Positions 1 through 64,000 of a stretch of 64,000 bases of DNA are shown here, piece by piece. The stretch spans positions 1 through 64,000 of the forward strand of contig NZ_JAVESS010000013.1 of NCBI RefSeq assembly GCF_034006445.1, written 5' to 3'. The first letter of the stretch is position 1. Every line of letters starts with the position of its first letter. Below the pieces are notes generated by a model that worked only from the letters and a program-made list of their open reading frames with translations, did not search any database and was not told the origin of the DNA. The position numbers and the translations under genes were made by a program. Source of the DNA: Desulfovibrio sp. (GTDB lineage Bacteria > Desulfobacterota > Desulfovibrionia > Desulfovibrionales > Desulfovibrionaceae).

Positions 1-286
1 CAAGGGCCTTGCCCGCCGGTACGCGGCAGGCATCGGCCGCCTCCATAAAGCGGCTGCCCAGGGCACGCATCTCGGCCTTGAGCAGCCCCACGCCGGAGGT
101 CAGTTCGTCTGACCGCAGAGAGTTGGAGCACACCAGCTCGGCCAGATTGTCATTGACGTGTGCTGGGGAACGGTGGAGGGGCTTTTGTTCGAACAAAACC
201 ACTTCGTGCCCGCTGCGGGCCAGCCGCAGGGCACATTCACAACCAGCAAGACCACCGCCCACCAGGGCTACGGACAATTTCTGCAT
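1..286 (-). CDS. trmFO: TrmFO, folate-dependent tRNA (uracil-54) methyltransferase, N-terminal part
   Basis: Only the first 95 or so codons are in the window; the gene continues past the left edge. The N-terminus holds a Rossmann FAD-binding stretch ([11 protein letters not shown]), then [25 protein letters not shown] and [12 protein letters not shown], which are the signatures of TrmFO. TrmFO uses methylene-tetrahydrofolate and FADH2 to make m5U54 in the T-loop of tRNAs in the cytoplasm. The ATG at 286-284 is preceded by GGAGA on the minus strand (around 290-296), which fixes the start. It is transcribed away from the diguanylate cyclase gene. The family call is firm because the N-terminal motifs are distinctive; nothing can be said about the C-terminus. 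Confidence 0.9.
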
Positions 287-467
287 ATGATCTCCTCTGC
301 CCGGCAGCATCTAAAAAAAGCGTGCTTATGGCAAGCGCCGCGTAACCATGCCGATGCGGCCCTTGTCTCAGGGTGTCAAAACGCGACAGGCGCGGCGCAC
401 AGACAGATTATTTTTTCACAAGGGGGCGGGTGCTCTTCCCTTTAACAGCCAAAAAAAGTACGATAAA

Positions 468-481
468 ATGATTAGTATCAT
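468..481. promoter_or_regulatory. short inverted repeat before the diguanylate cyclase gene
   Basis: ATGAT-TAGT-ATCAT lies 13 bp upstream of the diguanylate cyclase start codon, in a short AT-rich stretch inside an otherwise GC-rich gap. Its position fits an operator or a start-site-blocking hairpin, but it is a single short copy and no partner site was found. Confidence 0.25.
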
Positions 482-493
482 CTAGGAATATTC

Positions 494-2785
494 ATGGCCA
501 AACCAGGCAGCACATTCGCAACCGTTCTCTGCATAGCATTGTTTTTTGCAACACTGCTTGTGATCGTGCGCGAATACACCAGAGAAACGACGGGACACCT
601 GTCGCAGGACATCACCACCCGTCTTGCCGAAGTGAGCCAACGTGCTGCTGACGAATTTGGACAGAATATTGATCTGCAGCTCAACGAGCTGCAAAGTATA
701 GCCAGCTTCATGGCGCAGGATACCTGCACGCAGCCCAGCAAATGCCTGCAGCACTACGCCCCCCTGTTGCGCGCCGCTGGCCTGAAAAATTTTGCCCTGG
801 TGGCGCTGGACGGCACGGGCTTCTGCTCCGAGATTGGCTCTGCCTTTGACCTTGAGCGCACCCGCAAAAAAGAGCTGTTTCTCCGCGCGCTCACCGGCAC
901 GGCGTGTTTTGGCGCCATTTCAGACGACAATGGCGCCAAGCTGGCCATAGCTGTGCCCCTGATTCGGGACGGCAAGGTTATTTCCATTCTTCTGGGTGAG
1001 TTTGAAAACAGCATCATGAAAAAAAGTCTTGTCACAAGGGCCTTTGGCGACAAGACCTGTATCATGGTTTTTGATGACAAGGGGCGCTTGCTGTTCTGGG
1101 CCGTTGCCCCTGGCTACGACATTGAGCAGACATTTCCGCAACTGGAAGAAAAGGGCCTGCCGCCCTCGCTTCAGGAGCATCTGCTGGCTGTTTTTGCAGA
1201 TCCGGGCAACCGTCCCAACCGCTTCATCAGGGACGACGATCACGCCTACTACCTGACGCACATTCCCCTTGAAAAATATGGCTTGCAGGTGGTCTCCCTG
1301 CTACCGGAAGAAGTCGTGGACCATCTGGTGGACAGGCAGAACACCATCACCTCCACCCTGGCCTGGCGCATGTCTGTGCTGGCTCTTCTGGTGCTGGTTT
1401 TCATCATCACCATTCTGCAGCGCGACAACCGCACCATTCGCCAGCAGCAGGAGGACTACCGCTCCATCATCTCAAGCATTTCCGGGGGGGTCATCAAGTT
1501 CTCCGGCCTGCATGGCGCTTTTCAGTTTATCAGCCCCAATTTTCTCAAAATGCTTGGCTATCGGCCGGAAGAATTCGCGCAACGGTTTGGAGAGAATTTT
1601 GCGCTGTCCATCCACGAAGCTGACCGCGAAACTGCGCTGCGCACCATGCAGCAGCAACTGGATGCCGGCATTCCCATTGATGTGGAGTACCGTACCACCG
1701 CAAAAAACGGCAACCTTGTCTGGCTGTACCATAAAGGCTCGCTCGTGCAGCCAGGGTCGGGCCAGGCTTACATTCAGAGCATTGTTTTCGACATCACGCA
1801 CAATAAGGAAACCGTTCAGGCCAAGCGCATTTCTGACGAGCGCTACCAGTTCATCCTGGAGCAGCACGACATCATCATCTTTGAGCAGAATCTTATCAGC
1901 GGGCATTTTTCCTGTTCTGCCAAATGGATCCAGACTTTTGGAAAGGTTTTCAACATCCTTGAGCCAGAAGCCGAGCCGGGGCTTATTCCCGTTCATGAGG
2001 ACGACAAGGAGCTTCTTAAAGAGTTTCAAAAGAGCGTTCACAACAATCTGCGTAAAAGCAAGGTTCTTGTGGAGGTGCGCCTGCGTGACGCCAGCGGCCT
2101 GTACCACTGGTACCGCGTCGAAGCTTCAAACCTCATCAGCGCCCAGGGCAAACCCATCTATATTATTGGGATCATTACCGACATCGACAAGCAGAAACAG
2201 CTTGAACTGCGACTGCGCACGCAGGCCACGCGCGACAGCGCCACCGGCATGCACAACAAGCGCGCCACAGAGCAGGCCATCTCGCGCTTTTTGAGTTTGC
2301 ACAATAATCTCGGGCCTGATGCTTTCGCCATGTTCATGATAGATTTTGACAATTTCAAAAGCATCAACGACAAGTTCGGCCATGCGGTGGGCGACAAGGC
2401 CATTTATCAGATGGCCCAGATCATACGGCGCAACTTCCGCAGCACGGACATTGTGGGCCGTGTCGGCGGCGACGAGTTCCTGGTGTTCTGCACCGAACCC
2501 ATGCCCCAGCACAAGATACGTGAACGCGCCACAGTGCTTGTCGAGCAACTGCACCTGCAATGCGGCAACCATGATGATGAGGACATCGCCCTGACCGCCA
2601 GCGTGGGCATTGCCTGCGACCCCTCTGACGGGCACACCTTTACCGATTTGTACAAGCATGCCGACATGGCCACATATGAAGCCAAACGGCGCGGCCGCAA
2701 CCAGTGCGTCTTTTATGCGGAACTCACCGCCAGTGAACAGCAGAGCGCCCGCGAATCCCGTCAGGCCGAGGGAAAAGAGGCGTAA
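494..2785 (+). CDS. membrane-bound PAS-PAS-GGDEF diguanylate cyclase
   Basis: Predicted c-di-GMP synthase of 763 aa. Visible order: a membrane segment at about 8-25, a periplasmic sensor region at about 30-290 (cache-like by position, containing several cysteines), a second membrane segment at about 292-310, two PAS-type domains (about 320-440 and 445-565), and a C-terminal GGDEF domain. The GGDEF motif is intact at residues 658-662, and an inhibitory-site RxxD (RSTD) lies at 649-652, five residues before it, so product feedback is expected. The segment where most family members have DxLTGLxNRR reads DSATGMHNKRA, a mild divergence. No EAL or HD-GYP domain follows. An AGGA at 484-487 precedes the ATG. 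The gene stands alone, divergent from trmFO. The signal sensed is unknown. Confidence 0.9.
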   Translation: MAKPGSTFATVLCIALFFATLLVIVREYTRETTGHLSQDITTRLAEVSQRAADEFGQNIDLQLNELQSIASFMAQDTCTQPSKCLQHYAPLLRAAGLKNFALVALDGTGFCSEIGSAFDLERTRKKELFLRALTGTACFGAISDDNGAKLAIAVPLIRDGKVISILLGEFENSIMKKSLVTRAFGDKTCIMVFDDKGRLLFWAVAPGYDIEQTFPQLEEKGLPPSLQEHLLAVFADPGNRPNRFIRDDDHAYYLTHIPLEKYGLQVVSLLPEEVVDHLVDRQNTITSTLAWRMSVLALLVLVFIITILQRDNRTIRQQQEDYRSIISSISGGVIKFSGLHGAFQFISPNFLKMLGYRPEEFAQRFGENFALSIHEADRETALRTMQQQLDAGIPIDVEYRTTAKNGNLVWLYHKGSLVQPGSGQAYIQSIVFDITHNKETVQAKRISDERYQFILEQHDIIIFEQNLISGHFSCSAKWIQTFGKVFNILEPEAEPGLIPVHEDDKELLKEFQKSVHNNLRKSKVLVEVRLRDASGLYHWYRVEASNLISAQGKPIYIIGIITDIDKQKQLELRLRTQATRDSATGMHNKRATEQAISRFLSLHNNLGPDAFAMFMIDFDNFKSINDKFGHAVGDKAIYQMAQIIRRNFRSTDIVGRVGGDEFLVFCTEPMPQHKIRERATVLVEQLHLQCGNHDDEDIALTASVGIACDPSDGHTFTDLYKHADMATYEAKRRGRNQCVFYAELTASEQQSARESRQAEGKEA

Positions 2786-2825
2786 TACCGCCGCATGGTT
2801 CCCTGAACGCGGGCAGGCATCGCCC

Positions 2826-3030
2826 GGCAGACCTGCCACGCGGCGGGCCGCACTGATTCCCCCAGCCTTCCCTGATTCCCGCCGCCGCTGCCTCCCTGAC
2901 TTTCTCTGACTTCCAGCCTCCCGCTGTCTTCTCTGATTTCCCAGGTTTCCAGCCTCCACCAGACTTCCCTGTCGCCCCTGAAAAACTTCCTGTAAGCTGG
3001 CGTATGGCAGATTTGCCACGCAGCGGGCCG
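2826..3030. repeat. 25-bp near-perfect direct repeat flanking a pyrimidine-rich stretch
   Basis: GGCAGAYYTGCCACGC followed by RGCGGGCCG occurs at 2826-2850 and again at 3006-3030 with about three mismatches. The roughly 155 bases between are strongly pyrimidine-biased on the + strand and contain degenerate copies of a CTGAYTTCCAGCCTCC-like unit. No gene is supported between 2786 and 3362. Confidence 0.5.
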
Positions 3031-3162
3031 GGGGCGGTCTACGGGCCGGGACGCGCTTGCGGCCATTAAAAGGTTGCCGCGGTAGACACGCGACATGGCG
3101 GACATATGCCCGTCGAGATAACAGTCAGACCGTCCATCTTGCAGTTGCCGACAGTGCAACAG

Positions 3163-3195
3163 ACAGAAAGGCCCGCATGATGCGGGCCTTTCTGT
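3163..3195. terminator. strong bidirectional-looking hairpin terminator
   Basis: A 16-bp perfect inverted repeat with arms ACAGAAAGGCCCGCAT and ATGCGGGCCTTTCTGT and one central base, followed by a T-rich tail. It lies almost 400 bp after the diguanylate cyclase stop codon, so it either ends a long 3' UTR or ends a small RNA encoded in the gap. Confidence 0.6.
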
Positions 3196-3202
3196 TTAAA
3201 GA

Positions 3203-3268
3203 GTTTTAGGGGGTGGGGGCGTGGGGGAGGAGACCCTTTTGCAAAAGGGTCCCTCCCCCACAAAGCAT
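3203..3268 (-). repeat. family A intergenic repeat, copy 1 (downstream of leuB)
   Basis: A G-tract/C-tract palindrome: a GTGGGGGAGG arm, a central ACCCTTTTGCAAAAGGGT and a CCTCCCCCAC arm (inverted repeat 3221-3261), flanked by a CCCCCACCCCCTAAAAC-type edge and an ATGCTTT edge. In the sense of leuB it reads the same way as the other copies read relative to the gene they follow. The same element is at 36506, 52269, 33384 (split) and 62385 (half). Confidence 0.8.
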
Positions 3269-3323
3269 GCCAAAATAACATGCGAACCGCCCTAATTAAT
3301 CACCCCGTGTCGTCCCACAGGGC

Positions 3324-3355
3324 CGAACGGACGAACGGACGGACGAACGAACGGA
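3324..3355. repeat. tetranucleotide CGRA microsatellite
   Basis: Eight tandem CGAA/CGGA units lie immediately downstream of the leuB stop codon. It is noncoding and its length could vary between strains. Confidence 0.75.
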
Positions 3356-3362
3356 CGGGCTG

Positions 3363-4436
3363 TTACAGCCGTTCCACCACCTTGTCGCCCATGTTTTTGC
3401 AGCCCAGCAGTTCCTTGCCCGGCTCCATAATGTCGGCGGTGCGGAAACCGTCGGCCAGCGCCGTGCGCACGGCCTTTTCAATGTGCTCGGCTTCTTCGGG
3501 CATATCGAGGCCCAGACGCAGCATCATGGCGGCAGAGAGGATGGTGGCCAGGGGATTGGCCACATCCTGACCCGCGATGTCGGGCGCGGAGCCGTGGATG
3601 GGCTCAAACAGGCCCGGCCCGTCGGCTCCCATGGAGGCCGAGGGCAGCATGCCCAGAGAACCGGTAATGACCGAAGCTTCGTCCGAAAGGATGTCGCCAA
3701 AAATATTGCCGGTGAGGATCACGTCAAACTGCGAGGGGTCGCGCACCAGCTGCATGGCGGCATTGTCCACATACATATGGCTCAATTCCACATCCGCGTA
3801 TTCGCGGTGCATCTCGATGACCACTTCCTTCCACAAACGGGAGCATTCCAGCACATTGCTCTTTTCCACCGAGCAGACCTTGTTGCGGCGTTTGCGGGCC
3901 GTTTCAAAAGCCACCCAGGCGATGCGGCGGATCTCTTCTTCGTTGTAGACCATGGTGTTATAGCCGGTGCGCAGGCCGTCGCGGCTCTCGATGCCGCGCG
4001 GTTCGCCAAAGTAGACGTCGCCCGTGAGCTCGCGCACCACCATGAGATCAAGCCCCCTGGCGGCGATATCGGGCCGCAGCAGGCAGGCCCCGGCCAGTTC
4101 GGGCAGCAGCATGGCAGGACGCAGGTTGGCGAACAGCCCCAGTTCCTTGCGAATACGCAAAAGGCCCTTTTCTGGCCGCAGTTCCGGCGTCATGTTGTCC
4201 CACTTGGGGCCGCCCACCGCGCCAAGGTACACGGCGTCAGCGGCACGGCACTTCTGCACCGTGGCTTCGGGCAGGGGATCGCCCGCGCCGTCAATGGCCG
4301 CGCCGCCGATGAGGGCGGTATCAAAGACAAACTCATGGCCGAACTTTTGGGCCGTGGCTTCCAGAACCTTGACGCCCTGAGCGATAATCTCCGGGCCGAT
4401 GCCGTCACCCGGCAACAGGCAGATGGTCTTTTTCAT
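3363..4436 (-). CDS. leuB: 3-isopropylmalate dehydrogenase
   Basis: LeuB (357 aa) oxidises and decarboxylates 3-isopropylmalate with NAD+ to 2-oxoisocaproate, the third step of leucine synthesis, in the cytoplasm. The N-terminus GDGIGPEI, the substrate-loop region [19 protein letters not shown], the divalent-metal motif with [13 protein letters not shown] and the C-terminal [14 protein letters not shown] are all intact, and the length is normal for the family. The ATG at 4436 ([10 protein letters not shown]) has AAGGA about 6 bases upstream; longer in-frame starts lack one. It is last of the minus-strand leuA-leuC-leuD-leuB set, 180 bp after leuD, and is followed by a microsatellite and a family A repeat rather than a classic U-tailed terminator. 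Confidence 0.97.
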
Positions 4437-4509
4437 GCAATATCCTTGTGGCAAAGTTGCAGGCCGTAGCACTTCAGCCTTTTCTGCGGCGGCTTTTTCG
4501 TGGCTGGAA

Positions 4510-4536
4510 CCCTGCCCGAAGCCTTCTCAGGCAGGG
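4510..4536. other. hairpin in the leuD-leuB spacer
   Basis: Seven-base arms CCCTGCC and GGCAGGG enclose 13 bases. There is no U-run on the leuD-to-leuB strand, so an RNA stability or processing element is likelier than a terminator. Confidence 0.35.
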
Positions 4537-4616
4537 TTTCCGATGGCGTCATCGTGCAGTGCGTCGGCCTTATGCCTGCCGCCAGATCTGTATAAGGCGC
4601 GGAAAAAGAGGGAAGA

Positions 4617-5108
4617 TCAGGCGATCCTTTCCTTCACGTAGTTCACAAGTCCGCCCTTGTCCAGAATTCTGGACATGGAGGCAGGCAGCGGCGGACACGT
4701 AATTTCAGCGCCATTGGTGAGATCGCGGATAAGCCCTGTGGCAGCGTCAATTTCCAGTTCGTCGCCGTCGTTGATCTTGTCCACATCATCGCCCACTTCC
4801 ATGAGCAGCAGGCCCATATTGAAGGAGTTGCGGTAGAAGATGCGGGCAAAGCTGTGCCCGATGACCACCGGCATGCCCGCGCCCAGGATGGCGATGGGCG
4901 CGTGCTCACGCGAGGAGCCGCAACCGAAGTTGCGTCCGGCCACCATGATGTCGCCGGGGCTTACGCGCTTGGCCCAGGATGGCTCAAGGCCGGACATGCA
5001 GTTTTCGCCAAGCTTCCGGGGATCCGTGGTCACAAGAAAGCGCGCGGGGATGATGGCATCCGTATCAATATGCTCGCCCACTTTGTGGGCCTTGCCTTTG
5101 TAGTTCAT
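4617..5108 (-). CDS. leuD: 3-isopropylmalate dehydratase small subunit
   Basis: LeuD (163 aa) is the swivel-domain subunit that, with LeuC, isomerises 2-isopropylmalate to 3-isopropylmalate. The sequence shows [15 protein letters not shown] near the N-terminus and the conserved [10 protein letters not shown] motif. At 163 aa it is the short LeuD type found with the shorter, aconitase-like LeuC, rather than the roughly 200-aa enterobacterial type, and that matches its partner here. The ATG at 5108 ([10 protein letters not shown]) follows GGAAGGATCAGGAAT, a good ribosome site; upstream in-frame starts lie in noncoding-looking sequence. Order is leuC-leuD-leuB with 164 and 180 bp spacers. Confidence 0.96.
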
Positions 5109-5272
5109 ATTCCTGATCCTTCCTGTCAAAAAAACGTGACGTAGAAGAGTTTTTCTGTTTCTTGCGGGCCTGCCCTGCGACTGGCGTGGGCGACAGGCAT
5201 GGGCGACAGGCGCGGGCTTGAGCCTGACGGCGTCGCCCCGCAAGGCATGCGGGAACGCCTGCCTACAGCTGC

Positions 5273-6535
5273 CTACAGCTGATCGGGCCCTGCCACAAAG
5301 CCGGTCACGGCCGTGGCTGCGGCCACCAGGGGGCTGGCCAGATAGACTTCCGAGTTCAGGCTGCCCATACGGCCCTTAAAGTTGCGGTTGGTAGTGGCCA
5401 CCGCGCGTTCGCCGTCGCCAAGGATGCCCATGTGGCCGCCAAGGCAGGGGCCGCAGGTGCAGGGGCCCACGATGCAGCCCGCGTCCATAAAGGTCTCGAT
5501 GAGGCCTTCCTTGAGGCACTGCTTCCACACTGTGGGCGTGGAGGGCAGCACTATGCAGCGCACGCTCTTGTCCACCTTGCGGCCGCGCAGAATCTCGGCG
5601 GCGTCGCGCATGTCGCTGATGCGGCCATTGGTGCAGGAACCGATGATGACCTGCTGCACGGCAGTGTTGCGCACTTCAGACACAGGCTTCACATTGGAGG
5701 GTATGTGCGGACAGGCCACCACAGGCTCCTTGCCCGTGACGTCCAGCTCCACCACGCGATCATAGTGCGCGCCGTGGTCGGCGGCCATATTGTCCATCAC
5801 GCCGGGACGCTTGTGCTCGGCGCAGTAGGCGCGGGTTTTGGCGTCCACGGCAAAAAGGCCCACCTTGCCGCCCGCCTCGATGGCCATGTTGGCCATGCTC
5901 AGGCGTCCTTCGACAGAGAGGTCTTCCACCACGGAGCCGCCGAATTCCAGGGCCTTGTACAGCGCGCCGTCAACGCCGATGGCGCCGATGAGCATGAGCA
6001 TAAGGTCTTTGCCGCGCAGCCACTTGGGCATATGGCCCCGGATATTCACGCGGATGGTGGGCGGAACCTTGAGCCAGGTCTCGCCGAGAGCCATGGCCGC
6101 CGCAATGTCGGTGGAGCCCATGCCGGTGGCAAAAGCCCCGATACCGCCGTACGTGCAGGTATGGCTGTCGGCCCCGATGACCAGATCGCCGGGGCCCACG
6201 AGCCCCTGTTCGGGCAAGAGGGTGTGCTCCACGCCGCAGTCACCGCCCTCATAGTAGTGAACAATGCCCTGTTCTTCGGCAAACTTGCGGCTGATCAGCA
6301 CCTGATTGGCGGAATCGATATCTTTTTGCGGGGTAAAGTGATCCATGACAAGGGCAATCTTGTTGCGATCAAAAACCTTTTTCGCGCCCATGCCGCGAAA
6401 AGACTCGATGGCAAGCGGGCCGGTAATGTCATTGGCAAGCACCATGGACACGCGGCACTGAACAATCTGCCCGTCCTGCTCCACAGCTTCGTCCGTATGA
6501 GCTTGCAAAATTTTCTGCGCAAGCGTTTGAGCCAT
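5273..6535 (-). CDS. leuC: 3-isopropylmalate dehydratase large subunit
   Basis: LeuC (420 aa) is the catalytic subunit carrying the labile [4Fe-4S] cluster of isopropylmalate isomerase. The cluster cysteines are visible in IGSCTNGR and in the [15 protein letters not shown] segment, and the N-terminal half has [16 protein letters not shown] and [18 protein letters not shown]. The length fits the roughly 420-aa type that pairs with a 160-aa LeuD. The ATG at 6535 ([10 protein letters not shown]) has AAGGAG seven bases upstream; an in-frame ATG at 6568 lacks one. A 340-bp hairpin-rich spacer separates it from leuA, which may allow separate control of the iron-sulfur subunit pair. Confidence 0.97.
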
Positions 6536-6635
6536 GTTGAACTCCTTTCTATCCTGAAACGGTTCCACCGATACATGTTTATAAAGGCGGCATGAAAAAG
6601 GCGCTGGCGTTTGCCCTTTCAGCCCTCCGGTAGTG

Positions 6636-6878
6636 CGGGTTGCACCTTTTACCGGGCGGCGGGCTTGATGATCGCGTCAGTATGACTGCAGTCGCAATGA
6701 CGCGATCATGAAGGCCGCCAGCCCGGAAAAGGCCAGGGAGTCGCCGCTGCTTGAGCATGTAACACTTGAAATGCTCGTATGCGGCAGACAAAAACCTGTC
6801 TGCCCGCATTTCGCGGCCAGGATTTTCAGCAAAATCCTGGCAGAGCAGCTAACTCATTTCATTGGCAAAAGGCTCTAG
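6636..6878 (-). other. serial hairpins in the leuA-leuC spacer
   Basis: The gap between leuA and leuC (6536-6874) carries no credible gene but is packed with inverted repeats: a long imperfect stem at 6652-6726 (arms CCGGGCGGC and GCCGCCAGCCCGG, inner arms ATGATCGCGTCA and TGACGCGATCAT), then hairpins at 6753-6776 (GAGCAT/ATGCTC), 6783-6803 (GCAGACA/TGTCTGC), 6815-6841 (GCCAGGATTTT/AAAATCCTGGC) and about 6842-6877 (AGAGC/GCTCT). The series ends at the leuA stop codon. Its make-up resembles the family B/C elements, although base identity is low. Confidence 0.6.
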
Positions 6879-8422
6879 CCATGCTGGCAATGCAGGCGCG
6901 GCCCATCCTCTTCCTTTTTGAAAAGATGGTTCAACGCATTGACGTAGGCTCTGGCGCTGGCCACAAAAATGTCAGGGTGCGTACCACGCCCCACTGCGCT
7001 GAATTCGCCTTCGCGCAGGCGCACGGTCACTTCGCCCAGGGCGTCCGTACCGCCGGTAACGGCGTTGATGGCATACTGCTCAAGCTGGGGTTCGCGGCCC
7101 ACCATATCGGCAATGACGTTGAACAGCGCATCCACCGGCCCCACACCAAAGCCCGCGCTGCTGCTCTCGATGCCGTCAACATCCATAATAACGGCAGCCG
7201 TGGGCGGCACGCCGCCCGCGTCGGAACTCTGCACGCTCACATGCCGCAAACGGAAGCGGTCGGGCATGCGGTACACTTCTTCCTGCACAAGGGCCATGAG
7301 GTCGTCGTCGTGCAGGGTTTTCTTGCGGTCGGCCAACTGCTTCACAGCTTCAAACACGAGATTGAGCTGCTCGTCGTCCAGCGTATAACCCATATTTTCG
7401 AACTTGTTGCGCACGGCATTGCGGCCCGAATGCTTGCCGATGACAAGATTGCTCTCGGTGCGGCCCACGGACTGCGGCGTCATGATTTCATACGTCTCGC
7501 GATTCTTGAGCATGCCGTCCTGATGGATGCCCGATTCGTGCGCAAAGGCGTTGGCCCCAACAATGGCCTTGTTGGTGGGAATGGGCTGGCCGATGGTCAT
7601 GGAAAGCAGGCGGCACGAGGGGTAAAGCTGCTCGGTGACGATATTGTGCTCCAGGCCAAAGAAGTCTTTGCGTACGCTCAGGTTCATGACCACCTCTTCA
7701 AGGGAGGTGTTGCCAGCGCGCTCGCCAATGCCATTGAGGGTCACCTCGACCTGACGCACGCCAACCCTGAGCGCAGCCAGGGTGTTGGCCACGCCAAGGC
7801 CCAGGTCATTGTGGCAGTGCACGCTGAAGACGGCCTTGTCGCTGTTGGGCGTGTTGCGGATCACATGATCGATAAGGGCCGCATATTCGGCTGGCTGCGC
7901 GTAGCCCACGGTGTCGGGGAGATTGATCGTGGTGGCTCCGGCATTGATGGCGGCCTCCACGACGCGGCAGACAAATTCCGACTCGGAACGCGAAAAGTCC
8001 TCGCAGGAAAATTCCACATTGCTGGTGTGCTGCGCGCAGCGTTTGACTCCGTCCACAGCCATTTTCAGCACTTCGGCGGGGTCTTTGCGCAGCTTGTGCT
8101 GCATGTGCAAGGGAGAAGTGGAAAGAAAGATGTGGATGCGCGGGTTCTTGGCGACCTTGATGGCGTCCCAGCAGCGGTCGATATCGCCAGCCACGCAGCG
8201 GGCAAGCCCGGCCACCTGGATGTCGCCGGCCTGGGCCGCGATGCGCTGTACGGATTCAAAATCGCCGGGGCTGGAGGCGGGAAAGCCCGCTTCCATAATG
8301 TCCACGCCAAGCACCTCAAGCTGATGGGCCAGACGCAACTTTTCCTGCAGGTTCATGGTTGCGCCGGGCGACTGTTCGCCGTCGCGCAAGGTGGTATCGA
8401 AAAAAAAGACGCGGTTATTCAT
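6875..8422 (-). CDS. leuA: 2-isopropylmalate synthase
   Basis: LeuA (515 aa) condenses acetyl-CoA with 2-oxoisovalerate, the committed step of leucine synthesis. The N-terminal TIM barrel begins FFDTTLRDGEQSPG, with metal and substrate residues in FSVHCHNDLGLGVANTLAA and NGIGERAGNTSLEEV, and with GANAFAHESGIHQDG later. The C-terminal region from about residue 395 matches the leucine-binding regulatory domain, so allosteric feedback is expected. A full-length bacterial LeuA is about 510-520 aa. The start at 8422 has AGAGGAG nine bases upstream. It is transcribed after pssA with a 115-bp gap. No leader peptide with a leucine codon run was seen. Confidence 0.97.
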   Translation of the reverse strand: MNNRVFFFDTTLRDGEQSPGATMNLQEKLRLAHQLEVLGVDIMEAGFPASSPGDFESVQRIAAQAGDIQVAGLARCVAGDIDRCWDAIKVAKNPRIHIFLSTSPLHMQHKLRKDPAEVLKMAVDGVKRCAQHTSNVEFSCEDFSRSESEFVCRVVEAAINAGATTINLPDTVGYAQPAEYAALIDHVIRNTPNSDKAVFSVHCHNDLGLGVANTLAALRVGVRQVEVTLNGIGERAGNTSLEEVVMNLSVRKDFFGLEHNIVTEQLYPSCRLLSMTIGQPIPTNKAIVGANAFAHESGIHQDGMLKNRETYEIMTPQSVGRTESNLVIGKHSGRNAVRNKFENMGYTLDDEQLNLVFEAVKQLADRKKTLHDDDLMALVQEEVYRMPDRFRLRHVSVQSSDAGGVPPTAAVIMDVDGIESSSAGFGVGPVDALFNVIADMVGREPQLEQYAINAVTGGTDALGEVTVRLREGEFSAVGRGTHPDIFVASARAYVNALNHLFKKEEDGPRLHCQHG

Positions 8423-8537
8423 GACAATACTCCTCTGGATATGGCAAGTTTATATATTCTTGCATAACGGCCACCGTTCAGGGCGGCGGTCAGGGGAGCG
8501 TCATTCCGCCCAAAGGGCGGCGAACCGTTACGCAACC

Positions 8538-9299
8538 TTAATCGCTCTGGGGCGATAGGGCGCGTAGTAGCTGACGGTCGCGGCGGGGAAGGATGACAAA
8601 GGTGTAAAGGATGCCACCGGCGATGTACACGGCACAGAGCACGAAGCCCATGACGCGCGGAAAGGACACGACGGAGGACAAGATAAGCAGGAACACCAGC
8701 ATGGTGCGTATGGGATGCGCGCGAAGGAAGTCATACTCCTTGAAGGAGAAATACCGCACGCGGCTCACCATCAACACGCCCACGCCCACGGCCAGCAAAA
8801 GGGCCAGGTAGGGTTTGATGGGCTGAAAACCATCGGGAAACATGCTGGCAAAAAACACAAAGGTCACAATGGTGCAGCCGCCCGCCGGAATGGGCAGACC
8901 GATAAAGAAACGCTTGCCCGTGGCGGCAGTGCTGACATTGAAACGCGCCAGCCGCAAGGCTCCGCAGGCGGCGTAGATAAAGGCCGCCGCAATGCCCATG
9001 CGGTTGAAGTCGTGCAGTTCCCACTGCCAGAGCAGCATGGCCGGGGCAAGCCCAAAGGCCACCAGATCGGCGAGGGAGTCGTACTGAACACCAAACTCGC
9101 TGGCCGTATTGGTGAGACGGGCCACCTTTCCGTCCAGGCCGTCCATAACCGCAGAGAGCAGTATGGCCATGCAGGCGGACTCAAAACGCCCCTGCCCTGC
9201 CCATACCATAGACAAAAAGCCAAGAAACATGCTCAACGTCGTGATCATGTTCGGCAGGAGGTATACTCCCTTGCGTGGCTTTTTACTTTCTGTGGTCAT
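8538..9299 (-). CDS. pssA: CDP-diacylglycerol-serine O-phosphatidyltransferase
   Basis: PssA (253 aa) makes phosphatidylserine from CDP-diacylglycerol and L-serine in the inner membrane. The CDP-alcohol phosphotransferase signature is complete: DGLDGKVARLTNTASEFG followed by QYDSLADLVAFG, giving the four metal-binding aspartates. Several hydrophobic segments follow, as expected for this six- to eight-helix family. It is the membrane (type II) enzyme, not the E. coli phospholipase-D-like type. GGTGA sits just before the ATG at 9299. It lies 48 bp after psd, whose product decarboxylates the PssA product, so the two form a phosphatidylethanolamine unit at the head of the leucine genes. Confidence 0.95.
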   Translation of the reverse strand: MTTESKKPRKGVYLLPNMITTLSMFLGFLSMVWAGQGRFESACMAILLSAVMDGLDGKVARLTNTASEFGVQYDSLADLVAFGLAPAMLLWQWELHDFNRMGIAAAFIYAACGALRLARFNVSTAATGKRFFIGLPIPAGGCTIVTFVFFASMFPDGFQPIKPYLALLLAVGVGVLMVSRVRYFSFKEYDFLRAHPIRTMLVFLLILSSVVSFPRVMGFVLCAVYIAGGILYTFVILPRRDRQLLRALSPQSD

Positions 9300-9347
9300 T
9301 CTTCACCATTACTGCGCTGAATCTTTCCTGCAGCGGAGCGTAAAAAA

Positions 9348-9995
9348 CTATTCCTGTCCCGCTCGGGCAACAATGCACTGCCCGGCAAAGACCTGCTGGC
9401 CCAACTGCGCAGCAGCAACATACCCTTCAGGCATGTAAAGGTCAACTCGAGAACCAAAACGTATCATGCCATAGCGCTGCCCGCGTTCAAGAACGTCGCC
9501 TATATCCGTGCGGCAGACTATGCGGCGGGCCACAAGCCCCGCAATCTGAACCATGGTCCACTGCTTTCCGCCATCGTCGCGCAGGCTGTAGGCGCAGCGT
9601 TCGTTGTCCGTGGCGGCCTTGTCAAAGGCCGCGTTGACGAACGCGCCGGGGAAATAGCGTATATCTTCCACCGTGCAGGCCACCGGCGAGCGGTTCACGT
9701 GCACGCTGAACACATTCATAAAGATGCTGATGCACAGGCGCTTTTCACCGCTGAAGGGATCGGGTTTTTCCTCGATGCGAATAACCTTGCCGTCAGCGGG
9801 GCTTATGGCCAGACCCGGCCCCTGCGGGGTCACACGCTCGGGATCGCGAAAAAAATGCATGCTGAACCAGCACAGGGCCAGAAAAACCAGAGCAAGAGGC
9901 CACCAGCCCAGGGCGGCGAACACAAGAGCCGAAAAGCCCGTAAGCCCGATGCAGGGCCATCCTTCAGGGGTAATGCCGCAATGGGCGGTTCGCAT
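9348..9995 (-). CDS. psd: phosphatidylserine decarboxylase proenzyme (short, archaeal-type)
   Basis: Psd (215 aa) converts phosphatidylserine to phosphatidylethanolamine. It is made as a proenzyme that cleaves itself at a Gly-Ser bond to form the pyruvoyl group; [12 protein letters not shown] places the cut at Gly181/Ser182. Other family marks are FFRDPER, SPADGKV and [14 protein letters not shown] hydrophobic N-terminal segment (about 18-46) would anchor it. The short length is normal for the Psd-A subfamily. GGAGC precedes the ATG at 9995. It is first in the minus-strand psd-pssA-leu run and diverges from the lipoprotein gene at 10151. Confidence 0.95.
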
Positions 9996-10115
9996 GGCTG
10001 CTCCAGTTCGTAATGCGCGGCTGGCCGCGCTGTTGCGTAATCAAGGCGGTAGCATAGTCCCACATGCGCCGCATGGCAAGCACAAGCATGCGGCCCGGCC
10101 CGAAAAAACCTCCCC

Positions 10116-10144
10116 TTGCCGTATGTCCGGCGCGGGATTATACT
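10116..10144 (+). promoter_or_regulatory. sigma-70-type promoter giving a near-leaderless transcript
   Basis: TTGCCG (10116-10121), a 17-base spacer, then TATACT (10139-10144). The start of transcription expected 6-7 bases downstream falls at or within a base of the ATG at 10151, and no Shine-Dalgarno sequence is present. Confidence 0.6.
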
Positions 10145-10150
10145 GTAAGC

Positions 10151-10501
10151 ATGAGCAGCGCGTTCGCCCCTCGTTTGAAGCTTTACACCTTGCTGTGCAG
10201 TCTTGCCCTTGCAGGCCTGCTGGCGGGGTGCGGCCCCAAGGACATCGGCGAGGGCACATCTGCTGCCAGTGAAACGCCCCCTCTGGGCGTAAACGCCGAA
10301 GACCAGATGCGCTACCCCATCACGGGCACCAACAGGACACAACAGTTGCTCTACCTGCAAAACAGGCCCGATATCATGGCCAACACGCAACAATGGCGTT
10401 TGCGGCAGTTCAACGCGATTCACGGTCTGGACAAGGACGTCAGCCCTGAAGATCCGGCCTACAGGGCCGTGCCCAAACAACGCAGTCCTTTCAAGCAGTA
10501 G
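10151..10501 (+). CDS. small predicted lipoprotein of unknown function
   Basis: This 116-aa protein begins MSSAFAPRLKLYTLLC and has a hydrophobic stretch ending in the lipobox LLAGC, followed by a short hydrophilic domain with no motif I recognise. It should be diacylated and anchored on the periplasmic side. The chosen ATG gives a normal-length signal peptide; the longer reading frame upstream has a poor N-terminus. No ribosome-binding site is visible, but a promoter ends right at the ATG. The stop codon is 9 bp before the next gene, so they are probably co-transcribed. Lgt, which modifies such proteins, is encoded 2 kb downstream. Confidence 0.75.
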   Translation: MSSAFAPRLKLYTLLCSLALAGLLAGCGPKDIGEGTSAASETPPLGVNAEDQMRYPITGTNRTQQLLYLQNRPDIMANTQQWRLRQFNAIHGLDKDVSPEDPAYRAVPKQRSPFKQ

Positions 10502-10510
10502 CAGCCATCT

Positions 10511-11770
10511 ATGGATCCCATTACACATGCCGCCAGCGGCGCTGTAGCCATGCTGTCCCTGCCGAACCGGCCCGCCACACGGTGGGCCGTGCTGCTGGCC
10601 GCCATCGCTTCTGCCTCCCCCGATATTGACGTGGCCCTTTGCCACACCCCCCTTGAATTTCTGCTCCTGCACCGGGGCATCACCCACTCACTGGCGGCGG
10701 CCCCGCTGCTGGGCCTGCTGCTGGCGCTGCTGGCGCGCCCTTTGTGGAAATCCTCCACGCCGGGGCACTGGAACTTCCCCAGGGTCTGGCTGTTCATGAT
10801 CGGCATGGTGCTGCTGCACATCTGGCTGGATGTCATCACCACCTACGGCACCATGATATACCTGCCCTTTTCCCACGAAAGGGTGCGGCTTAACGCCGTG
10901 TATATCATTGATCTTTTGCTGACCCTGCCCCTGCTCTGGGCCGTGCTGCGCTGGCGGGCCAAGCGGGGACTCATGCGCCTGGGCCTGGCCTGGGTTTTTG
11001 TGTATCCGGCGCTGTGTATTTCTCTCAATGCCTGGCATACGGCCCAGACCCAGGATCGCCTGACCGCTGAAGCCCAAACCACGCGGCAAACCACGCGGCA
11101 GACGGTACGGCAGGTTGTGCTGCTGCCCGACGCCTTTGGCCCCCTGTTCTGGCGCGTCCTGTACGAAACGGACGGGCCCGACGGCAGGATCGTCCACAGT
11201 CAGGGACTCAACGCCCTGGGCCAGCCCCGCACAGCACCGTCGTCCCACAGGGCCGCGCCGCCGGAACTTCTGGCGGAACTGGCCCGGCAGTCCGTGGCGG
11301 CTGACGCCTTTTTCAACTTCACCCTGCTGCCGGTCATAAGCCCGCTGGCAAATGACTTTACACCAGTGGAAGCCCATGCGGCAGAAGCCCATGCGGCGGC
11401 AGGGGACGGCCCTTCCGCCCAGGCCACGCCGACAGCCCCGGCGGGCACGGCAGGCGACCGCCCGGCCGCCCAAACGCGCCCCACCTACGCGCTGTTTAAC
11501 GACCTGCGCTTTGGCAGCGATCTCGCCTTGGTGCGCGCCATCATTGCCCACCGTCCCAATGCCGACGTTCCTTTTAAATATATGGTGGAACTGGATCTCG
11601 CCGATCCGGGCCAATCCGTAGCCCTTGTGAATGAGGGCAAAAATCCGGGCGACGTGCGGCTTGTGCGCGAGCGCCTGCGCTTTTCTGACAGCGGCAAGGA
11701 CTCGCACTGGCAAAAGCCGAGGCTGCCTTCTCCGCCCCCGTTCCGTGACTGGATCATGGGGCTGCGCTAA
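10511..11770 (+). CDS. YdjM/DUF457-type membrane-bound metal-dependent hydrolase
   Basis: This 419-aa protein begins MDPITHAASGA and has the metal-ligand pattern of the YdjM family: an early His, ASPDIDV, and HRGITHSL, then hydrophobic helices to about residue 190. The C-terminal half is periplasmic or cytoplasmic, with an Ala/Pro/Gly-rich linker (about 275-325) and a region ending in KPRLPSPPPFRDW. E. coli YdjM is LexA-controlled, but no LexA box was recognised here. The ATG follows the lipoprotein stop by 9 bp with only a weak ribosome site, suggesting translational coupling. The chemistry carried out by the family is not established. Confidence 0.85.
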   Translation: MDPITHAASGAVAMLSLPNRPATRWAVLLAAIASASPDIDVALCHTPLEFLLLHRGITHSLAAAPLLGLLLALLARPLWKSSTPGHWNFPRVWLFMIGMVLLHIWLDVITTYGTMIYLPFSHERVRLNAVYIIDLLLTLPLLWAVLRWRAKRGLMRLGLAWVFVYPALCISLNAWHTAQTQDRLTAEAQTTRQTTRQTVRQVVLLPDAFGPLFWRVLYETDGPDGRIVHSQGLNALGQPRTAPSSHRAAPPELLAELARQSVAADAFFNFTLLPVISPLANDFTPVEAHAAEAHAAAGDGPSAQATPTAPAGTAGDRPAAQTRPTYALFNDLRFGSDLALVRAIIAHRPNADVPFKYMVELDLADPGQSVALVNEGKNPGDVRLVRERLRFSDSGKDSHWQKPRLPSPPPFRDWIMGLR

Positions 11771-11872
11771 TATTTTGTCCGGCGGGCGGCCTGCTGCCGC
11801 GCCATAACACCCCGGCGCGCGCGCAGCCGGATGGCCCATGCCGGAATAACTCCAGAACTGTCGAGGATTGCT

Positions 11873-12361
11873 ATGGATACCAACTTTTCGCATCTGGACG
11901 GACAGGGCAACGTGACCATGGTGGATGTGGGGCACAAGGCCGCCACCGAACGCGTCGCCATTGCCGAGGCTGTTGTGGAGCTGAGCCCGGCCACCCTCGA
12001 ACTGCTGCTCAAGGTGGCCTTGCCCAAGGGCGATGTGCTGACCTGCGCCAAGATCGGCGGCATCATGGCCGCCAAGCGGGTTGGGGAGCTTATCCCCCTG
12101 TGCCATCCGCTCAACCTCAGCTTTGCCGACATACGCTTTGATGTGAGCCAGATGCCGCCGCGCATCCGCATTGAGGCTGAAACCCGCACCGTCAGCAACA
12201 CCGGCGTGGAGATGGAAGCCATTGTGGCCGCGCAAACCGCTGCCGCCGTTATTTATGATATGTGCAAAGCCGTGCAGCGCGATATAGTTATCAGCCGGGT
12301 GCGCCTGCTGCACAAGCGCGGCGGCAAAAGCGGCGAATTCAACGCACTGGACATGGACTAA
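11873..12361 (+). CDS. moaC: cyclic pyranopterin monophosphate synthase MoaC
   Basis: MoaC (162 aa) works after MoaA to form cyclic pyranopterin monophosphate for molybdenum or tungsten cofactor. Family marks are [39 protein letters not shown] and the C-terminal YDMCKAV segment, with the catalytic lysine region KSGEF. Length is typical. The ATG at 11873 has GAGGA five bases upstream; an in-frame ATG at 11831 has none. Its stop codon overlaps the lgt start by one base (TAATG), so lgt translation is probably coupled. A MOSC-domain gene at 18602 is another cofactor-related protein in the window. Confidence 0.96.
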
Positions 12362-13266
12362 TGACCCTGCCTCATATCGACCCCGTTGCCCTCAGTTTCG
12401 GCAACCTTCAGTTGCGCTGGTACGGCCTCATGTATCTTGCGGGCTTTGGTCTGGGCTGGTGGCTGGGGCGCTGGCGCGCATCCCGTCCCAATTCCGGCTG
12501 GCGCGCTGCCGACGTGGACGACCTGCTGACCTGCGTCATGATCGGCATCATTCTGGGCGGCCGCCTGGGCTATGTGCTGTTCTACGACCTGCCCGTCTAC
12601 GTATCCGATCCTATGGAGATACTGCGCATCTGGAACGGGGGCATGTCCTTTCACGGCGGCCTGCTCGGCGTTCTTGGCGCTTTCTGGTACTTTGCGCATA
12701 CCCGCCATCGCTCGTTTCTCGACATCTCGGACCTGGTGGCCCCGCTGGTGCCCCCGGGCCTGTTCTTTGGCCGTATGGGCAACTATATCAACGGCGAGCT
12801 CTGGGGCAAGGTCACGGACAGCCCTTGGGGCGTGGTTTTTCCCGGCGGCGGCCCCTATCCCAGGCATCCCAGCCAGTTGTACGAAGGGCTGCTGGAAGGC
12901 CTGGTTCTTTTTACCGTGGTCTGGATTTATTCGCTGAAACCGCGCAAACGCGGGGCCGTTTCGGGCCTGTTCGCCCTTGGCTACGGCGTGTTCCGCTTTA
13001 CGGTGGAATTTGTGCGCGTGCCTGACGCCCAGCTGGGCTACCTGGCTTTTGGCTGGCTGACCATGGGGCAATTGCTCTGCCTTCCGCTCATAGCCGTGGG
13101 TTTGTGGCTGCTTTGCCGTCAGGCCCCCATAATGCAGCCCGACATTCGTGTGGAGCTGAACCGCCCGGACGGGCCAAATTCCGGGCAAGGTTCTGGGTCA
13201 AATTCCGGGCCAAACTCCGGCAAGGGCAAATCCACCAAAGGCGGAAAAAGCAGGCCCAAAAAGTAG
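12361..13266 (+). CDS. lgt: prolipoprotein diacylglyceryl transferase
   Basis: Lgt (301 aa) moves diacylglycerol from phosphatidylglycerol to the lipobox cysteine of prelipoproteins in the inner membrane. Conserved parts are WYGLMYLAGF, GRLGYVLFYDL, WNGGMSFHGGLLG, GRMGNYINGELWG and HPSQLYEGLLEG, with about seven membrane helices. The last 40 residues are a hydrophilic Ser/Gly/Asn/Lys tail encoded by a degenerate repeat (GGGCCAAATTCCGGGC-like units) and are outside the family core. The start overlaps the moaC stop by one base. Predicted lipoproteins in the window (10151, and possibly TamA at 54872) would be substrates. Confidence 0.96.
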   Translation: MTLPHIDPVALSFGNLQLRWYGLMYLAGFGLGWWLGRWRASRPNSGWRAADVDDLLTCVMIGIILGGRLGYVLFYDLPVYVSDPMEILRIWNGGMSFHGGLLGVLGAFWYFAHTRHRSFLDISDLVAPLVPPGLFFGRMGNYINGELWGKVTDSPWGVVFPGGGPYPRHPSQLYEGLLEGLVLFTVVWIYSLKPRKRGAVSGLFALGYGVFRFTVEFVRVPDAQLGYLAFGWLTMGQLLCLPLIAVGLWLLCRQAPIMQPDIRVELNRPDGPNSGQGSGSNSGPNSGKGKSTKGGKSRPKK

Positions 13267-13494
13267 CCGCCCCGCAGCGGCGGGAACAACCGCCTGAAAG
13301 CGTGTAAATAAAGATTTACGCAGGCCAGTAAAAATTACTCATGCCCATGTGGCCGGTGCAAATACGCCGCTGCATGGGCATCAACGGGCTAAAACGCGCC
13401 CGGCGGGTTTGTGAGCAACCACGCAGGTTGACACTTGCCCGCTTTTTTGTGAAGCTGACCGCCGTTTATCCCAAACATTTTTTACGGAGATCTC

Positions 13495-13713
13495 ATGGCT
13501 AAAGAAGGTTCCATAGAAGTTGACGGCGTGGTGCAGGAAGCCCTGCCCAATGCCATGTTCCGCGTGGAGCTGGAAAACGGCCACGAAGTGCTGGCCCATA
13601 TTTCCGGCAAAATGCGCAAATTCTACATCCGCATCCTTCCCGGCGACCGTGTAAAGGTTGAGCTTTCGCCTTACGACCTCACTCGCGGACGCATCACCTA
13701 CCGCATGAAGTAG
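13495..13713 (+). CDS. infA: translation initiation factor IF-1
   Basis: IF-1 (72 aa) is a single S1/OB-fold protein that binds the 30S A site during initiation. The whole sequence matches, from [11 protein letters not shown] to [11 protein letters not shown], including [31 protein letters not shown] lies seven bases before the ATG. It has its own 228-bp upstream region holding an imperfect stem (arms ATGCCCATG and CATGGGCAT, 13339-13381) that could be the lgt terminator or part of the infA leader. Confidence 0.97.
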
Positions 13714-13788
13714 CAGCGGGCGCGGCGGCTTTTCTACCGCCACCTGACGTGGCTGAACCGCCCGTGGCCGCGCCCCCTCTTCCCTTTC

Positions 13789-13809
13789 GCAGCCAGTCGG
13801 CTGCCTTTG
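13789..13809 (+). terminator. weak hairpin after infA
   Basis: Six-base arms GCAGCC and GGCTGC with a four-base loop, followed by CTTTGCTTT. It lies between the convergent infA and pgpA genes and may end infA transcription. Confidence 0.4.
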
Positions 13810-13811
13810 CT

Positions 13812-14282
13812 TTACGAAAGCCCCATCCAGGCCAGAACGCTCAGGCACAGCAAGGCCCACAGCCCGGCGACAACGTCGTCTATCATGACGCCGTAGCCTG
13901 CGGGCAACCAGTTTTCCGAGGCCTTGACCGGCCAGGGCTTGGCGATGTCAAAGATGCGAAAAAGCACAAAGGCCGCCAGCACCAGTAAAAAGCTGGGCTG
14001 GGGAAAAGGCAGCAGCACCAGCCATACGCCCACCAGTTCGTCAATGACGACCTCGCCGGGATCTTTGCGCCCCAGCAGCGTTTCCGCTCTGGTCGCGGCC
14101 ACGGCCCCAAGAAAGAACAGCACGACCAGCACGGCCAGCCGCAGCCAGAAATGCAGCGGCAAAAAAATGTACGGGGCCAGCAGACAGGCCATGGCCGTGC
14201 CCCAGGTGCCGGGAGCCTTGGGGTCCAGTCCGGCCACGCCGAGGCGGCAGAAATACAGGGTGATTTGATCCATCAGGCGCAT
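13812..14282 (-). CDS. pgpA: phosphatidylglycerophosphatase A
   Basis: PgpA (156 aa) removes the phosphate from phosphatidylglycerophosphate to give phosphatidylglycerol, the Lgt lipid donor. Signatures are GLDPKAPGTWGTAMA near the N-terminus, KDPGEVVIDELVGVWLVLL, and RIFDIAKPWPV, with three to four hydrophobic segments. GGAGG lies six bases before the ATG at 14282 (MRLMDQITLYF), which decides between it and the next ATG three codons later. The gene is convergent with infA and close to lgt and psd/pssA, so lipid genes are concentrated in this stretch. Confidence 0.93.
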   Translation of the reverse strand: MRLMDQITLYFCRLGVAGLDPKAPGTWGTAMACLLAPYIFLPLHFWLRLAVLVVLFFLGAVAATRAETLLGRKDPGEVVIDELVGVWLVLLPFPQPSFLLVLAAFVLFRIFDIAKPWPVKASENWLPAGYGVMIDDVVAGLWALLCLSVLAWMGLS

Positions 14283-14476
14283 ATATCCTCCAGACTGGCA
14301 CGGGGCAGGTTGCAACTGCCGCGCGACCGGGCAGGCAATTGTCGCATGCCGCACAGGGCATGCCTTTGCAGTCTATCCATTTTTTTTGCGCAAGACCAGA
14401 ACGGAACCATGCGGAATACTGCGCAATGAGATCGGCGTTCTCCTTCCGGTCGCGACAGTATTCCCGCGCATTGCCT

Positions 14477-14632
14477 AAGGAAACGCTGATTTATTCCGTT
14501 TGGCGGCGTTGCTTCCCTTTTTTTGAAACAGTCGAGGACGGAAGAGTCCGCTCCTGCTTCAAAAAAGATCGCGCCTTGCCAAACGAAATAACTGCGCGCT
14601 TCCAAGAGGCTCTTTAATCAGTGCTTCCCTAA
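14477..14632 (+). repeat. family D MITE-like repeat, copy 1
   Basis: An element of about 155 bp with edges TAAGGAAACGCTGATTTATT and (reverse complement) TTAGGGAAGCACTGATTAAA, so the ends are imperfect inverted repeats. Its centre is a stem made of TTTTTTGAARCAG and CTGCTTCAAAAAA around GTCGAGGACGGAAGAGTCC. Near-identical full copies lie at 44557 and 54137, and fragments at 25088 and 28354. The reading frames inside it are not conserved as genes. Confidence 0.85.
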
Positions 14633-14659
14633 GAAAGCCCTTTGCCGTATAGGCAAGAA

Positions 14660-15103
14660 ATGGACAAAAACCGCAGCGAACTTTTTGGCCACTTCAGCTA
14701 TGACGATGACCTCACCTATGAGGATCTGCTGGAAGTGGAGGAAGCTCTCACTGCCGCAATGACAAATTTGCTGCTGCGTGCGGGAGCCAGCCACCTGGAT
14801 TTCACGCCGCAGGGCGACGCGCTCATGTTTCAGTGTGTTTTTGAGGCGCACAAGCTCTACATATACCGCAAAATCGCCTTCGAAACAGCGACCCTTCTGC
14901 CGGAAGGGGTGCGGGGACGCTTGTTGTGTCTGGACAAGGACTTCAATTCCCTGCATATATACTGGCTGCGCACGGGACAATGGCAGGAAGAGGAACGCTC
15001 CGTTCCCTTTGAGCCACCGCAGGGGCTTAAAACCTGGAAAACAGGCGGAGCCGCCGACATGTCGGCCCCCCCGGCCAGCCCCCTACCCCGCGATAAAGAA
15101 TAA
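14660..15103 (+). CDS. conserved-looking hypothetical protein
   Basis: Predicted 147-aa acidic protein beginning [18 protein letters not shown] do not recognise the family. It has no signal peptide or membrane segment; the first 110 residues look like a compact alpha/beta domain ([40 protein letters not shown]), and the last 35 are a Pro/Ala-rich tail. The ATG has only AGGC nearby; a TTG six codons upstream is possible. It starts 28 bp after a family D repeat and ends 35 bp before tRNA-Leu. Codon use looks like its neighbours. Confidence 0.65.
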
Positions 15104-15137
15104 CTGCCCACAGGCAGCCGCTTGCAAGATCACATCT

Positions 15138-15223
15138 GCCCGGATGGTGGAATGGTAGACACAAGGGACTTAAAATCCCTGGGCCGCGAGGCTGTGCGGG
15201 TTCAAGTCCCGCTCCGGGTACCA
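15138..15223 (+). tRNA. tRNA-Leu (anticodon UAA)
   Basis: An 86-nt class II tRNA with acceptor arms GCCCGGA/TCCGGGT, discriminator A, encoded CCA, an anticodon stem AGGGA/TCCCT with loop CTTAAAA (anticodon TAA), a long variable arm and TTCAAGT in the T loop. It is followed by a strong terminator. Confidence 0.97.
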
Positions 15224-15236
15224 AGCAATATCAAAG

Positions 15237-15283
15237 AAATTCCCGGATTCGTCGTTTTGACGAATCCGGGAATTTGATTTTTT
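15237..15283 (+). terminator. rho-independent terminator of tRNA-Leu
   Basis: A perfect 17-bp stem (arms AAATTCCCGGATTCGTC and GACGAATCCGGGAATTT, five-base loop) followed by GATTTTTT. Confidence 0.92.
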
Positions 15284-15466
15284 GCCCCAAACTTGCTCCC
15301 CTCGAAAACAGCAAGGAGACTGGCATGTCCATTTTGGATTGGGAAAACTGGGTGGCCATTGATTGGGAAAGTGGGTGCAAAATTGGTGAAAAGGTGATTG
15401 TGGACATTAAAACCCCTCAAGCTTTAGTTCAAGTAACCTTACCCCTCTGCATATACCACTTGTAAG

Positions 15467-16258
15467 TTAGTAGTTTTCGATGGGTTGCTGGTTATACTTT
15501 TTGCACGAAACTCTTCCGTCGTCAGCCAGGGCTTCCAGCTTGGCGCGGATTTGCACTTTCAATTGCGAAAAGGCCGGATCATCGGGATCTCGCGGGCGGG
15601 GCGCTGCAACCGTCCACGTGTCCACAATACCGCGTCCAGTTCCCATAAGGTGTATGGTGTCCGCCAGCAGGCAGACTTCCGAAACGTCATGCGTGACCAG
15701 CAGCACCGTAACACCGGTCTGGATTTGCAGATCCGCCAGCAGGCGCTGCATGCGCGAGCGTGTAATGGCGTCCAGGGCGGCAAAGGGTTCGTCAAGAAGC
15801 AAAAGCTTTGGGCGAAGCACCAGTGTGCGCGCCAATGCGACACGTTGCCGCATCCCTCCTGAAAGTTCCGAAGGCAAGGCATTGGCCCATGGCTCCAGCC
15901 CTACCTGCATCAGTATGTGCCGCACCCGCTCCTGCCGCAACGCAGGAGCCATCCCCGCAGTTTTCAGGCCAAACTCCACATTTTCCCTGACATTCAGCCA
16001 TGGCAACAGCGCGTCGTCCTGAAATACCATAACCCTGTCTGGGCCGGGTTCACCACAGGGGGTTCCCTCAAGCAGCATGGCCCCGGCGTCCATCGGCACA
16101 AACCCTGCCACCACATGCAGAAACGTGCTTTTTCCGCAGCCGCTGGCCCCGATGAGCGCAGTTATGGAGCCTTGCCCAAGCGTTATGTCAATGCCGGGCA
16201 AAACTGTATGCGGGCCATAACTTTTCCGCAGGCCCCGGCAACAGAAATATTCCTTCAT
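15467..16258 (-). CDS. ABC transporter ATPase, nitrate/sulfonate/taurine type
   Basis: A 263-aa ATPase that would power import through the adjacent permease. Walker A is GASGCGKST, the Q-loop region has MVFQDDALLPWLNVRENVEFG, the ABC signature is LSGGMRQR, Walker B is LLLLDEPFAALD, and the H-loop is VTHDVSEV. DALLPWLN and the overall length are typical of the SsuB/TauB/NrtD group. The C-terminus ends in a short basic tail. Its ATG overlaps the permease stop by four bases, so translation is coupled. Substrate cannot be read from the ATPase. Confidence 0.93.
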   Translation of the reverse strand: MKEYFCCRGLRKSYGPHTVLPGIDITLGQGSITALIGASGCGKSTFLHVVAGFVPMDAGAMLLEGTPCGEPGPDRVMVFQDDALLPWLNVRENVEFGLKTAGMAPALRQERVRHILMQVGLEPWANALPSELSGGMRQRVALARTLVLRPKLLLLDEPFAALDAITRSRMQRLLADLQIQTGVTVLLVTHDVSEVCLLADTIHLMGTGRGIVDTWTVAAPRPRDPDDPAFSQLKVQIRAKLEALADDGRVSCKKYNQQPIENY

Positions 16259-17031
16259 CGCGCCACACCCGGCAGTCTGGATAAAAACCGGACAAGCAGG
16301 CCGTCACAAATGCCCCCCAGCACGGCTATGAGCACAATGCCGCTCAAAAGCACGTCCACACGGCCATTCATGCGGGCATCCATAATAAGCGCGCCCAGGC
16401 CGTCCGGCACTCCGGTAAGTTCCCCCAGCACCAGATAGGCGAAACTCATGCCAAGCGCCACCCGCAAACCAGCGCATATCTGCGGCATGCTCCACGGCAG
16501 GATCATCTTGGCAAAGAGCTTCACGCGTGAAAGACCGAGCATGCGGCCCGCATTGATCAGGTTTTGCGGCACAGACGCGGCCGCAGCTGCGGCACTGAAA
16601 TATATCGGAAAAAACCCCGCCAGAGCGATAAGACTGACGGTAGTCATAAAGCCCACTCCCAGCCAGATGAGCGCCAATGGCAGCCAGCTTATGCCGGGAA
16701 CGGACTTGACGCCGTTGATGGAAAAAGACAGCAGGCGCGCTATGGTTGCGCTTCTGCCCGACCACAGCCCTAAAACCAGACCGGGTACGGCAGCCAGTGT
16801 GAATCCACAGGCAACACGCCACAAACTTGCGGCAGCGTCGCTCCAAAAGCGTCCGCCGTACGGAACGGATGTATTTCCCGCCACATATGCGAACATGGTG
16901 CGCGCCACCCCCGCAGGTGAAGGCAACAGCCATTCCGGTGTCAATCGAAATGCCGTGGCTCCCCACCATAACGCCAGCAACAGAAGCGGAAGGCACCAGG
17001 GCAGGATTCGCGCCCCCCTGCCATCACTCAT
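16255..17031 (-). CDS. ABC transporter permease, nitrate/sulfonate/taurine type
   Basis: A 258-aa inner-membrane permease with about six helices. The cytoplasmic EAA loop reads SVPQNLINAGRMLGLSRVKLFAKMILPWSMPQI, a good match to the SsuC/TauC group (quoted here as two parts: SVPQNLINAGRMLGLSR, then VKLFAKMILPW). The start at 17031 (MSDGRGARILPW) overlaps the end of the binding-protein gene by eight bases (ATGAGTGA); a longer frame to 17106 would overlap that gene much further. Operon order is binding protein, permease, ATPase. Confidence 0.92.
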   Translation of the reverse strand: MSDGRGARILPWCLPLLLLALWWGATAFRLTPEWLLPSPAGVARTMFAYVAGNTSVPYGGRFWSDAAASLWRVACGFTLAAVPGLVLGLWSGRSATIARLLSFSINGVKSVPGISWLPLALIWLGVGFMTTVSLIALAGFFPIYFSAAAAAASVPQNLINAGRMLGLSRVKLFAKMILPWSMPQICAGLRVALGMSFAYLVLGELTGVPDGLGALIMDARMNGRVDVLLSGIVLIAVLGGICDGLLVRFLSRLPGVAR

Positions 17032-18022
17032 GATTGGCAGAATCAGCCCGCAGGGCATCCACAAAGCTGCGGTCAACAAGCTTGGCGTAATCCGGTTCCT
17101 GGGCAATGATGCCGAGGCTTTTCATGCGCGCGCCCAATGCCGCCAACTGGCGCATGAACGCATCGTCCATGTCCCAAACCAGTTCGATATTGCCGGCAGA
17201 GGCTTCAAGCAGTGCCCTGTCGACGCCGAACAGACTGGCTGCCGTATCCAGCCAGAGTTTTTTGTCCGCAGCCAAAGCCTGAGTGGCGGCCTTGTGCGCG
17301 GCCACCATCCGCAGGGCCTTGTCCGGGTGCGCCTGTATAAAGTCTTCGCGCATGAGCATGCCGCTGTTGATGGTCCCTATGCTGTCGCCGTAGTAGGGAT
17401 AGGCCAGAATGCGCCCGTATCCCTGCATAACGGCCTGCGTGGGAAAGGGCTCGCCAGATAAAAAGGCGTCCACATTCCCCTTGGCAAGAGCAGTGCCCAT
17501 ATCAAAAAAATCAATGCGCATGAGCGTGACGTCGCGATCAGGGTCAATACCTTCACGGTGCAGCACTTCACGCAGCAAAATTTCGTGCATTGTACCGGGA
17601 ACGTAGGCGATGCGCTTGCCCTTGAGATCGCTGGCGCTTTTTATAGGCCCATCCTTGGCCACCACAAGCGCCGAGCACTTGTTGCCCAGCGTTGCCACAA
17701 GCTTAACAGGCTCACCCCGTGAAGCGGCCTGAATGGCCAGCGCCAGCGTAGTGCCCGTCATGTCGAGACTGCCCGCGAGCAGTGCGGACTTTTGATCGGC
17801 AGGATTGGTGAAGGGGCGCACTTCAACCTTGAGTCCGGGATTCGTCGCCGACGCATATTTTTCATACAAAAAGGGCTGTATAGTCTGCGCGGTCTTCCAT
17901 GTGCCAACATGCCAGACTTCGCCTGCCACGGACAAGCCTGCAGCCATCAGAATCAAAATTCCGCTGGCGCACATAAGCGTCAGAACAGAAAAAATGCCGC
18001 GAAGGCTTGCGCCTGTTGCCAT
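17024..18022 (-). CDS. ABC transporter substrate-binding protein, NrtA/SsuA/TauA family
   Basis: A 332-aa secreted binding protein. The N-terminus has a basic stretch and a long hydrophobic core ending AGLSVAGEVWHVG, a signal peptide. Family features include the ATNPGLKVEVRPF region, NPADQKSALLAGSLDMTGTT and SASDLKGKRIAYVPGTMHEILL. The ATG at 18022 has AAGGAG seven bases upstream; an upstream in-frame ATG at 18106 does not. The ligand is unknown: a nitrate, sulfonate, taurine or pyrimidine-precursor type is possible, and no metabolic gene sits beside it to decide. Confidence 0.9.
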   Translation of the reverse strand: MATGASLRGIFSVLTLMCASGILILMAAGLSVAGEVWHVGTWKTAQTIQPFLYEKYASATNPGLKVEVRPFTNPADQKSALLAGSLDMTGTTLALAIQAASRGEPVKLVATLGNKCSALVVAKDGPIKSASDLKGKRIAYVPGTMHEILLREVLHREGIDPDRDVTLMRIDFFDMGTALAKGNVDAFLSGEPFPTQAVMQGYGRILAYPYYGDSIGTINSGMLMREDFIQAHPDKALRMVAAHKAATQALAADKKLWLDTAASLFGVDRALLEASAGNIELVWDMDDAFMRQLAALGARMKSLGIIAQEPDYAKLVDRSFVDALRADSANHE

Positions 18023-18162
18023 TTTTCTCCTTGCTGCCACGTTGTCCCCTCCTCTTAATAAAACGTCCCAGAGGTTCACCGCTAGAAGCGCACACCCAGA
18101 TATCAATCCAACCGCAAGCTTCTGGTAGCAACCAGCCTCAAGAGTGTGCGCACGATGTTCTT

Positions 18163-18177
18163 ACTAGTTGACCTAGT
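18163..18177. promoter_or_regulatory. candidate operator upstream of the ABC importer
   Basis: A perfect 15-bp dyad ACTAG-TTGAC-CTAGT lies 141 bp upstream of the binding-protein start in an AT-rich stretch. It is the only obvious dyad near the expected promoter. The rest of 18023-18452 holds no credible gene. Confidence 0.4.
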
Positions 18178-18453
18178 CTACTATGGAAATTAAGAAACCC
18201 CACTTCAAGGGGCATGTCAACTTCCCTTTGCACAAATAGACCTCAGCTATCACTGTTGAATGGTGAAATGGGAAGACGTGAGCCCACATCTTCTGGCACC
18301 CGCCTGACCGCAACAGGTCCGACAGGGCTTAGAAAAAACGCCGCTGATGCATGGAAAGGCAAGCAGATAGAGCTTGCTTACGGGCATTTCAGCAACAATA
18401 TATAGAGCAGCGTCATTTAAAAATGCCAGATGCTTTAGGGAGTTCCTCCATAT

Positions 18454-18516
18454 AAAAAAAGCAGCCCCTTGCATCACGGCAATGTACTTTTACACACGCC
18501 GCAATAAAGGGGCTGC
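18454..18516 (-). terminator. terminator of the MOSC-domain gene
   Basis: On the minus strand GCAGCCCCTT and AAGGGGCTGC form a 10-bp stem enclosing a smaller CGGC/GCCG stem, followed by TTTTTTT. It lies 90 bp after the stop codon of the gene at 18602. Confidence 0.85.
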
Positions 18517-18601
18517 TCTGCACAACCACTCAAAAAACGCAGAGACTGAAACTCTCCACAGCCCTAGCCAGCTTACGCCCCTGCGGGCACAACTGCCTCC
18601 C

Positions 18602-19096
18602 TTAGTAGTCCGCGCCAGCCTCTCTTCCAACGGGCAGCACGAGCATCTCGTCACCTGGCCGCACAAGCCCGCCGTGCAGAACCTTGGCGAACACGCCCTG
18701 CCGGGGCATGATGCAATCCCCCATGGTGTGAAATATCTGGCAGTGGCTGTGGCATTCCTTGCCTATCTGCGACACTTCCATAAGAACCTCGTTACAGGAC
18801 AGGCGCGTGCCCACGGGCAGGGCCGCGAAGTCGATGCCGTCCACAATCAGGTTCTCGCCAAAACAGCCGTGCGAAACAATGGCTCCCCTGGCCTTGAAAT
18901 CCTCAATAGCCTGCCAGGACAGCAGACTGACCTGACGGTGCCACTTGCCGGCATGCGCGTCGCCCTCAATGCCGTGCTCCACCACCAGGGTGGCTGACGG
19001 AACGGTCTTTTTGGCAGTGCCTTTTTTTGCGCTGGTGCAGATGGCCCGAATAACTCCCATGCCAATTCCCATGTCAATTCCCATGTCGGTTTCCAT
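18602..19096 (-). CDS. MOSC domain-containing protein
   Basis: A 164-aa single-domain MOSC protein. MOSC domains are the C-terminal part of molybdenum cofactor sulfurases; stand-alone versions are linked to transfer or sensing of sulfur at molybdenum centres. Signatures are HGIEGDAHAGKWHRQVSLLS, FGENLIVDGIDF, IGKECHSHCQIF (likely sulfur-handling cysteine) and GVFAKVLHGG. The N-terminus carries an in-frame 12-bp tandem repeat (METDMGIDMGIGMGVI), giving three possible ATG starts; AGGA lies seven bases before the first at 19096. A minus-strand terminator follows. Confidence 0.88.
   Translation of the reverse strand: METDMGIDMGIGMGVIRAICTSAKKGTAKKTVPSATLVVEHGIEGDAHAGKWHRQVSLLSWQAIEDFKARGAIVSHGCFGENLIVDGIDFAALPVGTRLSCNEVLMEVSQIGKECHSHCQIFHTMGDCIMPRQGVFAKVLHGGLVRPGDEMLVLPVGREAGADY
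19047..19090 (-). repeat. 12-bp tandem repeat at the MOSC gene start
   Basis: Three consecutive GACATGGGAATT-like units encode MGID/MGIG/MGVI and supply alternative in-frame ATG codons. Confidence 0.7.
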
Positions 19097-19491
19097 ACTA
19101 AATTCCTATGTTTTCAGACTGTTTGCCTGTCATAAACCTTGCCAAGCCGTAGACTGCCCGTATGCGGGCAGTGCGGACTTTTCGCCGGGATGCACTTCTA
19201 TGGCAGAATAGTTACCTCTAACCTGACATATCCGCAACAGTCGTGGCCCCGCGCGCGGGATTTTCGGCCTACGCGCTTACGCATAAATCGGGGCGAAAAT
19301 GGTCATGGCCCGCGTGCGGAATTTCCGGCGCATGCACGAACACAGGCGGTTGGCCCATATCTGCACATGCCGTCGTTGAATGTCCGGCGCGAGCGCCGCA
19401 TCGCCAGGGGCTCGTCATAGCGCAAGTATGGGCAAGTCACGCCAAACACTGCGGATTGTCCGAATAAAATGCGAAAAAGGACAAAAAATTG
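19097..19491. other. intergenic region without a recognised feature
   Basis: About 395 bp between the MOSC gene and the tRNA-Val promoter. It is GC-rich with scattered short dyads. The short reading frames in it have no ribosome site or family resemblance. The MOSC promoter should lie in its left part, but no clear hexamers stand out. Confidence 0.5.
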
Positions 19492-19520
19492 TTGACGGGC
19501 GGGTAAGGAGTGGCTATATA
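19492..19520 (+). promoter_or_regulatory. sigma-70-type promoter of tRNA-Val
   Basis: TTGACG (19492-19497), exactly 17 bases, then TATATA (19515-19520). The tRNA begins 17 bases after the -10 box. Confidence 0.88.
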
Positions 19521-19536
19521 AGCCTCTGCCTCATGT

Positions 19537-19613
19537 AGGAGCGTAGCTCAGGTGGCTAGAGCACTTCCTTGACACGGAAGGGGTCAACAGTTCAAGTCTG
19601 TTCGTTCCTACCA
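19537..19613 (+). tRNA. tRNA-Val (anticodon GAC)
   Basis: A 77-nt cloverleaf: acceptor arms AGGAGCG/CGTTCCT (one G-T pair), D arm GCTC/GAGC, anticodon stem CTTCC/GGAAG with loop TTGACAC, T arm AACAG/CTGTT with TTCAAGT, discriminator A and encoded CCA. Confidence 0.96.
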
Positions 19614-19713
19614 AAAGAAACTTTGGGGTTGATTCCCCTTAACGGCGGACGGCCTTGGCCCCGCCCATAGCACAGGTTATCGAAAGATGGCCGAATGACC
19701 GGTATCGGCGCAG

Positions 19714-19742
19714 TGGGGAGGTTTACCTCCCCATTTTGTTTT
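19714..19742 (+). terminator. terminator between tRNA-Val and thrS
   Basis: Nine-base arms TGGGGAGGT and ACCTCCCCA around TT, then TTTTGTTTT. It ends about 50 bp before the thrS start codon, so it may act as an attenuator of thrS as well as ending the tRNA transcript. Confidence 0.85.
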
Positions 19743-19792
19743 GGCTTTTCGTCTGGCCGGACAGCGCCCTCGGCGACGCTAAGGAGTTTTTC

Positions 19793-21736
19793 ATGGAAGT
19801 CCGTGTGGAAGGGCAAATGGTTGAGGGGCAGGCTGGCGACAGTGTGGCCTCCGTGCTCCAGAAAGCCTTGAGCGGCAAAAAGTTCAAGGCCGTTGTGGCT
19901 GCCCGCGCGCTTGGCGGCGCTGAGGGCCTGCTTGATCTTTCTTCTCCGGTTCCCGCCGGGTGTGATGGCCTTGAGCCCGTGTACGCCGATTCGGCCGAGG
20001 GCTTGCAGATGATCCGCCACTCCACCGCGCACGTCATGGCCGCGGCGGTAAAAAAACTCTTCCCCGCTGCCAGGGTCACTATCGGGCCTTCCATTGATAC
20101 CGGCTTTTACTACGACTTTGACGTTGAAAAGCCCTTCTCCACTGAAGATTTTCCCGCCATTGAAGCTGAAATGCAGCGCATTGCCAATGCGCGCGAGCCT
20201 TTCAGCCATGAAGTGCTGTCCAAGGCCGATGCCGTGGCGCGCTTCAAGTCAATGGCCGAGGACTATAAGGTTGAAATCATTGAAAGCATCGACGCCGACA
20301 CGGTGTCGGTCTATACCTGCGGTGATTTTGCAGACCTGTGCCGTGGCCCGCACGTGCCGCACACGGGCTTTGCCAAAGCCTCCAAGCTCATGAGCGTGGC
20401 TGGCGCCTACTGGCGCGGCGACGAAAAAAACCGCATGCTGTCGCGCATTTACGGCACGGCCTTTGCGGACGAAAAAGCCCTTGCCGCGTACCTGAAGATG
20501 ATGGAAGAAGCCAAACGCCGCGACCACCGCAAGCTGGGACGCGAACTTTCGCTCTTCACCTTCAAGGAAGACGTGGCCCCCGGCATGGTGTTCTGGCTGC
20601 CCAAGGGCATGCTCATTCGCACCATTCTTGAGGACTTCTGGCGCAAGGAACACCTCAAGCGTGGGTACGACATCGTGCAGGGCCCGCAGCTTCTGCGCGT
20701 GGAAACGTGGCAGAAGTCCGGCCACTACGACCACTACCGCGAGAACATGTACTTCACCCAGATTGAGGAAGACGCCTACGGCGTCAAGCCCATGAACTGC
20801 ATTGCGCACATGCTCATTTACGGCAACGAGTTGCACAGTTACCGCGACCTGCCGCAGCGCTATTTCGAGCTTGGCGTTGTACACCGCCACGAAAAAAGCG
20901 GCGTGCTGCACGGGCTTTTGCGCGTGCGCCAGTTCACCCAGGACGACGCCCACATCATCTGCGCGCCGGAACAGCTTGAAGGCGAAATCCTTGAAGTAAT
21001 TCACCTTATCCGCGACCTCATGCACCTTTTCGGCTTTGAGTACAAGGTGGCTGTGTCCACCCGGCCCGAGAGCAGCATAGGCACGGATGAAGCGTGGGAG
21101 ATGGCCACCAGCGCCCTTGTGCAGGCTGTGGAAAAAGCCGGTCTGCCCTACACCATCAATGAGGGTGACGGCGCGTTTTACGGCCCGAAAATCGACGTGC
21201 GCCTGCTGGACTGCATTGGCCGCGAATGGCAATGTTCTACCATACAGGTGGACTTCACCCTGCCCGAGCGTTTCGACCTCACCTATGTGGGTCAGGACGG
21301 CGAGCGCCATCGTCCGGTCATGGTACACCGGGCCATCATGGGTTCGCTTGAGCGCTTTATCGGCATCCTGGTGGAGAATTTTGCCGGAGCCCTGCCCACA
21401 TGGCTCGCCCCGGAGCAGGCCCGCCTGCTCACGGTCACCGATGCCGGCGACGAAGCCGCCGCCAGCATGCGTGACGAACTCAAAGCTCTGGGCATCCGTG
21501 CCCAGGCAGACACGCGCAATGAGAAACTGGGTTTCAAGGTGCGTGAGGCGCAACTGGCAAAAGTGCCGTACATTCTTGTTGTAGGAGAAAAAGAAGTGCA
21601 GGCGGGCGGCGCAAATGTGCGCCTGCGCAACGGTGATAACCTGGGGCTCAAGTCTGTGGCTGAAATCGCCGCGCTTATTCGCGCAGACGCCGAAGAGCCT
21701 TTCAAAAAAGGAGGGATGCGCTATAGCTTCGCCTAA
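19793..21736 (+). CDS. thrS: threonyl-tRNA synthetase
   Basis: ThrRS (647 aa) charges tRNA-Thr. Domains in order: TGS (1-62), the second editing domain with HSTAHVMAAAVKKLFP and the CGDFADLCRGPH region (about 63-225), the class II catalytic core (about 240-535) with MNCIAHM, RVRQFTQDDAHIIC and GDGAFYGPKIDV, and the anticodon-binding domain to the C-terminus. Length is normal. AAGGAG precedes the ATG at 19793 by seven bases; upstream in-frame ATGs would translate through the terminator. It heads the thrS-infC-rpmI-rplT-pheS-pheT series and its end overlaps the likely infC start. Confidence 0.97.
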   Translation: MEVRVEGQMVEGQAGDSVASVLQKALSGKKFKAVVAARALGGAEGLLDLSSPVPAGCDGLEPVYADSAEGLQMIRHSTAHVMAAAVKKLFPAARVTIGPSIDTGFYYDFDVEKPFSTEDFPAIEAEMQRIANAREPFSHEVLSKADAVARFKSMAEDYKVEIIESIDADTVSVYTCGDFADLCRGPHVPHTGFAKASKLMSVAGAYWRGDEKNRMLSRIYGTAFADEKALAAYLKMMEEAKRRDHRKLGRELSLFTFKEDVAPGMVFWLPKGMLIRTILEDFWRKEHLKRGYDIVQGPQLLRVETWQKSGHYDHYRENMYFTQIEEDAYGVKPMNCIAHMLIYGNELHSYRDLPQRYFELGVVHRHEKSGVLHGLLRVRQFTQDDAHIICAPEQLEGEILEVIHLIRDLMHLFGFEYKVAVSTRPESSIGTDEAWEMATSALVQAVEKAGLPYTINEGDGAFYGPKIDVRLLDCIGREWQCSTIQVDFTLPERFDLTYVGQDGERHRPVMVHRAIMGSLERFIGILVENFAGALPTWLAPEQARLLTVTDAGDEAAASMRDELKALGIRAQADTRNEKLGFKVREAQLAKVPYILVVGEKEVQAGGANVRLRNGDNLGLKSVAEIAALIRADAEEPFKKGGMRYSFA

Positions 21737-22268
21737 TATGAGATTCCGCCGCGACATGCCGCAAGACAGCGTGCGTCGCAACGAGATGATCCGCGCCCGT
21801 GAAGTGCGCGTGATCGCTGCCGATGGCGAGCAGCTTGGTATCTTGCAGCGTAATGAGGCCATTGCCCTGGCTAAAGAAGCGGGCATGGACCTCGTTGAAG
21901 TTTCTTCCAACTCGGAGCCGCCTGTTTGCCGCGTCATGGACTACGGCAAATTCAAGTACGAGCAGCAGAAGAAAAAGCAGGAAGCCAAAAAGAACCAGAC
22001 CGTGGTGCAGATCAAGGAAATCAAGGTTCGCCCCAAAACGGACGACCACGATTACGAAACCAAGGTCCGCCACATCCGTCGCTTTCTTGAAGACGGTGAC
22101 CGCTGTAAAATAACGGTATTCTTCAGGGGCCGCGAAATTGTCCACAAGGATCGCGGCATGTCCATTCTGGAACGGGTGGTTCAGGACCTGGCAGACATCG
22201 CCAAGGTTGATCAGGAACCCCGCTCCGAAGGCCGTACCCTGCAAATGATGCTGGTGCCCAAAAAGTAG
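21723..22268 (+). CDS. infC: translation initiation factor IF-3, probable ATA start
   Basis: IF-3 (181 aa from ATA, 176 aa from ATG at 21738) binds 30S subunits and checks initiator pairing. The body is typical: VRRNEMIRAREVRVIAADGEQLG, CRVMDYGKFKYEQQKKK, a lysine-rich linker, and the C-terminal domain with VFFRGREIVHKDRG. The only good Shine-Dalgarno site, AAGGAGGGA (21708-21716), is 8 bases from an in-frame ATA at 21723 but 23 from the ATG at 21738. infC of E. coli starts with the rare AUU so that IF-3 represses itself; an AUA start here would serve the same purpose. The reading frame starts inside thrS. Identity is certain, the start is inferred. Confidence 0.93.
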   Translation: MASPNMRFRRDMPQDSVRRNEMIRAREVRVIAADGEQLGILQRNEAIALAKEAGMDLVEVSSNSEPPVCRVMDYGKFKYEQQKKKQEAKKNQTVVQIKEIKVRPKTDDHDYETKVRHIRRFLEDGDRCKITVFFRGREIVHKDRGMSILERVVQDLADIAKVDQEPRSEGRTLQMMLVPKK

Positions 22269-22388
22269 CTTTTGCTGCCGGGGCATCCGACATTATCGCT
22301 TGCGCCCTGAGGCGCTTTGGGGCATTATGCCCTTCCCCTGGTGCGTCCTGTGACATGCCGGGTATATGCTTTCGTTAAGGAGTACGCC

Positions 22389-22586
22389 ATGCCCAAGATT
22401 AAAACCAGGCGTTCCGCCGCCAAGCGTTTTTCGCAGACTGGCAGCGGCAAGTTCAAGCGTCGTCGCCAGAACCTGCGCCACATTCTCACCAAGAAGGCCG
22501 CCAGCCGCAAAATGCGTCTTGGTCAGTCCACCACCGTGGATCAGACCAATGAAAAAGCAGTGCGCCGTATGCTGCCCAACGGCTAA
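22389..22586 (+). CDS. rpmI: 50S ribosomal protein L35
   Basis: L35 (65 aa), very basic, matches along its whole length ([34 protein letters not shown]). AAGGAG lies eight bases before the ATG. It sits between infC and rplT as in most bacteria, where L20 usually represses rpmI-rplT by binding their mRNA; no specific L20 site was worked out here. Confidence 0.97.
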
Positions 22587-22880
22587 AGACCCGTTCTTTC
22601 GCCGTCGGCCTCAGGCGTCCACGGCTCGCTCCACACACGGCACTGCCGTGTCGGGCGCGCACTGGCAAGCCCCGGCCCGCAGCGAAATGCCGCTGGTCTT
22701 TAATCAGACGCGGCAAAGGTTCAAGCCTCTGGATTATTGATAAAATCCTATGACGCGCAAGCGTCGCGGCGCGTGCGGAGCCGCAACTGACGTTCAATCC
22801 GCTCCCCTCCCAGAGGGCAGATGATCTTTACACCCCCCAACGGGCATTCCTCCGCCTGGTTGGGAGAAGGAGGTTACACC

Positions 22881-23237
22881 ATGCGTGTCAAGAGAGGTCT
22901 TACCGGTCATCGCCGTCACAAAAAATATTTGACCGCTGCCAAGGGTTTCCGTGGCGGCCGCAGCCGTCTGTACCGCACCGCCCGTGAGGCTGTGGAACGT
23001 TCGCTGCAGTACGCCTACGTGGGCCGCAAGCTGCGCAAGCGCGACTTCCGCACCCTGTGGATCCTGCGCATCAACGCTGGCGCCCGCCTGAGCGGTCTTT
23101 CCTACAGCCGTTTCATGCACGGTCTCAAGACCGCCGGCATCGACCTGAACCGCAAGGTTCTCGCCGACCTGGCCGTCTACAAGAAGGACGACTTCGCCAA
23201 GATCGTGGAACTGGCCAAAGCCGCTCTGGGCAAATAA
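22881..23237 (+). CDS. rplT: 50S ribosomal protein L20
   Basis: L20 (118 aa) is an early 23S rRNA-binding assembly protein. The sequence [37 protein letters not shown] and [19 protein letters not shown] is full length. AGGAGG lies eight bases before the ATG at 22881. The 295-bp gap after rpmI is unusually long for this gene pair and contains no gene, so it may carry a leader or a promoter. Confidence 0.97.
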
Positions 23238-23349
23238 GCCGCAGAGCTGGCGCTCCCCGCGCCGGAGCAAGGCTCCAGGCCGCGCTGGCCAGTACGGATA
23301 ACTCCGTGCGCCGGTTGGCTTGCGGGAGCAGGGTCATGCATGCTATACG

Positions 23350-23391
23350 GGGCGTGGACGGTGCGATGCGCTGCCCACGCCCTTTGTTTTT
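23350..23391 (+). terminator. terminator or attenuator between rplT and pheS
   Basis: Arms GGGCGTGG and CCACGCCC around a 17-base loop, followed directly by TTTGTTTTT. It lies 54 bp before pheS. No phenylalanine-rich leader peptide was found, so a plain terminator for the ribosomal protein genes is the simpler reading. Confidence 0.75.
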
Positions 23392-23444
23392 CAAATTGTG
23401 CAATATTCAACGTCAGCGCCGCGCAGGCGGCCTTGGGAATCCGT

Positions 23445-24482
23445 ATGGATCTGATTTCTGCACTGGAAGGCCTGGTCCCCGAGCTTGAAAAAGGTCTGGA
23501 TCAGGCTTCTTCATTGGAAGGGCTGGAAGCCCTGCGGGTGGACTTTCTGGGCCGCAAGGGCAGAATCGCCCAGATCATGAGCCAGCTTCCCAAGCTGGAG
23601 CCTGAACAGCGCCCCGCCGTGGGCCAGACGGCCAACAGCGTCAAAGAGCGCTGCAACGATCTGTTTGACGCCCGCAAACAGGCCCTGGAAGCCGGGCGCG
23701 AGGCCGAAGCCCTCAAGCGCTTTGACCCCTCCATTCCCGGCCGTGCGCCATGGAGCGGCACCCTGCATCCCACCACCCTGGTGATGGAAGAGATTTGCGA
23801 AATTTTCAAGGGTCTTGGCTTTGAAATCGTGTCCGGCCCCGAAGTGGAGATCGACTATTACAACTTCGAGGCCCTGAACATGCCGCCGGAGCATCCTGCC
23901 CGTGACATGCAGGACACCCTGTACATCACCGACAAGGTGCTCATGCGCACCCACACGTCCCCTGTGCAGGCGCGCACCATGCTGCACCGCAAGCCCCCGC
24001 TGGCCGTGGTGGCCCCCGGCAAGGTCTACCGGCGCGACAGCGACCTCACCCATACCCCCATGTTCCATCAGATTGAAGGACTCATGGTGGGTGAAGGCAT
24101 CAGCATGGCCCATCTGCGCGGCACGCTCACAGCCTTTGTGCGCGCCATTTTCGGCGGCGACACCCAGGTGCGCTTCCGCCCCAGCTTTTTTCCCTTTACC
24201 GAACCCTCGGCCGAGGTGGACATAAGCTGCTGCATCTGCGGCGGCAAGGGCCACATTGGCGACGCCCCCTGCCGGGTATGCAAAACCACTGGCTGGGTCG
24301 AAATCCTCGGCTGCGGCATGGTGGACCCCGCCGTGTTCGAGGCTGTGGGCTATGATCCCGAAGTCAGCGGCTTTGCCTTTGGCATGGGCGTGGAGCGCGT
24401 GACCATGCTCAAGTACGGCATCGGCGATTTGCGCATGTTTTTTGAGAACGACACCCGTTTTCTGGGTCAGTTCGCCCGTTAG
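23445..24482 (+). CDS. pheS: phenylalanyl-tRNA synthetase alpha subunit
   Basis: PheS (345 aa) carries the class II active site of the alpha2-beta2 enzyme. N-terminal coiled-coil (about 1-95), then the catalytic domain with [64 protein letters not shown] and LGCGMVDP. A CxxC pair and a second CxxC pair lie in the insertion before GWVEILG, likely binding zinc as in many bacterial PheS. The ATG at 23445 gives the expected N-terminus ([10 protein letters not shown]) but has only a weak ribosome site. Confidence 0.96.
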
Positions 24483-24507
24483 GCCACTCATCCTTTAGGA
24501 CAGGCAT

Positions 24508-25032
24508 ATGTTCCCGCGCCACGACAGCACACGCAGTACCGCCAAGCCGCAAACCGCGCCCCTGCGCGGCCTGCCCGGCATCTGGCGGCACGGCCTGCTC
24601 CGCCTGTGGCGGCGTGTCCTGTCTGGCGGCTGGCGGCGCGGCCTGTGGCGGCGCGGCCCTGTGCTGGCTTTCGTGGTTGCGACGCTTCTGGCGCTTGCGC
24701 CCGGCCTCTGGCCCGCCGGGCATATGCACGACGCTGCGGGAACGGCCTGGGCCAAATCGCCCTCCAATGCGCGCGATCCCGGCATTGAACCGCCTGGCGG
24801 ACCCAAACCTATGGAAGGCCTGCCTGGCAGAAACGTGAGCCGCACCGCCGAAGGCGGCATGGGGTATACGGATGCCTACGGCAACACCGTCACCGATTCA
24901 CAGCCGGAAGAAAAACCCGCAAGGCGCAGGCCCGGCCCCGGAGCATACGGCAACAGGGGCATGCAGGAGCATGACCGCCCCCTGCCGAACCCGACGCCCA
25001 AGGATACTACGCCAGCCTGGAGTTTCAATTAA
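24508..25032 (+). CDS. hypothetical protein between pheS and pheT
   Basis: A 174-aa protein of unknown function. Residues 1-50 are basic and contain a Trp/Arg-Leu repeat (LWRRVLSGGWRRGLWRRGP), residues 52-70 form one hydrophobic segment ending near AWAKS, and the remainder is a Pro/Gly/Arg-rich hydrophilic tail with no motif known to me. This would fit a signal peptide or anchor with an extracytoplasmic tail, although the long basic N-terminus is unusual. AGGACAGG precedes the ATG. It interrupts the usual pheS-pheT adjacency. Confidence 0.6.
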   Translation: MFPRHDSTRSTAKPQTAPLRGLPGIWRHGLLRLWRRVLSGGWRRGLWRRGPVLAFVVATLLALAPGLWPAGHMHDAAGTAWAKSPSNARDPGIEPPGGPKPMEGLPGRNVSRTAEGGMGYTDAYGNTVTDSQPEEKPARRRPGPGAYGNRGMQEHDRPLPNPTPKDTTPAWSFN

Positions 25033-25087
25033 GGCAGTTTACGAATGAAATGAGGTAACTGCATTGCAAGGTTTTTTTCTGAAAATC

Positions 25088-25143
25088 CTTGCCAGGCGAA
25101 AGACTGCGCATTTCCAGGAGGCTCTTTAATGAGTGCTTCCTTA
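25088..25143 (+). repeat. family D repeat, 3' fragment
   Basis: About 55 bp from CTTGCC to TGCTTCCTTA match the right end of the copy at 14477, including GGCTCTTTAATSAGTGCTTCC. The upstream bases (CAAGGTTTTTTTC with AAAATCCTTG) form a different hairpin, so the left part is replaced. Confidence 0.75.
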
Positions 25144-25265
25144 AATAATGCTTAAGGCTGGCAGGCCAGAGGACGTTTGCGCTCAAGGCCCGCAGATTTT
25201 TGTACAGAACACCATCAATGACGCCCAACGCGGCGGCCCGCGGCCCCGCACTAACAGGACATGCT

Positions 25266-27671
25266 ATGCTGCTCTCACTTTCATGGCTGCGTGAATTTAC
25301 GCCTTACGAAGGCACGGCTGAAGCTCTGGGTGACCGCCTGACCATGCTCGGCCTTGAGCTGGAAGACATCCGGCGGCCCTACGATTCCATCAGTTCCATT
25401 GTGGTGGGGCTTGTGGCAGCCTGTGAGGATCATCCGGAGTCCGACCACCTGCATATCTGCAAAGTGGACGCGGGCCAGGGCGAGCTGCTGGACATCGTAT
25501 GCGGCGCGCCCAACGTGGCCGAAGGCCAGAAGGTTCCTGTGGCCCTTGTGGGCACGGTCATGCCCGACGGCATGGTCATCAAGAAGGCCAAACTGCGCGG
25601 CGCGCCCTCCTGCGGCATGATCTGCTCTGAGCGCGAACTGGGGCTGACCGAAGACCATTCTGGCATTATGGTGCTGCCCGACAGCTTTGTGGTGGGCAAG
25701 CCCCTGGTGGATCAGCTGGCCCTTGACCGTGAGGTTCTGGACATTTCCATCACGCCCAACAGGGCGGACTGCCTTTCTGTGCTGGGCCTGGCCCGTGAAG
25801 CGGCTCTTGCCTTTGACCTGCCGCTGCAGATCCCGGCCATGCCCCTGCAAATCGACGAAAACGCGCCCCAGCGCCTCGTGCCCATTGACATCAAAGACCC
25901 CGACCTCTGCTGGCTCTATTCCGGCCGGGTCATCACCGGCGCGAAAATCGGCCCCTCGCCCATGCAGATGCGCCACCGCCTGCACTCCGTGGGCGTCCGC
26001 CCCATATCCAATATTGTGGACGTGACCAACTACATTCTTTTTGAATGCGGCCAGCCCCTGCACTCCTTTGACCTGGACAAGCTTGAAGGCGGCCGCATCG
26101 AGATCAGCCGCGCGCAGGAAGGCGAAAAGTTCACCACCCTGGACGGTCAGGAACGCGCCCTCACCGCGCAGGATCTCTGCATCCGCGACGCTTCGCGCGC
26201 CGTGGCCCTGGCTGGCGTCATGGGCGGCCTCAATACCGAAATCGGCGATGCCAGCAGCAATGTCTTTCTTGAGAGCGCCGTGTTCCGTCCCGGCACCATC
26301 CGCAAAACGTCGCGCCGCCTGGGCCTTTCGTCCGAGGCTTCCTACCGTTTTGAGCGCGGCATCGACCAGCAGCGCAGCGTCTGGGCGCTGGATCGCGCCT
26401 GCGCCATGATGGCCGCCATCAGCGGCGGCACTGTGCAGCCCGGGCTTTCCATTGCCGAGCCGCGCCCCTTCAAAGCCGCCAACATCAGCTTTCGCCCGTC
26501 CCGCGCCGACGCCCTGCTGGGCGTCCATCTGACCCCGGAATTTGACCAGAAGGTGCTTACCGGCATGGGCTGCACCGTGGACGCCTCTGCGGACGTGTGG
26601 CACGTGAGCCAGCCGTCCTGGCGGCCCGACCTCACCCGCGAGGCCGACCTTGTGGAAGAAGTGGGCCGTGTACACGGTCTTGACACCATTGCCCCCGAAC
26701 TGCCCGCCGTGGCCGGCAATCTTGACCGCGCGGGCGAGCCGGAATCGCGCTTCAGCTTCTGGTCGCGCCTCAAGCACTGGGGCGCTGGCCTTGGCCTCAA
26801 CGAAGCCGTCAACTACAGCTTTGTGGGCCACAAGGATATGGACCACCTGGGTCTGCCGCGCGAAGGGCGCATATCCATCATGAACCCCCTTTCTGCGGAG
26901 CAGGACGCCCTGCGCACCGCCCTGGCCCCCGGCCTGCTTTACGATCTGCGCAACAATCTGGCCCAGGGGGTTCAGGGGCTGCGCCTCTTTGAACTGGCCA
27001 ATATCTTTGAGGCGGACGCCACCTCCGAAACCACGGCCCGTGAAACAGGCATGCTGGGCGTGCTGCTCTATGGCGCGCGCTTTGACGCTGCCTGGCCCCA
27101 GGCCGAAGGCGACCTGGACTACGCGGACATCAAGGGCATTGTTGAAAACCTGCTGCGCTTTTTGCACCTGCCCGCGCCGGAATGCACCCTGGCGGAAGGG
27201 CACCCCTTTTTGCTGCCCTGCGTTGCGATCACGGTTGACGGCCGCGTTGTTGGCGTCATGGGCCGGATCCGGCCCGCCATGGCCGAAGAGTTCCACGCCC
27301 GCAAGGACGTCTGGCTGGCCGAACTGAATCTGGAAATCCTGCGCGAACTGTACGACGCCGCCGAGGTGCGCTTCCGTCCCCTGCCCGTGTACCCCCCGGT
27401 GCGCCGCGACATCACGGTCATGGCCGCCCAGGGCCTCACGGTCAGCGCCATCGCGGCCCATGTGCGCGGCCTTGGCCTGCCCCTGCTGGAAGACATCGTG
27501 CTGGTGGACTGCTTTGAACCCAAGGCCGCCGAAGGTCAGGATGCCGTGCGCAACCTCACCTTCCGCCTGACGTTCCGGCACGCAGACCGTACCCTCAAGG
27601 ACACGGAAGTGGACAAGGAAAGGGAAAAAGTGGCACAGTCTCTGGCAGCGGCGCTGGGCGTCAAAATCTAG
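25266..27671 (+). CDS. pheT: phenylalanyl-tRNA synthetase beta subunit
   Basis: PheT (801 aa) partners PheS, binds tRNA-Phe and edits Tyr-tRNA. Domains in order: N-terminal segment MLLSLSWLREF, an EMAP-II-like OB fold (about 39-150, with HPESDHLHICKVD), B3/B4 editing (about 205-380), B5 (about 400-470), a catalytic-like core, and the C-terminal FDX-ACB domain with YPPVRRDITVMA. Length is standard. The ATG at 25266 follows an AGGAC; an earlier in-frame ATG at 25218 would add 16 unconserved residues. The gene is 230 bp after the hypothetical gene, with a family D fragment between. Confidence 0.96.
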   Translation: MLLSLSWLREFTPYEGTAEALGDRLTMLGLELEDIRRPYDSISSIVVGLVAACEDHPESDHLHICKVDAGQGELLDIVCGAPNVAEGQKVPVALVGTVMPDGMVIKKAKLRGAPSCGMICSERELGLTEDHSGIMVLPDSFVVGKPLVDQLALDREVLDISITPNRADCLSVLGLAREAALAFDLPLQIPAMPLQIDENAPQRLVPIDIKDPDLCWLYSGRVITGAKIGPSPMQMRHRLHSVGVRPISNIVDVTNYILFECGQPLHSFDLDKLEGGRIEISRAQEGEKFTTLDGQERALTAQDLCIRDASRAVALAGVMGGLNTEIGDASSNVFLESAVFRPGTIRKTSRRLGLSSEASYRFERGIDQQRSVWALDRACAMMAAISGGTVQPGLSIAEPRPFKAANISFRPSRADALLGVHLTPEFDQKVLTGMGCTVDASADVWHVSQPSWRPDLTREADLVEEVGRVHGLDTIAPELPAVAGNLDRAGEPESRFSFWSRLKHWGAGLGLNEAVNYSFVGHKDMDHLGLPREGRISIMNPLSAEQDALRTALAPGLLYDLRNNLAQGVQGLRLFELANIFEADATSETTARETGMLGVLLYGARFDAAWPQAEGDLDYADIKGIVENLLRFLHLPAPECTLAEGHPFLLPCVAITVDGRVVGVMGRIRPAMAEEFHARKDVWLAELNLEILRELYDAAEVRFRPLPVYPPVRRDITVMAAQGLTVSAIAAHVRGLGLPLLEDIVLVDCFEPKAAEGQDAVRNLTFRLTFRHADRTLKDTEVDKEREKVAQSLAAALGVKI

Positions 27672-27853
27672 AACACGGCCGTTTAACGGCGTCGTGCCGT
27701 TGCGAGGTCGTGGCCCCGCCGTACGCGCCACTGTTCTTTCGCCTGCCGGAGCATGGAGGCCATGTTTCCGGCGCTTGGCGCTTGCGCGGCAACGACGCTC
27801 AAGGTCGCTGCGCTGTAGGCAGAAAAATGCTCTGGAGGACGTCAGGGGGCCCC

Positions 27854-28207
27854 ATGCCGGACCACAACGACGAAAAAACCTACCGCATCGGTGAAGTTGC
27901 GGAACTGCTCAACCTCAAAACCCATGTGCTGCGCTTCTGGGAGACGGAATTTCCCCAGTTGGCGCCTTTGCGCACGGGTAAGGGGCAGCGCCTTTACACC
28001 GAGGAGCATGTGGGCCTTTTGCGGCGCATACGGCAATTGCTGCACGAACAGGGCATGACCATTGAAGGCGCGCGCCGTGTGCTGCAAGGCAGCGCCGTGG
28101 TGGACGAAAGTCTGCCTGAGCGCGTGGCCGCAGTGCCTGACCCGGATTTCATGCGCATGCTCAAACGGGAACTGACGGCGGTGCGCCGCCTGCTCAACGG
28201 CGGCTAG
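27854..28207 (+). CDS. MerR-family transcriptional regulator
   Basis: A 117-aa regulator with a MerR-type winged helix-turn-helix: YRIGEVAELLNLKTHVLRFWETEF, then GQRLYTEEHVGLLRRIRQLLHEQGMTIEGARRVL (about residues 10-70), and a short C-terminal helix instead of a metal or drug-binding domain. MerR-like genes of this small type often follow pheT, where their role is not settled. The ATG at 27854 is supported by the N-terminal match; GGAGGA lies somewhat far upstream (about 14 bases). Its TAG stop overlaps the first bases of a 148-bp repeat element. Confidence 0.88.
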   Translation: MPDHNDEKTYRIGEVAELLNLKTHVLRFWETEFPQLAPLRTGKGQRLYTEEHVGLLRRIRQLLHEQGMTIEGARRVLQGSAVVDESLPERVAAVPDPDFMRMLKRELTAVRRLLNGG

Positions 28208-28353
28208 AGCAATTTAACTTTTAAATTGCTCTGACGGCTGCGTGAGCAGACGTTCGCTACGGAGGCGTAAGCGCAGTTTATCTGCGCGGTTAAACGCCAA
28301 AGTAAGCGTGTCTTAAACTTTGAGAATGTATATTCTCAAAGTTAATCTGCTCT
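28206..28353 (-). repeat. family B/C 148-bp serial-hairpin element, C-type copy
   Basis: The element begins in the merR stop codon with hairpin AGAGCAATTTAAC-to-GTTAAATTGCTCT-like ends (28206-28232), has inner dyads (GCGCAGTTTATCTGCGC near 28271), and ends with AACTTTGAGAATGTATATTC and TCAAAGTT (28316-28343) followed by AATCTGCTCT. Read on the minus strand its two ends match the copies at 33411 and 52324, and its length is the same, but the middle is different. Confidence 0.7.
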
Positions 28354-28389
28354 AGGGAAACGCTGATTTATTCCGTTTGACGGCGTTGC
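28354..28389 (+). repeat. family D repeat, 5' fragment
   Basis: AGGGAAACGCTGATTTATTC followed by CGTTTGACGGCGTTGC matches the left 35 bases of the copy at 14477 and stops abruptly. It directly abuts the 148-bp element. Confidence 0.75.
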
Positions 28390-28485
28390 GACACTTTTAC
28401 CGCTTGCGGCCAAAGAACAGGCGGCAACCACGGACGGCAGAAATCGCCAAGATTCCGCCTTCGTGAAAACAAGCAGAATACCCAC

Positions 28486-29214
28486 ATGATTTTATCACCT
28501 TCGCTGCTTTCCGCCGATTTTTCGCGTCTGGCCGAAGAGCTGAACGCTCTTGAAGCCGCCGGAATCTCCTGGCTGCACCTTGACGTGATGGACGGCGCCT
28601 ATGTGCCCAACATTACCTTTGGTCCCCCGCTGATCAAGGCCCTCAGGCCTGGCAGCGGGCTTTTTTTTGACGTACACCTCATGGTGCAGGACCCGTCCCG
28701 CTATATCCGCGATTTCAGAGACGCGGGGGCCGACATGCTGGTCATCCATGCCGAGGCCGACCGCCACCCGCAGCGCACCCTTTCGGCCATACGCGACATG
28801 GGCTGCAAGGCGGGCGTGGCCCTGAATCCCGGCACGGATCTCGGCGCCATACGCTGGCTCGTCGATGATATGGACATGCTGCTCATCATGAGCGTCAACC
28901 CCGGTTTTTCCGGTCAGGCGTTCATTCCGGCCACCTTTGACAAAATCCGCTCTGCCCGCCGTCTGCTGGACGCCTGTGGCCGCGAGGACGTGCTCATTCA
29001 GGTGGACGGCGGCGTATGCCCCGAAAACACGGCCCAGCTGGTGGAAGCCGGGGCCGACGTCCTTGTGTCCGGTTCGGCCTTTTTCGGGCACAAACCCTAC
29101 GACGCGCGTCTGGCTGCCTTTATGGCTCCCCTGGCCGGGCACGAACCACGCCCCGCCGTGCGGGCTGCCGCACAGCGTCAGCCTGCAGCCGATACCCATC
29201 CCAAGCAAAAATAG
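28486..29214 (+). CDS. rpe: ribulose-phosphate 3-epimerase
   Basis: Rpe (242 aa) interconverts ribulose-5-phosphate and xylulose-5-phosphate in the non-oxidative pentose phosphate pathway. The TIM-barrel motifs are complete: ILSPSLLSADFSRL, HLDVMDGAYVPNITFGPP, DVHLMVQDP, LLIMSVNPGFSGQAF and QVDGGV. About 22 extra residues (Ala/Arg/Gln-rich) extend past the normal C-terminus. The stop is 10 bp before tkt, the next enzyme of the pathway, so co-transcription is expected. The ribosome site is weak. Confidence 0.96.
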   Translation: MILSPSLLSADFSRLAEELNALEAAGISWLHLDVMDGAYVPNITFGPPLIKALRPGSGLFFDVHLMVQDPSRYIRDFRDAGADMLVIHAEADRHPQRTLSAIRDMGCKAGVALNPGTDLGAIRWLVDDMDMLLIMSVNPGFSGQAFIPATFDKIRSARRLLDACGREDVLIQVDGGVCPENTAQLVEAGADVLVSGSAFFGHKPYDARLAAFMAPLAGHEPRPAVRAAAQRQPAADTHPKQK

Positions 29215-29224
29215 AGGAATGAAC

Positions 29225-31225
29225 ATGCCTACCCGTAGACAGTGCGCCAACGCCATCCGCGCCCTTGCCATGGACGCCATTGAAAAAGCCCGCTCCGGCC
29301 ATCCCGGCGCACCCCTCGGCATGGCCGATATGGCCGAGGCCCTCTGGCGGCACGGATTCAGGCACAATCCCGCCAATCCCCTGTGGTTCAACCGCGATCG
29401 CTTTATCCTGTCCAACGGGCATGCCTCCATGCTGCTGTACGCCCTGCTGCACCTCACGGGCTATGATCTGCCCATGGACGAAATTCGCAATTTCCGCCAG
29501 TGGGGGGCCAAAACCGCCGGACACCCCGAATACGAGCCGCACATGGGCATTGAAATGACCACTGGCCCCCTGGGTCAGGGCATTGCCTCCGCCGTGGGCT
29601 TCGCCCTGGCAGAAAGCATGCTGGCCGCCCAGTTCAATACGCCCGAGCATACGGTGGTGGATCACCACACCTACGCCTTTTTGGGCGACGGCTGCCTTAT
29701 GGAAGGCGTGTCGCACGAGGCCTGCTCCCTGGCTGGCACCTGGGGCCTCGGCAAGCTCATTGTCATGTACGATGCCAACGGCATCTCCATTGACGGCAAG
29801 ATCGACGGATGGTTCAACGAGGATGTGGCCGCCCGCTACCGCGCCTACAACTGGCAGGTCATCGGCCCCGTGGACGGCCACGACGCTGCCGCTCTGGACA
29901 AGGCCCTGGCCGAGGCCAAATCCGACACGTCCCGCCCCAGCCTGATCATCTGCCATACCCACATAGGCTTTGGCTCGCCCAAGGCCGATTCTGCCTCCTG
30001 CCACGGCTCCCCTCTGGGTGAAGACGGCATTGCCGCCACGCGCGATGCCCTTGGCTGGCACGAAGCCCCCTTTACCATCCCGCAGGACATCTACACGGCC
30101 TGGAGCGCCCGCGACGCTGGCAAAGCCGCCGAAGCCGCCTGGAACGCGCGCTTTGACGCCTATGCCAAGGCCCATCCCCAACTGGCCGCCGAACTGACCC
30201 GTCGCATGCAGGGCAAGCTGCCCGCCGACTGGGCCGCCATAGCCGCCGGTGCCCTGCAGGACGCCATCAGCAAGGGCGAAAGCATCGCCACCCGCGTTGC
30301 CTCCAAAAAAACGCTTGAGTACCTTGTGCCGCGTCTGCCCGAACTGGCGGGCGGCTCCGCTGACCTCACCGGCTCTGTGGGCACGTATACGTCTTCCTCC
30401 GTGCATATGGACGTGAAGGAGCACACGGGCAACTACATTTCCTACGGCGTGCGCGAATTCGGCATGAGCGCCATCATGAACGGCCTTGCCCTGCACGGCG
30501 GCTTCATCCCCTACGCCGGAACATTCCTGGCCTTTGCCGATCAGGCCAAGAACGCCCTGCGTCTTGCGTCCATCATGGGCATCCGTGTAATCTGGGTGCT
30601 GACCCACGACTCCATCGGCGTGGGCGAAGACGGCCCCACACACCAGCCCGTGGAACAGCTTGGCATGCTGCGGCTTATGCCCAATTTCAACCTCTGGCGG
30701 CCCTGCGACGCGGTGGAAACCGCCGCCGCCTGGATCTGCGCGCTGGAAAGCGTCCACACGCCTTCCGGCCTGTCCCTTTCGCGCCAGAACCTGCCCTTCT
30801 GCCCGCGCAGCGAGGCGCAGGTGGCGGCCATCGCCCGTGGCGGATACGTGCTGCGCGACTGCCAAGGCACGCCCGAGATCATCATCATGGCCACCGGCTC
30901 CGAAGTGGGCCTGGCCCTTGAAACCGCCGAACAGCTTGCCGCCGACGGCCGCAAGGCGCGCGTCGTGTCCATGCCCTGCGCTGAAGTGTTTGACGCCCAG
31001 AGCGCCGAATACAAGGAAAGCGTGCTGCCGCGCGCCGTGCGCGCCCGCCTGGCCATTGAAGCCGCCGCCAGCGACTGGTGGGGCAAATACGTGGGCCTGG
31101 ACGGCGCGGTCATCGGCATGGAAGGCTTTGGCGCATCTGCCCCCGGCAAGGTGGTTTTTGAACGCCTCGGCTTTACCGTGACCAACGCTCTGGAAAAGGC
31201 CCGCGCCCTCATGGGCCGCATCTGA
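29225..31225 (+). CDS. tkt: transketolase
   Basis: Transketolase (666 aa) moves two-carbon units between sugar phosphates using thiamine diphosphate. Motifs are SGHPGAPLGMADMAEALW, the diphosphate-binding GDGCLMEGVSHEA and NGISIDG, and DSIGVGEDGPTHQPVEQL in the pyrimidine domain. GAGGA lies six bases before the ATG at 29225 (MPTRRQ); an ATG two codons earlier is too close to it. Length is normal. It lies between rpe and pgk. The last five codons are followed by a second copy of the same 15 bp, including another in-register stop-like TGA. Confidence 0.96.
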   Translation: MPTRRQCANAIRALAMDAIEKARSGHPGAPLGMADMAEALWRHGFRHNPANPLWFNRDRFILSNGHASMLLYALLHLTGYDLPMDEIRNFRQWGAKTAGHPEYEPHMGIEMTTGPLGQGIASAVGFALAESMLAAQFNTPEHTVVDHHTYAFLGDGCLMEGVSHEACSLAGTWGLGKLIVMYDANGISIDGKIDGWFNEDVAARYRAYNWQVIGPVDGHDAAALDKALAEAKSDTSRPSLIICHTHIGFGSPKADSASCHGSPLGEDGIAATRDALGWHEAPFTIPQDIYTAWSARDAGKAAEAAWNARFDAYAKAHPQLAAELTRRMQGKLPADWAAIAAGALQDAISKGESIATRVASKKTLEYLVPRLPELAGGSADLTGSVGTYTSSSVHMDVKEHTGNYISYGVREFGMSAIMNGLALHGGFIPYAGTFLAFADQAKNALRLASIMGIRVIWVLTHDSIGVGEDGPTHQPVEQLGMLRLMPNFNLWRPCDAVETAAAWICALESVHTPSGLSLSRQNLPFCPRSEAQVAAIARGGYVLRDCQGTPEIIIMATGSEVGLALETAEQLAADGRKARVVSMPCAEVFDAQSAEYKESVLPRAVRARLAIEAAASDWWGKYVGLDGAVIGMEGFGASAPGKVVFERLGFTVTNALEKARALMGRI

Positions 31226-31281
31226 GTGGGCCGCATCTGACCCTGTTTCGCGCGGGGGTCTGGCCTTGGCCTCCCCCGCGC
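31212..31281 (+). repeat. tandem 15-bp duplication at the tkt stop and following hairpin
   Basis: TGGGCCGCATCTGAG at 31212-31226 is repeated as TGGGCCGCATCTGAC at 31227-31241. A hairpin with arms GCGCGGGGG (31250-31258) and CCCCCGCGC (31273-31281) follows; there is no U-run, so read-through into pgk is likely. Confidence 0.7.
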
Positions 31282-31351
31282 CTCATGCACGCATGGCCCT
31301 CTGGGCCGGTTGCCTCAACGAAATATCTGCAAGCAACAAAGGGAGCGCGCT

Positions 31352-32521
31352 ATGCCTATAAAGAACATGCAGGACCTGGACCTCACAGGCAAAACCGTTG
31401 TTATCCGCGAAGACCTCAATGTGCCCATGAAGGACGGCGAGGTCACCAATGACAAGCGCATCCGCGCTGCCCTGCCCACCATCAAACTGGCGCTGGAAAA
31501 AGGCGCTGGCGTCATTCTGCTTTCGCACCTGGGGCGTCCCACCGAAGGGCAGTATGACGAGCAGTTTTCTCTGGCTCCCGTGGCCGCCTGCCTTGAAAAG
31601 CAGCTTGGCCAGCCCGTAACGCTGGCAAAAACGCTGGACGAGGCCAAAGTACAGCCCGGTCAGGTGGTTCTGCTGGAAAACGTGCGTTTTCTGTCCGGCG
31701 AAAAAAAGAATGATCCCCAGTTGGCCCAAAAACTGGCCGACCTTGGCGACGTATATGTGATGGACGCCTTTGGCGCCGCACACCGCGCCCATGCCTCCAC
31801 CGAGGGCGCTGTACGCGCCGCGCAAGTGGCGTGCGCCGGCCCCCTGCTGCAGGCTGAACTGCAGGCCTTTGAAAAAGTGCTCGACAATCCCGCCCGTCCC
31901 CTGGTCGCCATTATCGGCGGAGCCAAGGTGTCCACCAAGATCGGCCTGCTCGAAAACCTGCTGAACACGGTGGACGTGCTTATCCTTGGCGGCGGCATCG
32001 CCAATACCTTTTTGGCGGCGGCTGGCTACATGGTGGGCAAGTCTCTGTACGAAGAAGATCTGGTGCCTGAAGCCAAAAAAGTTATGGAACAGGCCAAGAC
32101 CCTCAACAAGGAACTTCCCCTGCCCATGGACGTGATCACCGCCGAGGAACTGGCCCCTGGCCAGCACGCCTCGCTGCACGCCGTGGGCGACGTGCCCGGC
32201 GACCAGATGATACTGGACGTGGGCCCCGAAACCCTGACACTCTATGAAAAGTATCTGGCCAAGGCCGCCACTGTGGTGTGGAACGGCCCTGTGGGCGCGT
32301 TCGAAACCGAGCCCTTTGGTGACGGCACCAAGGCCCTGGCCGAATATCTTGGCAATTCCAAGGCCTTTGTGGTCGTTGGCGGCGGTGACAGTGTGGCTGC
32401 CGTGGAAAAATACGGACTTGCCGACCGCATGGGTTACATATCCACAGGCGGCGGCGCGTCCCTTGAGCTGCTTGAAGGCAAAAAACTGCCTTCGGTGGCT
32501 GCCCTGGAGGACCGGGGCTAA
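31352..32521 (+). CDS. pgk: phosphoglycerate kinase
   Basis: Pgk (389 aa) makes ATP from 1,3-bisphosphoglycerate in glycolysis. Signatures are IREDLNVPMKDGEVTNDKRI, LLSHLGRPT, NVRFLSGEKK, the hinge region with IGGAKVSTKIGLLENL, and the nucleotide-binding VVGGGDSVAAVEKYG near the C-terminus. GGGAG lies eight bases before the ATG at 31352. It follows tkt by 126 bp and is followed after only 9 bp by an outer membrane protein gene. Confidence 0.97.
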   Translation: MPIKNMQDLDLTGKTVVIREDLNVPMKDGEVTNDKRIRAALPTIKLALEKGAGVILLSHLGRPTEGQYDEQFSLAPVAACLEKQLGQPVTLAKTLDEAKVQPGQVVLLENVRFLSGEKKNDPQLAQKLADLGDVYVMDAFGAAHRAHASTEGAVRAAQVACAGPLLQAELQAFEKVLDNPARPLVAIIGGAKVSTKIGLLENLLNTVDVLILGGGIANTFLAAAGYMVGKSLYEEDLVPEAKKVMEQAKTLNKELPLPMDVITAEELAPGQHASLHAVGDVPGDQMILDVGPETLTLYEKYLAKAATVVWNGPVGAFETEPFGDGTKALAEYLGNSKAFVVVGGGDSVAAVEKYGLADRMGYISTGGGASLELLEGKKLPSVAALEDRG

Positions 32522-32530
32522 GGTAGTTTA

Positions 32531-33361
32531 ATGAAAAAACGTATATCCTTCGGCGGGCTGGCCTCGGTGACGTTGCTGGCCCTGCTGACGCTGCTGACCA
32601 TTACCCCTGGCACGTCCTTTGCCGCTCCGGCTCAGGAAGCCTGGGAAGAAAACCCCGCTGACGCTGCCGCCCAGGGCGACAAATGGGGCTTCAACACCGG
32701 CCTCGGCGCAAGCCTGCGCACGTCGGAATACAAGGGCATCGACTCCCTCGGTTCTCCGCTTCCCCTTATTGGCTATGAGGGCAAGTGGCTGTACCTGCGC
32801 GGCCTGGACGGCGGCGTGCACGTGTACAGGGATCACTATCAGGAGTTCAACATCCAGCTGTCCTACCTGCCCCAGAACTTCTATGCCTCCTGGAGCGACA
32901 ACAGCAGGATGAAGCGTCTGGACGACAGGTATTCCACACTCATGGCCGGCTTGAACTATACGCTGCGCACGCTCTACGGTCAGGCGTCCGCCACGGTGTC
33001 CACAGACATTCTGGGCGTCAACAACGGCATCAAGGCCGACGTTGCCTACGCCTACCCCATGCGCTTCGAAAACGTCATGTTCTCGCCCGCCGTGGGCGTG
33101 CAGTGGACGGACACCAACTACAACGACTATTACTACAGCATCAGTTCCAGCGAATCCCGCGCCAGCGGCTTCAAGGAATACAGCCCCGAAAGCACGTTTT
33201 CACCCTATGCCGGGCTGACCATGCGGGTCATTCTCACCGAGGACTGGAGCGCCGTTGCCAATGCCAAGGCGCTCTTTCTCGGCAACGAGATTACCGACAG
33301 CCCCATGGTGGAACGCACCACAACGTATTCCTTCAGCGCTGGCTTGCTGTACGCATTTTAG
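32531..33361 (+). CDS. MipA/OmpV-family outer membrane protein
   Basis: A 276-aa protein with a signal peptide (basic MKKR, hydrophobic core, TSFA before APAQ) and a C-terminal pattern of alternating polar and hydrophobic residues ending in LLYAF, as for an outer-membrane beta-barrel. YEGKWLYLRGLDGGVHVYRD, FSPAVGVQWTDTNYNDYYY and TFSPYAGLTMRVILTEDW match the MipA/OmpV family, named for the MltA-interacting protein that scaffolds murein enzymes. AAGG precedes the ATG. Its place 9 bp after pgk suggests shared transcription. Confidence 0.85.
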   Translation: MKKRISFGGLASVTLLALLTLLTITPGTSFAAPAQEAWEENPADAAAQGDKWGFNTGLGASLRTSEYKGIDSLGSPLPLIGYEGKWLYLRGLDGGVHVYRDHYQEFNIQLSYLPQNFYASWSDNSRMKRLDDRYSTLMAGLNYTLRTLYGQASATVSTDILGVNNGIKADVAYAYPMRFENVMFSPAVGVQWTDTNYNDYYYSISSSESRASGFKEYSPESTFSPYAGLTMRVILTEDWSAVANAKALFLGNEITDSPMVERTTTYSFSAGLLYAF

Positions 33362-33383
33362 TGTAAGGGTTGGTTAGGTTAGA

Positions 33384-33597
33384 ATGCTGTGTGGGGGAGG
33401 GACCCTCCTTAGACCAGATTTACTTTGAAATGCTTCACATTTCAAAGTAGTCATTCTGCAGAAAATGCGATTTTCGGCAGAATCCACGCCACGTTGTGGC
33501 GCGCTGCACTCTCGTGCAGCGTTAGAGCATTTAACTTTTTTCAAAGTTTAAATGCTCTAAAAAGGGTCTCCTCCCCCACGCCCCCACCCCCTAAAAC
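33384..33597 (+). repeat. family A repeat, copy split by a 148-bp insertion
   Basis: The left half ATGCTGTGTGGGGGAGGGAC (to CCT at 33406) and the right half AAAAGGGTCTCCTCCCCCAC with the CCCCCTAAAAC edge (33558-33597) form one family A element whose central TTTTGC loop is interrupted. It starts 22 bp after the stop codon of the outer membrane protein gene, like the uninterrupted copies relative to their genes. Confidence 0.8.
33411..33558 (+). repeat. family B/C 148-bp serial-hairpin element, B-type copy 1
   Basis: It starts AGACCAGATTTACTTTGAAA and ends TTTAAATGCTCTA. Hairpins in order: TACTTTGAAATG/CATTTCAAAGTA, ATTCTGC/GCAGAAT (around AGAAAATGCGATTTTCG), GCCACGTTGTGGC, GCTGCAC/GTGCAGC, and AGAGCATTTAAACT-type terminal stem. 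The copy at 52324 has the same length and nearly the same sequence. Confidence 0.85.
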
Positions 33598-33873
33598 TTT
33601 TATTGTATTTTAGTATATTATAAGGCTTTTTCTGTTCTGAATGGACGGGACAAAAGACGAGCCTTTCAGCCTTCACATCCAGGCATTTTGCCGTGTGTTT
33701 CACGGCAAACTGGCGCGCATGTTCACCACAAACGAAAAAACGCGCTGACCGCCAGCTTCTTTCCCCTCCGGCAGTCATGCCATAGCTGCCATGCCCGCAC
33801 GCGGAGCACGATGGCAGTACCGCCAAAATCCGCACCGCACAGGCCAGGTACTGGCACAGGCAGGAAAGACCGC

Positions 33874-34857
33874 ATGTCTGAAAAAAACGGCACAGCGCGG
33901 CAAACACAAGACCGCCGCAGCGCCCCGGCCCGGAACACCGAGGATAAAACCCAGCCACCGCCCTGGGCCGCGCCCCCCGCGAGCGGTACACCGTGGGGAC
34001 GTTACGCTGTGGGCGTGTTTTTCAGCGTCATATGGAGTTCGGCATTCATCGCGGGCAAGGTGGTCGTGATGGAAATGGGGCCGTTCGCCACCCTGTTTTA
34101 CCGTTTTACACTGACCGTGCTGGTGCTTCTGCTGTTTTGCGGCAAAAAGCTCCTTGGCCCAGAGGGCAGGCAGGCCATGCTGCCAGGGATGCTTCTTGGC
34201 CTGCTCAATAACGTGGTCTACCTGGGCCTGAGTTTTTCCGCCCTGCGCTATCTGGCCGCCTCATGGGTCGTCATCGTGGTTTCCTGCGCGCCCTTCATGA
34301 CCATGGCCCTGGCGGCCCTGCGCGGTCAGGAGTCTTTTGACAAAAGAAAACTGCTGGGACTCACCGTGGCCTTTGCCGGGGTAGTCGTCATGGTGGGCAT
34401 TACGGGCCTGCACGAAGGCGCTGGCCTTGGGCTTGGCATGGCCATCGCCGCCACGCTGGCCTTCTCGGTTGGCGCAGTGCTCTTTCGCGGCAAGTATGAC
34501 GCCCTGTCCCTGCTTTCGCTGAACTTCTGGATGACTCTTTGCGGCATGCTCTGCTTTGCCCCCGCCGCCTTCATGACCACGGCAAACCCTTTGCACATCA
34601 CCTGGCCCGCCCTGGCCGCGCTGCTGTGGCTGGTAGTGGTCAGCCTGGCGGGCATGGCGCTGTGGCTGCTGCTCATACGTACGCAAGGCCCCTCCATGGC
34701 CGCTTCCTACAACATGCTCAACCCCCTTTCGGGACTGGCGCTCTCCGCCCTGCTCCTCGGCACTGCCATCGGCGTGCAGGATGTCATGGGCGCTGCGGCC
34801 ATCGTGGCAGGGCTGTATGTGGCCCTGCGCCCAGGACAAGCCCCGAAAACGACGTAA
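33874..34857 (+). CDS. EamA/DMT-family transporter
   Basis: A 327-aa inner-membrane protein with a 40-residue charged N-terminal tail and about ten hydrophobic helices arranged as two EamA repeats (about 45-180 and 190-320). SVIWSSAFIAGKVVVMEMGP and FATLFYRFTLTVLVLLL open the first repeat; the last helices have LNPLSGLALSALLLG. Family members export metabolites such as amino acids, but the substrate is unknown. AGGAAAG lies before the ATG at 33874. It appears monocistronic. Confidence 0.88.
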   Translation: MSEKNGTARQTQDRRSAPARNTEDKTQPPPWAAPPASGTPWGRYAVGVFFSVIWSSAFIAGKVVVMEMGPFATLFYRFTLTVLVLLLFCGKKLLGPEGRQAMLPGMLLGLLNNVVYLGLSFSALRYLAASWVVIVVSCAPFMTMALAALRGQESFDKRKLLGLTVAFAGVVVMVGITGLHEGAGLGLGMAIAATLAFSVGAVLFRGKYDALSLLSLNFWMTLCGMLCFAPAAFMTTANPLHITWPALAALLWLVVVSLAGMALWLLLIRTQGPSMAASYNMLNPLSGLALSALLLGTAIGVQDVMGAAAIVAGLYVALRPGQAPKTT

Positions 34858-35178
34858 CCACGCCGTCGGGTACGCCATCGGGTACGCCATCAGCACGCCA
34901 TCGGCCACGTCGTCGGCCACGCCATCAGGCTCGCCTGTATCAAACAAGCCCCTCTTGCTTTTTTTCTGTGACAGCATAGACTTTGAGAAAATATTCTCAA
35001 AGTCTATTGCTATTCATTACACCTCACAACTATTTAAATACACAGAACTTTTAATCTTCCAAGGCGTTTGCGCTCACAGGTGACAGAGCAGTTCCACCTT
35101 GCATTAGGCCGTGGAGTTGATACGCTCAGTTTGAAAATAGTTTTCAATTAATCCCCATTTCCAAACCAGGAGAAATCC
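34858..35178. other. intergenic region with degenerate tandem units and a 30-bp palindrome
   Basis: 34860-34935 has five to six degenerate copies of an ACGCCATCGGGT-like unit, probably just low complexity. An AT-rich palindrome TAGACTTTGAGAA/TTCTCAAAGTCTA covers 34977-35006. The remainder to 35178 is AT-rich and should hold the promoter of the following gene. No gene is supported. Confidence 0.5.
34977..35006. repeat. TTGAGAAT-type palindrome
   Basis: TAGACTTTGAGAAAA and TATTCTCAAAGTCTA pair with one mismatch over 15 bp. Closely similar palindromes lie at 28316-28343, 47824-47845 and 54064-54083, all in gaps between genes. Confidence 0.65.
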
Positions 35179-36255
35179 ATGAGCACACTACGGATAGCCC
35201 AGTATGGTTGCGGAAAAATGTCGCGATATTCCATGCGCTACGTATACGAAAAAGGGGCGGAGATTGTGGCCGCCTTTGATATGAACCCGGCTGTTATCGG
35301 GCGTGACATCGGCTCCATCATGGGCTGCGAAAACAAGGGCATTCTTGTGGAGGACGCCTCCGAGGCGGCTCAAACCCTGGCCCGGCTCAAACCGGACGCC
35401 TGCCTCGTCACCACCATGAGTCTTTTACGTGATCTTCGGGTACCCCTCATGACCTGCGCCCAATGCGGCGTCAACGCCATCACCATTTGCGAGGAAGCCA
35501 TCTACCCCATGAACTCCTCGCCAGCCCTCACCCGCGAAATTGACGCGCTGGCCAAAAGGAACGGCTGCACTATCTGCGGCACGGGTTATCAGGATGTGTT
35601 CTGGGGCAACCTCATTACCACCCTGGCCGGGGCCATGCACACCATCAGAAAAATTCGCGGCAAGTCCAGCTATAATGTGGAGGATTACGGCATAGCCCTG
35701 GCCAAGGCGCACGGCGCTGGCCTTGACCTTGAGGCTTTTGACAGGGACATCGCCTCGGCGGACAACATCCCCGAATCCCAGCGCAAGGCCCTTATTGAAA
35801 AGGGCGAATTCCTGCCCTCCTATATGTGGAACGTCAACGGCTGGCTGGCGGCCCGGCTCGGCCTTACGGTCACCGGGCAGACACAGAAATGCGTGCCCAT
35901 GACCCACTCCAGCGAACTCAAGTCTTCCACCCTGGGCATGACCATTCCTGCGGGATACGCCACAGGCATGTCCGCAGTGGTCACCACCGAAACGCAGGAA
36001 GGCGTCACCATCGAGAGCGAATGCATAGGCAAGGTCTACGCGCCGGATGAGGTTGACCGCAACGACTGGACGCTCATGGGCGAGCCCGACACCCAGGTGG
36101 TCATCACCCAGCCCGCCACCGTGGAACTGACATGCGCAACCCTGGTGAACCGCATTCCTGATCTCATCAACGCCGCGCCCGGCTATGTGACCACAGACCA
36201 GATGCCCGTGAACAGTTACCGGGTGAAGCCGCTGGACCAGTACGTCAACAAATAG
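35179..36255 (+). CDS. diaminopentanoate dehydrogenase-like / DapB-fold oxidoreductase
   Basis: A 358-aa NAD(P)-dependent oxidoreductase. The N-terminus has a Rossmann motif (RIAQYGCGKMSRYSMRYV), followed by DapB-like ICEEAIYP and GTGYQDVFWG regions, and a C-terminal domain like that of 2,4-diaminopentanoate dehydrogenase of ornithine-fermenting clostridia. That enzyme deaminates 2,4-diaminopentanoate; the genes for the rest of that pathway are not here, so the substrate is open. AGGAG lies seven bases before the ATG. It is monocistronic, with a strong terminator 30 bp after the stop. Confidence 0.75.
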   Translation: MSTLRIAQYGCGKMSRYSMRYVYEKGAEIVAAFDMNPAVIGRDIGSIMGCENKGILVEDASEAAQTLARLKPDACLVTTMSLLRDLRVPLMTCAQCGVNAITICEEAIYPMNSSPALTREIDALAKRNGCTICGTGYQDVFWGNLITTLAGAMHTIRKIRGKSSYNVEDYGIALAKAHGAGLDLEAFDRDIASADNIPESQRKALIEKGEFLPSYMWNVNGWLAARLGLTVTGQTQKCVPMTHSSELKSSTLGMTIPAGYATGMSAVVTTETQEGVTIESECIGKVYAPDEVDRNDWTLMGEPDTQVVITQPATVELTCATLVNRIPDLINAAPGYVTTDQMPVNSYRVKPLDQYVNK

Positions 36256-36285
36256 CCAGTGACAGCCTGCCCCAATCGCACAAAA

Positions 36286-36319
36286 AAAAGGCCCGTCCTT
36301 ACCGCAGGACGGGCCTTTT
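36286..36319 (+). terminator. rho-independent terminator
   Basis: Fourteen-base arms AAAAGGCCCGTCCT and AGGACGGGCCTTTT with a six-base loop, ending in TTTTC. It follows the oxidoreductase gene. Confidence 0.9.
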
Positions 36320-36505
36320 CAAATGAACAAAGGTGATGCGAACCCGGCATGCACGCCGTCCAACAGGCACTTCAGGCGCGGGCGGGAATCACTGCGGACT
36401 TGGAGCAGATGAACGTTAAAGGTGATGCGATGCCTGGAAAACCCGCCCCCTGCCTCCCCGGCTCAAATCAGGACGCACTTTGTAATATGCCAAAACATAA
36501 TAAAA

Positions 36506-36571
36506 GTTTTAGGGGGTGGGGGCGTGGGGGAGGAGACCCTTTTGCAAAAGGGTCCCTCCCCCACAAAGCAT
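36506..36571 (-). repeat. family A intergenic repeat, copy 2 (downstream of livF)
   Basis: The same 65-bp palindrome as at 3203 (inverted repeat 36524-36564), lying 80 bp after the livF stop and in the sense of livF. The flank at 36483-36505 (TAATATGCCAAAACATAATA) also resembles the flank after the copy at 33597, so the ancestral element may extend about 20 bp further. Confidence 0.8.
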
Positions 36572-36651
36572 TCCAACCCGCCCCCACAAAGTATTTCAAA
36601 AAAAAGCGCCACGCACTGTACGCGACAACGAGCAACCATGCGCGCGCAGTC

Positions 36652-37362
36652 TTATCCGCCGAGGTACGCCTCGCGCACGCTGGCATTGTTGAGCAGGTTA
36701 TGGGCCTTGTCTTCCATAACCACCTTGCCCACTTCAAGCACATAGCCGCGCGATGCCAGCTTGAGGGCGGCGCGGGCGTTCTGCTCCACCAGCAGCACCG
36801 TGACGCCGCGCTTGTTGATGGCCCGCACGGTCTCAAATATGGAGCGCACCAGCAAAGGCGCAAGCCCCAGGGAAGGCTCGTCAAGCAGCAAAAGGCGCGG
36901 TTCGGCCATGAGCGCCCGGCCTATGGCCAGCATCTGCTGCTCGCCGCCCGAAAGCGTGCCAGCAAGCTGATCCTTGCGCTCAAGCAGACGCGGAAAAAGA
37001 TCGAATATCCATTCAAGGGTGCGTTCCTTGCGGGCTTTGTCCTCAATGCAGAAGGCCCCCAGCCGCAGGTTTTCAAGCACGCTCATGACGCCGAAAACCC
37101 GCCGCCCCTCGGGCGACTGGGCTATGCCCAGGCCCACGACCTTGTGGCTTGGCAGACGCAGCAAATCCTGCCCGTCAAAAAGAATCTCGCCCGACGAGGG
37201 CCGCACAAGGCCGCTGATGGAAAGCAGGGTGGTGCTTTTGCCAGCGCCGTTGGCTCCGAGGATGGTGACAATCTCGCCCTCTTCCACCCGCAGATCAATG
37301 CCGTGCAGCACTTCGACGCTGCCATAGCTGACCCGTATATTCGACAGTTGCAACAGGGACAT
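36652..37362 (-). CDS. livF: branched-chain amino acid ABC transporter ATPase LivF
   Basis: LivF (236 aa) is one of two ATPases of the LIV importer. Walker A is GANGAGKST, the signature is LSGGEQQM, Walker B is LLLLDEPSLGLAPLL, and the switch histidine region is VLLVEQNA. LivF is distinguished from LivG by its shorter length and SLGLAPLLV. It is the last gene of livK-H-M-G-F, three bases after livG, and is followed by a family A repeat. Confidence 0.95.
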   Translation of the reverse strand: MSLLQLSNIRVSYGSVEVLHGIDLRVEEGEIVTILGANGAGKSTTLLSISGLVRPSSGEILFDGQDLLRLPSHKVVGLGIAQSPEGRRVFGVMSVLENLRLGAFCIEDKARKERTLEWIFDLFPRLLERKDQLAGTLSGGEQQMLAIGRALMAEPRLLLLDEPSLGLAPLLVRSIFETVRAINKRGVTVLLVEQNARAALKLASRGYVLEVGKVVMEDKAHNLLNNASVREAYLGG

Positions 37363-37365
37363 GGC

Positions 37366-38136
37366 TTACCACTTCTCGTCTTCGACGCCCAGGTAGGCTT
37401 CAACCACGGCCGGATTACGGCGCACGGCCTCCGGCTCGCCCTGGGCGATCATGGTGCCGTGCTCCAGCACCACCAGTTTTTCACAGATTTTCATGACCAG
37501 ACGCATGTCGTGCTCGATGAGCAGCACGGTGATGCCCCTGTCGCGTATGGCCGCAATGGTGTCCACAAGGGCAGCGGTTTCCTGGTCGTTCATGCCGCCA
37601 GCGGGCTCGTCAAGGATGAGCAGGCGCGGGTCGGAGGCCAGGGCGCGGGCGACTTCGAGCAGCCGCTGGTTGCCGTAGGAAAGCCCCCCGGCGGCTTCGG
37701 CATGGCGGTCGGCCAGGCCCACAAAGTTTAGTTCCTCCATGCAGCGGGCCACGGCGGCGCGCTCCTCGCGGCGCTGCCAGGGCAAATGCAGCATACAGGA
37801 CAGCATGCCCGACTTCATGCGGCAATGCCGCCCGGCCAGGACGTTTTCCAGCACTGACAGCTTGCCGAACAGGCGGATGCTCTGGAAGGTGCGGGCTATG
37901 CCAAGCTCCACCACCTTGTGGGGGCGTAGTCCGGCCAAAGGCTCGCCGTCAAAAAAGATCCGCCCTTTCTCCGGCGAGTAGTTGCCCGTGATGCAGTTGA
38001 ATACCGTGGTCTTGCCCGCGCCATTGGGGCCGATGAGGCCAACCACGCTGCCCGCCTCCACGCTGAAGGTCAGGTCGTTGACAGCCACAAGACCGCCGAA
38101 AACCTTGGTTATTTCCTGCAAGCGCAAAAGACTCAT
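37366..38136 (-). CDS. livG: branched-chain amino acid ABC transporter ATPase LivG
   Basis: LivG (256 aa) pairs with LivF. Walker A is GPNGAGKTT, with TFQSIRLFGKLSVLENV after it, signature LSYGNQRLLEVARAL, Walker B LLILDEPAGGMN and the switch region VLLIEHDM. The NDQET and LVMKICEKLVVLEHG segments are LivG-like. Its start overlaps the livM stop (ATGA), indicating coupled translation. Confidence 0.95.
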   Translation of the reverse strand: MSLLRLQEITKVFGGLVAVNDLTFSVEAGSVVGLIGPNGAGKTTVFNCITGNYSPEKGRIFFDGEPLAGLRPHKVVELGIARTFQSIRLFGKLSVLENVLAGRHCRMKSGMLSCMLHLPWQRREERAAVARCMEELNFVGLADRHAEAAGGLSYGNQRLLEVARALASDPRLLILDEPAGGMNDQETAALVDTIAAIRDRGITVLLIEHDMRLVMKICEKLVVLEHGTMIAQGEPEAVRRNPAVVEAYLGVEDEKW

Positions 38137-39182
38137 GCGGGCCTCCCGCCAGCGGCCTGCACGTCGCTTTCAACGGCAAGGGCAGATCCGGCCTCCGGGC
38201 TGCCGGGGCCAGGCCCGGAACCGTCACCGTTTTCGTTTTCCATCAGTGATTTCACATGGTAGCGACGGCGGCGCGGGGGCAGCAGCCCCTGGGGACGCCA
38301 CACCATCATGATCATCATGGCCAGGCCGAAAATAAGCATGCGCGCATTGGAAAACTCACGCAGCAGTTCCGGCAGGCCGATGAAAAGAAAGGCGCTGATA
38401 AGCACGCCAATCTGGCTGCCGCCCGAAAGAATGACCACCGCAAAAATAATGACGGACTCCATAAAACTGAAAGATTCCGGTGAAATGGTCGTCATTTTCG
38501 CGGCATAGAGCGTACCGGCCATGCCCGCCCAGAACGCGCCCAGCACAAAGGCCATGAGCTTGTACTGGGTGACGTTCACCCCGCAGCCTTCGGCGGCCAC
38601 GTCGTCTTCCTTGATATAGTTCAGGGCGCGGCCAAAGCGTGAATGCCACAGGCCGTAGAAAAGCAGCAGGCTTACGGCCACCATGCCCCACACCAGATAG
38701 TAGAACTGTATGCCCTTGACTATCTTGAAGCCGAAAAAGCTGGGGCGGCTGATGCCGAAAATGCCGTTGGCCCCGCCCGTGAGGCCGAAAACGTCGTTGA
38801 TAAGGGCTATGCGCACAATTTCCACAATGCCAATGGTGACGATAAGCAGATAGTCGCCGCGCAGATGGATGATGGGCCGCGCCACCAGCAGGGCAAAGAG
38901 GGCCGCCGCCGCCCCGGCAACGGGCATGGTCCAGAATATGGGCCAATGGCAGAGGGTGTTCAGTATGGCGGTAACATACGCGCCCACGGCAAAAAAGGCC
39001 GCGTGCCCCATATGAAAGATCCCCGCCTGCCCCAGAATGATGTTGAGCGACAGCGAAAGCAGCGCGTAAAGGCCTATGCTCACGCACACGTCTGTCCAGT
39101 AGGCGTTGCTGAAGAGGGGCAGCGCGCAGATGACGGCCGCCAGAGCGACCCGGATGGCAATGCGGATGGGCTCTGTCATCAT
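38133..39182 (-). CDS. livM: branched-chain amino acid ABC transporter permease LivM
   Basis: LivM (349 aa) has about nine hydrophobic helices with the family segment SLNIILGQAGIFHMGHAAFF and the cytoplasmic loop RALNYIKEDDVAAEGCG. The C-terminal 40 residues are a hydrophilic Glu/Gly/Pro-rich tail beyond the usual end. The start overlaps the livH stop (ATGATG). With LivH it forms the membrane channel. Confidence 0.94.
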   Translation of the reverse strand: MMTEPIRIAIRVALAAVICALPLFSNAYWTDVCVSIGLYALLSLSLNIILGQAGIFHMGHAAFFAVGAYVTAILNTLCHWPIFWTMPVAGAAAALFALLVARPIIHLRGDYLLIVTIGIVEIVRIALINDVFGLTGGANGIFGISRPSFFGFKIVKGIQFYYLVWGMVAVSLLLFYGLWHSRFGRALNYIKEDDVAAEGCGVNVTQYKLMAFVLGAFWAGMAGTLYAAKMTTISPESFSFMESVIIFAVVILSGGSQIGVLISAFLFIGLPELLREFSNARMLIFGLAMMIMMVWRPQGLLPPRRRRYHVKSLMENENGDGSGPGPGSPEAGSALAVESDVQAAGGRPA

Positions 39183-40084
39183 AGCTTGTCCGCCGTGCGC
39201 TCGCCCAGAATGCCCGTGGGGCGGATGATAAGAATGAGAATAAGCACAAAGAAGGCGATGGCGTCCTTCCAGGCGATGGCGATATAGCCAGCGGCCAGGG
39301 CCTCGATAACGCCCAGCAGAAGGCCGCCGATCATGGCTCCGGGGATATTGCCTATGCCGCCCAGGATGGCGGCGGTAAAGGCTTTGAGGCCGTACGTCCA
39401 GCCCATGGTAAAGTCGATCTGCCCGTAGTAGATGCCCACCATAAGTCCGGCAGCGCCGCCAAGGCCAGGCCCGATAAGAAAGACCAGGCTGATGATGCGA
39501 TCCACGTTGATGCCCATAAGCTGGGCCGCGCCGGGGTCAATGGCCACAGCGCGAATGGCCGCGCCGGTGCGCGAACGCTGGATGAAAGCCCATAGGCCAA
39601 GCATGAGGATGACGCTGGCCGCAATGACCAGCAGGCGCACGCCGGGAACGGCCAGGCCGAACAGATGCACCGTGAAGTCGGGCCTGAGGTAGTCGGGGTA
39701 GACGTAAAAGCGCGCGCCGTAGATGAGCATGATGGCGTTCTGAAAAAATATGGAGGCCCCAAGGGCCGAAACCACGGCGGAAAGGCGGTTGGCGTTCCGC
39801 AAGGGGCGGTAGGCCGTACGCTCCAGAAGAAAGCCGATAATGGCCACCAGCAGGGCGACCATGACAAAGACGGCCAGCACAGCCAGCATGGGACTGAGCA
39901 TGCCCGAAAAATTGCAGCTCACAAGCAGGGTCAGCCCAAGGTAGGCCCCAATGGTGAAGAGATCGCCGTGCGCGAAGTTGATAAGCTTCAGCACGCCGTA
40001 CACCATCGTGTACCCCAGGGCCACCAGGGCATAGATGCCGCCCACGGCAAGACCGTTCAAAAGCTGTTGTAAAAACTGTTCCAT
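39179..40084 (-). CDS. livH: branched-chain amino acid ABC transporter permease LivH
   Basis: LivH (301 aa) begins MEQFLQQLLNGLAVGGIYAL and has VALGYTMVYGVLKLINFAHGD and the RAVAIDPGAAQLMGIN loop typical of the family, with about eight helices. The frame is open to 40279, but the homologous N-terminus starts at 40084. The ribosome site is weak. A strong hairpin lies in the 207-bp gap to livK, so the permease and ATPase genes should be less expressed than the binding protein. Confidence 0.94.
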   Translation of the reverse strand: MEQFLQQLLNGLAVGGIYALVALGYTMVYGVLKLINFAHGDLFTIGAYLGLTLLVSCNFSGMLSPMLAVLAVFVMVALLVAIIGFLLERTAYRPLRNANRLSAVVSALGASIFFQNAIMLIYGARFYVYPDYLRPDFTVHLFGLAVPGVRLLVIAASVILMLGLWAFIQRSRTGAAIRAVAIDPGAAQLMGINVDRIISLVFLIGPGLGGAAGLMVGIYYGQIDFTMGWTYGLKAFTAAILGGIGNIPGAMIGGLLLGVIEALAAGYIAIAWKDAIAFFVLILILIIRPTGILGERTADKL

Positions 40085-40188
40085 AAAGCGTTGTACCCTT
40101 GCCACGCTCCGGTTGCCGGGGAGGCCCGCCGGTAAGAGCGCGATTCCGCCGCTGGAGCCGCACAGGTCGGGCCCCATTGGCGCATCCG

Positions 40189-40219
40189 GGCGGCGGCCCG
40201 GAAAAATCGGGCCGCCGCC
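40189..40219 (-). other. hairpin between livK and livH
   Basis: Twelve-base perfect G/C arms GGCGGCGGCCCG and CGGGCCGCCGCC with a seven-base A/T loop. There is no U-tract after it, so it likely protects the 3' end of the binding-protein mRNA or attenuates read-through rather than terminating fully. Confidence 0.7.
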
Positions 40220-40291
40220 ACGGGCGTTGATGACGTATTGACTGTTTTCGCGCCGCTGAAACGCAGGCGCGGGGCACACTGTACGGCCAGT

Positions 40292-41413
40292 TTACTTGGG
40301 CTGCAAGATAAATACGCCCTTACCGTCAACCACATAGGTGCGATAGAACTCGCCCACGCGGTCGCCCTTGGCGTCAAAGCCAAGGCTGCCGGAAAGGCCG
40401 GGCATGCCCTTGAGGTTTTTCAGCCATGCGGCGATGGCTTCAGGCTTGTCATTGCCAGCGGCAAGGGCCGCTTCAATAACCTTGAAGGCGTCGCCAGCCA
40501 GCACGGCCCATACGGAAACGGGCACGGTGTTGTACTTGGCCTTGAAGGCGTCAAGAAAAGCCTTGGCTTCGGCAGTGTCCATATCCTGCGGCAGGGGCGG
40601 GCTGATGAAGAAGTAGCCTTCCGCCGCCTCATTGCCCGCAATCTTCACCAGATCCTGATGGTTGGCGGCATCGCCGCCCATCATGGGCACGGGCCAGCCC
40701 ATTTCCTTTTTCTGGCGCAGCAACATGCCCGTTTCGGGGTAGTAGCCGGTGAAGAACACAAGATCGGGCTTGGCAGACTTGAGCTTGGTCAGAATGGCCG
40801 TGTAATCGCGCTCTCCGGGGGTAAGAGCGTCATAAAAGACCACCTTGACGCCGTCCTTGTCCAGGATGGCCTTGGTTTCTTCGGCCAGGCCCTTGGCATA
40901 GGAGGAATTGTCGTGCAAAAGCGCCACAGCCTTGTAACCGCCCTTCACAATGGCGGCGGCGGCAGCGCGGCCCTGCGCGTCGTCACGGGGACTGGTGCGG
41001 AAGAAAAGGGGCAGGCCCTTTTCCGTCAGGCGCACGCTGGTGGAGCCAGTACCTATCTGCACCAGCTGGGCTTCGTCCAGAATGTTCTGGCTTGCTTCGG
41101 TAACAGCGGAGCCATAGGTGCCGATAACGGCCACCACTCCGGCCGAAGCCAGTTTTTGCGCGGCCAGAGCGGCGGTACGCGGATCGCCCGCGTCGTCTTC
41201 CACCACAATCTTGACCTGGCGGCCGTTGATGCCGCCCTTGGCATTCACCTCGTCAGCCAGCAGACTGACGATGTTCTTCATGTCCTGCCCTTCAGAGGCC
41301 CATTTACCCGTGAGCGGGCACATGAGACCGATTTTGACGTCTCCGGCAAGAGCCGCCACGGGCACCAGCAGGGTGAGGGTCAGAGCCCCAAGCAAACGAC
41401 CAAGTGCTTTCAT
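40292..41413 (-). CDS. livK: branched-chain amino acid ABC transporter substrate-binding protein
   Basis: A 373-aa periplasmic binding protein of the Leu/Ile/Val type. Signal peptide to about residue 23 (VAALA before GDVKIG), then two lobes with KIGLMCPLTGKWASEGQDM, GGINGRQVKIVVEDDAGDP and the VVAVIGTYGSAVTEAS region. It heads the liv operon. A GGGGG tract precedes the ATG. Ligand specificity (Leu, Ile/Val, or another amino acid or amide) cannot be fixed by sequence. Confidence 0.93.
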   Translation of the reverse strand: MKALGRLLGALTLTLLVPVAALAGDVKIGLMCPLTGKWASEGQDMKNIVSLLADEVNAKGGINGRQVKIVVEDDAGDPRTAALAAQKLASAGVVAVIGTYGSAVTEASQNILDEAQLVQIGTGSTSVRLTEKGLPLFFRTSPRDDAQGRAAAAAIVKGGYKAVALLHDNSSYAKGLAEETKAILDKDGVKVVFYDALTPGERDYTAILTKLKSAKPDLVFFTGYYPETGMLLRQKKEMGWPVPMMGGDAANHQDLVKIAGNEAAEGYFFISPPLPQDMDTAEAKAFLDAFKAKYNTVPVSVWAVLAGDAFKVIEAALAAGNDKPEAIAAWLKNLKGMPGLSGSLGFDAKGDRVGEFYRTYVVDGKGVFILQPK

Positions 41414-42362
41414 AAAATCCCCCGTCCGTTGTGCGATGATGATAGTAACAAAATAGCATACCCTAAAATGTCACAAAGAAAAAGCCCGGATTTTCTGCCC
41501 GCAATTCCTACGGATACAGCCGGGGATAGCTTTGAGGGATGCCCCTGGGGGTGGCCGTAAGGAGCACGGCGGCGGCGCGTTCCCCTGGCGTTGCGTGCTG
41601 GACGTGGCTTGCGGCGCGTTGCCCATACGGCGGCGCGGCTGGCAGGGCAGATATCGAATCCTTTGCGCGGATGAGCCCCACGGTGAAGCCCTTGCGCGGT
41701 AAAAGCGCGCAAGCAGCAAAGGGCTGCCCGCGCCGCGCAACCGTGTACCGTAACAGGCGCCCACAACCATAACACTGCACAACCGTAACGTGGCGCAACC
41801 TTTATGAATATATATTGTTCATGCAATGCGCCTCCGGCATTTCCCCTTTGCAGCGCGTGGGCCGCTGTGCGGGCAGACGCCGCCTGATACTGCGTAAATA
41901 CAAGTTATTTGTACTGTTACGCGCTGCAAAACTGTGTCTTGACCATTGCAAATGCATATTCACAAAACCTGTCCACTCCGGGCGAAAATCGCGCAAACAA
42001 ACGGGTCTCCAGTGACGATCCAGCCTGTACAGATTCTGCCGCAATTCTGAAGCAAAGCTGTAAAACTCGACAGATATAAAAACATGCGGTACGATAAATG
42101 CCAAAGAGGCAGGAAAGGTGCAGTCACCCTGTACGCGGCGTGTGCCGCAGCCGTGCTTCGGGCAGAAACTTGCTCATGGCGATTCAAAGGCATTGCATGA
42201 CAAGGCGCTGCCGCAAGTGTTCTTTCCGCCCTGACCGCACGGCCTTCTCCGCCTCACGGTTCCACACCCTCAGCAGTCTCATACAGGCCCGCTGCGACCT
42301 CGCCTCCCCCTCTCGCCTCACGCAGCGCTCTTCCCATAAGCACCCGTACCGCCGGAGGCTGT
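41414..42362. other. long intergenic region between livK and the glycogen cluster
   Basis: About 950 bp between divergent genes. 41734-41802 contains degenerate CACAACCGTAAC-like units; a hairpin with arms GCGTAAATACAA and TTGTACTGTTACGC lies near 41891-41922. The longest frame (minus strand, about 138 codons up to 41826) has an improbable Cys/Arg-rich composition and no homology I recognise. The liv and glycogen promoters must be here, but no convincing hexamer pair was assigned. Confidence 0.5.
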
Positions 42363-44501
42363 ATGCGGTTCAGCTTTGACAAGGCTGCCTGCCAGAACAC
42401 CCGCAGGGCGTTGCGCAAGGAATGGCTGCTCACCAATGGTCTTGGCGATTACGCCAGCAGCACCATCCTTTGCTGCAATACGCGGAAGTACCACGGCCTG
42501 CTTACGGTCAATACGCCCTATGGCCGCCATGTGCTGCTCTCTGCCCTTGAAGAGTCCATCATGGGCGGCGGCAAGGAATTCACGCTTTCCACACGCCAGC
42601 ACCCAGGCACGCTCTACCCTCACGGCCACGACTACCTTGAGGCATTCCGCCTGGATCAGTGGCCGCAGTGCGTCTACCGCGTCGGCGACGTGCGCCTGTG
42701 CCGCGAAATCCAGCTTGTCCGTGGGGAGAGCCTGCTCCTGATGCGCTTCAGCGTGCGCGGGCCAACCCCCGTACCACCGTTGACGCTACGCCTGCGCCCC
42801 CTGCTGGCCTACCGCAATTTTCACAAGCTTACCCACGCCAATCCCGACCTGCGCGCAGAAACCACCCCACTGTCCGACGGCTTCAGCATCACTCCCTATG
42901 AAGGGCTGCCCACGCTCTACATCCAGTGCCAGACAAGCCAGAAGCATTCTTTCGCGCCACGCCCGGACTGGTGCCGTAATGTGGAATACCTTGAAGAGCG
43001 TGAACGCGGCTTTCCCTACAGCGAAGACCTCTTTATGCCGGGCGTGCTGGACGTGGGCATGCCCCCCCTTGCCAACGGCGCGGAAAGCTGCGTCTATCTG
43101 GCGGTGGGAACACGCCACTGCGAGCAGGACCTGCACCAGATGTGGGACGCCGCCAGCCATGAGCGCACCAAGGCCTACAAGGCCAACGTCGGACTCACCG
43201 GGCACCTGAGACAGGTCGGACGCCAGTTCTGCATCGAATCCCCTGCGGGACGGCCCGAAGTGCTGGCGGGCTACCACTGGTTTGACGCCTGGGGCCGCGA
43301 CACGCTGATCAGCCTGCCGGGCCTGACCTTTCATGCTGGCCGTACGGATTTTGGCCTGCGCGTTCTGGCCGAAATGGGCAGGCATGTGGAAGACGGGCTC
43401 ATCCCCAACATGCTTTCGCCCCAGGGCGATCACGCCTACAACTCCGTGGACGCCGCCCTGTGGTACGCCTTTGCGCTGCAAAGCTGCCTTGAGGTGGACG
43501 CCGGGCATCTCGCCTGGGTGCGTGAAAACGCCTGGCCCGCGCTCAAGGCGGTCATTTCCGGCTACCGCGCGGGCGAGGGCAGGGCCAGACAACTGGACAT
43601 TCATGTGGACGCCGAGGGCCTGCTGCACGCAGGCAACGCCCACACCCAGCTCACCTGGATGGACGCTCAGGCCAACAATGCCCCCGTGACGCCACGGCAG
43701 GGCTGCCCCGTTGAAATCAATGCCCTCTGGTACAATACCCTGGCCTTTGCGGATCAGCTTGCCGCGCGCTTTGGCGAGGAACCCCTGGCGGGCGACATGG
43801 TTCTGCGCCAGATGCGCACGGCATTTTTCCAGCGCTTCTGGGTTTATGGCGGCGGGGGCTACCTTGGCGACGTCTGGCAAAACGGCAAACTCGACGCCAG
43901 TGTGCGGCCCAACCAGATTTTCGCGGTATCCCTGCCCCATCCCGTGCTGGCTGAAGATTATCAGGCACAGGTGGTGGAATGCGTGCGCAACAAACTGCTC
44001 ACGCCTTACGGACTGCGCACCCTGGCCCCGGACGACCTGCACTACAAGGGGCGGTACGACGGCGGCCCGACCAGCCGGGATGCGGCCTACCACCAGGGCA
44101 CGGTCTGGCCCTGGCTGCTGGGGCACTACGCGGACGCCCTGCTGCGCACGGCCTGGGATGTGGACGGCGCGGCCATGGCGCTTCTGGACACGCTCACGCC
44201 ACTCTACTGCGACCATATTTCCCAGGCGGGCCTTGGCAGCATATCTGAAGTGTTTGACGGCTCGCCCCCGTACAAACCCAATGGCTGCATCGCCCAGGCC
44301 TGGAGTGTGGCCGAATGCCTGCGCCTTTTGCTGCGGTTGCAAAAAGCCGCTCCCGCAGTCTACGAGCGCTGGCAAAAACTGGCGGCGCACCGCATGGCCC
44401 ACCCCGTCATTGGCGATACGGCGGGGGTCTGCCGCGTGAGCATGGCTTTGGAAGGCTGCAAGAAACAACATGCGTGCGCGCCGGACGCAGCACAACCGTA
44501 A
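42363..44501 (+). CDS. glycogen debranching enzyme (amylo-alpha-1,6-glucosidase family)
   Basis: A 712-aa GDE protein. The N-terminal domain (1 to about 260) starts with KEWLLTNGLGDYASSTILCC and NTRKYHGLLT, the GDE_N signature; the C-terminal (alpha/alpha)6 barrel has GYHWFDAWGRDTLISLPGL and MLSPQGDHAYNSVDAALWY, the region of the glucosidase active site. It should remove alpha-1,6 branches of glycogen after phosphorylase action. GGAGG lies five bases before the ATG. It is the first of four plus-strand glycogen genes. Confidence 0.93.
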   Translation: MRFSFDKAACQNTRRALRKEWLLTNGLGDYASSTILCCNTRKYHGLLTVNTPYGRHVLLSALEESIMGGGKEFTLSTRQHPGTLYPHGHDYLEAFRLDQWPQCVYRVGDVRLCREIQLVRGESLLLMRFSVRGPTPVPPLTLRLRPLLAYRNFHKLTHANPDLRAETTPLSDGFSITPYEGLPTLYIQCQTSQKHSFAPRPDWCRNVEYLEERERGFPYSEDLFMPGVLDVGMPPLANGAESCVYLAVGTRHCEQDLHQMWDAASHERTKAYKANVGLTGHLRQVGRQFCIESPAGRPEVLAGYHWFDAWGRDTLISLPGLTFHAGRTDFGLRVLAEMGRHVEDGLIPNMLSPQGDHAYNSVDAALWYAFALQSCLEVDAGHLAWVRENAWPALKAVISGYRAGEGRARQLDIHVDAEGLLHAGNAHTQLTWMDAQANNAPVTPRQGCPVEINALWYNTLAFADQLAARFGEEPLAGDMVLRQMRTAFFQRFWVYGGGGYLGDVWQNGKLDASVRPNQIFAVSLPHPVLAEDYQAQVVECVRNKLLTPYGLRTLAPDDLHYKGRYDGGPTSRDAAYHQGTVWPWLLGHYADALLRTAWDVDGAAMALLDTLTPLYCDHISQAGLGSISEVFDGSPPYKPNGCIAQAWSVAECLRLLLRLQKAAPAVYERWQKLAAHRMAHPVIGDTAGVCRVSMALEGCKKQHACAPDAAQP

Positions 44502-44556
44502 AAAAACATAGCAAACCATGCCTGCACGGCCACACTGCTTCGCCGTCAGGCACAAT

Positions 44557-44711
44557 AAGGAAGCACTGATTAAAGGGCCTCCAGGAAACGAGCTGGTATT
44601 TCCTTTGGCAAGGCGCGATCCTTTTTTGAAGCAGGAGTGGACTCTTCCGTCCTCGACTGTTTCAAAAAAAGTGAAGCAAGTCCGCCAAAAGGAATAAATC
44701 AACGTTTCCTA
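44557..44711 (-). repeat. family D MITE-like repeat, copy 2
   Basis: Full-length copy inverted relative to 14477: begins TAAGGAAGCACTGATTAAAG, has the central TTTTTTGAAGCAG/CTGTTTCAAAAAAA stem and ends AATAAATCAACGTTTCCTAA. It occupies the gap between the debranching enzyme and glycosyltransferase genes, about 100 bp before the latter. Confidence 0.85.
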
Positions 44712-44810
44712 AAGCGAAATGTTCGAACAGGAGCGGGGAAGAGTTGTGGCGGCCGACAGGAACGGCCGCTGAATCCGGCGGGAGAATCTCCGCCGCATGA
44801 GGGAGAACAC

Positions 44811-46169
44811 ATGCGAGTGCTTATGTTCGGCTGGGAGTTCCCACCTCACATCAGCGGAGGTCTGGGCACGGCCTGCTTTGGCATGACCCAGGCTCTGGCC
44901 CGCAGGGGAGCGGAAATAATCTTTGTACTGCCCCGTATCGACGACAGCAAGGGGAAAGGGGAATTTCTGCGTCTGCGTTCGGCATCCGGAACTCCCATCA
45001 CTCAAGACCTGGTACAGCGCATGAACTGGGCGCAACAGGAAGTCTGGCGCAACGGCATACGCTGCCTGCCGGTGGACAGTCCGCTCATGCCCTATCTCAC
45101 CCCGCAGGACTACGTCAGCGCACTGGGCCGCCTCAGCGGCCGCACCTGCGCGGGAGAGCCGTATTGCCTGACACCGCGCCAGACGGGGGAAGAAGAGTCC
45201 CATCAATCCAGATCCTTCACCTATTCGCTGCAAGGCGGATACGGCCCCAGCCTTATGGACGAGGTGCTGCGTTACAGCCGCCTTTCCGCAGCCCTGGCTG
45301 TTCAAGAAGACTTTGACGTTATCCACGCCCATGACTGGATGACCTATCCAGCGGGCATGCTGGCCAAAACCCTCACGGGCAAACCCCTTGTTGTCCATAT
45401 CCACGCCACCGAATACGACCGCAGCGGAAGCGACATCAACGAGCAGGTGGCGGGCATTGAACGGGCGGGCATGCTGGCCGCCGATGTGGTGGTGGCCGTG
45501 AGCCGCCTTACCCGCAAAACCGTCATCGAACGCTACGGCATCCCCCCGGAAAAGGTCATGGTCGTACACAACGCCGTGGCCCGCCACGAGGCCCAGCGCC
45601 ATTATCCCATCCCGCCGCGCATACGGCACGAAAAGCGCGTGCTGTTTCTGGGCCGCGTCACCTTTCAGAAAGGGCCGGAATATTTCATGGAAGCCGCACG
45701 GCTGGTGCTGCAAAAAATCCCCAACGTGCGCTTTTTCATGGCTGGCAGCGGCGACATGCTGCCACGCCTCATCCGCAGGGCCGGGCAGTTGCGCATGGGC
45801 AGCCGCTTCCACTTTGCCGGCTTCCTGCAGGGGGAGGAGGTGGACCGCATGTTTGCCCTCAGCGATCTCTACGTCATGCCGTCGGTTTCCGAACCCTTCG
45901 GCATAACGCCCCTTGAGGCCATGCTCTACGACGTTCCTGTACTGCTCTCACGTCAATCGGGCGTATCCGAAGTGCTGCAACACGCCCTTAAAGCCGATTT
46001 CTGGGATACCCGCGACATGGCCGACAAAATCTGCGCCGTTCTGCGCTACCCCTGCCTGGCGGCTGAACTGGTGAAAAACTGCCGCGAAGAAATGAAGTCC
46101 ATCCGTTGGGAAAATGCCGCCGACCAGTTGCTGGCCATTTACCACAACGTACACGGAGGTCGCTCATGA
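44811..46169 (+). CDS. glycosyltransferase, glycogen synthase-like (GT4/GT5)
   Basis: A 452-aa GT-B glycosyltransferase. The N-terminal domain begins MRVLMFGWEFPPHISGG, the sugar-nucleotide loop typical of bacterial starch/glycogen synthases; DVIHAHDWMTYPAGML and VHIHATEYDRSG follow. The C-terminal domain has RVTFQKGPEYFMEAA and the E-x7-E segment SVSEPFGITPLEAMLYDVP. It could elongate glucan from ADP- or UDP-glucose, or make a related disaccharide or glucan. GGGAG lies before the ATG at 44811. Its stop overlaps the GH57 start by four bases. Confidence 0.88.
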   Translation: MRVLMFGWEFPPHISGGLGTACFGMTQALARRGAEIIFVLPRIDDSKGKGEFLRLRSASGTPITQDLVQRMNWAQQEVWRNGIRCLPVDSPLMPYLTPQDYVSALGRLSGRTCAGEPYCLTPRQTGEEESHQSRSFTYSLQGGYGPSLMDEVLRYSRLSAALAVQEDFDVIHAHDWMTYPAGMLAKTLTGKPLVVHIHATEYDRSGSDINEQVAGIERAGMLAADVVVAVSRLTRKTVIERYGIPPEKVMVVHNAVARHEAQRHYPIPPRIRHEKRVLFLGRVTFQKGPEYFMEAARLVLQKIPNVRFFMAGSGDMLPRLIRRAGQLRMGSRFHFAGFLQGEEVDRMFALSDLYVMPSVSEPFGITPLEAMLYDVPVLLSRQSGVSEVLQHALKADFWDTRDMADKICAVLRYPCLAAELVKNCREEMKSIRWENAADQLLAIYHNVHGGRS

Positions 46170-47689
46170 CAGCCATATGCCTGTGCTATGAGGTTCACGA
46201 ACCTTACCAGCTGCGCCGCTATACGGTTTTTGATATGGGTCAGAATTCCATTTATGAAGACGATGACCACAACTGCGATGCCATGCTGCGCGCGGCACGC
46301 CTGTGCTACCTGCCCGCCAATGAGCTTATGCTCAAGCTCATCCGCCGCTACGGCAAGGACTTTCGCGTGTCCTACGCCATTTCGGGCACAGTCCTTGACC
46401 TCTTTGAGCAGTACGTTCCTGAAGTGCTTGAAAGCTTTACGGCCCTGGCGCAAACGGGCTGCGTGGAATTTGTGGCCGAAACCGCGCCGCATTCCCTGGC
46501 CTTTCTCTATTCCCGCCAGGAGTTTGACCGCCAGGTGCAGGCACAGGCGTCCCGCCTGAAAAAGCTCTTCGGCGTCAAGCCCGTGACCTTCAAGCATACG
46601 GAATGCGTGTACAACAACGACCTCGCCGCCGCTGTGGCCGAACTCGGCTTCAAGGCCGTGCTGGCCGAAGGCACGGATCAGGTGCTGGGCTGGCGCAGCG
46701 CCAACTACCTGTACCAGCCCGTCAGCGCTCCGGAACTTGGCCTGCTGCTGCGCAACACCAGCCTTTCCAACGACATAGGCCTGCGTTTTTCCGACACGGC
46801 CTGGCCCGCATGGCCCCTTACGGCCGACACCTTTGCCTCCTGGTGCCACGGCCTGGCCGATTCGGCCGATGTCATCAATATCATCAACGATTATCATGTG
46901 TTCGGCCTGCGTCACAGCAGGGAATCGGGCATTTTTGACTTTCTGGAAGCCCTGCCGGAGGCCCTGCTGGCCCACAATGATTTTCACTTCGCCACGCCCG
47001 CCATGGCGGTCAAACAATTCAAGCCTGTGGGCAAGATGGACATCCCCCAGTTCATATCCTGGGAGGACGAGAGCGGCGACCTCACCGCGTGGCTTGGCAA
47101 CGACATGCAAAAAGACGCCATACACGCCCTCTACGCCCTTGCCTCACGGGTGGATCGCAGCGGATCAGCCGAACTGCGCCACGATTTCGACAGGTTGCAG
47201 ACCGCCGACCACTTCCGCCACATGTCCACCAAGTGGTTTTCCAGCGAGGCCCCGGACAGGCCAAGCCCCTTTGGCAGCCCCTATGACGCCTACATCACCT
47301 TCATGAACGTGCTGGCGGACTTTGAAATGCGCCTCAAGGCCGTTGAAGAACAGCAAAAGGCTCCCGACCCGGCCAAGGCTGCACCGGCCAAAACAGCCCC
47401 GGTAAAGCCTGGCCCGGCAAAAAGCCGCACAGGCCAAAGCCCCAAAACGCAGCCCAAAACTGCGAAAAAAGCGCCGGGCAAAGCACAGGCGTCCAGCAAG
47501 GAAACAGCAGGGGGCAAAAAGCCCGTGACGGGCGCAAAAGCAGTGCCAGCCAAAAAGGCAGAGCCTGCCAAAAAGACGGAGCCAAACCCAAAAACTGCAG
47601 CGGGCAAGAAAAAAGCCGCCGCCAAGGGCACGGCCACCACAAAAGAAAACAAGCCCGCCGCTTCGCCCGCAGGAGCGGATCAACCTTGA
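46166..47689 (+). CDS. glycoside hydrolase family 57 protein with Lys/Ala/Pro-rich tail
   Basis: A 507-aa protein. Residues 1 to about 395 form a GH57 (alpha/beta)7 barrel; probable nucleophile Glu146 is in FKHTECVYNND and probable acid Asp242 in NIINDYHVFG. Family members are alpha-amylases, 4-alpha-glucanotransferases or branching enzymes. Residues 395-507 are a very basic, low-complexity tail of PAK, KKA and GKK units like histone H1 tails, with no catalytic role expected. ACGGAGG precedes the ATG, which overlaps the glycosyltransferase stop, so the two are coupled. Confidence 0.88.
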   Translation: MTAICLCYEVHEPYQLRRYTVFDMGQNSIYEDDDHNCDAMLRAARLCYLPANELMLKLIRRYGKDFRVSYAISGTVLDLFEQYVPEVLESFTALAQTGCVEFVAETAPHSLAFLYSRQEFDRQVQAQASRLKKLFGVKPVTFKHTECVYNNDLAAAVAELGFKAVLAEGTDQVLGWRSANYLYQPVSAPELGLLLRNTSLSNDIGLRFSDTAWPAWPLTADTFASWCHGLADSADVINIINDYHVFGLRHSRESGIFDFLEALPEALLAHNDFHFATPAMAVKQFKPVGKMDIPQFISWEDESGDLTAWLGNDMQKDAIHALYALASRVDRSGSAELRHDFDRLQTADHFRHMSTKWFSSEAPDRPSPFGSPYDAYITFMNVLADFEMRLKAVEEQQKAPDPAKAAPAKTAPVKPGPAKSRTGQSPKTQPKTAKKAPGKAQASSKETAGGKKPVTGAKAVPAKKAEPAKKTEPNPKTAAGKKKAAAKGTATTKENKPAASPAGADQP

Positions 47690-47823
47690 GAGCACACAAA
47701 GGCCACGGCACGCCCGTGACGGCGCTCATCTGCGGGGATGTCCCGCGTGAGCGTCTTCACGGCAAGCGCCTGCGCATCCTGCCGCCAGCCCGCGTTCACG
47801 CGCCGGGCGGGCGTCTTGGAAGC

Positions 47824-47845
47824 ATTGGGAATGGATATTCTCAAT
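47824..47845. repeat. TTGAGAAT-type palindrome
   Basis: ATTGGGAATGGATATTCTCA followed by AT. Preceded by GCGGGCGTCTTGGAAGC, a flank also found (inverted) next to the palindrome at 54064, and followed by GAAAATGCTCTA, resembling the terminal end of the 148-bp elements. Confidence 0.6.
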
Positions 47846-47955
47846 GCGAAAATGCTCTAATATGGCCAGTGAAACAGCACTCGAACGCCCCCCAACATGA
47901 AAGGGCCACCCCCCACAGTCGTGGCCCTTACTGATATCTTGAGCAAGGAGATGAC

Positions 47956-50900
47956 ATGGACTTCAATTCCTCCCTGGTAACCCTGTTTGAAGTGAGCTGG
48001 GAAGTCTGCAACAAGGTGGGCGGCATTCACTCTGTCGTCACCAGCAAGGCCCTTCAGGCCGTGGAGCACTTCGGCGAAGACTACTTTCTTCTGGGCCCGG
48101 CCCTGAAAGAGAATCCCGGCTTTGAAGAAACCGACGAGCACGCCTGGGACTCCCTGCGCATAGGTCTTGCCACCCGTGACCTCAAATGCCGCCTGGGCCG
48201 CTGGAACATACCCGGACGCCCCAAGGTCATACTGGTGGAGTTCGACAAGCGCTATGCCAGCAACCAGCTGCTCTTTGAAATGTGGAAAAACTACGGCGTG
48301 GATTCCCTCTCCGGCGGGTGGGACTATATTGAGCCCGTCATGTTCGCCGCGGCCTGCGGTGAAGTCATCGCCGCCGTGCACGAAAGCCGTGTGGTGCCCA
48401 TGCAGGGGCACAGCGTGGCCCTTTTTCATGAATGGATGTGCGCCGCGGGCCTGCTCATGGTCAAAAAGCTCGCGCCGGAGGTGGGCACGGTCTTTACCAC
48501 CCACGCCACCATGCTGGGCCGCGCCCTGGCCGCCACCGGACGCGACATTTACAGCAACATGCGCAACATCAATCCCGCCAACGAAGCAGCGGCGCTGAAC
48601 ATCACGGCCAAATGGTCCATGGAGAGCACCGCCGCGCGCGAGGCCGACGCCTTTACCACCGTCAGCCCCATCACCGGCGAGGAATCCACGGTCTTTCTGG
48701 GCCGCCAGCCCGACGTCATCACCACCAACGGTCTTGATCTGCGCGTCATACCCGACTATTCCGAAGACCGCAGCGTGCCCTCGGCCTCGCGGGCAAAGAT
48801 AATGGAAGCCGCAGGCCGCTTTTTGCGCGGCCCCCTGCCGGATCACACCCGTATCTTCATCATTTCAGGCCGCTACGAGATGCACAACAAGGGCGTGGAC
48901 ATCTTTCTGGACGCCCTGGCCCAGGCCGACCGCAACCTGTCCGGCACCGAGACCTCCATTCTGGTGCTCTGCATGGTCATGGGCGGCCACACGGGCGTCA
49001 ACCCGGCGGCCGTGTCCGGCGACCCGGCTGAAACGGACAACGGCCAGCCCTTCATCTGCACCCATTATGTGTGGAACGCCCCGCAGGATCCCATTATCAG
49101 CGCCTGCCGCCGCCTCGGACTCAACAACAGTCCTGAGCGACGCATCAAGGTGATCTTTGTGCCCGCCATGCTTGACGGGCATGACGGATTTTTGAACATG
49201 CCCTACGAAGAAATCCTGGCCGCCTGCGATGTGGGCTTCTTCCCCTCCTGGTACGAGCCATGGGGCTATACGCCGCAGGAAAGCGCGGCCTGGGCCGTGC
49301 CCACGCTCACCACCGACCTTTCGGGCTTCGGCATGTGGGCCAGGGAAAAGATGAAGGAAGAGGGCATGGATCACAGGGGCGTCTACGTCATGCCCCGGCG
49401 CGGCATGAACTTTGAGCAGAGCGCCAAAGTGCTGCACGAAAAAGTGCTTGTTGCCGCCACCTGCGCTGCCGAGGACATGCACTCCTGGCGCGGTTACGCC
49501 CGCGCCCTGGCCGAAAAAACATCCTGGAGTTATTTTTTCGATAACTATGTTAAGGCATTCAATATAGCTCTCACCAAGTCCGAAACCCGCGCCGATCACG
49601 ACGCAGGGCACGGCGCGCTCACACGGGTGCTCACGGCCTCCTGCTCGGCCACACCCTTTCTGCGCCCCATCATGGCAGTGGCCGAAGTGCCCCGCGAGCT
49701 TGCCCGCCTGCGCGAACTCGCCCAGAACATCTGGTGGTGCTGGCACGACTACGCCAAGGCCCTGTTCATGGCCCTGAACCCCCAGTTGTGGGAAGCCTGC
49801 CGCAATCCGCTGAGAATGCTTGAAGAGGCATGGCCCGCCCGCTTCAAGGAGCTCATGGCCAACGAAGAATACATGGACATGTACCACAGGGTGATGGAGA
49901 GCTTTGACGCCTATATGGCCGAACCCATCCGCTCCCTCAGTCAGGACGTGACGCCCGAACACCCCATTGTCTACTTTTCCACGGAATACGGGCTCAACGA
50001 GTCCATACCCATCTATTCCGGCGGCCTTGGCGTTCTTTCCGGCGACCACCTCAAATCCGCCTCGGACATGGCCCTGCCGCTGATAGGCATCGGCCTGCTC
50101 TACAAGAGCGGCTACTTCATGCAGGAGATCGATTCCAACGGTCGCCAGGTGGCCCAGTACCCCATCAACAACTTTGCCCAGATGCCCATAAAGCAGATGC
50201 AGGATGCCTTTGGCGAAGACATCTATGTGCAGCTTGAACTGCCGGGGCGCATCCTCTTCGCCCGCGTGTGGCGGCTGCAGGTGGGCCGGGTGACCCTCTT
50301 CCTTATGGATACGGACACCCCCCGCAACACCGATGAAGACCGCCGCATCACAGACCGCCTCTACGAGGCCAACCGCGAAACCCGGCTGCTGCAGGAAATT
50401 CTGCTGGGCCAGGGCGGCATGCGCCTTTTGCGGACCCTGGACATCATCCCCAGCGTCTACCACATGAACGAAGGGCATTCGGCCTTCATGGCGCTTGAAA
50501 GAGTACGCGACTGCATGACGCAGGGCATGGACCATGACGAAGCCATGACGCGCGTGCGCTCCAACACGCTCTTTACCACCCATACCCCCGTGTCGGCGGG
50601 CAACGAAGCCTTCTCTCTCGAACTTATGGGCCGCTATTTCACCGGCATGGCGCAAGGCCTGAACCTTTCGTGGCAGCAGTTTGTCAAACTGGGGCAGATC
50701 GAGGGCGGCGACAGCCAGTCCTTTGAAATGACCGTGCTGGCCCTGCGCCTTTCCTGCTGGGCCAACGGCGTCAGCCGCCTGCACGGCATCGTTTCCCGCC
50801 ACATGTGGAACAAGTTGTGGAAGGGCCTGCCCACGGCCGAAACGCCCATAGGGCACGTCACCAACGGCGTGCATACCCCCTCCTACGTGGGCAGCTGGAT

Positions 50901-52212
50901 GCACGAGTTGCTGCTCAAGCACCTTGGCTCCGGCTGGATGCAGTCCCAGCCCGGCGCTGATACATGGGACAAGGTGGACGGAATCCCCGACGAAGCCTTC
51001 TGGGCTGCACGCCAGAACCAGAAAGAAGCCCTGCTCGACGCCCTGCGCAAGCGGGTTCCCGTCTTTGCCCAGCGCTTCAAGCTGGACCCCGACACCCGCA
51101 AGAATATGGAGGCCCTGCTCAAGCCGGAAACACTCATTATCGGCTTTGCCCGGCGGTTTGCGCCCTACAAGCGCGCCACCCTGCTTTTTGCCGATCCCGA
51201 CCGCCTGGCGCGCATTCTCAACAATCCCGACCGCCCTGTGGTGCTGGTCTTTTCCGGCAAGGCGCACCCTGCGGATGAGGCAGGCATAAACCTCATCCAG
51301 GAAGTCATGCGCATGTGCCAGGATCAACGCTTTCTGGGGCGCATCTTCTTTCTCGAAAACTACAGCCTGTCCGTGTCGCGGCTCATGTCGCAGGGCTGCG
51401 ACGTCTGGCTCAACACGCCCCGCCGCCCCCACGAGGCTTCGGGCACCAGCGGCATGAAACTGCCCGTCAACGGCGGCGTGAACCTGAGCATCTCCGACGG
51501 CTGGTGGTGCGAGGGCTACAACAGGCAAAACGGCTGGACCATCGGCCCCGTGGTCACCAATGAACTGCCCAGCAGCGAGCAGAACGACTACATCGATGCC
51601 GAATCACTGTACGGCCTGCTGGAAAATGCCGTGCTGCCCCTGTACTTTGAACGCAGCCAGAACGGCCTGCCCACACAGTGGATAGCCATGGCCAAGCGCT
51701 CCCTCAAAAGCCTTACCGCCATGTACAGCAGCAACCGCATGCTCAATGACTACATCCGTCAGTACTATTTGCGGGCCGCACGCCGCCGCAGCATGCTGGC
51801 CGAAAACGACTGGGCCGCCTGCCGCCAGCTTGCCGCCTGGGCAAAAGACCTGCCCGCCCGGTTCGGCACCATCAAGGTGGAGGAAATGCTCATCAGCGGC
51901 GTGGAGAACAATACAATGATCTGCGGCGAGCCTGTGAGCGTTCGTCTGCATATCGACATCGGCGAAATGCAGCCCGAAGAAATCCTGGCCCAGCTTGTCA
52001 TCGGCCGCGCGCTCATTGACGGCAACTTCATTGACAAACCCGAAATACTGCGGCTTGAACCCCGCACCTCGGACAATGGCAATGGAGGCAAAACCTACTC
52101 TGCCACCTACATACCCACGCACAGCGGACAGTACCGCTACGGCGTTCGCATCATGCCCTTCCATAAAGACCTGGCCTCGCCGCTTGAAACGGGCCTCGTC
52201 CTGTGGGCCTAG
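47956..52212 (+). CDS. fused GT3-type glycogen synthase and GT35 alpha-glucan phosphorylase
   Basis: A 1418-aa two-enzyme protein. Residues 1 to about 545 resemble eukaryote-type (GT3) glycogen synthase: LFEVSWEVCNKVGGIHSV, HEWMCAAGLL, FTTHATMLGRALA, and the E-x7-E active-site pair Glu434/Glu442 in WYEPWGYTPQES. Residues from about 570 form a short-type alpha-glucan phosphorylase: FSTEYGLNESIPIYSGGLG, HMNEGHSAFMALE, TTHTPVSAGNEAF, and ASGTSGMKLPVNGGV with the pyridoxal-phosphate lysine at Lys1168. About 110 C-terminal residues form a beta-rich end. Both active sites look intact, so one chain could build and degrade alpha-1,4-glucan. The ATG follows AAGGAGATGAC. It is the last of the glycogen genes. 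Confidence 0.92.
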   Translation: MDFNSSLVTLFEVSWEVCNKVGGIHSVVTSKALQAVEHFGEDYFLLGPALKENPGFEETDEHAWDSLRIGLATRDLKCRLGRWNIPGRPKVILVEFDKRYASNQLLFEMWKNYGVDSLSGGWDYIEPVMFAAACGEVIAAVHESRVVPMQGHSVALFHEWMCAAGLLMVKKLAPEVGTVFTTHATMLGRALAATGRDIYSNMRNINPANEAAALNITAKWSMESTAAREADAFTTVSPITGEESTVFLGRQPDVITTNGLDLRVIPDYSEDRSVPSASRAKIMEAAGRFLRGPLPDHTRIFIISGRYEMHNKGVDIFLDALAQADRNLSGTETSILVLCMVMGGHTGVNPAAVSGDPAETDNGQPFICTHYVWNAPQDPIISACRRLGLNNSPERRIKVIFVPAMLDGHDGFLNMPYEEILAACDVGFFPSWYEPWGYTPQESAAWAVPTLTTDLSGFGMWAREKMKEEGMDHRGVYVMPRRGMNFEQSAKVLHEKVLVAATCAAEDMHSWRGYARALAEKTSWSYFFDNYVKAFNIALTKSETRADHDAGHGALTRVLTASCSATPFLRPIMAVAEVPRELARLRELAQNIWWCWHDYAKALFMALNPQLWEACRNPLRMLEEAWPARFKELMANEEYMDMYHRVMESFDAYMAEPIRSLSQDVTPEHPIVYFSTEYGLNESIPIYSGGLGVLSGDHLKSASDMALPLIGIGLLYKSGYFMQEIDSNGRQVAQYPINNFAQMPIKQMQDAFGEDIYVQLELPGRILFARVWRLQVGRVTLFLMDTDTPRNTDEDRRITDRLYEANRETRLLQEILLGQGGMRLLRTLDIIPSVYHMNEGHSAFMALERVRDCMTQGMDHDEAMTRVRSNTLFTTHTPVSAGNEAFSLELMGRYFTGMAQGLNLSWQQFVKLGQIEGGDSQSFEMTVLALRLSCWANGVSRLHGIVSRHMWNKLWKGLPTAETPIGHVTNGVHTPSYVGSWMHELLLKHLGSGWMQSQPGADTWDKVDGIPDEAFWAARQNQKEALLDALRKRVPVFAQRFKLDPDTRKNMEALLKPETLIIGFARRFAPYKRATLLFADPDRLARILNNPDRPVVLVFSGKAHPADEAGINLIQEVMRMCQDQRFLGRIFFLENYSLSVSRLMSQGCDVWLNTPRRPHEASGTSGMKLPVNGGVNLSISDGWWCEGYNRQNGWTIGPVVTNELPSSEQNDYIDAESLYGLLENAVLPLYFERSQNGLPTQWIAMAKRSLKSLTAMYSSNRMLNDYIRQYYLRAARRRSMLAENDWAACRQLAAWAKDLPARFGTIKVEEMLISGVENNTMICGEPVSVRLHIDIGEMQPEEILAQLVIGRALIDGNFIDKPEILRLEPRTSDNGNGGKTYSATYIPTHSGQYRYGVRIMPFHKDLASPLETGLVLWA

Positions 52213-52268
52213 GCGGGGAATACGGGATGCACAACCGACCGGCATCGGCGGAGTGCTGTCACGTTGAG

Positions 52269-52323
52269 ATGCTTTGTGGGGGAGGGACCCTTTTGCAAAA
52301 GGGTCTCCTCCCCCACACCCCCC
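52269..52323 (+). repeat. family A intergenic repeat, copy 4
   Basis: ATGCTTTGTGGGGGAGGGAC to the CCCCCACACCCCCC edge, inverted repeat 52276-52316, 57 bp after the stop of the fusion gene and in its sense. A family B element follows directly at 52324. Confidence 0.85.
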
Positions 52324-52471
52324 AGACCAGATTACCTTTGAAATGTTACACATTTCAAAGGGGTCATTCTGCCGGAAATGCGATTTGCGGCAGAATCCAC
52401 GCCACGTTGTGGCGCGCTGCACTCTCGCGCAGCGTTAGAGCATTTAACTTTTTCAAAGGTTAAATGCTCTA
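52324..52471 (+). repeat. family B/C 148-bp serial-hairpin element, B-type copy 2
   Basis: AGACCAGATTACCTTTGAAA to TTAAATGCTCTA, exactly the length of the copy at 33411. Hairpins: CCTTTGAAATG/CATTTCAAAGG, ATTCTGCCG/CGGCAGAAT, GCCACGTTGTGGC, GCTGC(A)C/GCGCAGC and AGAGCATTTAACTTTTTCAA with its AAATGCTCT partner. AAAGTA-type arms here have become AAAGG on both sides, so pairing is kept where the sequence differs. Confidence 0.85.
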
Positions 52472-52961
52472 GCCAGTGCCGTCACGAGCGCCTTTCCTGG
52501 TATCTCTGCGTCGAACTTCACCTTTTATTCCGGTCGAGTACCACCAGAGTACACTCCCTGCATAAAAGGCTCGTTCTCCTTGATATAACTGGAAATTCAT
52601 CTCGTGACGATACTGTCTAAAGCTTTTATTATCACTTGGTATAGCGGCTGCGTAACTACCCGCCGTAACGGGCGTGACACGCGGATATAATGCCGTTCAG
52701 ACAGAAAGCGGGCCGCCACAGGGCGGCCCGCTTTCATTGCTGGTCATTGCTGTTTTTTGCTATTTCTTGCTGCTTCGCCGGAGCATGTTTGTGTAACAAA
52801 GCTTTGGACGGGCGGGCGGTTGTAAAAGATTGTTCACCAGAGGTGCACTGGCCCGGAAAGCATCGGGCAAGAAAACATCGGGCACAGAAAGCACTTGGAG
52901 TAGACAGCACACAGGCGCAAAAAACATGAGGCGAGTGGGCGGTTCCACTGCCCGCCCTGCG
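52472..52961. other. intergenic region with a terminator but no clear gene
   Basis: About 490 bp between the 148-bp element and thiM (convergent). It contains AT-rich stretches near 52570-52650, a -10-like GGTATAGC near 52636 and the terminator at 52704. No supported gene; a small RNA ending at the terminator is possible. Confidence 0.4.
52704..52735. terminator. strong hairpin terminator, orphan
   Basis: Fourteen-base arms GAAAGCGGGCCGCC and GGCGGCCCGCTTTC with a four-base loop. It has A-rich and T-rich sides, so it could work in both directions: for thiM (ending at 52962, 227 bp away) or for an unannotated plus-strand transcript. Confidence 0.75.
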
Positions 52962-53795
52962 CTACCCGTTTTTCACGTCGGCGCGGCAGGTGAGCGTTGG
53001 CCCGTCCAGCATGCTCATGGCGTCAATCAGCAGGGAGCGGTAGCTGCCTGTGCCGCCCCCGACGCCAACCACCATAGCTTCAGCGGCAATTTCTCCTGCC
53101 ACGCCCATGCTGCTGACAGCGCACAGGCAGGCCTGGGGCGCTTCTTCGGGCGCAGCCCCAAGGCAACAGCCGATGACGGCCGCCGACATGCAACCCGAAC
53201 CCGTGATGCGCGCCATGAGCGGATGCCCGTTGCGCACCGTCCACACCCCCTGGGCATGGGCCACAATATCTATGGCTCCGCTGATTACCACCACGGCTCC
53301 CGTGCTGTCACTCAGCCGCCTGGCCATGTCGGACGCGCCCTTGAGGCTGCCCTCGGTCACAAGGGAGGCGTCCTCGGCGTCCACGCCTCTGGCCCTGGCG
53401 TCCTCTCCGGCCAGAAAACCTATCTCTGAAATATTGCCCTTGATGACCGCAAAGCGCACTTCACGCAACAGGCTTTGCAAAGCGCTGTTACGCAGGGCCG
53501 TAGCGCCCGCGCCCACAGGATCAAGCACCACGGGCCGCCCCAGGCTGTTGGCGCGCCTGCCCGCCACAATCATGGCCTCAACAGTGCGGCTGTTGAGCGT
53601 GCCTATATTGATGACCAGAGCCTGCGCCAGAGTCACCACATCTTCCACTTCGGCAATGTCGTCGGCCATTATGGGCGACCCGCCAGCGGCAAGAACCATG
53701 TTGGCGCAGTCGTTCACGGTGACGTAGTTTGTAATGCAGTGCACCACAGGCCCGCGCCGCCGCACGGTATCCAGAATATCCGCAAAGAATCTCAT
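52962..53795 (-). CDS. thiM: hydroxyethylthiazole kinase
   Basis: ThiM (277 aa) phosphorylates 4-methyl-5-(2-hydroxyethyl)thiazole, a thiamine salvage step. Signatures are VHCITNYVTVNDCANMVLA, PVVLDPVGAGAT, VIKGNISEIGFLAG and the catalytic-cysteine region TGSGCMSAAVIGC. AAGGAG lies six bases before the ATG. No thiE or thiD is next to it, and no TPP riboswitch was recognised in the 500-bp upstream gap. Transketolase (29225) is one consumer of the cofactor. Confidence 0.95.
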   Translation of the reverse strand: MRFFADILDTVRRRGPVVHCITNYVTVNDCANMVLAAGGSPIMADDIAEVEDVVTLAQALVINIGTLNSRTVEAMIVAGRRANSLGRPVVLDPVGAGATALRNSALQSLLREVRFAVIKGNISEIGFLAGEDARARGVDAEDASLVTEGSLKGASDMARRLSDSTGAVVVISGAIDIVAHAQGVWTVRNGHPLMARITGSGCMSAAVIGCCLGAAPEEAPQACLCAVSSMGVAGEIAAEAMVVGVGGGTGSYRSLLIDAMSMLDGPTLTCRADVKNG

Positions 53796-54063
53796 GCACT
53801 TCTCCTTCCGGCCACAGCCGGATCTCCATACGCAAACATACGCCGCTCTGGGGCGAAAAACGCCACGGCAGCCCTGAACGCGCCCTGCCGCCGGGCACGG
53901 AGGCCTAAGCGTAGCTTCAGCTGTTGCCCGCAGGGCTTGCCTGAACCGTTGGCGGGAACCGCCTTACGGGGCAGGACAGCATCGCTATGTATGAAGGCAG
54001 CACTACTATTTACCTGCGCAATTCCCTGCGCGCTTAAACCCCGTTGTGAGCGTGCCGCAACCC

Positions 54064-54083
54064 TTGAGAATGTATATTCTCAA
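54064..54083. repeat. TTGAGAAT-type palindrome
   Basis: TTGAGAATGTATATTCTCAA, a dyad of eight bases each side of four. The flank TGCTTCCAAGACGCCCGC matches, inverted, the flank at 47807-47826. Confidence 0.7.
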
Positions 54084-54108
54084 TGCTTCCAAGACGCCCG
54101 CATCCCCC

Positions 54109-54135
54109 AGAGCAATTTCAACGTGAAATTGCTCT
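54109..54135. repeat. AGAGCA hairpin abutting the family D repeat
   Basis: Perfect 12-bp arms AGAGCAATTTCA and TGAAATTGCTCT around ACG, the same kind of end hairpin as in the 148-bp elements. It directly abuts the family D copy. Confidence 0.7.
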
Positions 54136-54136
54136 G

Positions 54137-54289
54137 GGGAAGCATTGATTAAAGAGCCTCCTGGAAACGCGCTGGTATTTCGTTTGGCAAGGCGCTCTTT
54201 TTTTGAAGCAGGAGTGGACTCTTCCGTCCTCGACTGCTTCAAAAAAAGAGAAGCAACGCCGCCAAACGGAATAAATCAGCGTTTCCCTA
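54137..54289 (-). repeat. family D MITE-like repeat, copy 3
   Basis: GGGAAGCATTGATTAAAGAG to AATCAGCGTTTCCCTAA, with the central TTTTTTTGAAGCAG/CTGCTTCAAAAAAA stem and flanking CGTTTGGC/GCCAAACG stem. Same orientation as the copy at 44557. Confidence 0.87.
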
Positions 54290-54312
54290 AAAGGCGCTCG
54301 TGACGACACCGT

Positions 54313-54660
54313 CTAGGGTTTGATGTAGGCAAAACCCTCACGCTGCAAACGCACTATTTCCACCAGTCCCGCAGGCACGACTTCGCAGCCGGGCCAGAGG
54401 TCTTCGGGCGTCATGTTGTTGTTGGCCAAGGCATTGGCGCAAACCCGGATGCGCACCCCCTGTTCCTGCAAGGGCGCGGCCAAGGCGCGGAACTCTTCAT
54501 TGCTCTTGTGAAACTGGATTGCGGAAGGGCCGTTGGCCACCACCACAAGTTGATAGCTCTCGTTGGGCAAGGCCTTGATGTAGTTGCTCGCATTCATCAG
54601 AACCAGCTTCAGGATGGCGGGTTCCTTGCTGTCTATGTGCAGGCAGAGATTGTAGTTCAT
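54313..54660 (-). CDS. DsrE-family protein
   Basis: A 115-aa protein of the DsrE/DsrF-like fold (MNYNLCLHIDSKEP, YQLVVVANGPSAIQF, VRIRVCANALANNNMTPED, ending GLVEIVRLQREGFAYIKP). The single cysteine after the third strand (RVCANAL) is where sulfur-carrying members have their active cysteine. Family members take part in sulfur transfer; the role of such stand-alone copies in sulfate reducers is not settled. GGAGA sits six bases before the ATG at 54660, which favours it over the ATG two codons upstream. It is monocistronic. Confidence 0.85.
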   Translation of the reverse strand: MNYNLCLHIDSKEPAILKLVLMNASNYIKALPNESYQLVVVANGPSAIQFHKSNEEFRALAAPLQEQGVRIRVCANALANNNMTPEDLWPGCEVVPAGLVEIVRLQREGFAYIKP

Positions 54661-54837
54661 ATCCATTCTCCGGTAAAATTACAGCCGAAACAAAGGTGGC
54701 GACGCCGCGTTCATACAACGCCGCACACGGTACAAGTAGTAGCAGGGGGCAGGCCTTTTGCCAAGCGGCGCAGAGGCCTGATATCATCGTAGCCCAGCAA
54801 TATTACTCATAAAAACGATACAATATGCGAATGTTTC

Positions 54838-54866
54838 TTGCTAAGAAAATCCATACAGCGTATAGT
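54838..54866 (+). promoter_or_regulatory. sigma-70-type promoter of tamA with almost no leader
   Basis: TTGCTA (54838-54843), a 17-base spacer, then TATAGT (54861-54866). The expected start of transcription coincides with the ATG at 54872, and no Shine-Dalgarno sequence is seen. Confidence 0.6.
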
Positions 54867-54871
54867 TACGT

Positions 54872-56929
54872 ATGTGCAGTGTATTCAGCATAAAAACCCT
54901 GCGGCCCGCACGGCCCCTCCATGCCCAAAGCTCCCCCGGTAAGTACGTAGCCCCCTGGCTTGCACCGCTACGCGCGCTTTGCGCGTTGCTGCTCTTACTG
55001 CAGCTTTCCGGCTGCGGCCTGCTTTCGGCAAAGACCGAGGATCCCCACGAGCAAAAAGAGCAGGAATCCCTCGAGGCCGCATGGCGTGGCGACCCTGTGC
55101 CCTATACCCTGCGCATCAAGGTCAAGGACGGGCCATCCTCCCTTGAAGGCAAGATGAAGTCCGTGAGCCAGCTGGAGCAGCTTGCCAAGGAGCCGCCCGA
55201 CAGCACGTTGGCCCTGGAACGCCGCGCCCGCGCCGATGTGGAAACAGCCGTCAAACTTCTGCACTCCCAATGTTATTATGAAGGCACAGCGGCCTTTGCT
55301 CTGGACGAAGAGACAAAGCCCGTGCGCGTGACCCTCACCCTTACGGCCGGGCCGCGTTACACGCTGGGCCGCGCCAGCGTGACCTACGATCCGCCGCCCG
55401 ATGTGCCCGGCTATTTCAAGACCCGCGAGCGTGAAGTGGGCTTTTGGGGTCTGGAAACCAAAACCCTGCCGCCGCCGTCCTTTCCCACAACCCTGCCGGG
55501 GGTCGCCGTGGGTAAACCCGTGGTGGCCGACGCCCTGTTGAACGCCGTCGAAGATTTGCCCGAAAAACTGCGTACCCAGGGCTATCCCCTGGCGTCAGTG
55601 ACCCAGTCGCGCTATACGCTTGACCCCGAAAAACGCCAGGTCAACGCCGACATCACCCTTGATCCCGGCCCGCCAGCCCTCATGGGCCGCATTGACGTGA
55701 AGGGCAATGCGGGCGTCAACGCCGCCTACCTGCAAAGGCTGGCCCTCTGGGTTCCCGGCGAGGAGCCGTGGGACGCCGAACTGGTGGATGATTATGCCAA
55801 CAACCTGCGCGGGTTGGGGCTTTTCCGCTCTGTGGACATACGCCCGCAGGAAGAGCTGCTGACCAAAAATAGCGCCGCTGCCAACGGCGCGCCCACCAGA
55901 AACAAGGACGGCGTGCCCGTGCTGCCCCTGGAAGTGACCGTGGCCGAACTGCCCTTCCGTTCCGTGGGCGGCAGCGCCCGGTATGACACGGATACGGGTC
56001 TTGGCGTGGAAGGTTTCTGGGAGCACCGCAATCTTTTTGACAATGGGGAAAAGCTCGTGGTCAGCGCCCCCATCGCCACACAGGTTCAAGGCATCAAGGC
56101 GGCCTTTGAAAAGCCCGCCTTTCTTGTGCGCGAGCAGCGTCTGCTGGCGTCCGGCTCGGCCCTGCGCGAAAATACCGAGGCGTACAAAAGCACGGCAGCC
56201 AGCGCCTCCGCCGCGCTGGAGCGGCGCGTCTCGCGCTTCTGGTGGGCCAGCCTCGGTGCCGGAGGCCAGAGCGGCTCCATCAAGGAAAACGGCAAGTCCG
56301 AACAGTTTTACGGATATATAGGCCCCAGGGCCAGCGTGCGGCGCGACAGCCGCAACAATATCCTCAATCCCACGAGCGGTTCGGAAATCACCGTCAAGGC
56401 CAACCCCAACACAGGTTTTTACGGCGAAAGCTTCACGGTCATGGCCGGTTCGCTGGAAGCCAGCGGCTACTACGCGCCCTTTCACAAAGACGGACGGCCC
56501 GACGACAAGCTGATCCTGGCGGGCAGGGTTGAAGCCGGGGCCATGTCCGGCGCGGCCCTGCGCAACATTCCCGGCAGCCTGCGCTATTACGCTGGCGGCG
56601 CGGGGTCGGTGCGCGGCTACCCCTATCAGTCCGTGGGGCCGGAGGACAAAAACGGCGATCCCCTTGGCGGGCGCTCCTTTCAGGAAATCAGCCTTGAGGC
56701 GCGCTACAAGGTTACCGATGATGTGGGCATTGTGCCCTTTCTGGACGGCGGCATGGTCTACAGGGACGAAGTGCCACGCATCATAGGCGACATGGATTGG
56801 GGCGCGGGCATTGGCCTGCGCTATTTCACGCCCATCGGGCCGCTGCGGCTGGACGTGGCCACACCCCTGCGACCAAGGGACGGCGATCCTCCCATACAAA
56901 TCTACGTGAGCATAGGGCAGTCCTTCTGA
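54872..56929 (+). CDS. tamA: TamA-like outer membrane translocation/assembly protein with lipobox
   Basis: A 685-aa Omp85-family protein. N-terminal 48 residues end in a hydrophobic run and LQLSGC, a lipobox with Cys48, so the mature protein may be a lipoprotein, unlike E. coli TamA. POTRA-like repeats occupy about 75-370 (YTLRIKVKDGPSSLEGKMKS; ITLDPGPPALMGRIDVKGN), and a 16-strand barrel from about 385 to the C-terminal Phe, with the RGYPYQS motif typical of Omp85 loop 6. The stop overlaps the tamB start by one base, which supports a TamA-TamB pair. The first 25 residues are unusual, so the true start could be internal. Confidence 0.88.
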   Translation: MCSVFSIKTLRPARPLHAQSSPGKYVAPWLAPLRALCALLLLLQLSGCGLLSAKTEDPHEQKEQESLEAAWRGDPVPYTLRIKVKDGPSSLEGKMKSVSQLEQLAKEPPDSTLALERRARADVETAVKLLHSQCYYEGTAAFALDEETKPVRVTLTLTAGPRYTLGRASVTYDPPPDVPGYFKTREREVGFWGLETKTLPPPSFPTTLPGVAVGKPVVADALLNAVEDLPEKLRTQGYPLASVTQSRYTLDPEKRQVNADITLDPGPPALMGRIDVKGNAGVNAAYLQRLALWVPGEEPWDAELVDDYANNLRGLGLFRSVDIRPQEELLTKNSAAANGAPTRNKDGVPVLPLEVTVAELPFRSVGGSARYDTDTGLGVEGFWEHRNLFDNGEKLVVSAPIATQVQGIKAAFEKPAFLVREQRLLASGSALRENTEAYKSTAASASAALERRVSRFWWASLGAGGQSGSIKENGKSEQFYGYIGPRASVRRDSRNNILNPTSGSEITVKANPNTGFYGESFTVMAGSLEASGYYAPFHKDGRPDDKLILAGRVEAGAMSGAALRNIPGSLRYYAGGAGSVRGYPYQSVGPEDKNGDPLGGRSFQEISLEARYKVTDDVGIVPFLDGGMVYRDEVPRIIGDMDWGAGIGLRYFTPIGPLRLDVATPLRPRDGDPPIQIYVSIGQSF

Positions 56930-59900
56930 TGACGAGCGCACCCACACATTCCGCACAGACCGACGCCACGGCGGACGGCTCCAGAGCCGGAGCCGGTTCG
57001 TCTGCTGCAGTTGGTTCTGGCGCAGCTGGTTCTGGCGCAGCTGGTTCTGGCGCGGCGGCATCTGGCGTGACTGGTTCTGGCGTGACTGGTTCTGGCGTGG
57101 CCGACACGGGGCCGGGCACGCCGAAAGGGTCTGGCGGAAGCAAGAACAACCGTGGCCCGGCTGCCCGCGTCTGGATTGCCCGCATATGGGCTGTGGTCTG
57201 GCGCGGGCTGATCTTTGTGCTGCTTTTGCTGCTGTTCTTTCTGGCTGGCGTACTGCTGGCCTTGCGCAATGAAAACGTCCAGGCCTGGATCAAGGACGAG
57301 GTCAATGCCGTTCTGGCCGCTTCAGCGGCAGAAAGCGGCCTGCATATCCGTTTGACGCAGCTTTCGGGCTCTCTGCCCTTCACGGCGCAAGTGGGCGTGG
57401 AATTGGCCGACGCCCACGGCCTGTGGCTGGACGCGCCGCACAACACCTTTGTCTGGGACTGGGCCGCCCTGCCGGGCCGTGTGCGCATTGCCGAACTGAT
57501 CAGCAACGGGCCGCGCCTCTTGCGTTTGCCCGACCTGCCCCCGTCGCCTCCGGAGCCACCCTCGCCGCCGCTGACGGAAGCGTCGCTGCGTGAAACGCTT
57601 GGCGAGACGGTACGCACCATCAGCTCATTGCCGGGCTGGCTGCCCGATGTGCTTCTGGACAGGGTGGCCGTTGTGAACGCGCAGCTTCCTGCAAGCCTGC
57701 TTGGCGCGCTGCCGCCAGCCGATTCCACGGCTGATGCCAAGGCCGATGCCTCGCCTAGCGCCAGGGCAGACGCCAGGGCAGACGCCAAACCAGAAGCCAA
57801 GGCCGATGTTCCGGCCAATACCCCGGCCGCCGACACTCCTGATAGGGCCAAGGGCGAAGCATCACCCACTGCGGCTCTGCCCGCTCCCAGCCTTCCCCCA
57901 GACAAACGGTCCGCAGACAAACTGTCCGCTGCCAGCCAGCCCCCAGACAAACGGCTCACAGGCAACTATTTTCTGGCCACAGTTGAAGCCAACCTCAAGG
58001 CCGGAAGCACGGGAGGCAGGCTCACAGTCCTGCTGACTGCCCATGGCGCAAACAGTGCCCCTCTGCCCCTGCCCGGCGCGCCCAGCGGCGGCCTTGAGGC
58101 CCGCCTTGAAGTGAATTTCGCCCCGCGTCAATCGGGAACAGTCACTCCCTCGGCCATGGCGCTGACCGTGGACAGCACGCTTGAAGCCACTGTGCTGCCT
58201 GCCGGAAATGCCGGGGCCGCCCGGGCAGATCAGTCCGCCGGGGCGGACGCACAGGCTGGTCAGGCAATACCCGTCACCACGCCCGCCGCCACAGTTATGG
58301 GCACAACCGCGATCGGCACTGCTACTGCATCCGCTGCTGTCGCCACACCCACCTCTGCCGCCACTACGGTGGCAAGCGCGAGCAGCACACCGGGCACCAC
58401 CACGCCCGCCACCACAGTTACTGCTGCTTCCGGCACAACCGCCGCAGCCGCCGCGCAGGGCACGAACAAAATCTCCACAACAAAAGCCGCCTCCGGCCCT
58501 TTGGCGACTCTGCTCGGCGATGGAGCCAGAATTTCGCTGGCCCTGGGCGCGGAAGTGGAAGCCCCCGCAAAACCCGGCGCTCCTGGTTCGCCTGAGGCCA
58601 TGGCCACTGTCGCCCGCGTAGGGCTGAACAAATTCTCCATTCAGGCTGGCCCTCTTTCCACGACAGGGCATGCCTTCTGGCAAAGCACGCCCGCCGCTCC
58701 TGCCAAGGCCGCTGTGCCGCAGCCCGCGTCCCCACTGGACATGCCTGCGCAGGCCGCAACTCCTCAGGCAGAATCTGCACAGGGCGTACCTTCGCAAGCG
58801 CCCTCCGCACAGGCCGCGTCCCCGCAGGCCGCGTCACCACAGGCCGCCCCTGCACAATCCGCAGCCCCGCAGGCTGCGCCTGCGAAAGCTACACCGTCGC
58901 AAGCCGTTCCTTCACAAGCCACATTGGCGCAAAAAACTTCCCCGCAGGGATCGTCGTGGCTTTTAGGCCCTCTGGATGTGGATTTGCATGTCAGTGTCGC
59001 TCCCGCCAAAAACGCTCCCGCAACAGCCACGCAAGCTGCCGCCCAGGCCCCCGCGCAGACTGCCGCCCATACCACCGGCCAGGCCCCCGCACAGGCCCCC
59101 GCTCAGGCCACAGGCCATACCACTGGCCAGGCCACAGCCAAGGCCGCCGCGACCGAAGAAAGCGCGGATCCGCTGGACATGCTGGCCGCCCCTGCCACCG
59201 TGCGCCTCACCGCGACCGGGCCTTTGGCCGCTCCTGACCTTACCCTGCGCGTGGAATGCGCCGACCTGCGCGTGGGCACGCACAAACTTGAGCAGGCCAT
59301 TGTGCACCTTGGCGCGGCCCCGCTGAACTGGCAGGAAGCCCTCGCGGAAGTGCAGGATCACAAACAGGATATTGCCGCCCCCAATGCCGCTCCGGCCGCC
59401 CCGGCAGTCGCATCCCCCAAAGTTCCCGACGCCGCGCCCAATAAAGACGCCGCGCCCCCAAAAAATGCCGCGCCCCAAAAAAATGCCGTGCCGGATAAAG
59501 ATGCCGCACAGGATCAAGCCGTCACGCCCGCTAAAAAAACCGCACAGGATGCCAGTGCCGCGCCCCCCAAAGTCGCAGCAAACAGACCGCAACTCACGGT
59601 GCAACTGGACGCGAGCGGCCGCTGGGACGGTCAGCCCCTGAGCCTGGAAAGTCAGATTTTTGCGGGCCGGGGCGAAGAAGACATGCTGCAGGCTGGCCTG
59701 CGCAATCTGCGCCTCAACGCACTGGGGATTACAGCCGCCGGACAGGTGACGGCCTCTCTGCCCCCTGGTTCCATGCCTGCCTGTGACGGCAAGCTGGATG
59801 TGCGGGTGACCGACTGGGCGGCGCTTTCCACCCTTGTGCCGGGCGCGCGCCTTGACGGCGAGGCTGCCCTGAGCCTTGAACTGCGAGCCGACCGCGTGGC

Positions 59901-62367
59901 TGTGGACGCAACAGCCAGCAACACTGCCGCCACCAATGACCAGAACGGACACGGCACTGCCGCACAGGCTGCGCAGGCCGCCCAGGCCTCGCAGACAGGT
60001 CAATCTTCGCAGACAGGCCAATCCCGTCAGGCCGCTCAAAACTTGCAGACCGCCCAGGCCTCACAAACTGCGCAATCTTCGCAGACGCCCCGTGAAAACC
60101 CGCCCGCAACGCCCGCTGTGTCCGGCGGCGCTGCCAGGCCCGCGTCCGCCACGGCAGAACCGGCACAGCGCTACAGCCAGAAGGCCGAACTGCGCATCAA
60201 CGTGCCCCGCCTGAACTACAGCGCCGGGGCCGCCGCCCCCCTTGTTCTGCGCAATCTTGCGGGCGAGCTCACGCTCAAGGATGCTTTCGGGCCGGGCAGC
60301 CTCACCGCGCGCATGGACCTTGGCAATGTTCAACAGGGCGATCTCTCCCTCGGTGCCAAGGTACGCGCAAACGGCGCTCTCAGCGGCCCCCTGGATGCCA
60401 GCGTGGAAACGAGCGGCACGGTGGCCACCCACGTGAACGCGCGCTGGCAGCCCGGCCTTGTGCAGGTGCAAAGGCTTGAGGCCCATTTGAGCGGACGCGA
60501 TCTCGGCTTCCGCGCAACGCCGGGAGCCTCCCTGCGCTACGGCGATGACGGACTTGACCTCAAAGGGCTGGACATCCGCCTTGTTCCCGGCGGCAGACTG
60601 CGCGCCCAGGCATCTCTTGGGCAGGACAAGATGGACGTGCGCCTTGACCTTGAAGGACTCGCCCTCACCCCGTGGAAAAAATTTGTACCCGCCCTGCCCG
60701 AAGGCACGGTGCAAGCGCAGGCCCGTCTTACGGGCAGCCCTTCGCAGCCCGGCGGCAGCTTCCGCCTTGGCGTTCGGCAGTTGCGCATCCCCAGCAGCCC
60801 GCTGAAACCCCTCAATGTGGGACTCACTGGCCGCATCGAGGCAAGCGGCGGCTCCAGCGGCAGCCTTGTGGCCCAGCTGGATATGGACAAGGAGAGCATT
60901 CAGGCGCTGGGCGGCAGCGAAGCACGGCTTGAAGTGCGCCTGCCCCTGCTTTTCGGCAAGGACGGCCTGCCGCAGCCCAACATGCAGGGCCCCCTGCGCG
61001 GGCAGGTTCGCTGGCAAGGGGCCGCCGGGCCGCTCTGGTCCCTGCTGCCCATCGCGGATCAGCGCTTTGCGGGCAACGTGAACGTGGCCGTTGATCTGGG
61101 CGGCACCCTGGCTGCCCCCTCCGCCAAGGGCGCTGTTCTGGTGGACAAGGGCAAGTACGAAAACCTGCTCCAGGGCGTGCTGCTGACCAATATCGCCATG
61201 CGCCTCAACCTTGAGGAAGGGCGCGGCGGCAGTTCCGGCAAAAAACAGGGCGGCCTGCCCGGCGTGGCCCGGCTGGAACTGGACGCCTCGGGCGGCCTTG
61301 GCGGCAAGCTGCGCGTGGCCGGATTCGCCAGCCTTGACGGCAACAAGCTGGACATCAAGACCACCATAGACCATCTGCGACCCCTGAGCCGCCGCGACAT
61401 ACGCATCGAGCTTTCGGGTGAGGCGGGCGTAACCGGCAGCGCCGCTGCCCCGCAGGTGACAGGCAAGATCGTCGTCAACCAGGGGCTTATACTGCTTAAC
61501 AAGCTGGCCGTGGGCGGCAGCGTCACCACCCTGCCCATAACCGAAGCGCCCAACCCGTTTCAGGTTGCGCAACAGACCTCCGCCTCCGAAAAGCCCGTTG
61601 CCCCCGAAAAGCCCGCCGCACAGGGCAACCTGAACCTGAATATTGTGATTCCCGGCCGCTTCTTTGTGGAAGGTCACGGACTTACCAGTGAATGGAAGGC
61701 CGACCTGCTGGTATCCGGCACTCCTGAAGACCCGCAGATCACGGGGCAAATCACGGCCATCAAGGGCACGTTCGATTTTCTGACCAAGATTTTCAAGCTC
61801 TCACGCGGCAGCATCACCTTTGCCGGGGGTGCCCTGAGTAACCCCCTGCTGGATATCAGGCTTTCCAATGAAACGCCCAACCTGACGTCCTTTGTGAACA
61901 TATCTGGCACAGTGCGCAAGATGAAACTGACCCTGAGCAGTGAACCGGAAATGCCCAGAGACGAAATCCTGGCCCAGATTCTTTTTGGCAAAAGCACCAA
62001 TGAACTGGGACGGCTGGAAAATCTGCGGCTCGCCGGAGCAGTGGCCCAGCTCGCGGGCTTTGGCTCCGGTGGCGGCGGCATCTTTGACCTGACCCGCAAG
62101 GCGCTGGGCGTTGATGTGCTGCGGCTGAACTCCACGCCAAATTCCACCTCTGGCGGCAAGTCCGAAGACGAAGGCATGGGTGCCGGCACCTCGGTGGAAA
62201 TGGGCAAGTACATCACAGACATCATCTATCTGGGCATACAGCAGGGCATGAAGCAGGGCAGCACGGCCTTTGTCATACAGCTTGAAATCACGCCCCGCAC
62301 CAACCTGGAACTGCGCTCAGAACAGCAGAGCACCTGGGGCGGCATACGCTGGAAGTACAATTATTAG
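56929..62367 (+). CDS. tamB: TamB-like (DUF490) translocation/assembly protein with long low-complexity inserts
   Basis: An 1812-aa AsmA-like bridge protein expected to span the periplasm, anchored by one helix (about 91-112) and meeting TamA at its C-terminus. Residues 20-70 are a Gly/Ser/Ala/Val repeat; after the helix come TamB-like beta-repeat segments (ISNGPRLLRLPDLP; DVLLDRVAVVNAQLP) interrupted between about 260 and 1070 by Ala/Pro/Gln/Ser/Thr-rich stretches. The C-terminal 350 residues contain the DUF490 core (GHGLTSEWKADLLVSGTPED, MPRDEILAQILFGKS) and end in IRWKYNY. It starts inside the tamA stop. TamB proteins move phospholipids to the outer membrane or help assemble barrels. Confidence 0.9.
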   Translation: MTSAPTHSAQTDATADGSRAGAGSSAAVGSGAAGSGAAGSGAAASGVTGSGVTGSGVADTGPGTPKGSGGSKNNRGPAARVWIARIWAVVWRGLIFVLLLLLFFLAGVLLALRNENVQAWIKDEVNAVLAASAAESGLHIRLTQLSGSLPFTAQVGVELADAHGLWLDAPHNTFVWDWAALPGRVRIAELISNGPRLLRLPDLPPSPPEPPSPPLTEASLRETLGETVRTISSLPGWLPDVLLDRVAVVNAQLPASLLGALPPADSTADAKADASPSARADARADAKPEAKADVPANTPAADTPDRAKGEASPTAALPAPSLPPDKRSADKLSAASQPPDKRLTGNYFLATVEANLKAGSTGGRLTVLLTAHGANSAPLPLPGAPSGGLEARLEVNFAPRQSGTVTPSAMALTVDSTLEATVLPAGNAGAARADQSAGADAQAGQAIPVTTPAATVMGTTAIGTATASAAVATPTSAATTVASASSTPGTTTPATTVTAASGTTAAAAAQGTNKISTTKAASGPLATLLGDGARISLALGAEVEAPAKPGAPGSPEAMATVARVGLNKFSIQAGPLSTTGHAFWQSTPAAPAKAAVPQPASPLDMPAQAATPQAESAQGVPSQAPSAQAASPQAASPQAAPAQSAAPQAAPAKATPSQAVPSQATLAQKTSPQGSSWLLGPLDVDLHVSVAPAKNAPATATQAAAQAPAQTAAHTTGQAPAQAPAQATGHTTGQATAKAAATEESADPLDMLAAPATVRLTATGPLAAPDLTLRVECADLRVGTHKLEQAIVHLGAAPLNWQEALAEVQDHKQDIAAPNAAPAAPAVASPKVPDAAPNKDAAPPKNAAPQKNAVPDKDAAQDQAVTPAKKTAQDASAAPPKVAANRPQLTVQLDASGRWDGQPLSLESQIFAGRGEEDMLQAGLRNLRLNALGITAAGQVTASLPPGSMPACDGKLDVRVTDWAALSTLVPGARLDGEAALSLELRADRVAVDATASNTAATNDQNGHGTAAQAAQAAQASQTGQSSQTGQSRQAAQNLQTAQASQTAQSSQTPRENPPATPAVSGGAARPASATAEPAQRYSQKAELRINVPRLNYSAGAAAPLVLRNLAGELTLKDAFGPGSLTARMDLGNVQQGDLSLGAKVRANGALSGPLDASVETSGTVATHVNARWQPGLVQVQRLEAHLSGRDLGFRATPGASLRYGDDGLDLKGLDIRLVPGGRLRAQASLGQDKMDVRLDLEGLALTPWKKFVPALPEGTVQAQARLTGSPSQPGGSFRLGVRQLRIPSSPLKPLNVGLTGRIEASGGSSGSLVAQLDMDKESIQALGGSEARLEVRLPLLFGKDGLPQPNMQGPLRGQVRWQGAAGPLWSLLPIADQRFAGNVNVAVDLGGTLAAPSAKGAVLVDKGKYENLLQGVLLTNIAMRLNLEEGRGGSSGKKQGGLPGVARLELDASGGLGGKLRVAGFASLDGNKLDIKTTIDHLRPLSRRDIRIELSGEAGVTGSAAAPQVTGKIVVNQGLILLNKLAVGGSVTTLPITEAPNPFQVAQQTSASEKPVAPEKPAAQGNLNLNIVIPGRFFVEGHGLTSEWKADLLVSGTPEDPQITGQITAIKGTFDFLTKIFKLSRGSITFAGGALSNPLLDIRLSNETPNLTSFVNISGTVRKMKLTLSSEPEMPRDEILAQILFGKSTNELGRLENLRLAGAVAQLAGFGSGGGGIFDLTRKALGVDVLRLNSTPNSTSGGKSEDEGMGAGTSVEMGKYITDIIYLGIQQGMKQGSTAFVIQLEITPRTNLELRSEQQSTWGGIRWKYNY
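57003..57110 (+). repeat. 15-bp tandem repeats in the tamB N-terminus
   Basis: About six copies of a GTTCTGGCGYRGCTG-like unit encode SGAAG/SGVTG repeats in the cytoplasmic tail before the membrane helix. In-frame copy-number change would vary only tail length. Confidence 0.75.
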
Positions 62368-62384
62368 AGCCAGTTCAGGAGACG

Positions 62385-62400
62385 TGTTTTGTGGGGGAGG
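62385..62400 (+). repeat. family A repeat, left half only
   Basis: TGTTTTGTGGGGGAGG lies 18 bp after the tamB stop, in the usual position and sense, and then stops at the point where AT-rich sequence begins. Confidence 0.6.
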
Positions 62401-62477
62401 CATTACGACAGCATTGCACATTTGATCTTTAAAGCGCATACCAAAAAAAATCTATTAATGCATTCTTGGGAGGCTTT

Positions 62478-63584
62478 ATGTCAACAAATTTTGATGGCAA
62501 TGCTGATTTTGCCGGATCATTTAAGCAAGACTTTGAAAAGCTGAAAAAAGAAACACAAAAGGTTTCCATATTGGTTGTGGGGGGTACCGGCACAGGTAAA
62601 AGCACCCTTGTAAATATAGTTTTTAAAAGAAAAATAGCCGAAGCTGGGGCGGGAAGACCCATTACAAAGGGCATCAATGGCTATGAAAATGATTATCTCC
62701 ATATTTATGACAGTGAAGGCTATGAAAGTGGTTCTGCCAATCAGGAAAGATATGCAAAAATTGTAGAAGACTTTTTGAAAAAACAGAATAATAATGTGCG
62801 CACGGCTATTCATCTCTGCTGGTATTGTGTCAGTGCCCCTTCGGCTCGTTTTACGGATTGTGATAGTAAATTCATCATTGGCATGCCCAAAGAAATTCCC
62901 TTGGCAATTGTTCTGACAAAAATAGACGTTGCCACAGAAGAACAGGTTGAGGCTCTGAAGGCGTCCATCGGTGAATCTTGTCCCAATACCCCTGTTTTTC
63001 TATCAACAGACAAAGAAATTCCACATGATTTGGACGCGCTTGACAGATGGTCGCGAAAACAGCTCCCTGAAGCGCTGCGCAGAGCTTTCATTTCTGTTTC
63101 CAACCGCGATATAGATGCCAAAGAAAATGAAGGCAACACGATTGTTCTGTCGCATGCTGGTGGGGCATTTGCCACAGGCTTTACACCCATTCCATTCTCT
63201 GACGCTCCAATCCTGCTTACCAATCAAACTGTTATGTTGTGTCGCATTTGCTTGTTGTGGGACATGGAGTCCCTAACGAAAACTCTTGAGGCATCAAGTA
63301 GCTTGAGTACAGTTATGGGCATGATTGGAAAAACCATCGCCGGTAATATCCTCAAATGGATCCCCGGGATTGGGACTATTGCTGGCGGCATGATTAACGG
63401 CACGGTAGCCGCAGGCTTGACTTATGCGTTGGGGATTGCCGTGAACCGGCTTTGCTGCAAGATTACCAAAGACAGACTTAAGGGAGTCGAATACCCCCTT
63501 GAGCAGTATCTTACTCCAGAATTTTTTAATACACTGGAGCCTCTCTTTAAAATGTATGGGCAGAATAACAAAGATGAGGCTTAG
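62478..63584 (+). CDS. P-loop GTPase with C-terminal hydrophobic region, accessory
   Basis: A 368-aa GTPase. G1 is GGTGTGKST (35-43), a G3-like DSEGYESG begins at Asp78, and G4 is TKID (147-150). After the G domain (to about 215) comes a region with a glycine-rich amphipathic or membrane segment (WIPGIGTIAGGMINGTVAAG, about 305-325), similar in kind to DUF697 of some bacterial GTPases. The DNA is clearly more AT-rich than upstream. GGGAGG lies five bases before the ATG at 62478. The next gene starts 2 bp after its stop. Function unknown; roles in membrane remodelling or cell defence have been suggested for related families. Confidence 0.8.
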   Translation: MSTNFDGNADFAGSFKQDFEKLKKETQKVSILVVGGTGTGKSTLVNIVFKRKIAEAGAGRPITKGINGYENDYLHIYDSEGYESGSANQERYAKIVEDFLKKQNNNVRTAIHLCWYCVSAPSARFTDCDSKFIIGMPKEIPLAIVLTKIDVATEEQVEALKASIGESCPNTPVFLSTDKEIPHDLDALDRWSRKQLPEALRRAFISVSNRDIDAKENEGNTIVLSHAGGAFATGFTPIPFSDAPILLTNQTVMLCRICLLWDMESLTKTLEASSSLSTVMGMIGKTIAGNILKWIPGIGTIAGGMINGTVAAGLTYALGIAVNRLCCKITKDRLKGVEYPLEQYLTPEFFNTLEPLFKMYGQNNKDEA

Positions 63585-63586
63585 CC

Positions 63587-64000
63587 ATGTCCTCATTGAA
63601 TACGAATACAAATATTCTTATTCTCGGAAAATCAGGAGTTGGTAAATCCGCGTTACTGAATTATATGCTGGATGAAGATGCGGCAAAAATTGGGCACGGC
63701 AAGCCTACGACAGGAGAGGGAATTCATAAATGTAAGCCATTTCATTATCGTGGGATCAGTTTCACAGTATATGATAGCTGGGGACTCGAGGCCGACAAGG
63801 AGAAAAAATGGAGGGAAATAATCGAGTCTGAGACGCATAAAAATGATGCAAAAGAGATGAAGGATTGGTTCCACTCTGTAGTATACTGCGTGGACGCCGA
63901 AAGAGCGCGAGTAGAGGATTTTGAAATATGTCAAATTTTGCGCCCTCTTATTGATGCCGGCAATCGTATACTTTTTGTGCTGACAAAAAGCGCGCTGAGT
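63587..64000 (+). CDS. second P-loop GTPase, cut by the window edge
   Basis: The first 138 residues are present. G1 is GKSGVGKS (14-21), a G3-like DSWGLE begins at Asp63 and the G4 position reads LTKSA, lacking the usual aspartate in the visible part. The insertion after G3 (KEKKWREIIESETHKNDAKE) is long and charged. GAGG lies eight bases before the ATG, and the gap to the first GTPase is 2 bp, so they are one operon. It is a different protein from the first, not a duplicate: apart from the G motifs the sequences do not align well by eye. Confidence 0.8.
   Translation, partial: MSSLNTNTNILILGKSGVGKSALLNYMLDEDAAKIGHGKPTTGEGIHKCKPFHYRGISFTVYDSWGLEADKEKKWREIIESETHKNDAKEMKDWFHSVVYCVDAERARVEDFEICQILRPLIDAGNRILFVLTKSALS

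Follow-up and report, generated by a model that had tools for sequence, protein, structure and literature searches.

The short repeats of this window (64,000 nucleotides of the 3.5 Mb Desulfovibrio genome G000) are very probably non-autonomous MITEs mobilised in trans by a transposase of the IS630 (Tc1/mariner) family, while template switching within their hairpins is much less certain. This identity is drawn from the ends of the elements, the flanking TA, orthologous sites that are empty, IS630 elements of relatives with matching ends, and presence/absence differences from the nearest relatives searched (G196 and G169 being the close relatives used). The family is new and of a known kind, namely an IS630-type MITE with several interchangeable hairpin cores.

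Common ends, replaceable cores and several lengths

The first-pass annotation had placed three elements in the window, and the ends and hairpins of all three were present where it put them, with bounds that shift slightly once the TA is counted. A subfamily B element lies on the minus strand at 28205-28354 (TA duplications 28205-28206 and 28353-28354 counted in). A subfamily A element with an AGACCAG edge lies on the plus strand at 33410-33559 (TA duplications 33410-33411 and 33558-33559), and another plus-strand A element lies at 52323-52471, with its right TA at 52470-52471 and CA where the left TA is expected; the two plus-strand A copies of the window are 92% identical. We also found a degenerate minus-strand copy of the approximately 127-bp subfamily E at 6751-6877, whose far end is approximate.

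The terminal inverted repeats (TAGAGCA...TGCTCTA) continue further inward. Subfamilies A, B, C and E of this genome have these ends in common, and other subfamilies occur in relatives. We confirmed that the middle of the B copy is unrelated to that of A, and other subfamilies are mosaic of both, subfamily C being an A/B mosaic. The proposal of fixed ends around a replaceable middle therefore holds, given the several subfamilies, the mosaics and a single stop-codon TA that is occupied by B in G000 and by E in G196, with no element in G169. The three subfamilies that were folded (A, B and E) are all made of serial hairpins, with stable predicted folds on both strands.

Further copies with the same ends had been expected in the genome and are plentiful. 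Exact TAGASCA...TGSTCTA end pairs occur 55 times at a spacing of 135-165 bp and 46 times at 104-134 bp in the 3.5 Mb, compared to 3 and 1 for the respective reversed-pattern controls. Queries with A and with B each returned at least about 40 dispersed copies, mostly full-length, and the family amounts to about 100 copies across many contigs. The elements are shorter than 500 bp, dispersed and high in copy number and contain no transposase gene, as is characteristic of MITEs. The A element of the window had no match among the phages or plasmids searched.

The lengths of exact-ended pairs (TA included) were tallied for all 46 short-range pairs, for 50 of the 55 mid-range pairs among the matches listed and for all 5 long-range pairs, some of which overlap each other (e.g. 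C7:58208/58224 and C3:91556). The distribution peaks at 127 and 150 bp, with 44 pairs at 126-128 bp, 7 at 140 bp, 41 at 148-152 bp, one each at 119, 120, 143 and 165 bp and 5 at 177-195 bp. The constant length claimed at the outset thus survives as the peak at 150 bp and fails against the 127-bp class, which is as common, and the seven pairs at 140 bp. Selection on overall size is not supported, as the same ends bound the 127-, 140- and 150-bp classes within one genome.

TA target sites, hairpin repeats and stop codons

Insertion duplicates a TA, and the TA target-site duplication is accompanied by empty orthologous sites. The target context is YTAR, with a pyrimidine 5' of the TA in 114 of 117 copies and a purine 3' of it in 102 of 117. 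Single-TA empty sites were found in G196 for copies L032 and L036 (a few nearby bases differ at the latter) and in G169 for the B element of the window, where the flanks agree for only about 8 bases past the TA and then diverge; at the same TA, G196 carries an element with a different core. At the place of the A element at 33410-33559 a hairpin repeat is unbroken in both G196 and G169, and downstream flank agreement in G196 at the A site extends for about 40 bases; the short flank matches at some empty sites count against the reading. The orthologous stretch of G196 lacks the A element at 52323-52471 and has a rearrangement close by. Two neighbouring copies, L009 and L038, have one TA in common, as expected were the TA part of the target and not of the element.

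The A element at 33410-33559 occupies the loop of a terminator-like hairpin repeat on the plus strand, with the left arm at 33391-33410 and the right arm at 33560-33579; an uninterrupted plus-strand copy of the repeat (52276-52316) adjoins the A element at 52323-52471. Both element orientations were found within this same hairpin repeat (L001 and L003). We compared 47 distinct empty and 20 filled copies of the repeat (L014 counted twice among the filled): a TA is present in the loop of 6 of the 47 empty ones, and the TCYTTA of many filled loops in none of them. As empty loops mostly have no TA and never TCYTTA, it is possible that the elements spread at these sites by recombination between hairpin repeats.

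Stop codons are often occupied: 23 of the 78 G000 elements and 11 of the 26 sampled from G196 (the two genomes that the count covers) are located at one, compared to 88 of the 730 YTAR sites in non-coding DNA. When an element enters the TA of a TAG or TAA stop, TAG is restored, since the duplicated TA is followed by the G with which the element begins. The target TA of the window's B element coincides with the TAG (28205-28207, plus strand) that ends a MerR-family gene at 27710-28207; TAG occupies this alignment column also in G196, G169, G068, G154, G114 and G040, and it was restored here because the first base of the element after the TA is G. A count that placed none of 104 elements inside a gene carries no weight here, as insertion itself breaks the gene and hides such cases.

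Stem covariation and inverted loops

Covariation was assessed on distinct copies of 147-153 bp only (56 A and 36 B); copies not extending to within 12 nt of both ends were left out, as were those truncated at the edge of a locus and duplicates whose flanks are identical. Since indels of one base separate the A copies, RNAalifold returned a poor structure for the pooled A alignment, and the local hairpins of the consensus were used instead. Changes on both sides of a stem were seen at 18 of 54 pairs in A (8.3 in shuffles) and at 14 of 42 pairs in B (7.3 in shuffles), and the covariation of both is strong against shuffles and slid controls alike. Departures on one side exceed those on both sides (221 versus 75 cells in A, 154 versus 36 in B and 88 versus 7 in E), indicating that the stems of inserted copies are decaying.

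The strand test counted 24 G.U against 38 A.C events in A (p 0.10), leaning to a minus-strand fold, and 25 G.U against 17 A.C events in B (p 0.28), the opposite leaning, neither of them significant; the near-equality of the pooled counts (49 and 55) masks these opposite leanings, and the test is not clean. By cells, which are not independent, G.U and A.C numbered 6 and 22 in A1, 15 and 31 in A2, 58 and 48 in B and 35 and 20 in E. Inverted loops were found by script in 5 of 56 copies at A hairpin 1 and, read off the alignment columns, in 4 of 56 at A hairpin 4; A hairpin 2 yielded one by script and two further by eye, and E hairpin 2 one in 17. B hairpin 3, where automatic extraction took the wrong arms, was left out of the loop count, and three flagged loops at B hairpin 1 were not counted since this 4-nt loop is almost its own reverse complement.

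Both-sided stem changes together with fully inverted loops are proposed footprints of template switching during replication (PMC8794818). The inverted loops and the lack of an established strand preference suggest that the matched stem changes may have arisen by DNA template switching within hairpins and not by RNA selection. That study concerns RNA genes, whereas the footprints here lie in mobile DNA repeats; in its rRNA data, significance was reached by 'loop inversion only' but not by 'compensatory change plus loop inversion' on its own (PMC8794818). The combined claim that the hairpins evolve mainly by template switching, with stems kept and loops inverted, and that stop codons have become a preferred refuge is tentative, and we rate it somewhat below an even chance.

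An alternative explanation, only slightly less probable than that combined claim, is that the elements are IS630-type MITEs whose stems covary through selection at the DNA level, cruciforms or single-stranded hairpins being useful in transposition or replication. It would produce the same covariation with no established strand preference and agrees with the serial hairpins of A, B and E alike; however, the inverted loops are the proposed template-switch footprint (PMC8794818), and the excess of one-sided departures speaks against it.

Much less probable are structured RNAs, which the first-pass annotation had raised as a possibility, or processing or termination signals, under selection for both their fold and a size of about 148 nt. 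The stem covariation and the folds predicted on both strands fit such a role, as does the leaning of A to a minus-strand fold. That leaning is not significant, however, and B leans the other way. The several lengths and unrelated cores, the loops inverted in several hairpins, the two orientations within one hairpin repeat and the absence of elements from orthologous sites of close relatives all count against it, and no Rfam family reached its gathering score in the window apart from two tRNAs. We set this explanation aside on the lengths, empty sites and inverted loops; the strand test alone is indecisive, and individual copies may still have an RNA role.

IS630 elements and comparable repeat families

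Of the 30 IS630 loci examined, six, which come from four other genomes of the family, contain a unit of 988-998 bp with TAGAGCA-type ends. Judged by its sequence, the 998-bp unit L140:1-998 is an IS630-family element with a DDE transposase: its second frame scored 119.1 bits to NF033545 (cut-off 100) and 111.9 bits to PF13358 (DDE_3; cut-off 28.6), and its first frame 40.8 bits to NF033545. It has TA at both ends, the left one being the first bases of the locus with its flank unseen. Its left end is identical to the right end of the A copy L024 over 22 of 22 nt and agrees with the right end of the A copy in the window itself at 21 of 22. Together with the TA duplication and the empty sites, these matching ends support the earlier idea that the elements are mobile and are transposed via their ends. 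Two further units from end pairing, of 1182 bp (L068) and 888 bp (L079), were rejected, as their frames were not recognised as transposases by inspection.

REP-like elements that depend on a Y1 transposase of the IS200/IS605 type would likewise be palindromic, dispersed and high in copy number, but are very improbable given the TA on both sides, the single TA at empty sites and the ends common to IS630 elements; to our knowledge, neither Y1 transposition nor REP/RAYT elements duplicate the target. MITEs that belong to a different DDE family with a TA target, for instance IS5, are equally improbable: PF01609 transposases, some of them presumably IS5-like, occur in genomes of the genus, but G000 had no PF01609 match and none of 30 loci, several cut by contig ends, had this inverted repeat around a transposase.

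For the preferred IS630-type MITE, transposition in trans and its enzymology are inferred. An IS630-family transposase would bind the terminal repeats (GAGCA..., or TAGAGCA with the target), excise the element and insert it into a TA in YTAR context, duplicating the TA. Different hairpin-filled cores could be amplified behind common ends because the ends alone would be needed, and the palindromic stems may, much less certainly, owe their upkeep to template switching within each hairpin during replication rather than to RNA selection. Searches of G000, G196, G169 and G068 turned up no IS630 transposase, although insertions differ between G000 and G196. IS630 presence did not visibly track MITE number over 21 genomes (assessed without a statistic), and the IS630 element had no match among the plasmids searched. 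The transposase was probably lost later or came from an unsampled source.

Nezha MITEs are linked to an IS630/Tc1-mariner element. They belong to cyanobacteria, another phylum, are named among bacterial MITEs in PMC3733652, and are likened to the present family by description and not by sequence. PMC3049150 and PMC2229807 describe the pneumococcal RUP as a short, AT-rich, non-autonomous repeat of 107 bp in about 110 copies, which resembles our family in its IS630-like terminal repeats and TA in the target. IS630-Spn1 is common in the same species as RUP, whereas the Desulfovibrio family has no resident IS630 transposase found and also differs by its serial hairpins and several cores. Correia/NEMIS elements of Neisseria likewise have TA at their ends and classes of about 107 and 155 bp, but the two sizes represent a single sequence in which a 50-bp segment is either present or missing (PMC2229807), whereas the Desulfovibrio cores are unrelated or mosaic. 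ISY100 of Synechocystis (IS630/Tc1/mariner), in vitro, inserted almost exclusively at TA and duplicated it (PMC2170065); it is autonomous and is likened by mechanism, not by sequence.

The family explains many unannotated palindromic repeats in these Desulfovibrio genomes, and its insertions are usable as markers of strain history. It also raises the question of how MITEs keep inserting in lineages in which their transposase is not found. Covarying stems commonly count as strong evidence for a functional RNA, yet here a mobile DNA repeat covaries strongly and carries marks that fit a DNA-copying cause, making the family both a warning and a test case for the discovery of RNAs by covariation. 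If this cause is true, the roughly 100 copies would be a natural experiment in strong stem covariation without RNA function.

Copies, ends and target sites

The three elements of the window were confirmed at the positions reported in the first-pass annotation. Counting the duplicated TA at both ends, a subfamily B element lies on the minus strand at window 28205-28354 and a subfamily A element on the plus strand at 33410-33559; a second A element, whose left TA reads CA, occupies 52323-52471 (plus strand). The A and B queries each returned at least about 40 copies in the source genome (G000; 3.5 Mb, 44 contigs), mostly full-length among the matches listed. The end pattern TAGASCA...TGSTCTA gave 55 pairs of 135-165 bp (3 for the reversed pattern), 46 of 104-134 bp (1 reversed) and 5 of 166-196 bp (1 reversed), counts that include a few overlapping pairs. 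Across the family, it was matched in 50 of the 199 genomes drawn, from 20 of 44 genera. Most of these matched just once or a few times, at about the level of the control, and those clear of the control were G087 (69), G000 (55), G196 (48), G169 (19), G056 (11), G019 (10) and G026 (10). Desulfovibrio sp. MES5 and D. cuneatus were among the named records with copies, while the A element had no match among phage or plasmid records.

By their ends the elements are a transposon, and the earlier suggestion of a mobile element moved by its ends is upheld by the YTAR context, by tandem copies and by empty orthologous sites. In the fetched loci, the base 5' of the TA was a pyrimidine in 114 of 117 copies and the base 3' a purine in 102 of 117, and the tandem copies L009 and L038 have a single TA common to both. 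Sixty loci (L001-L060) were compared with 400 kb sampled from the close relative G196, in which both flanks were present for 10 (matched pieces 89-98% identical). There, the L032 site is precisely empty with one TA, and so is the L036 site apart from a few base differences close by. At L001 and L005 a terminator-like hairpin repeat is retained without the miniature inverted-repeat transposable element (MITE), and L011, L016 and L029 are without the MITE at sites otherwise changed too. The MITE of L040 is common to both genomes, a different element sits at the same TA at L031, and L034 was left uncalled as filled or empty.

Elements at stop codons and in hairpin loops

The target TA of the B element (window 28205-28207) lies within the TAG that ends a MerR-family gene (27710-28207), and this stop codon is restored because the element begins with G. 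Three states of this site were found: a bare TA in G169 (where the match after the TA runs for only about 8 bases before diverging), a 127-bp element E in G196 and element B in G000. Upstream of the same gene (window about 27664-27680), G169 holds a B-type copy (L186 7388-7535), G000 has none and G196 has about 200 extra bases. At 49 of 176 boundaries of the fetched A, B and E copies, the element's own TAG terminates an open frame of 100 codons or more, compared to 7 and 10 for the other two frames; insertion-broken genes would be expected equally in all three. Elements were at a stop codon in 23 of 78 cases in G000 (binomial p 3e-5) and 11 of 26 in the G196 sample (p 1e-4), compared to 88 of 730 non-coding YTAR sites from 464 kb, with genes called by a simple, crude codon-usage gene finder. 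Either insertion preference or selection may account for this excess.

A dispersed terminator-like hairpin repeat, GTGGGGGAGGGACCC...GGGTCTCCTCCCCCAC (window 33391-33579 and 52276-52316; L001-L025), carries in its loop at least 18 A-type copies, mostly with an AGACCAG edge. Among 47 distinct empty loops, TA is present in 6 and the TCYTTA of many filled loops in none. Given this scarcity, the target may be an uncommon type of loop; alternatively, recombination between hairpin repeats may have spread the filled loops.

Length classes, cores and stem changes

Subfamilies A and B have common ends and cores that are not shared. In the 140-bp subfamily C, the core is 82% identical to the A core (55/67) and the right end resembles that of B (26/29), and subfamily D of genome G087 is likewise a mosaic. 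The replaceable middle noted in the first-pass annotation therefore holds, via whole subfamilies and via mosaics; the constant length of 148 bp does not, because several length classes coexist with longer copies bearing inserted repeats. Exact-ended pairs in G000, TA included, fall at 126-128 bp (n=44), 140 bp (n=7) and 148-152 bp (n=41), a tally that takes in 50 of the 55 end-pattern places of 135-165 bp. The 127-bp class E looks young, judging from its numerous near-identical copies. Several longer copies have another repeat lodged within a hairpin. In B and C elements, a second short repeat (containing GCCATCCGTAAGGCTTCTTCGTCGCCTAACGGCTGCCGC) interrupts the right terminal hairpin at its loop (flanks of L029, L046 and L058; G196 sample 229170, 245724 and 263488; G000:C2:369243), and the second hairpin of A elements holds other inserted repeats, GAGCTTTAGCCGTTGCGACGAAGGAAGCTACGG among them (G000:C1:99618-99794; L065, L072 and L074; G196 sample 76331 and 242237). 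Repeats beginning AGGGAAACGCTGATTTATTCCG and AAGGAAGCACTGATTAAAGAGCC often adjoin the MITE TA (flanks of L031, L032, L036, L049, L053, L054 and L056).

Both-sided stem changes occurred in 18 of 54 pairs in A (56 copies; 8.3 in shuffles) and 14 of 42 in B (36 copies; 7.3 in shuffles); some of the stem and loop events counted may go back to common descent. Slid controls had a far lower share of paired cells and a far lower covariation score. Several hairpins also have inverted loops, exact or near-exact reverse complements of the usual loop: 5 of 56 copies for A hairpin 1, 4 of 56 for A hairpin 4, one by script and two by eye for A hairpin 2, and 1 of 17 for E hairpin 2. Matched stem changes together with inverted loops are proposed footprints of replication template switching in passages of PMC8794818, and we judge template switching slightly more probable than DNA-level selection as the process that maintains the stems. 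Stem covariation would ordinarily suggest an RNA function. Selection on an RNA from one strand should make G.U tolerated above A.C on that strand; the departures established no such strand preference in A (24 G.U vs 38 A.C events, p 0.10) or B (25 vs 17, p 0.28), although one may exist. Pooling (49 vs 55 events) masks the opposite leanings of A and B; their cell counts lean as the events do, and E leans towards G.U (35 vs 20 cells).

Candidate mobiliser and known relatives

The proposed mobiliser is an IS630 (Tc1/mariner)-family transposase. Its Pfam domain, DDE_3, had no match in G000 and was present in 9 of 21 other, hand-picked genomes. Of 30 fetched loci, 6 (from G026, G056, G087 and G146) contain a unit of 988-998 bp bounded by TAGAGCA-type ends, many of the remaining loci being cut by contig ends; L144, L145 and L152 each have one end with a single mismatch among its first six bases. 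Two overlapping frames are encoded by L140 (1-998): one shows weak helix-turn-helix matches, and the other gives a DDE protein exceeding the NCBIfam IS630 cut-off. The left end of L140 is identical over 22 nt to the right end of the A copy L024, and all 12 MITE ends compared agreed with an IS end at no fewer than 17 of 22 positions, of which the first six or seven agree because of how the ends were picked out. The L140 DDE protein had no match (E up to 1) in G000, G196, G169, G068 or G019, so that the insertions missing from G196 sit in a genome without a detected mobiliser. An IS4/IS5-type mobiliser (PF01609) was rejected, with no match in G000 and no such ends at the 30 PF01609 loci of relatives examined, several of them cut by contig ends. 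Contig 1 of the relative G215 has 58 PF01609 matches, probably copies of one IS since most are equal in score.

Passages of PMC3049150 and PMC2229807 describe RUP with IS630-Spn1 as an IS630-linked MITE with TA targets, and a passage of PMC2170065 reports TA insertion by the IS630-class transposase of ISY100 in vitro. No IS630-linked MITE of Desulfovibrio was found in titles and abstracts, a coverage that mostly leaves aside subscription journals; the sole paper combining all three terms of one search concerns, by its title, pogo-like elements (PMC7325037). In the main text of a 2024 review of prokaryotic MITEs (PMC10969869), the terms Desulfovibrio, IS630 and stop codon are all absent. We file the elements as a new family of an already known kind, the IS630-linked MITEs with TA targets.
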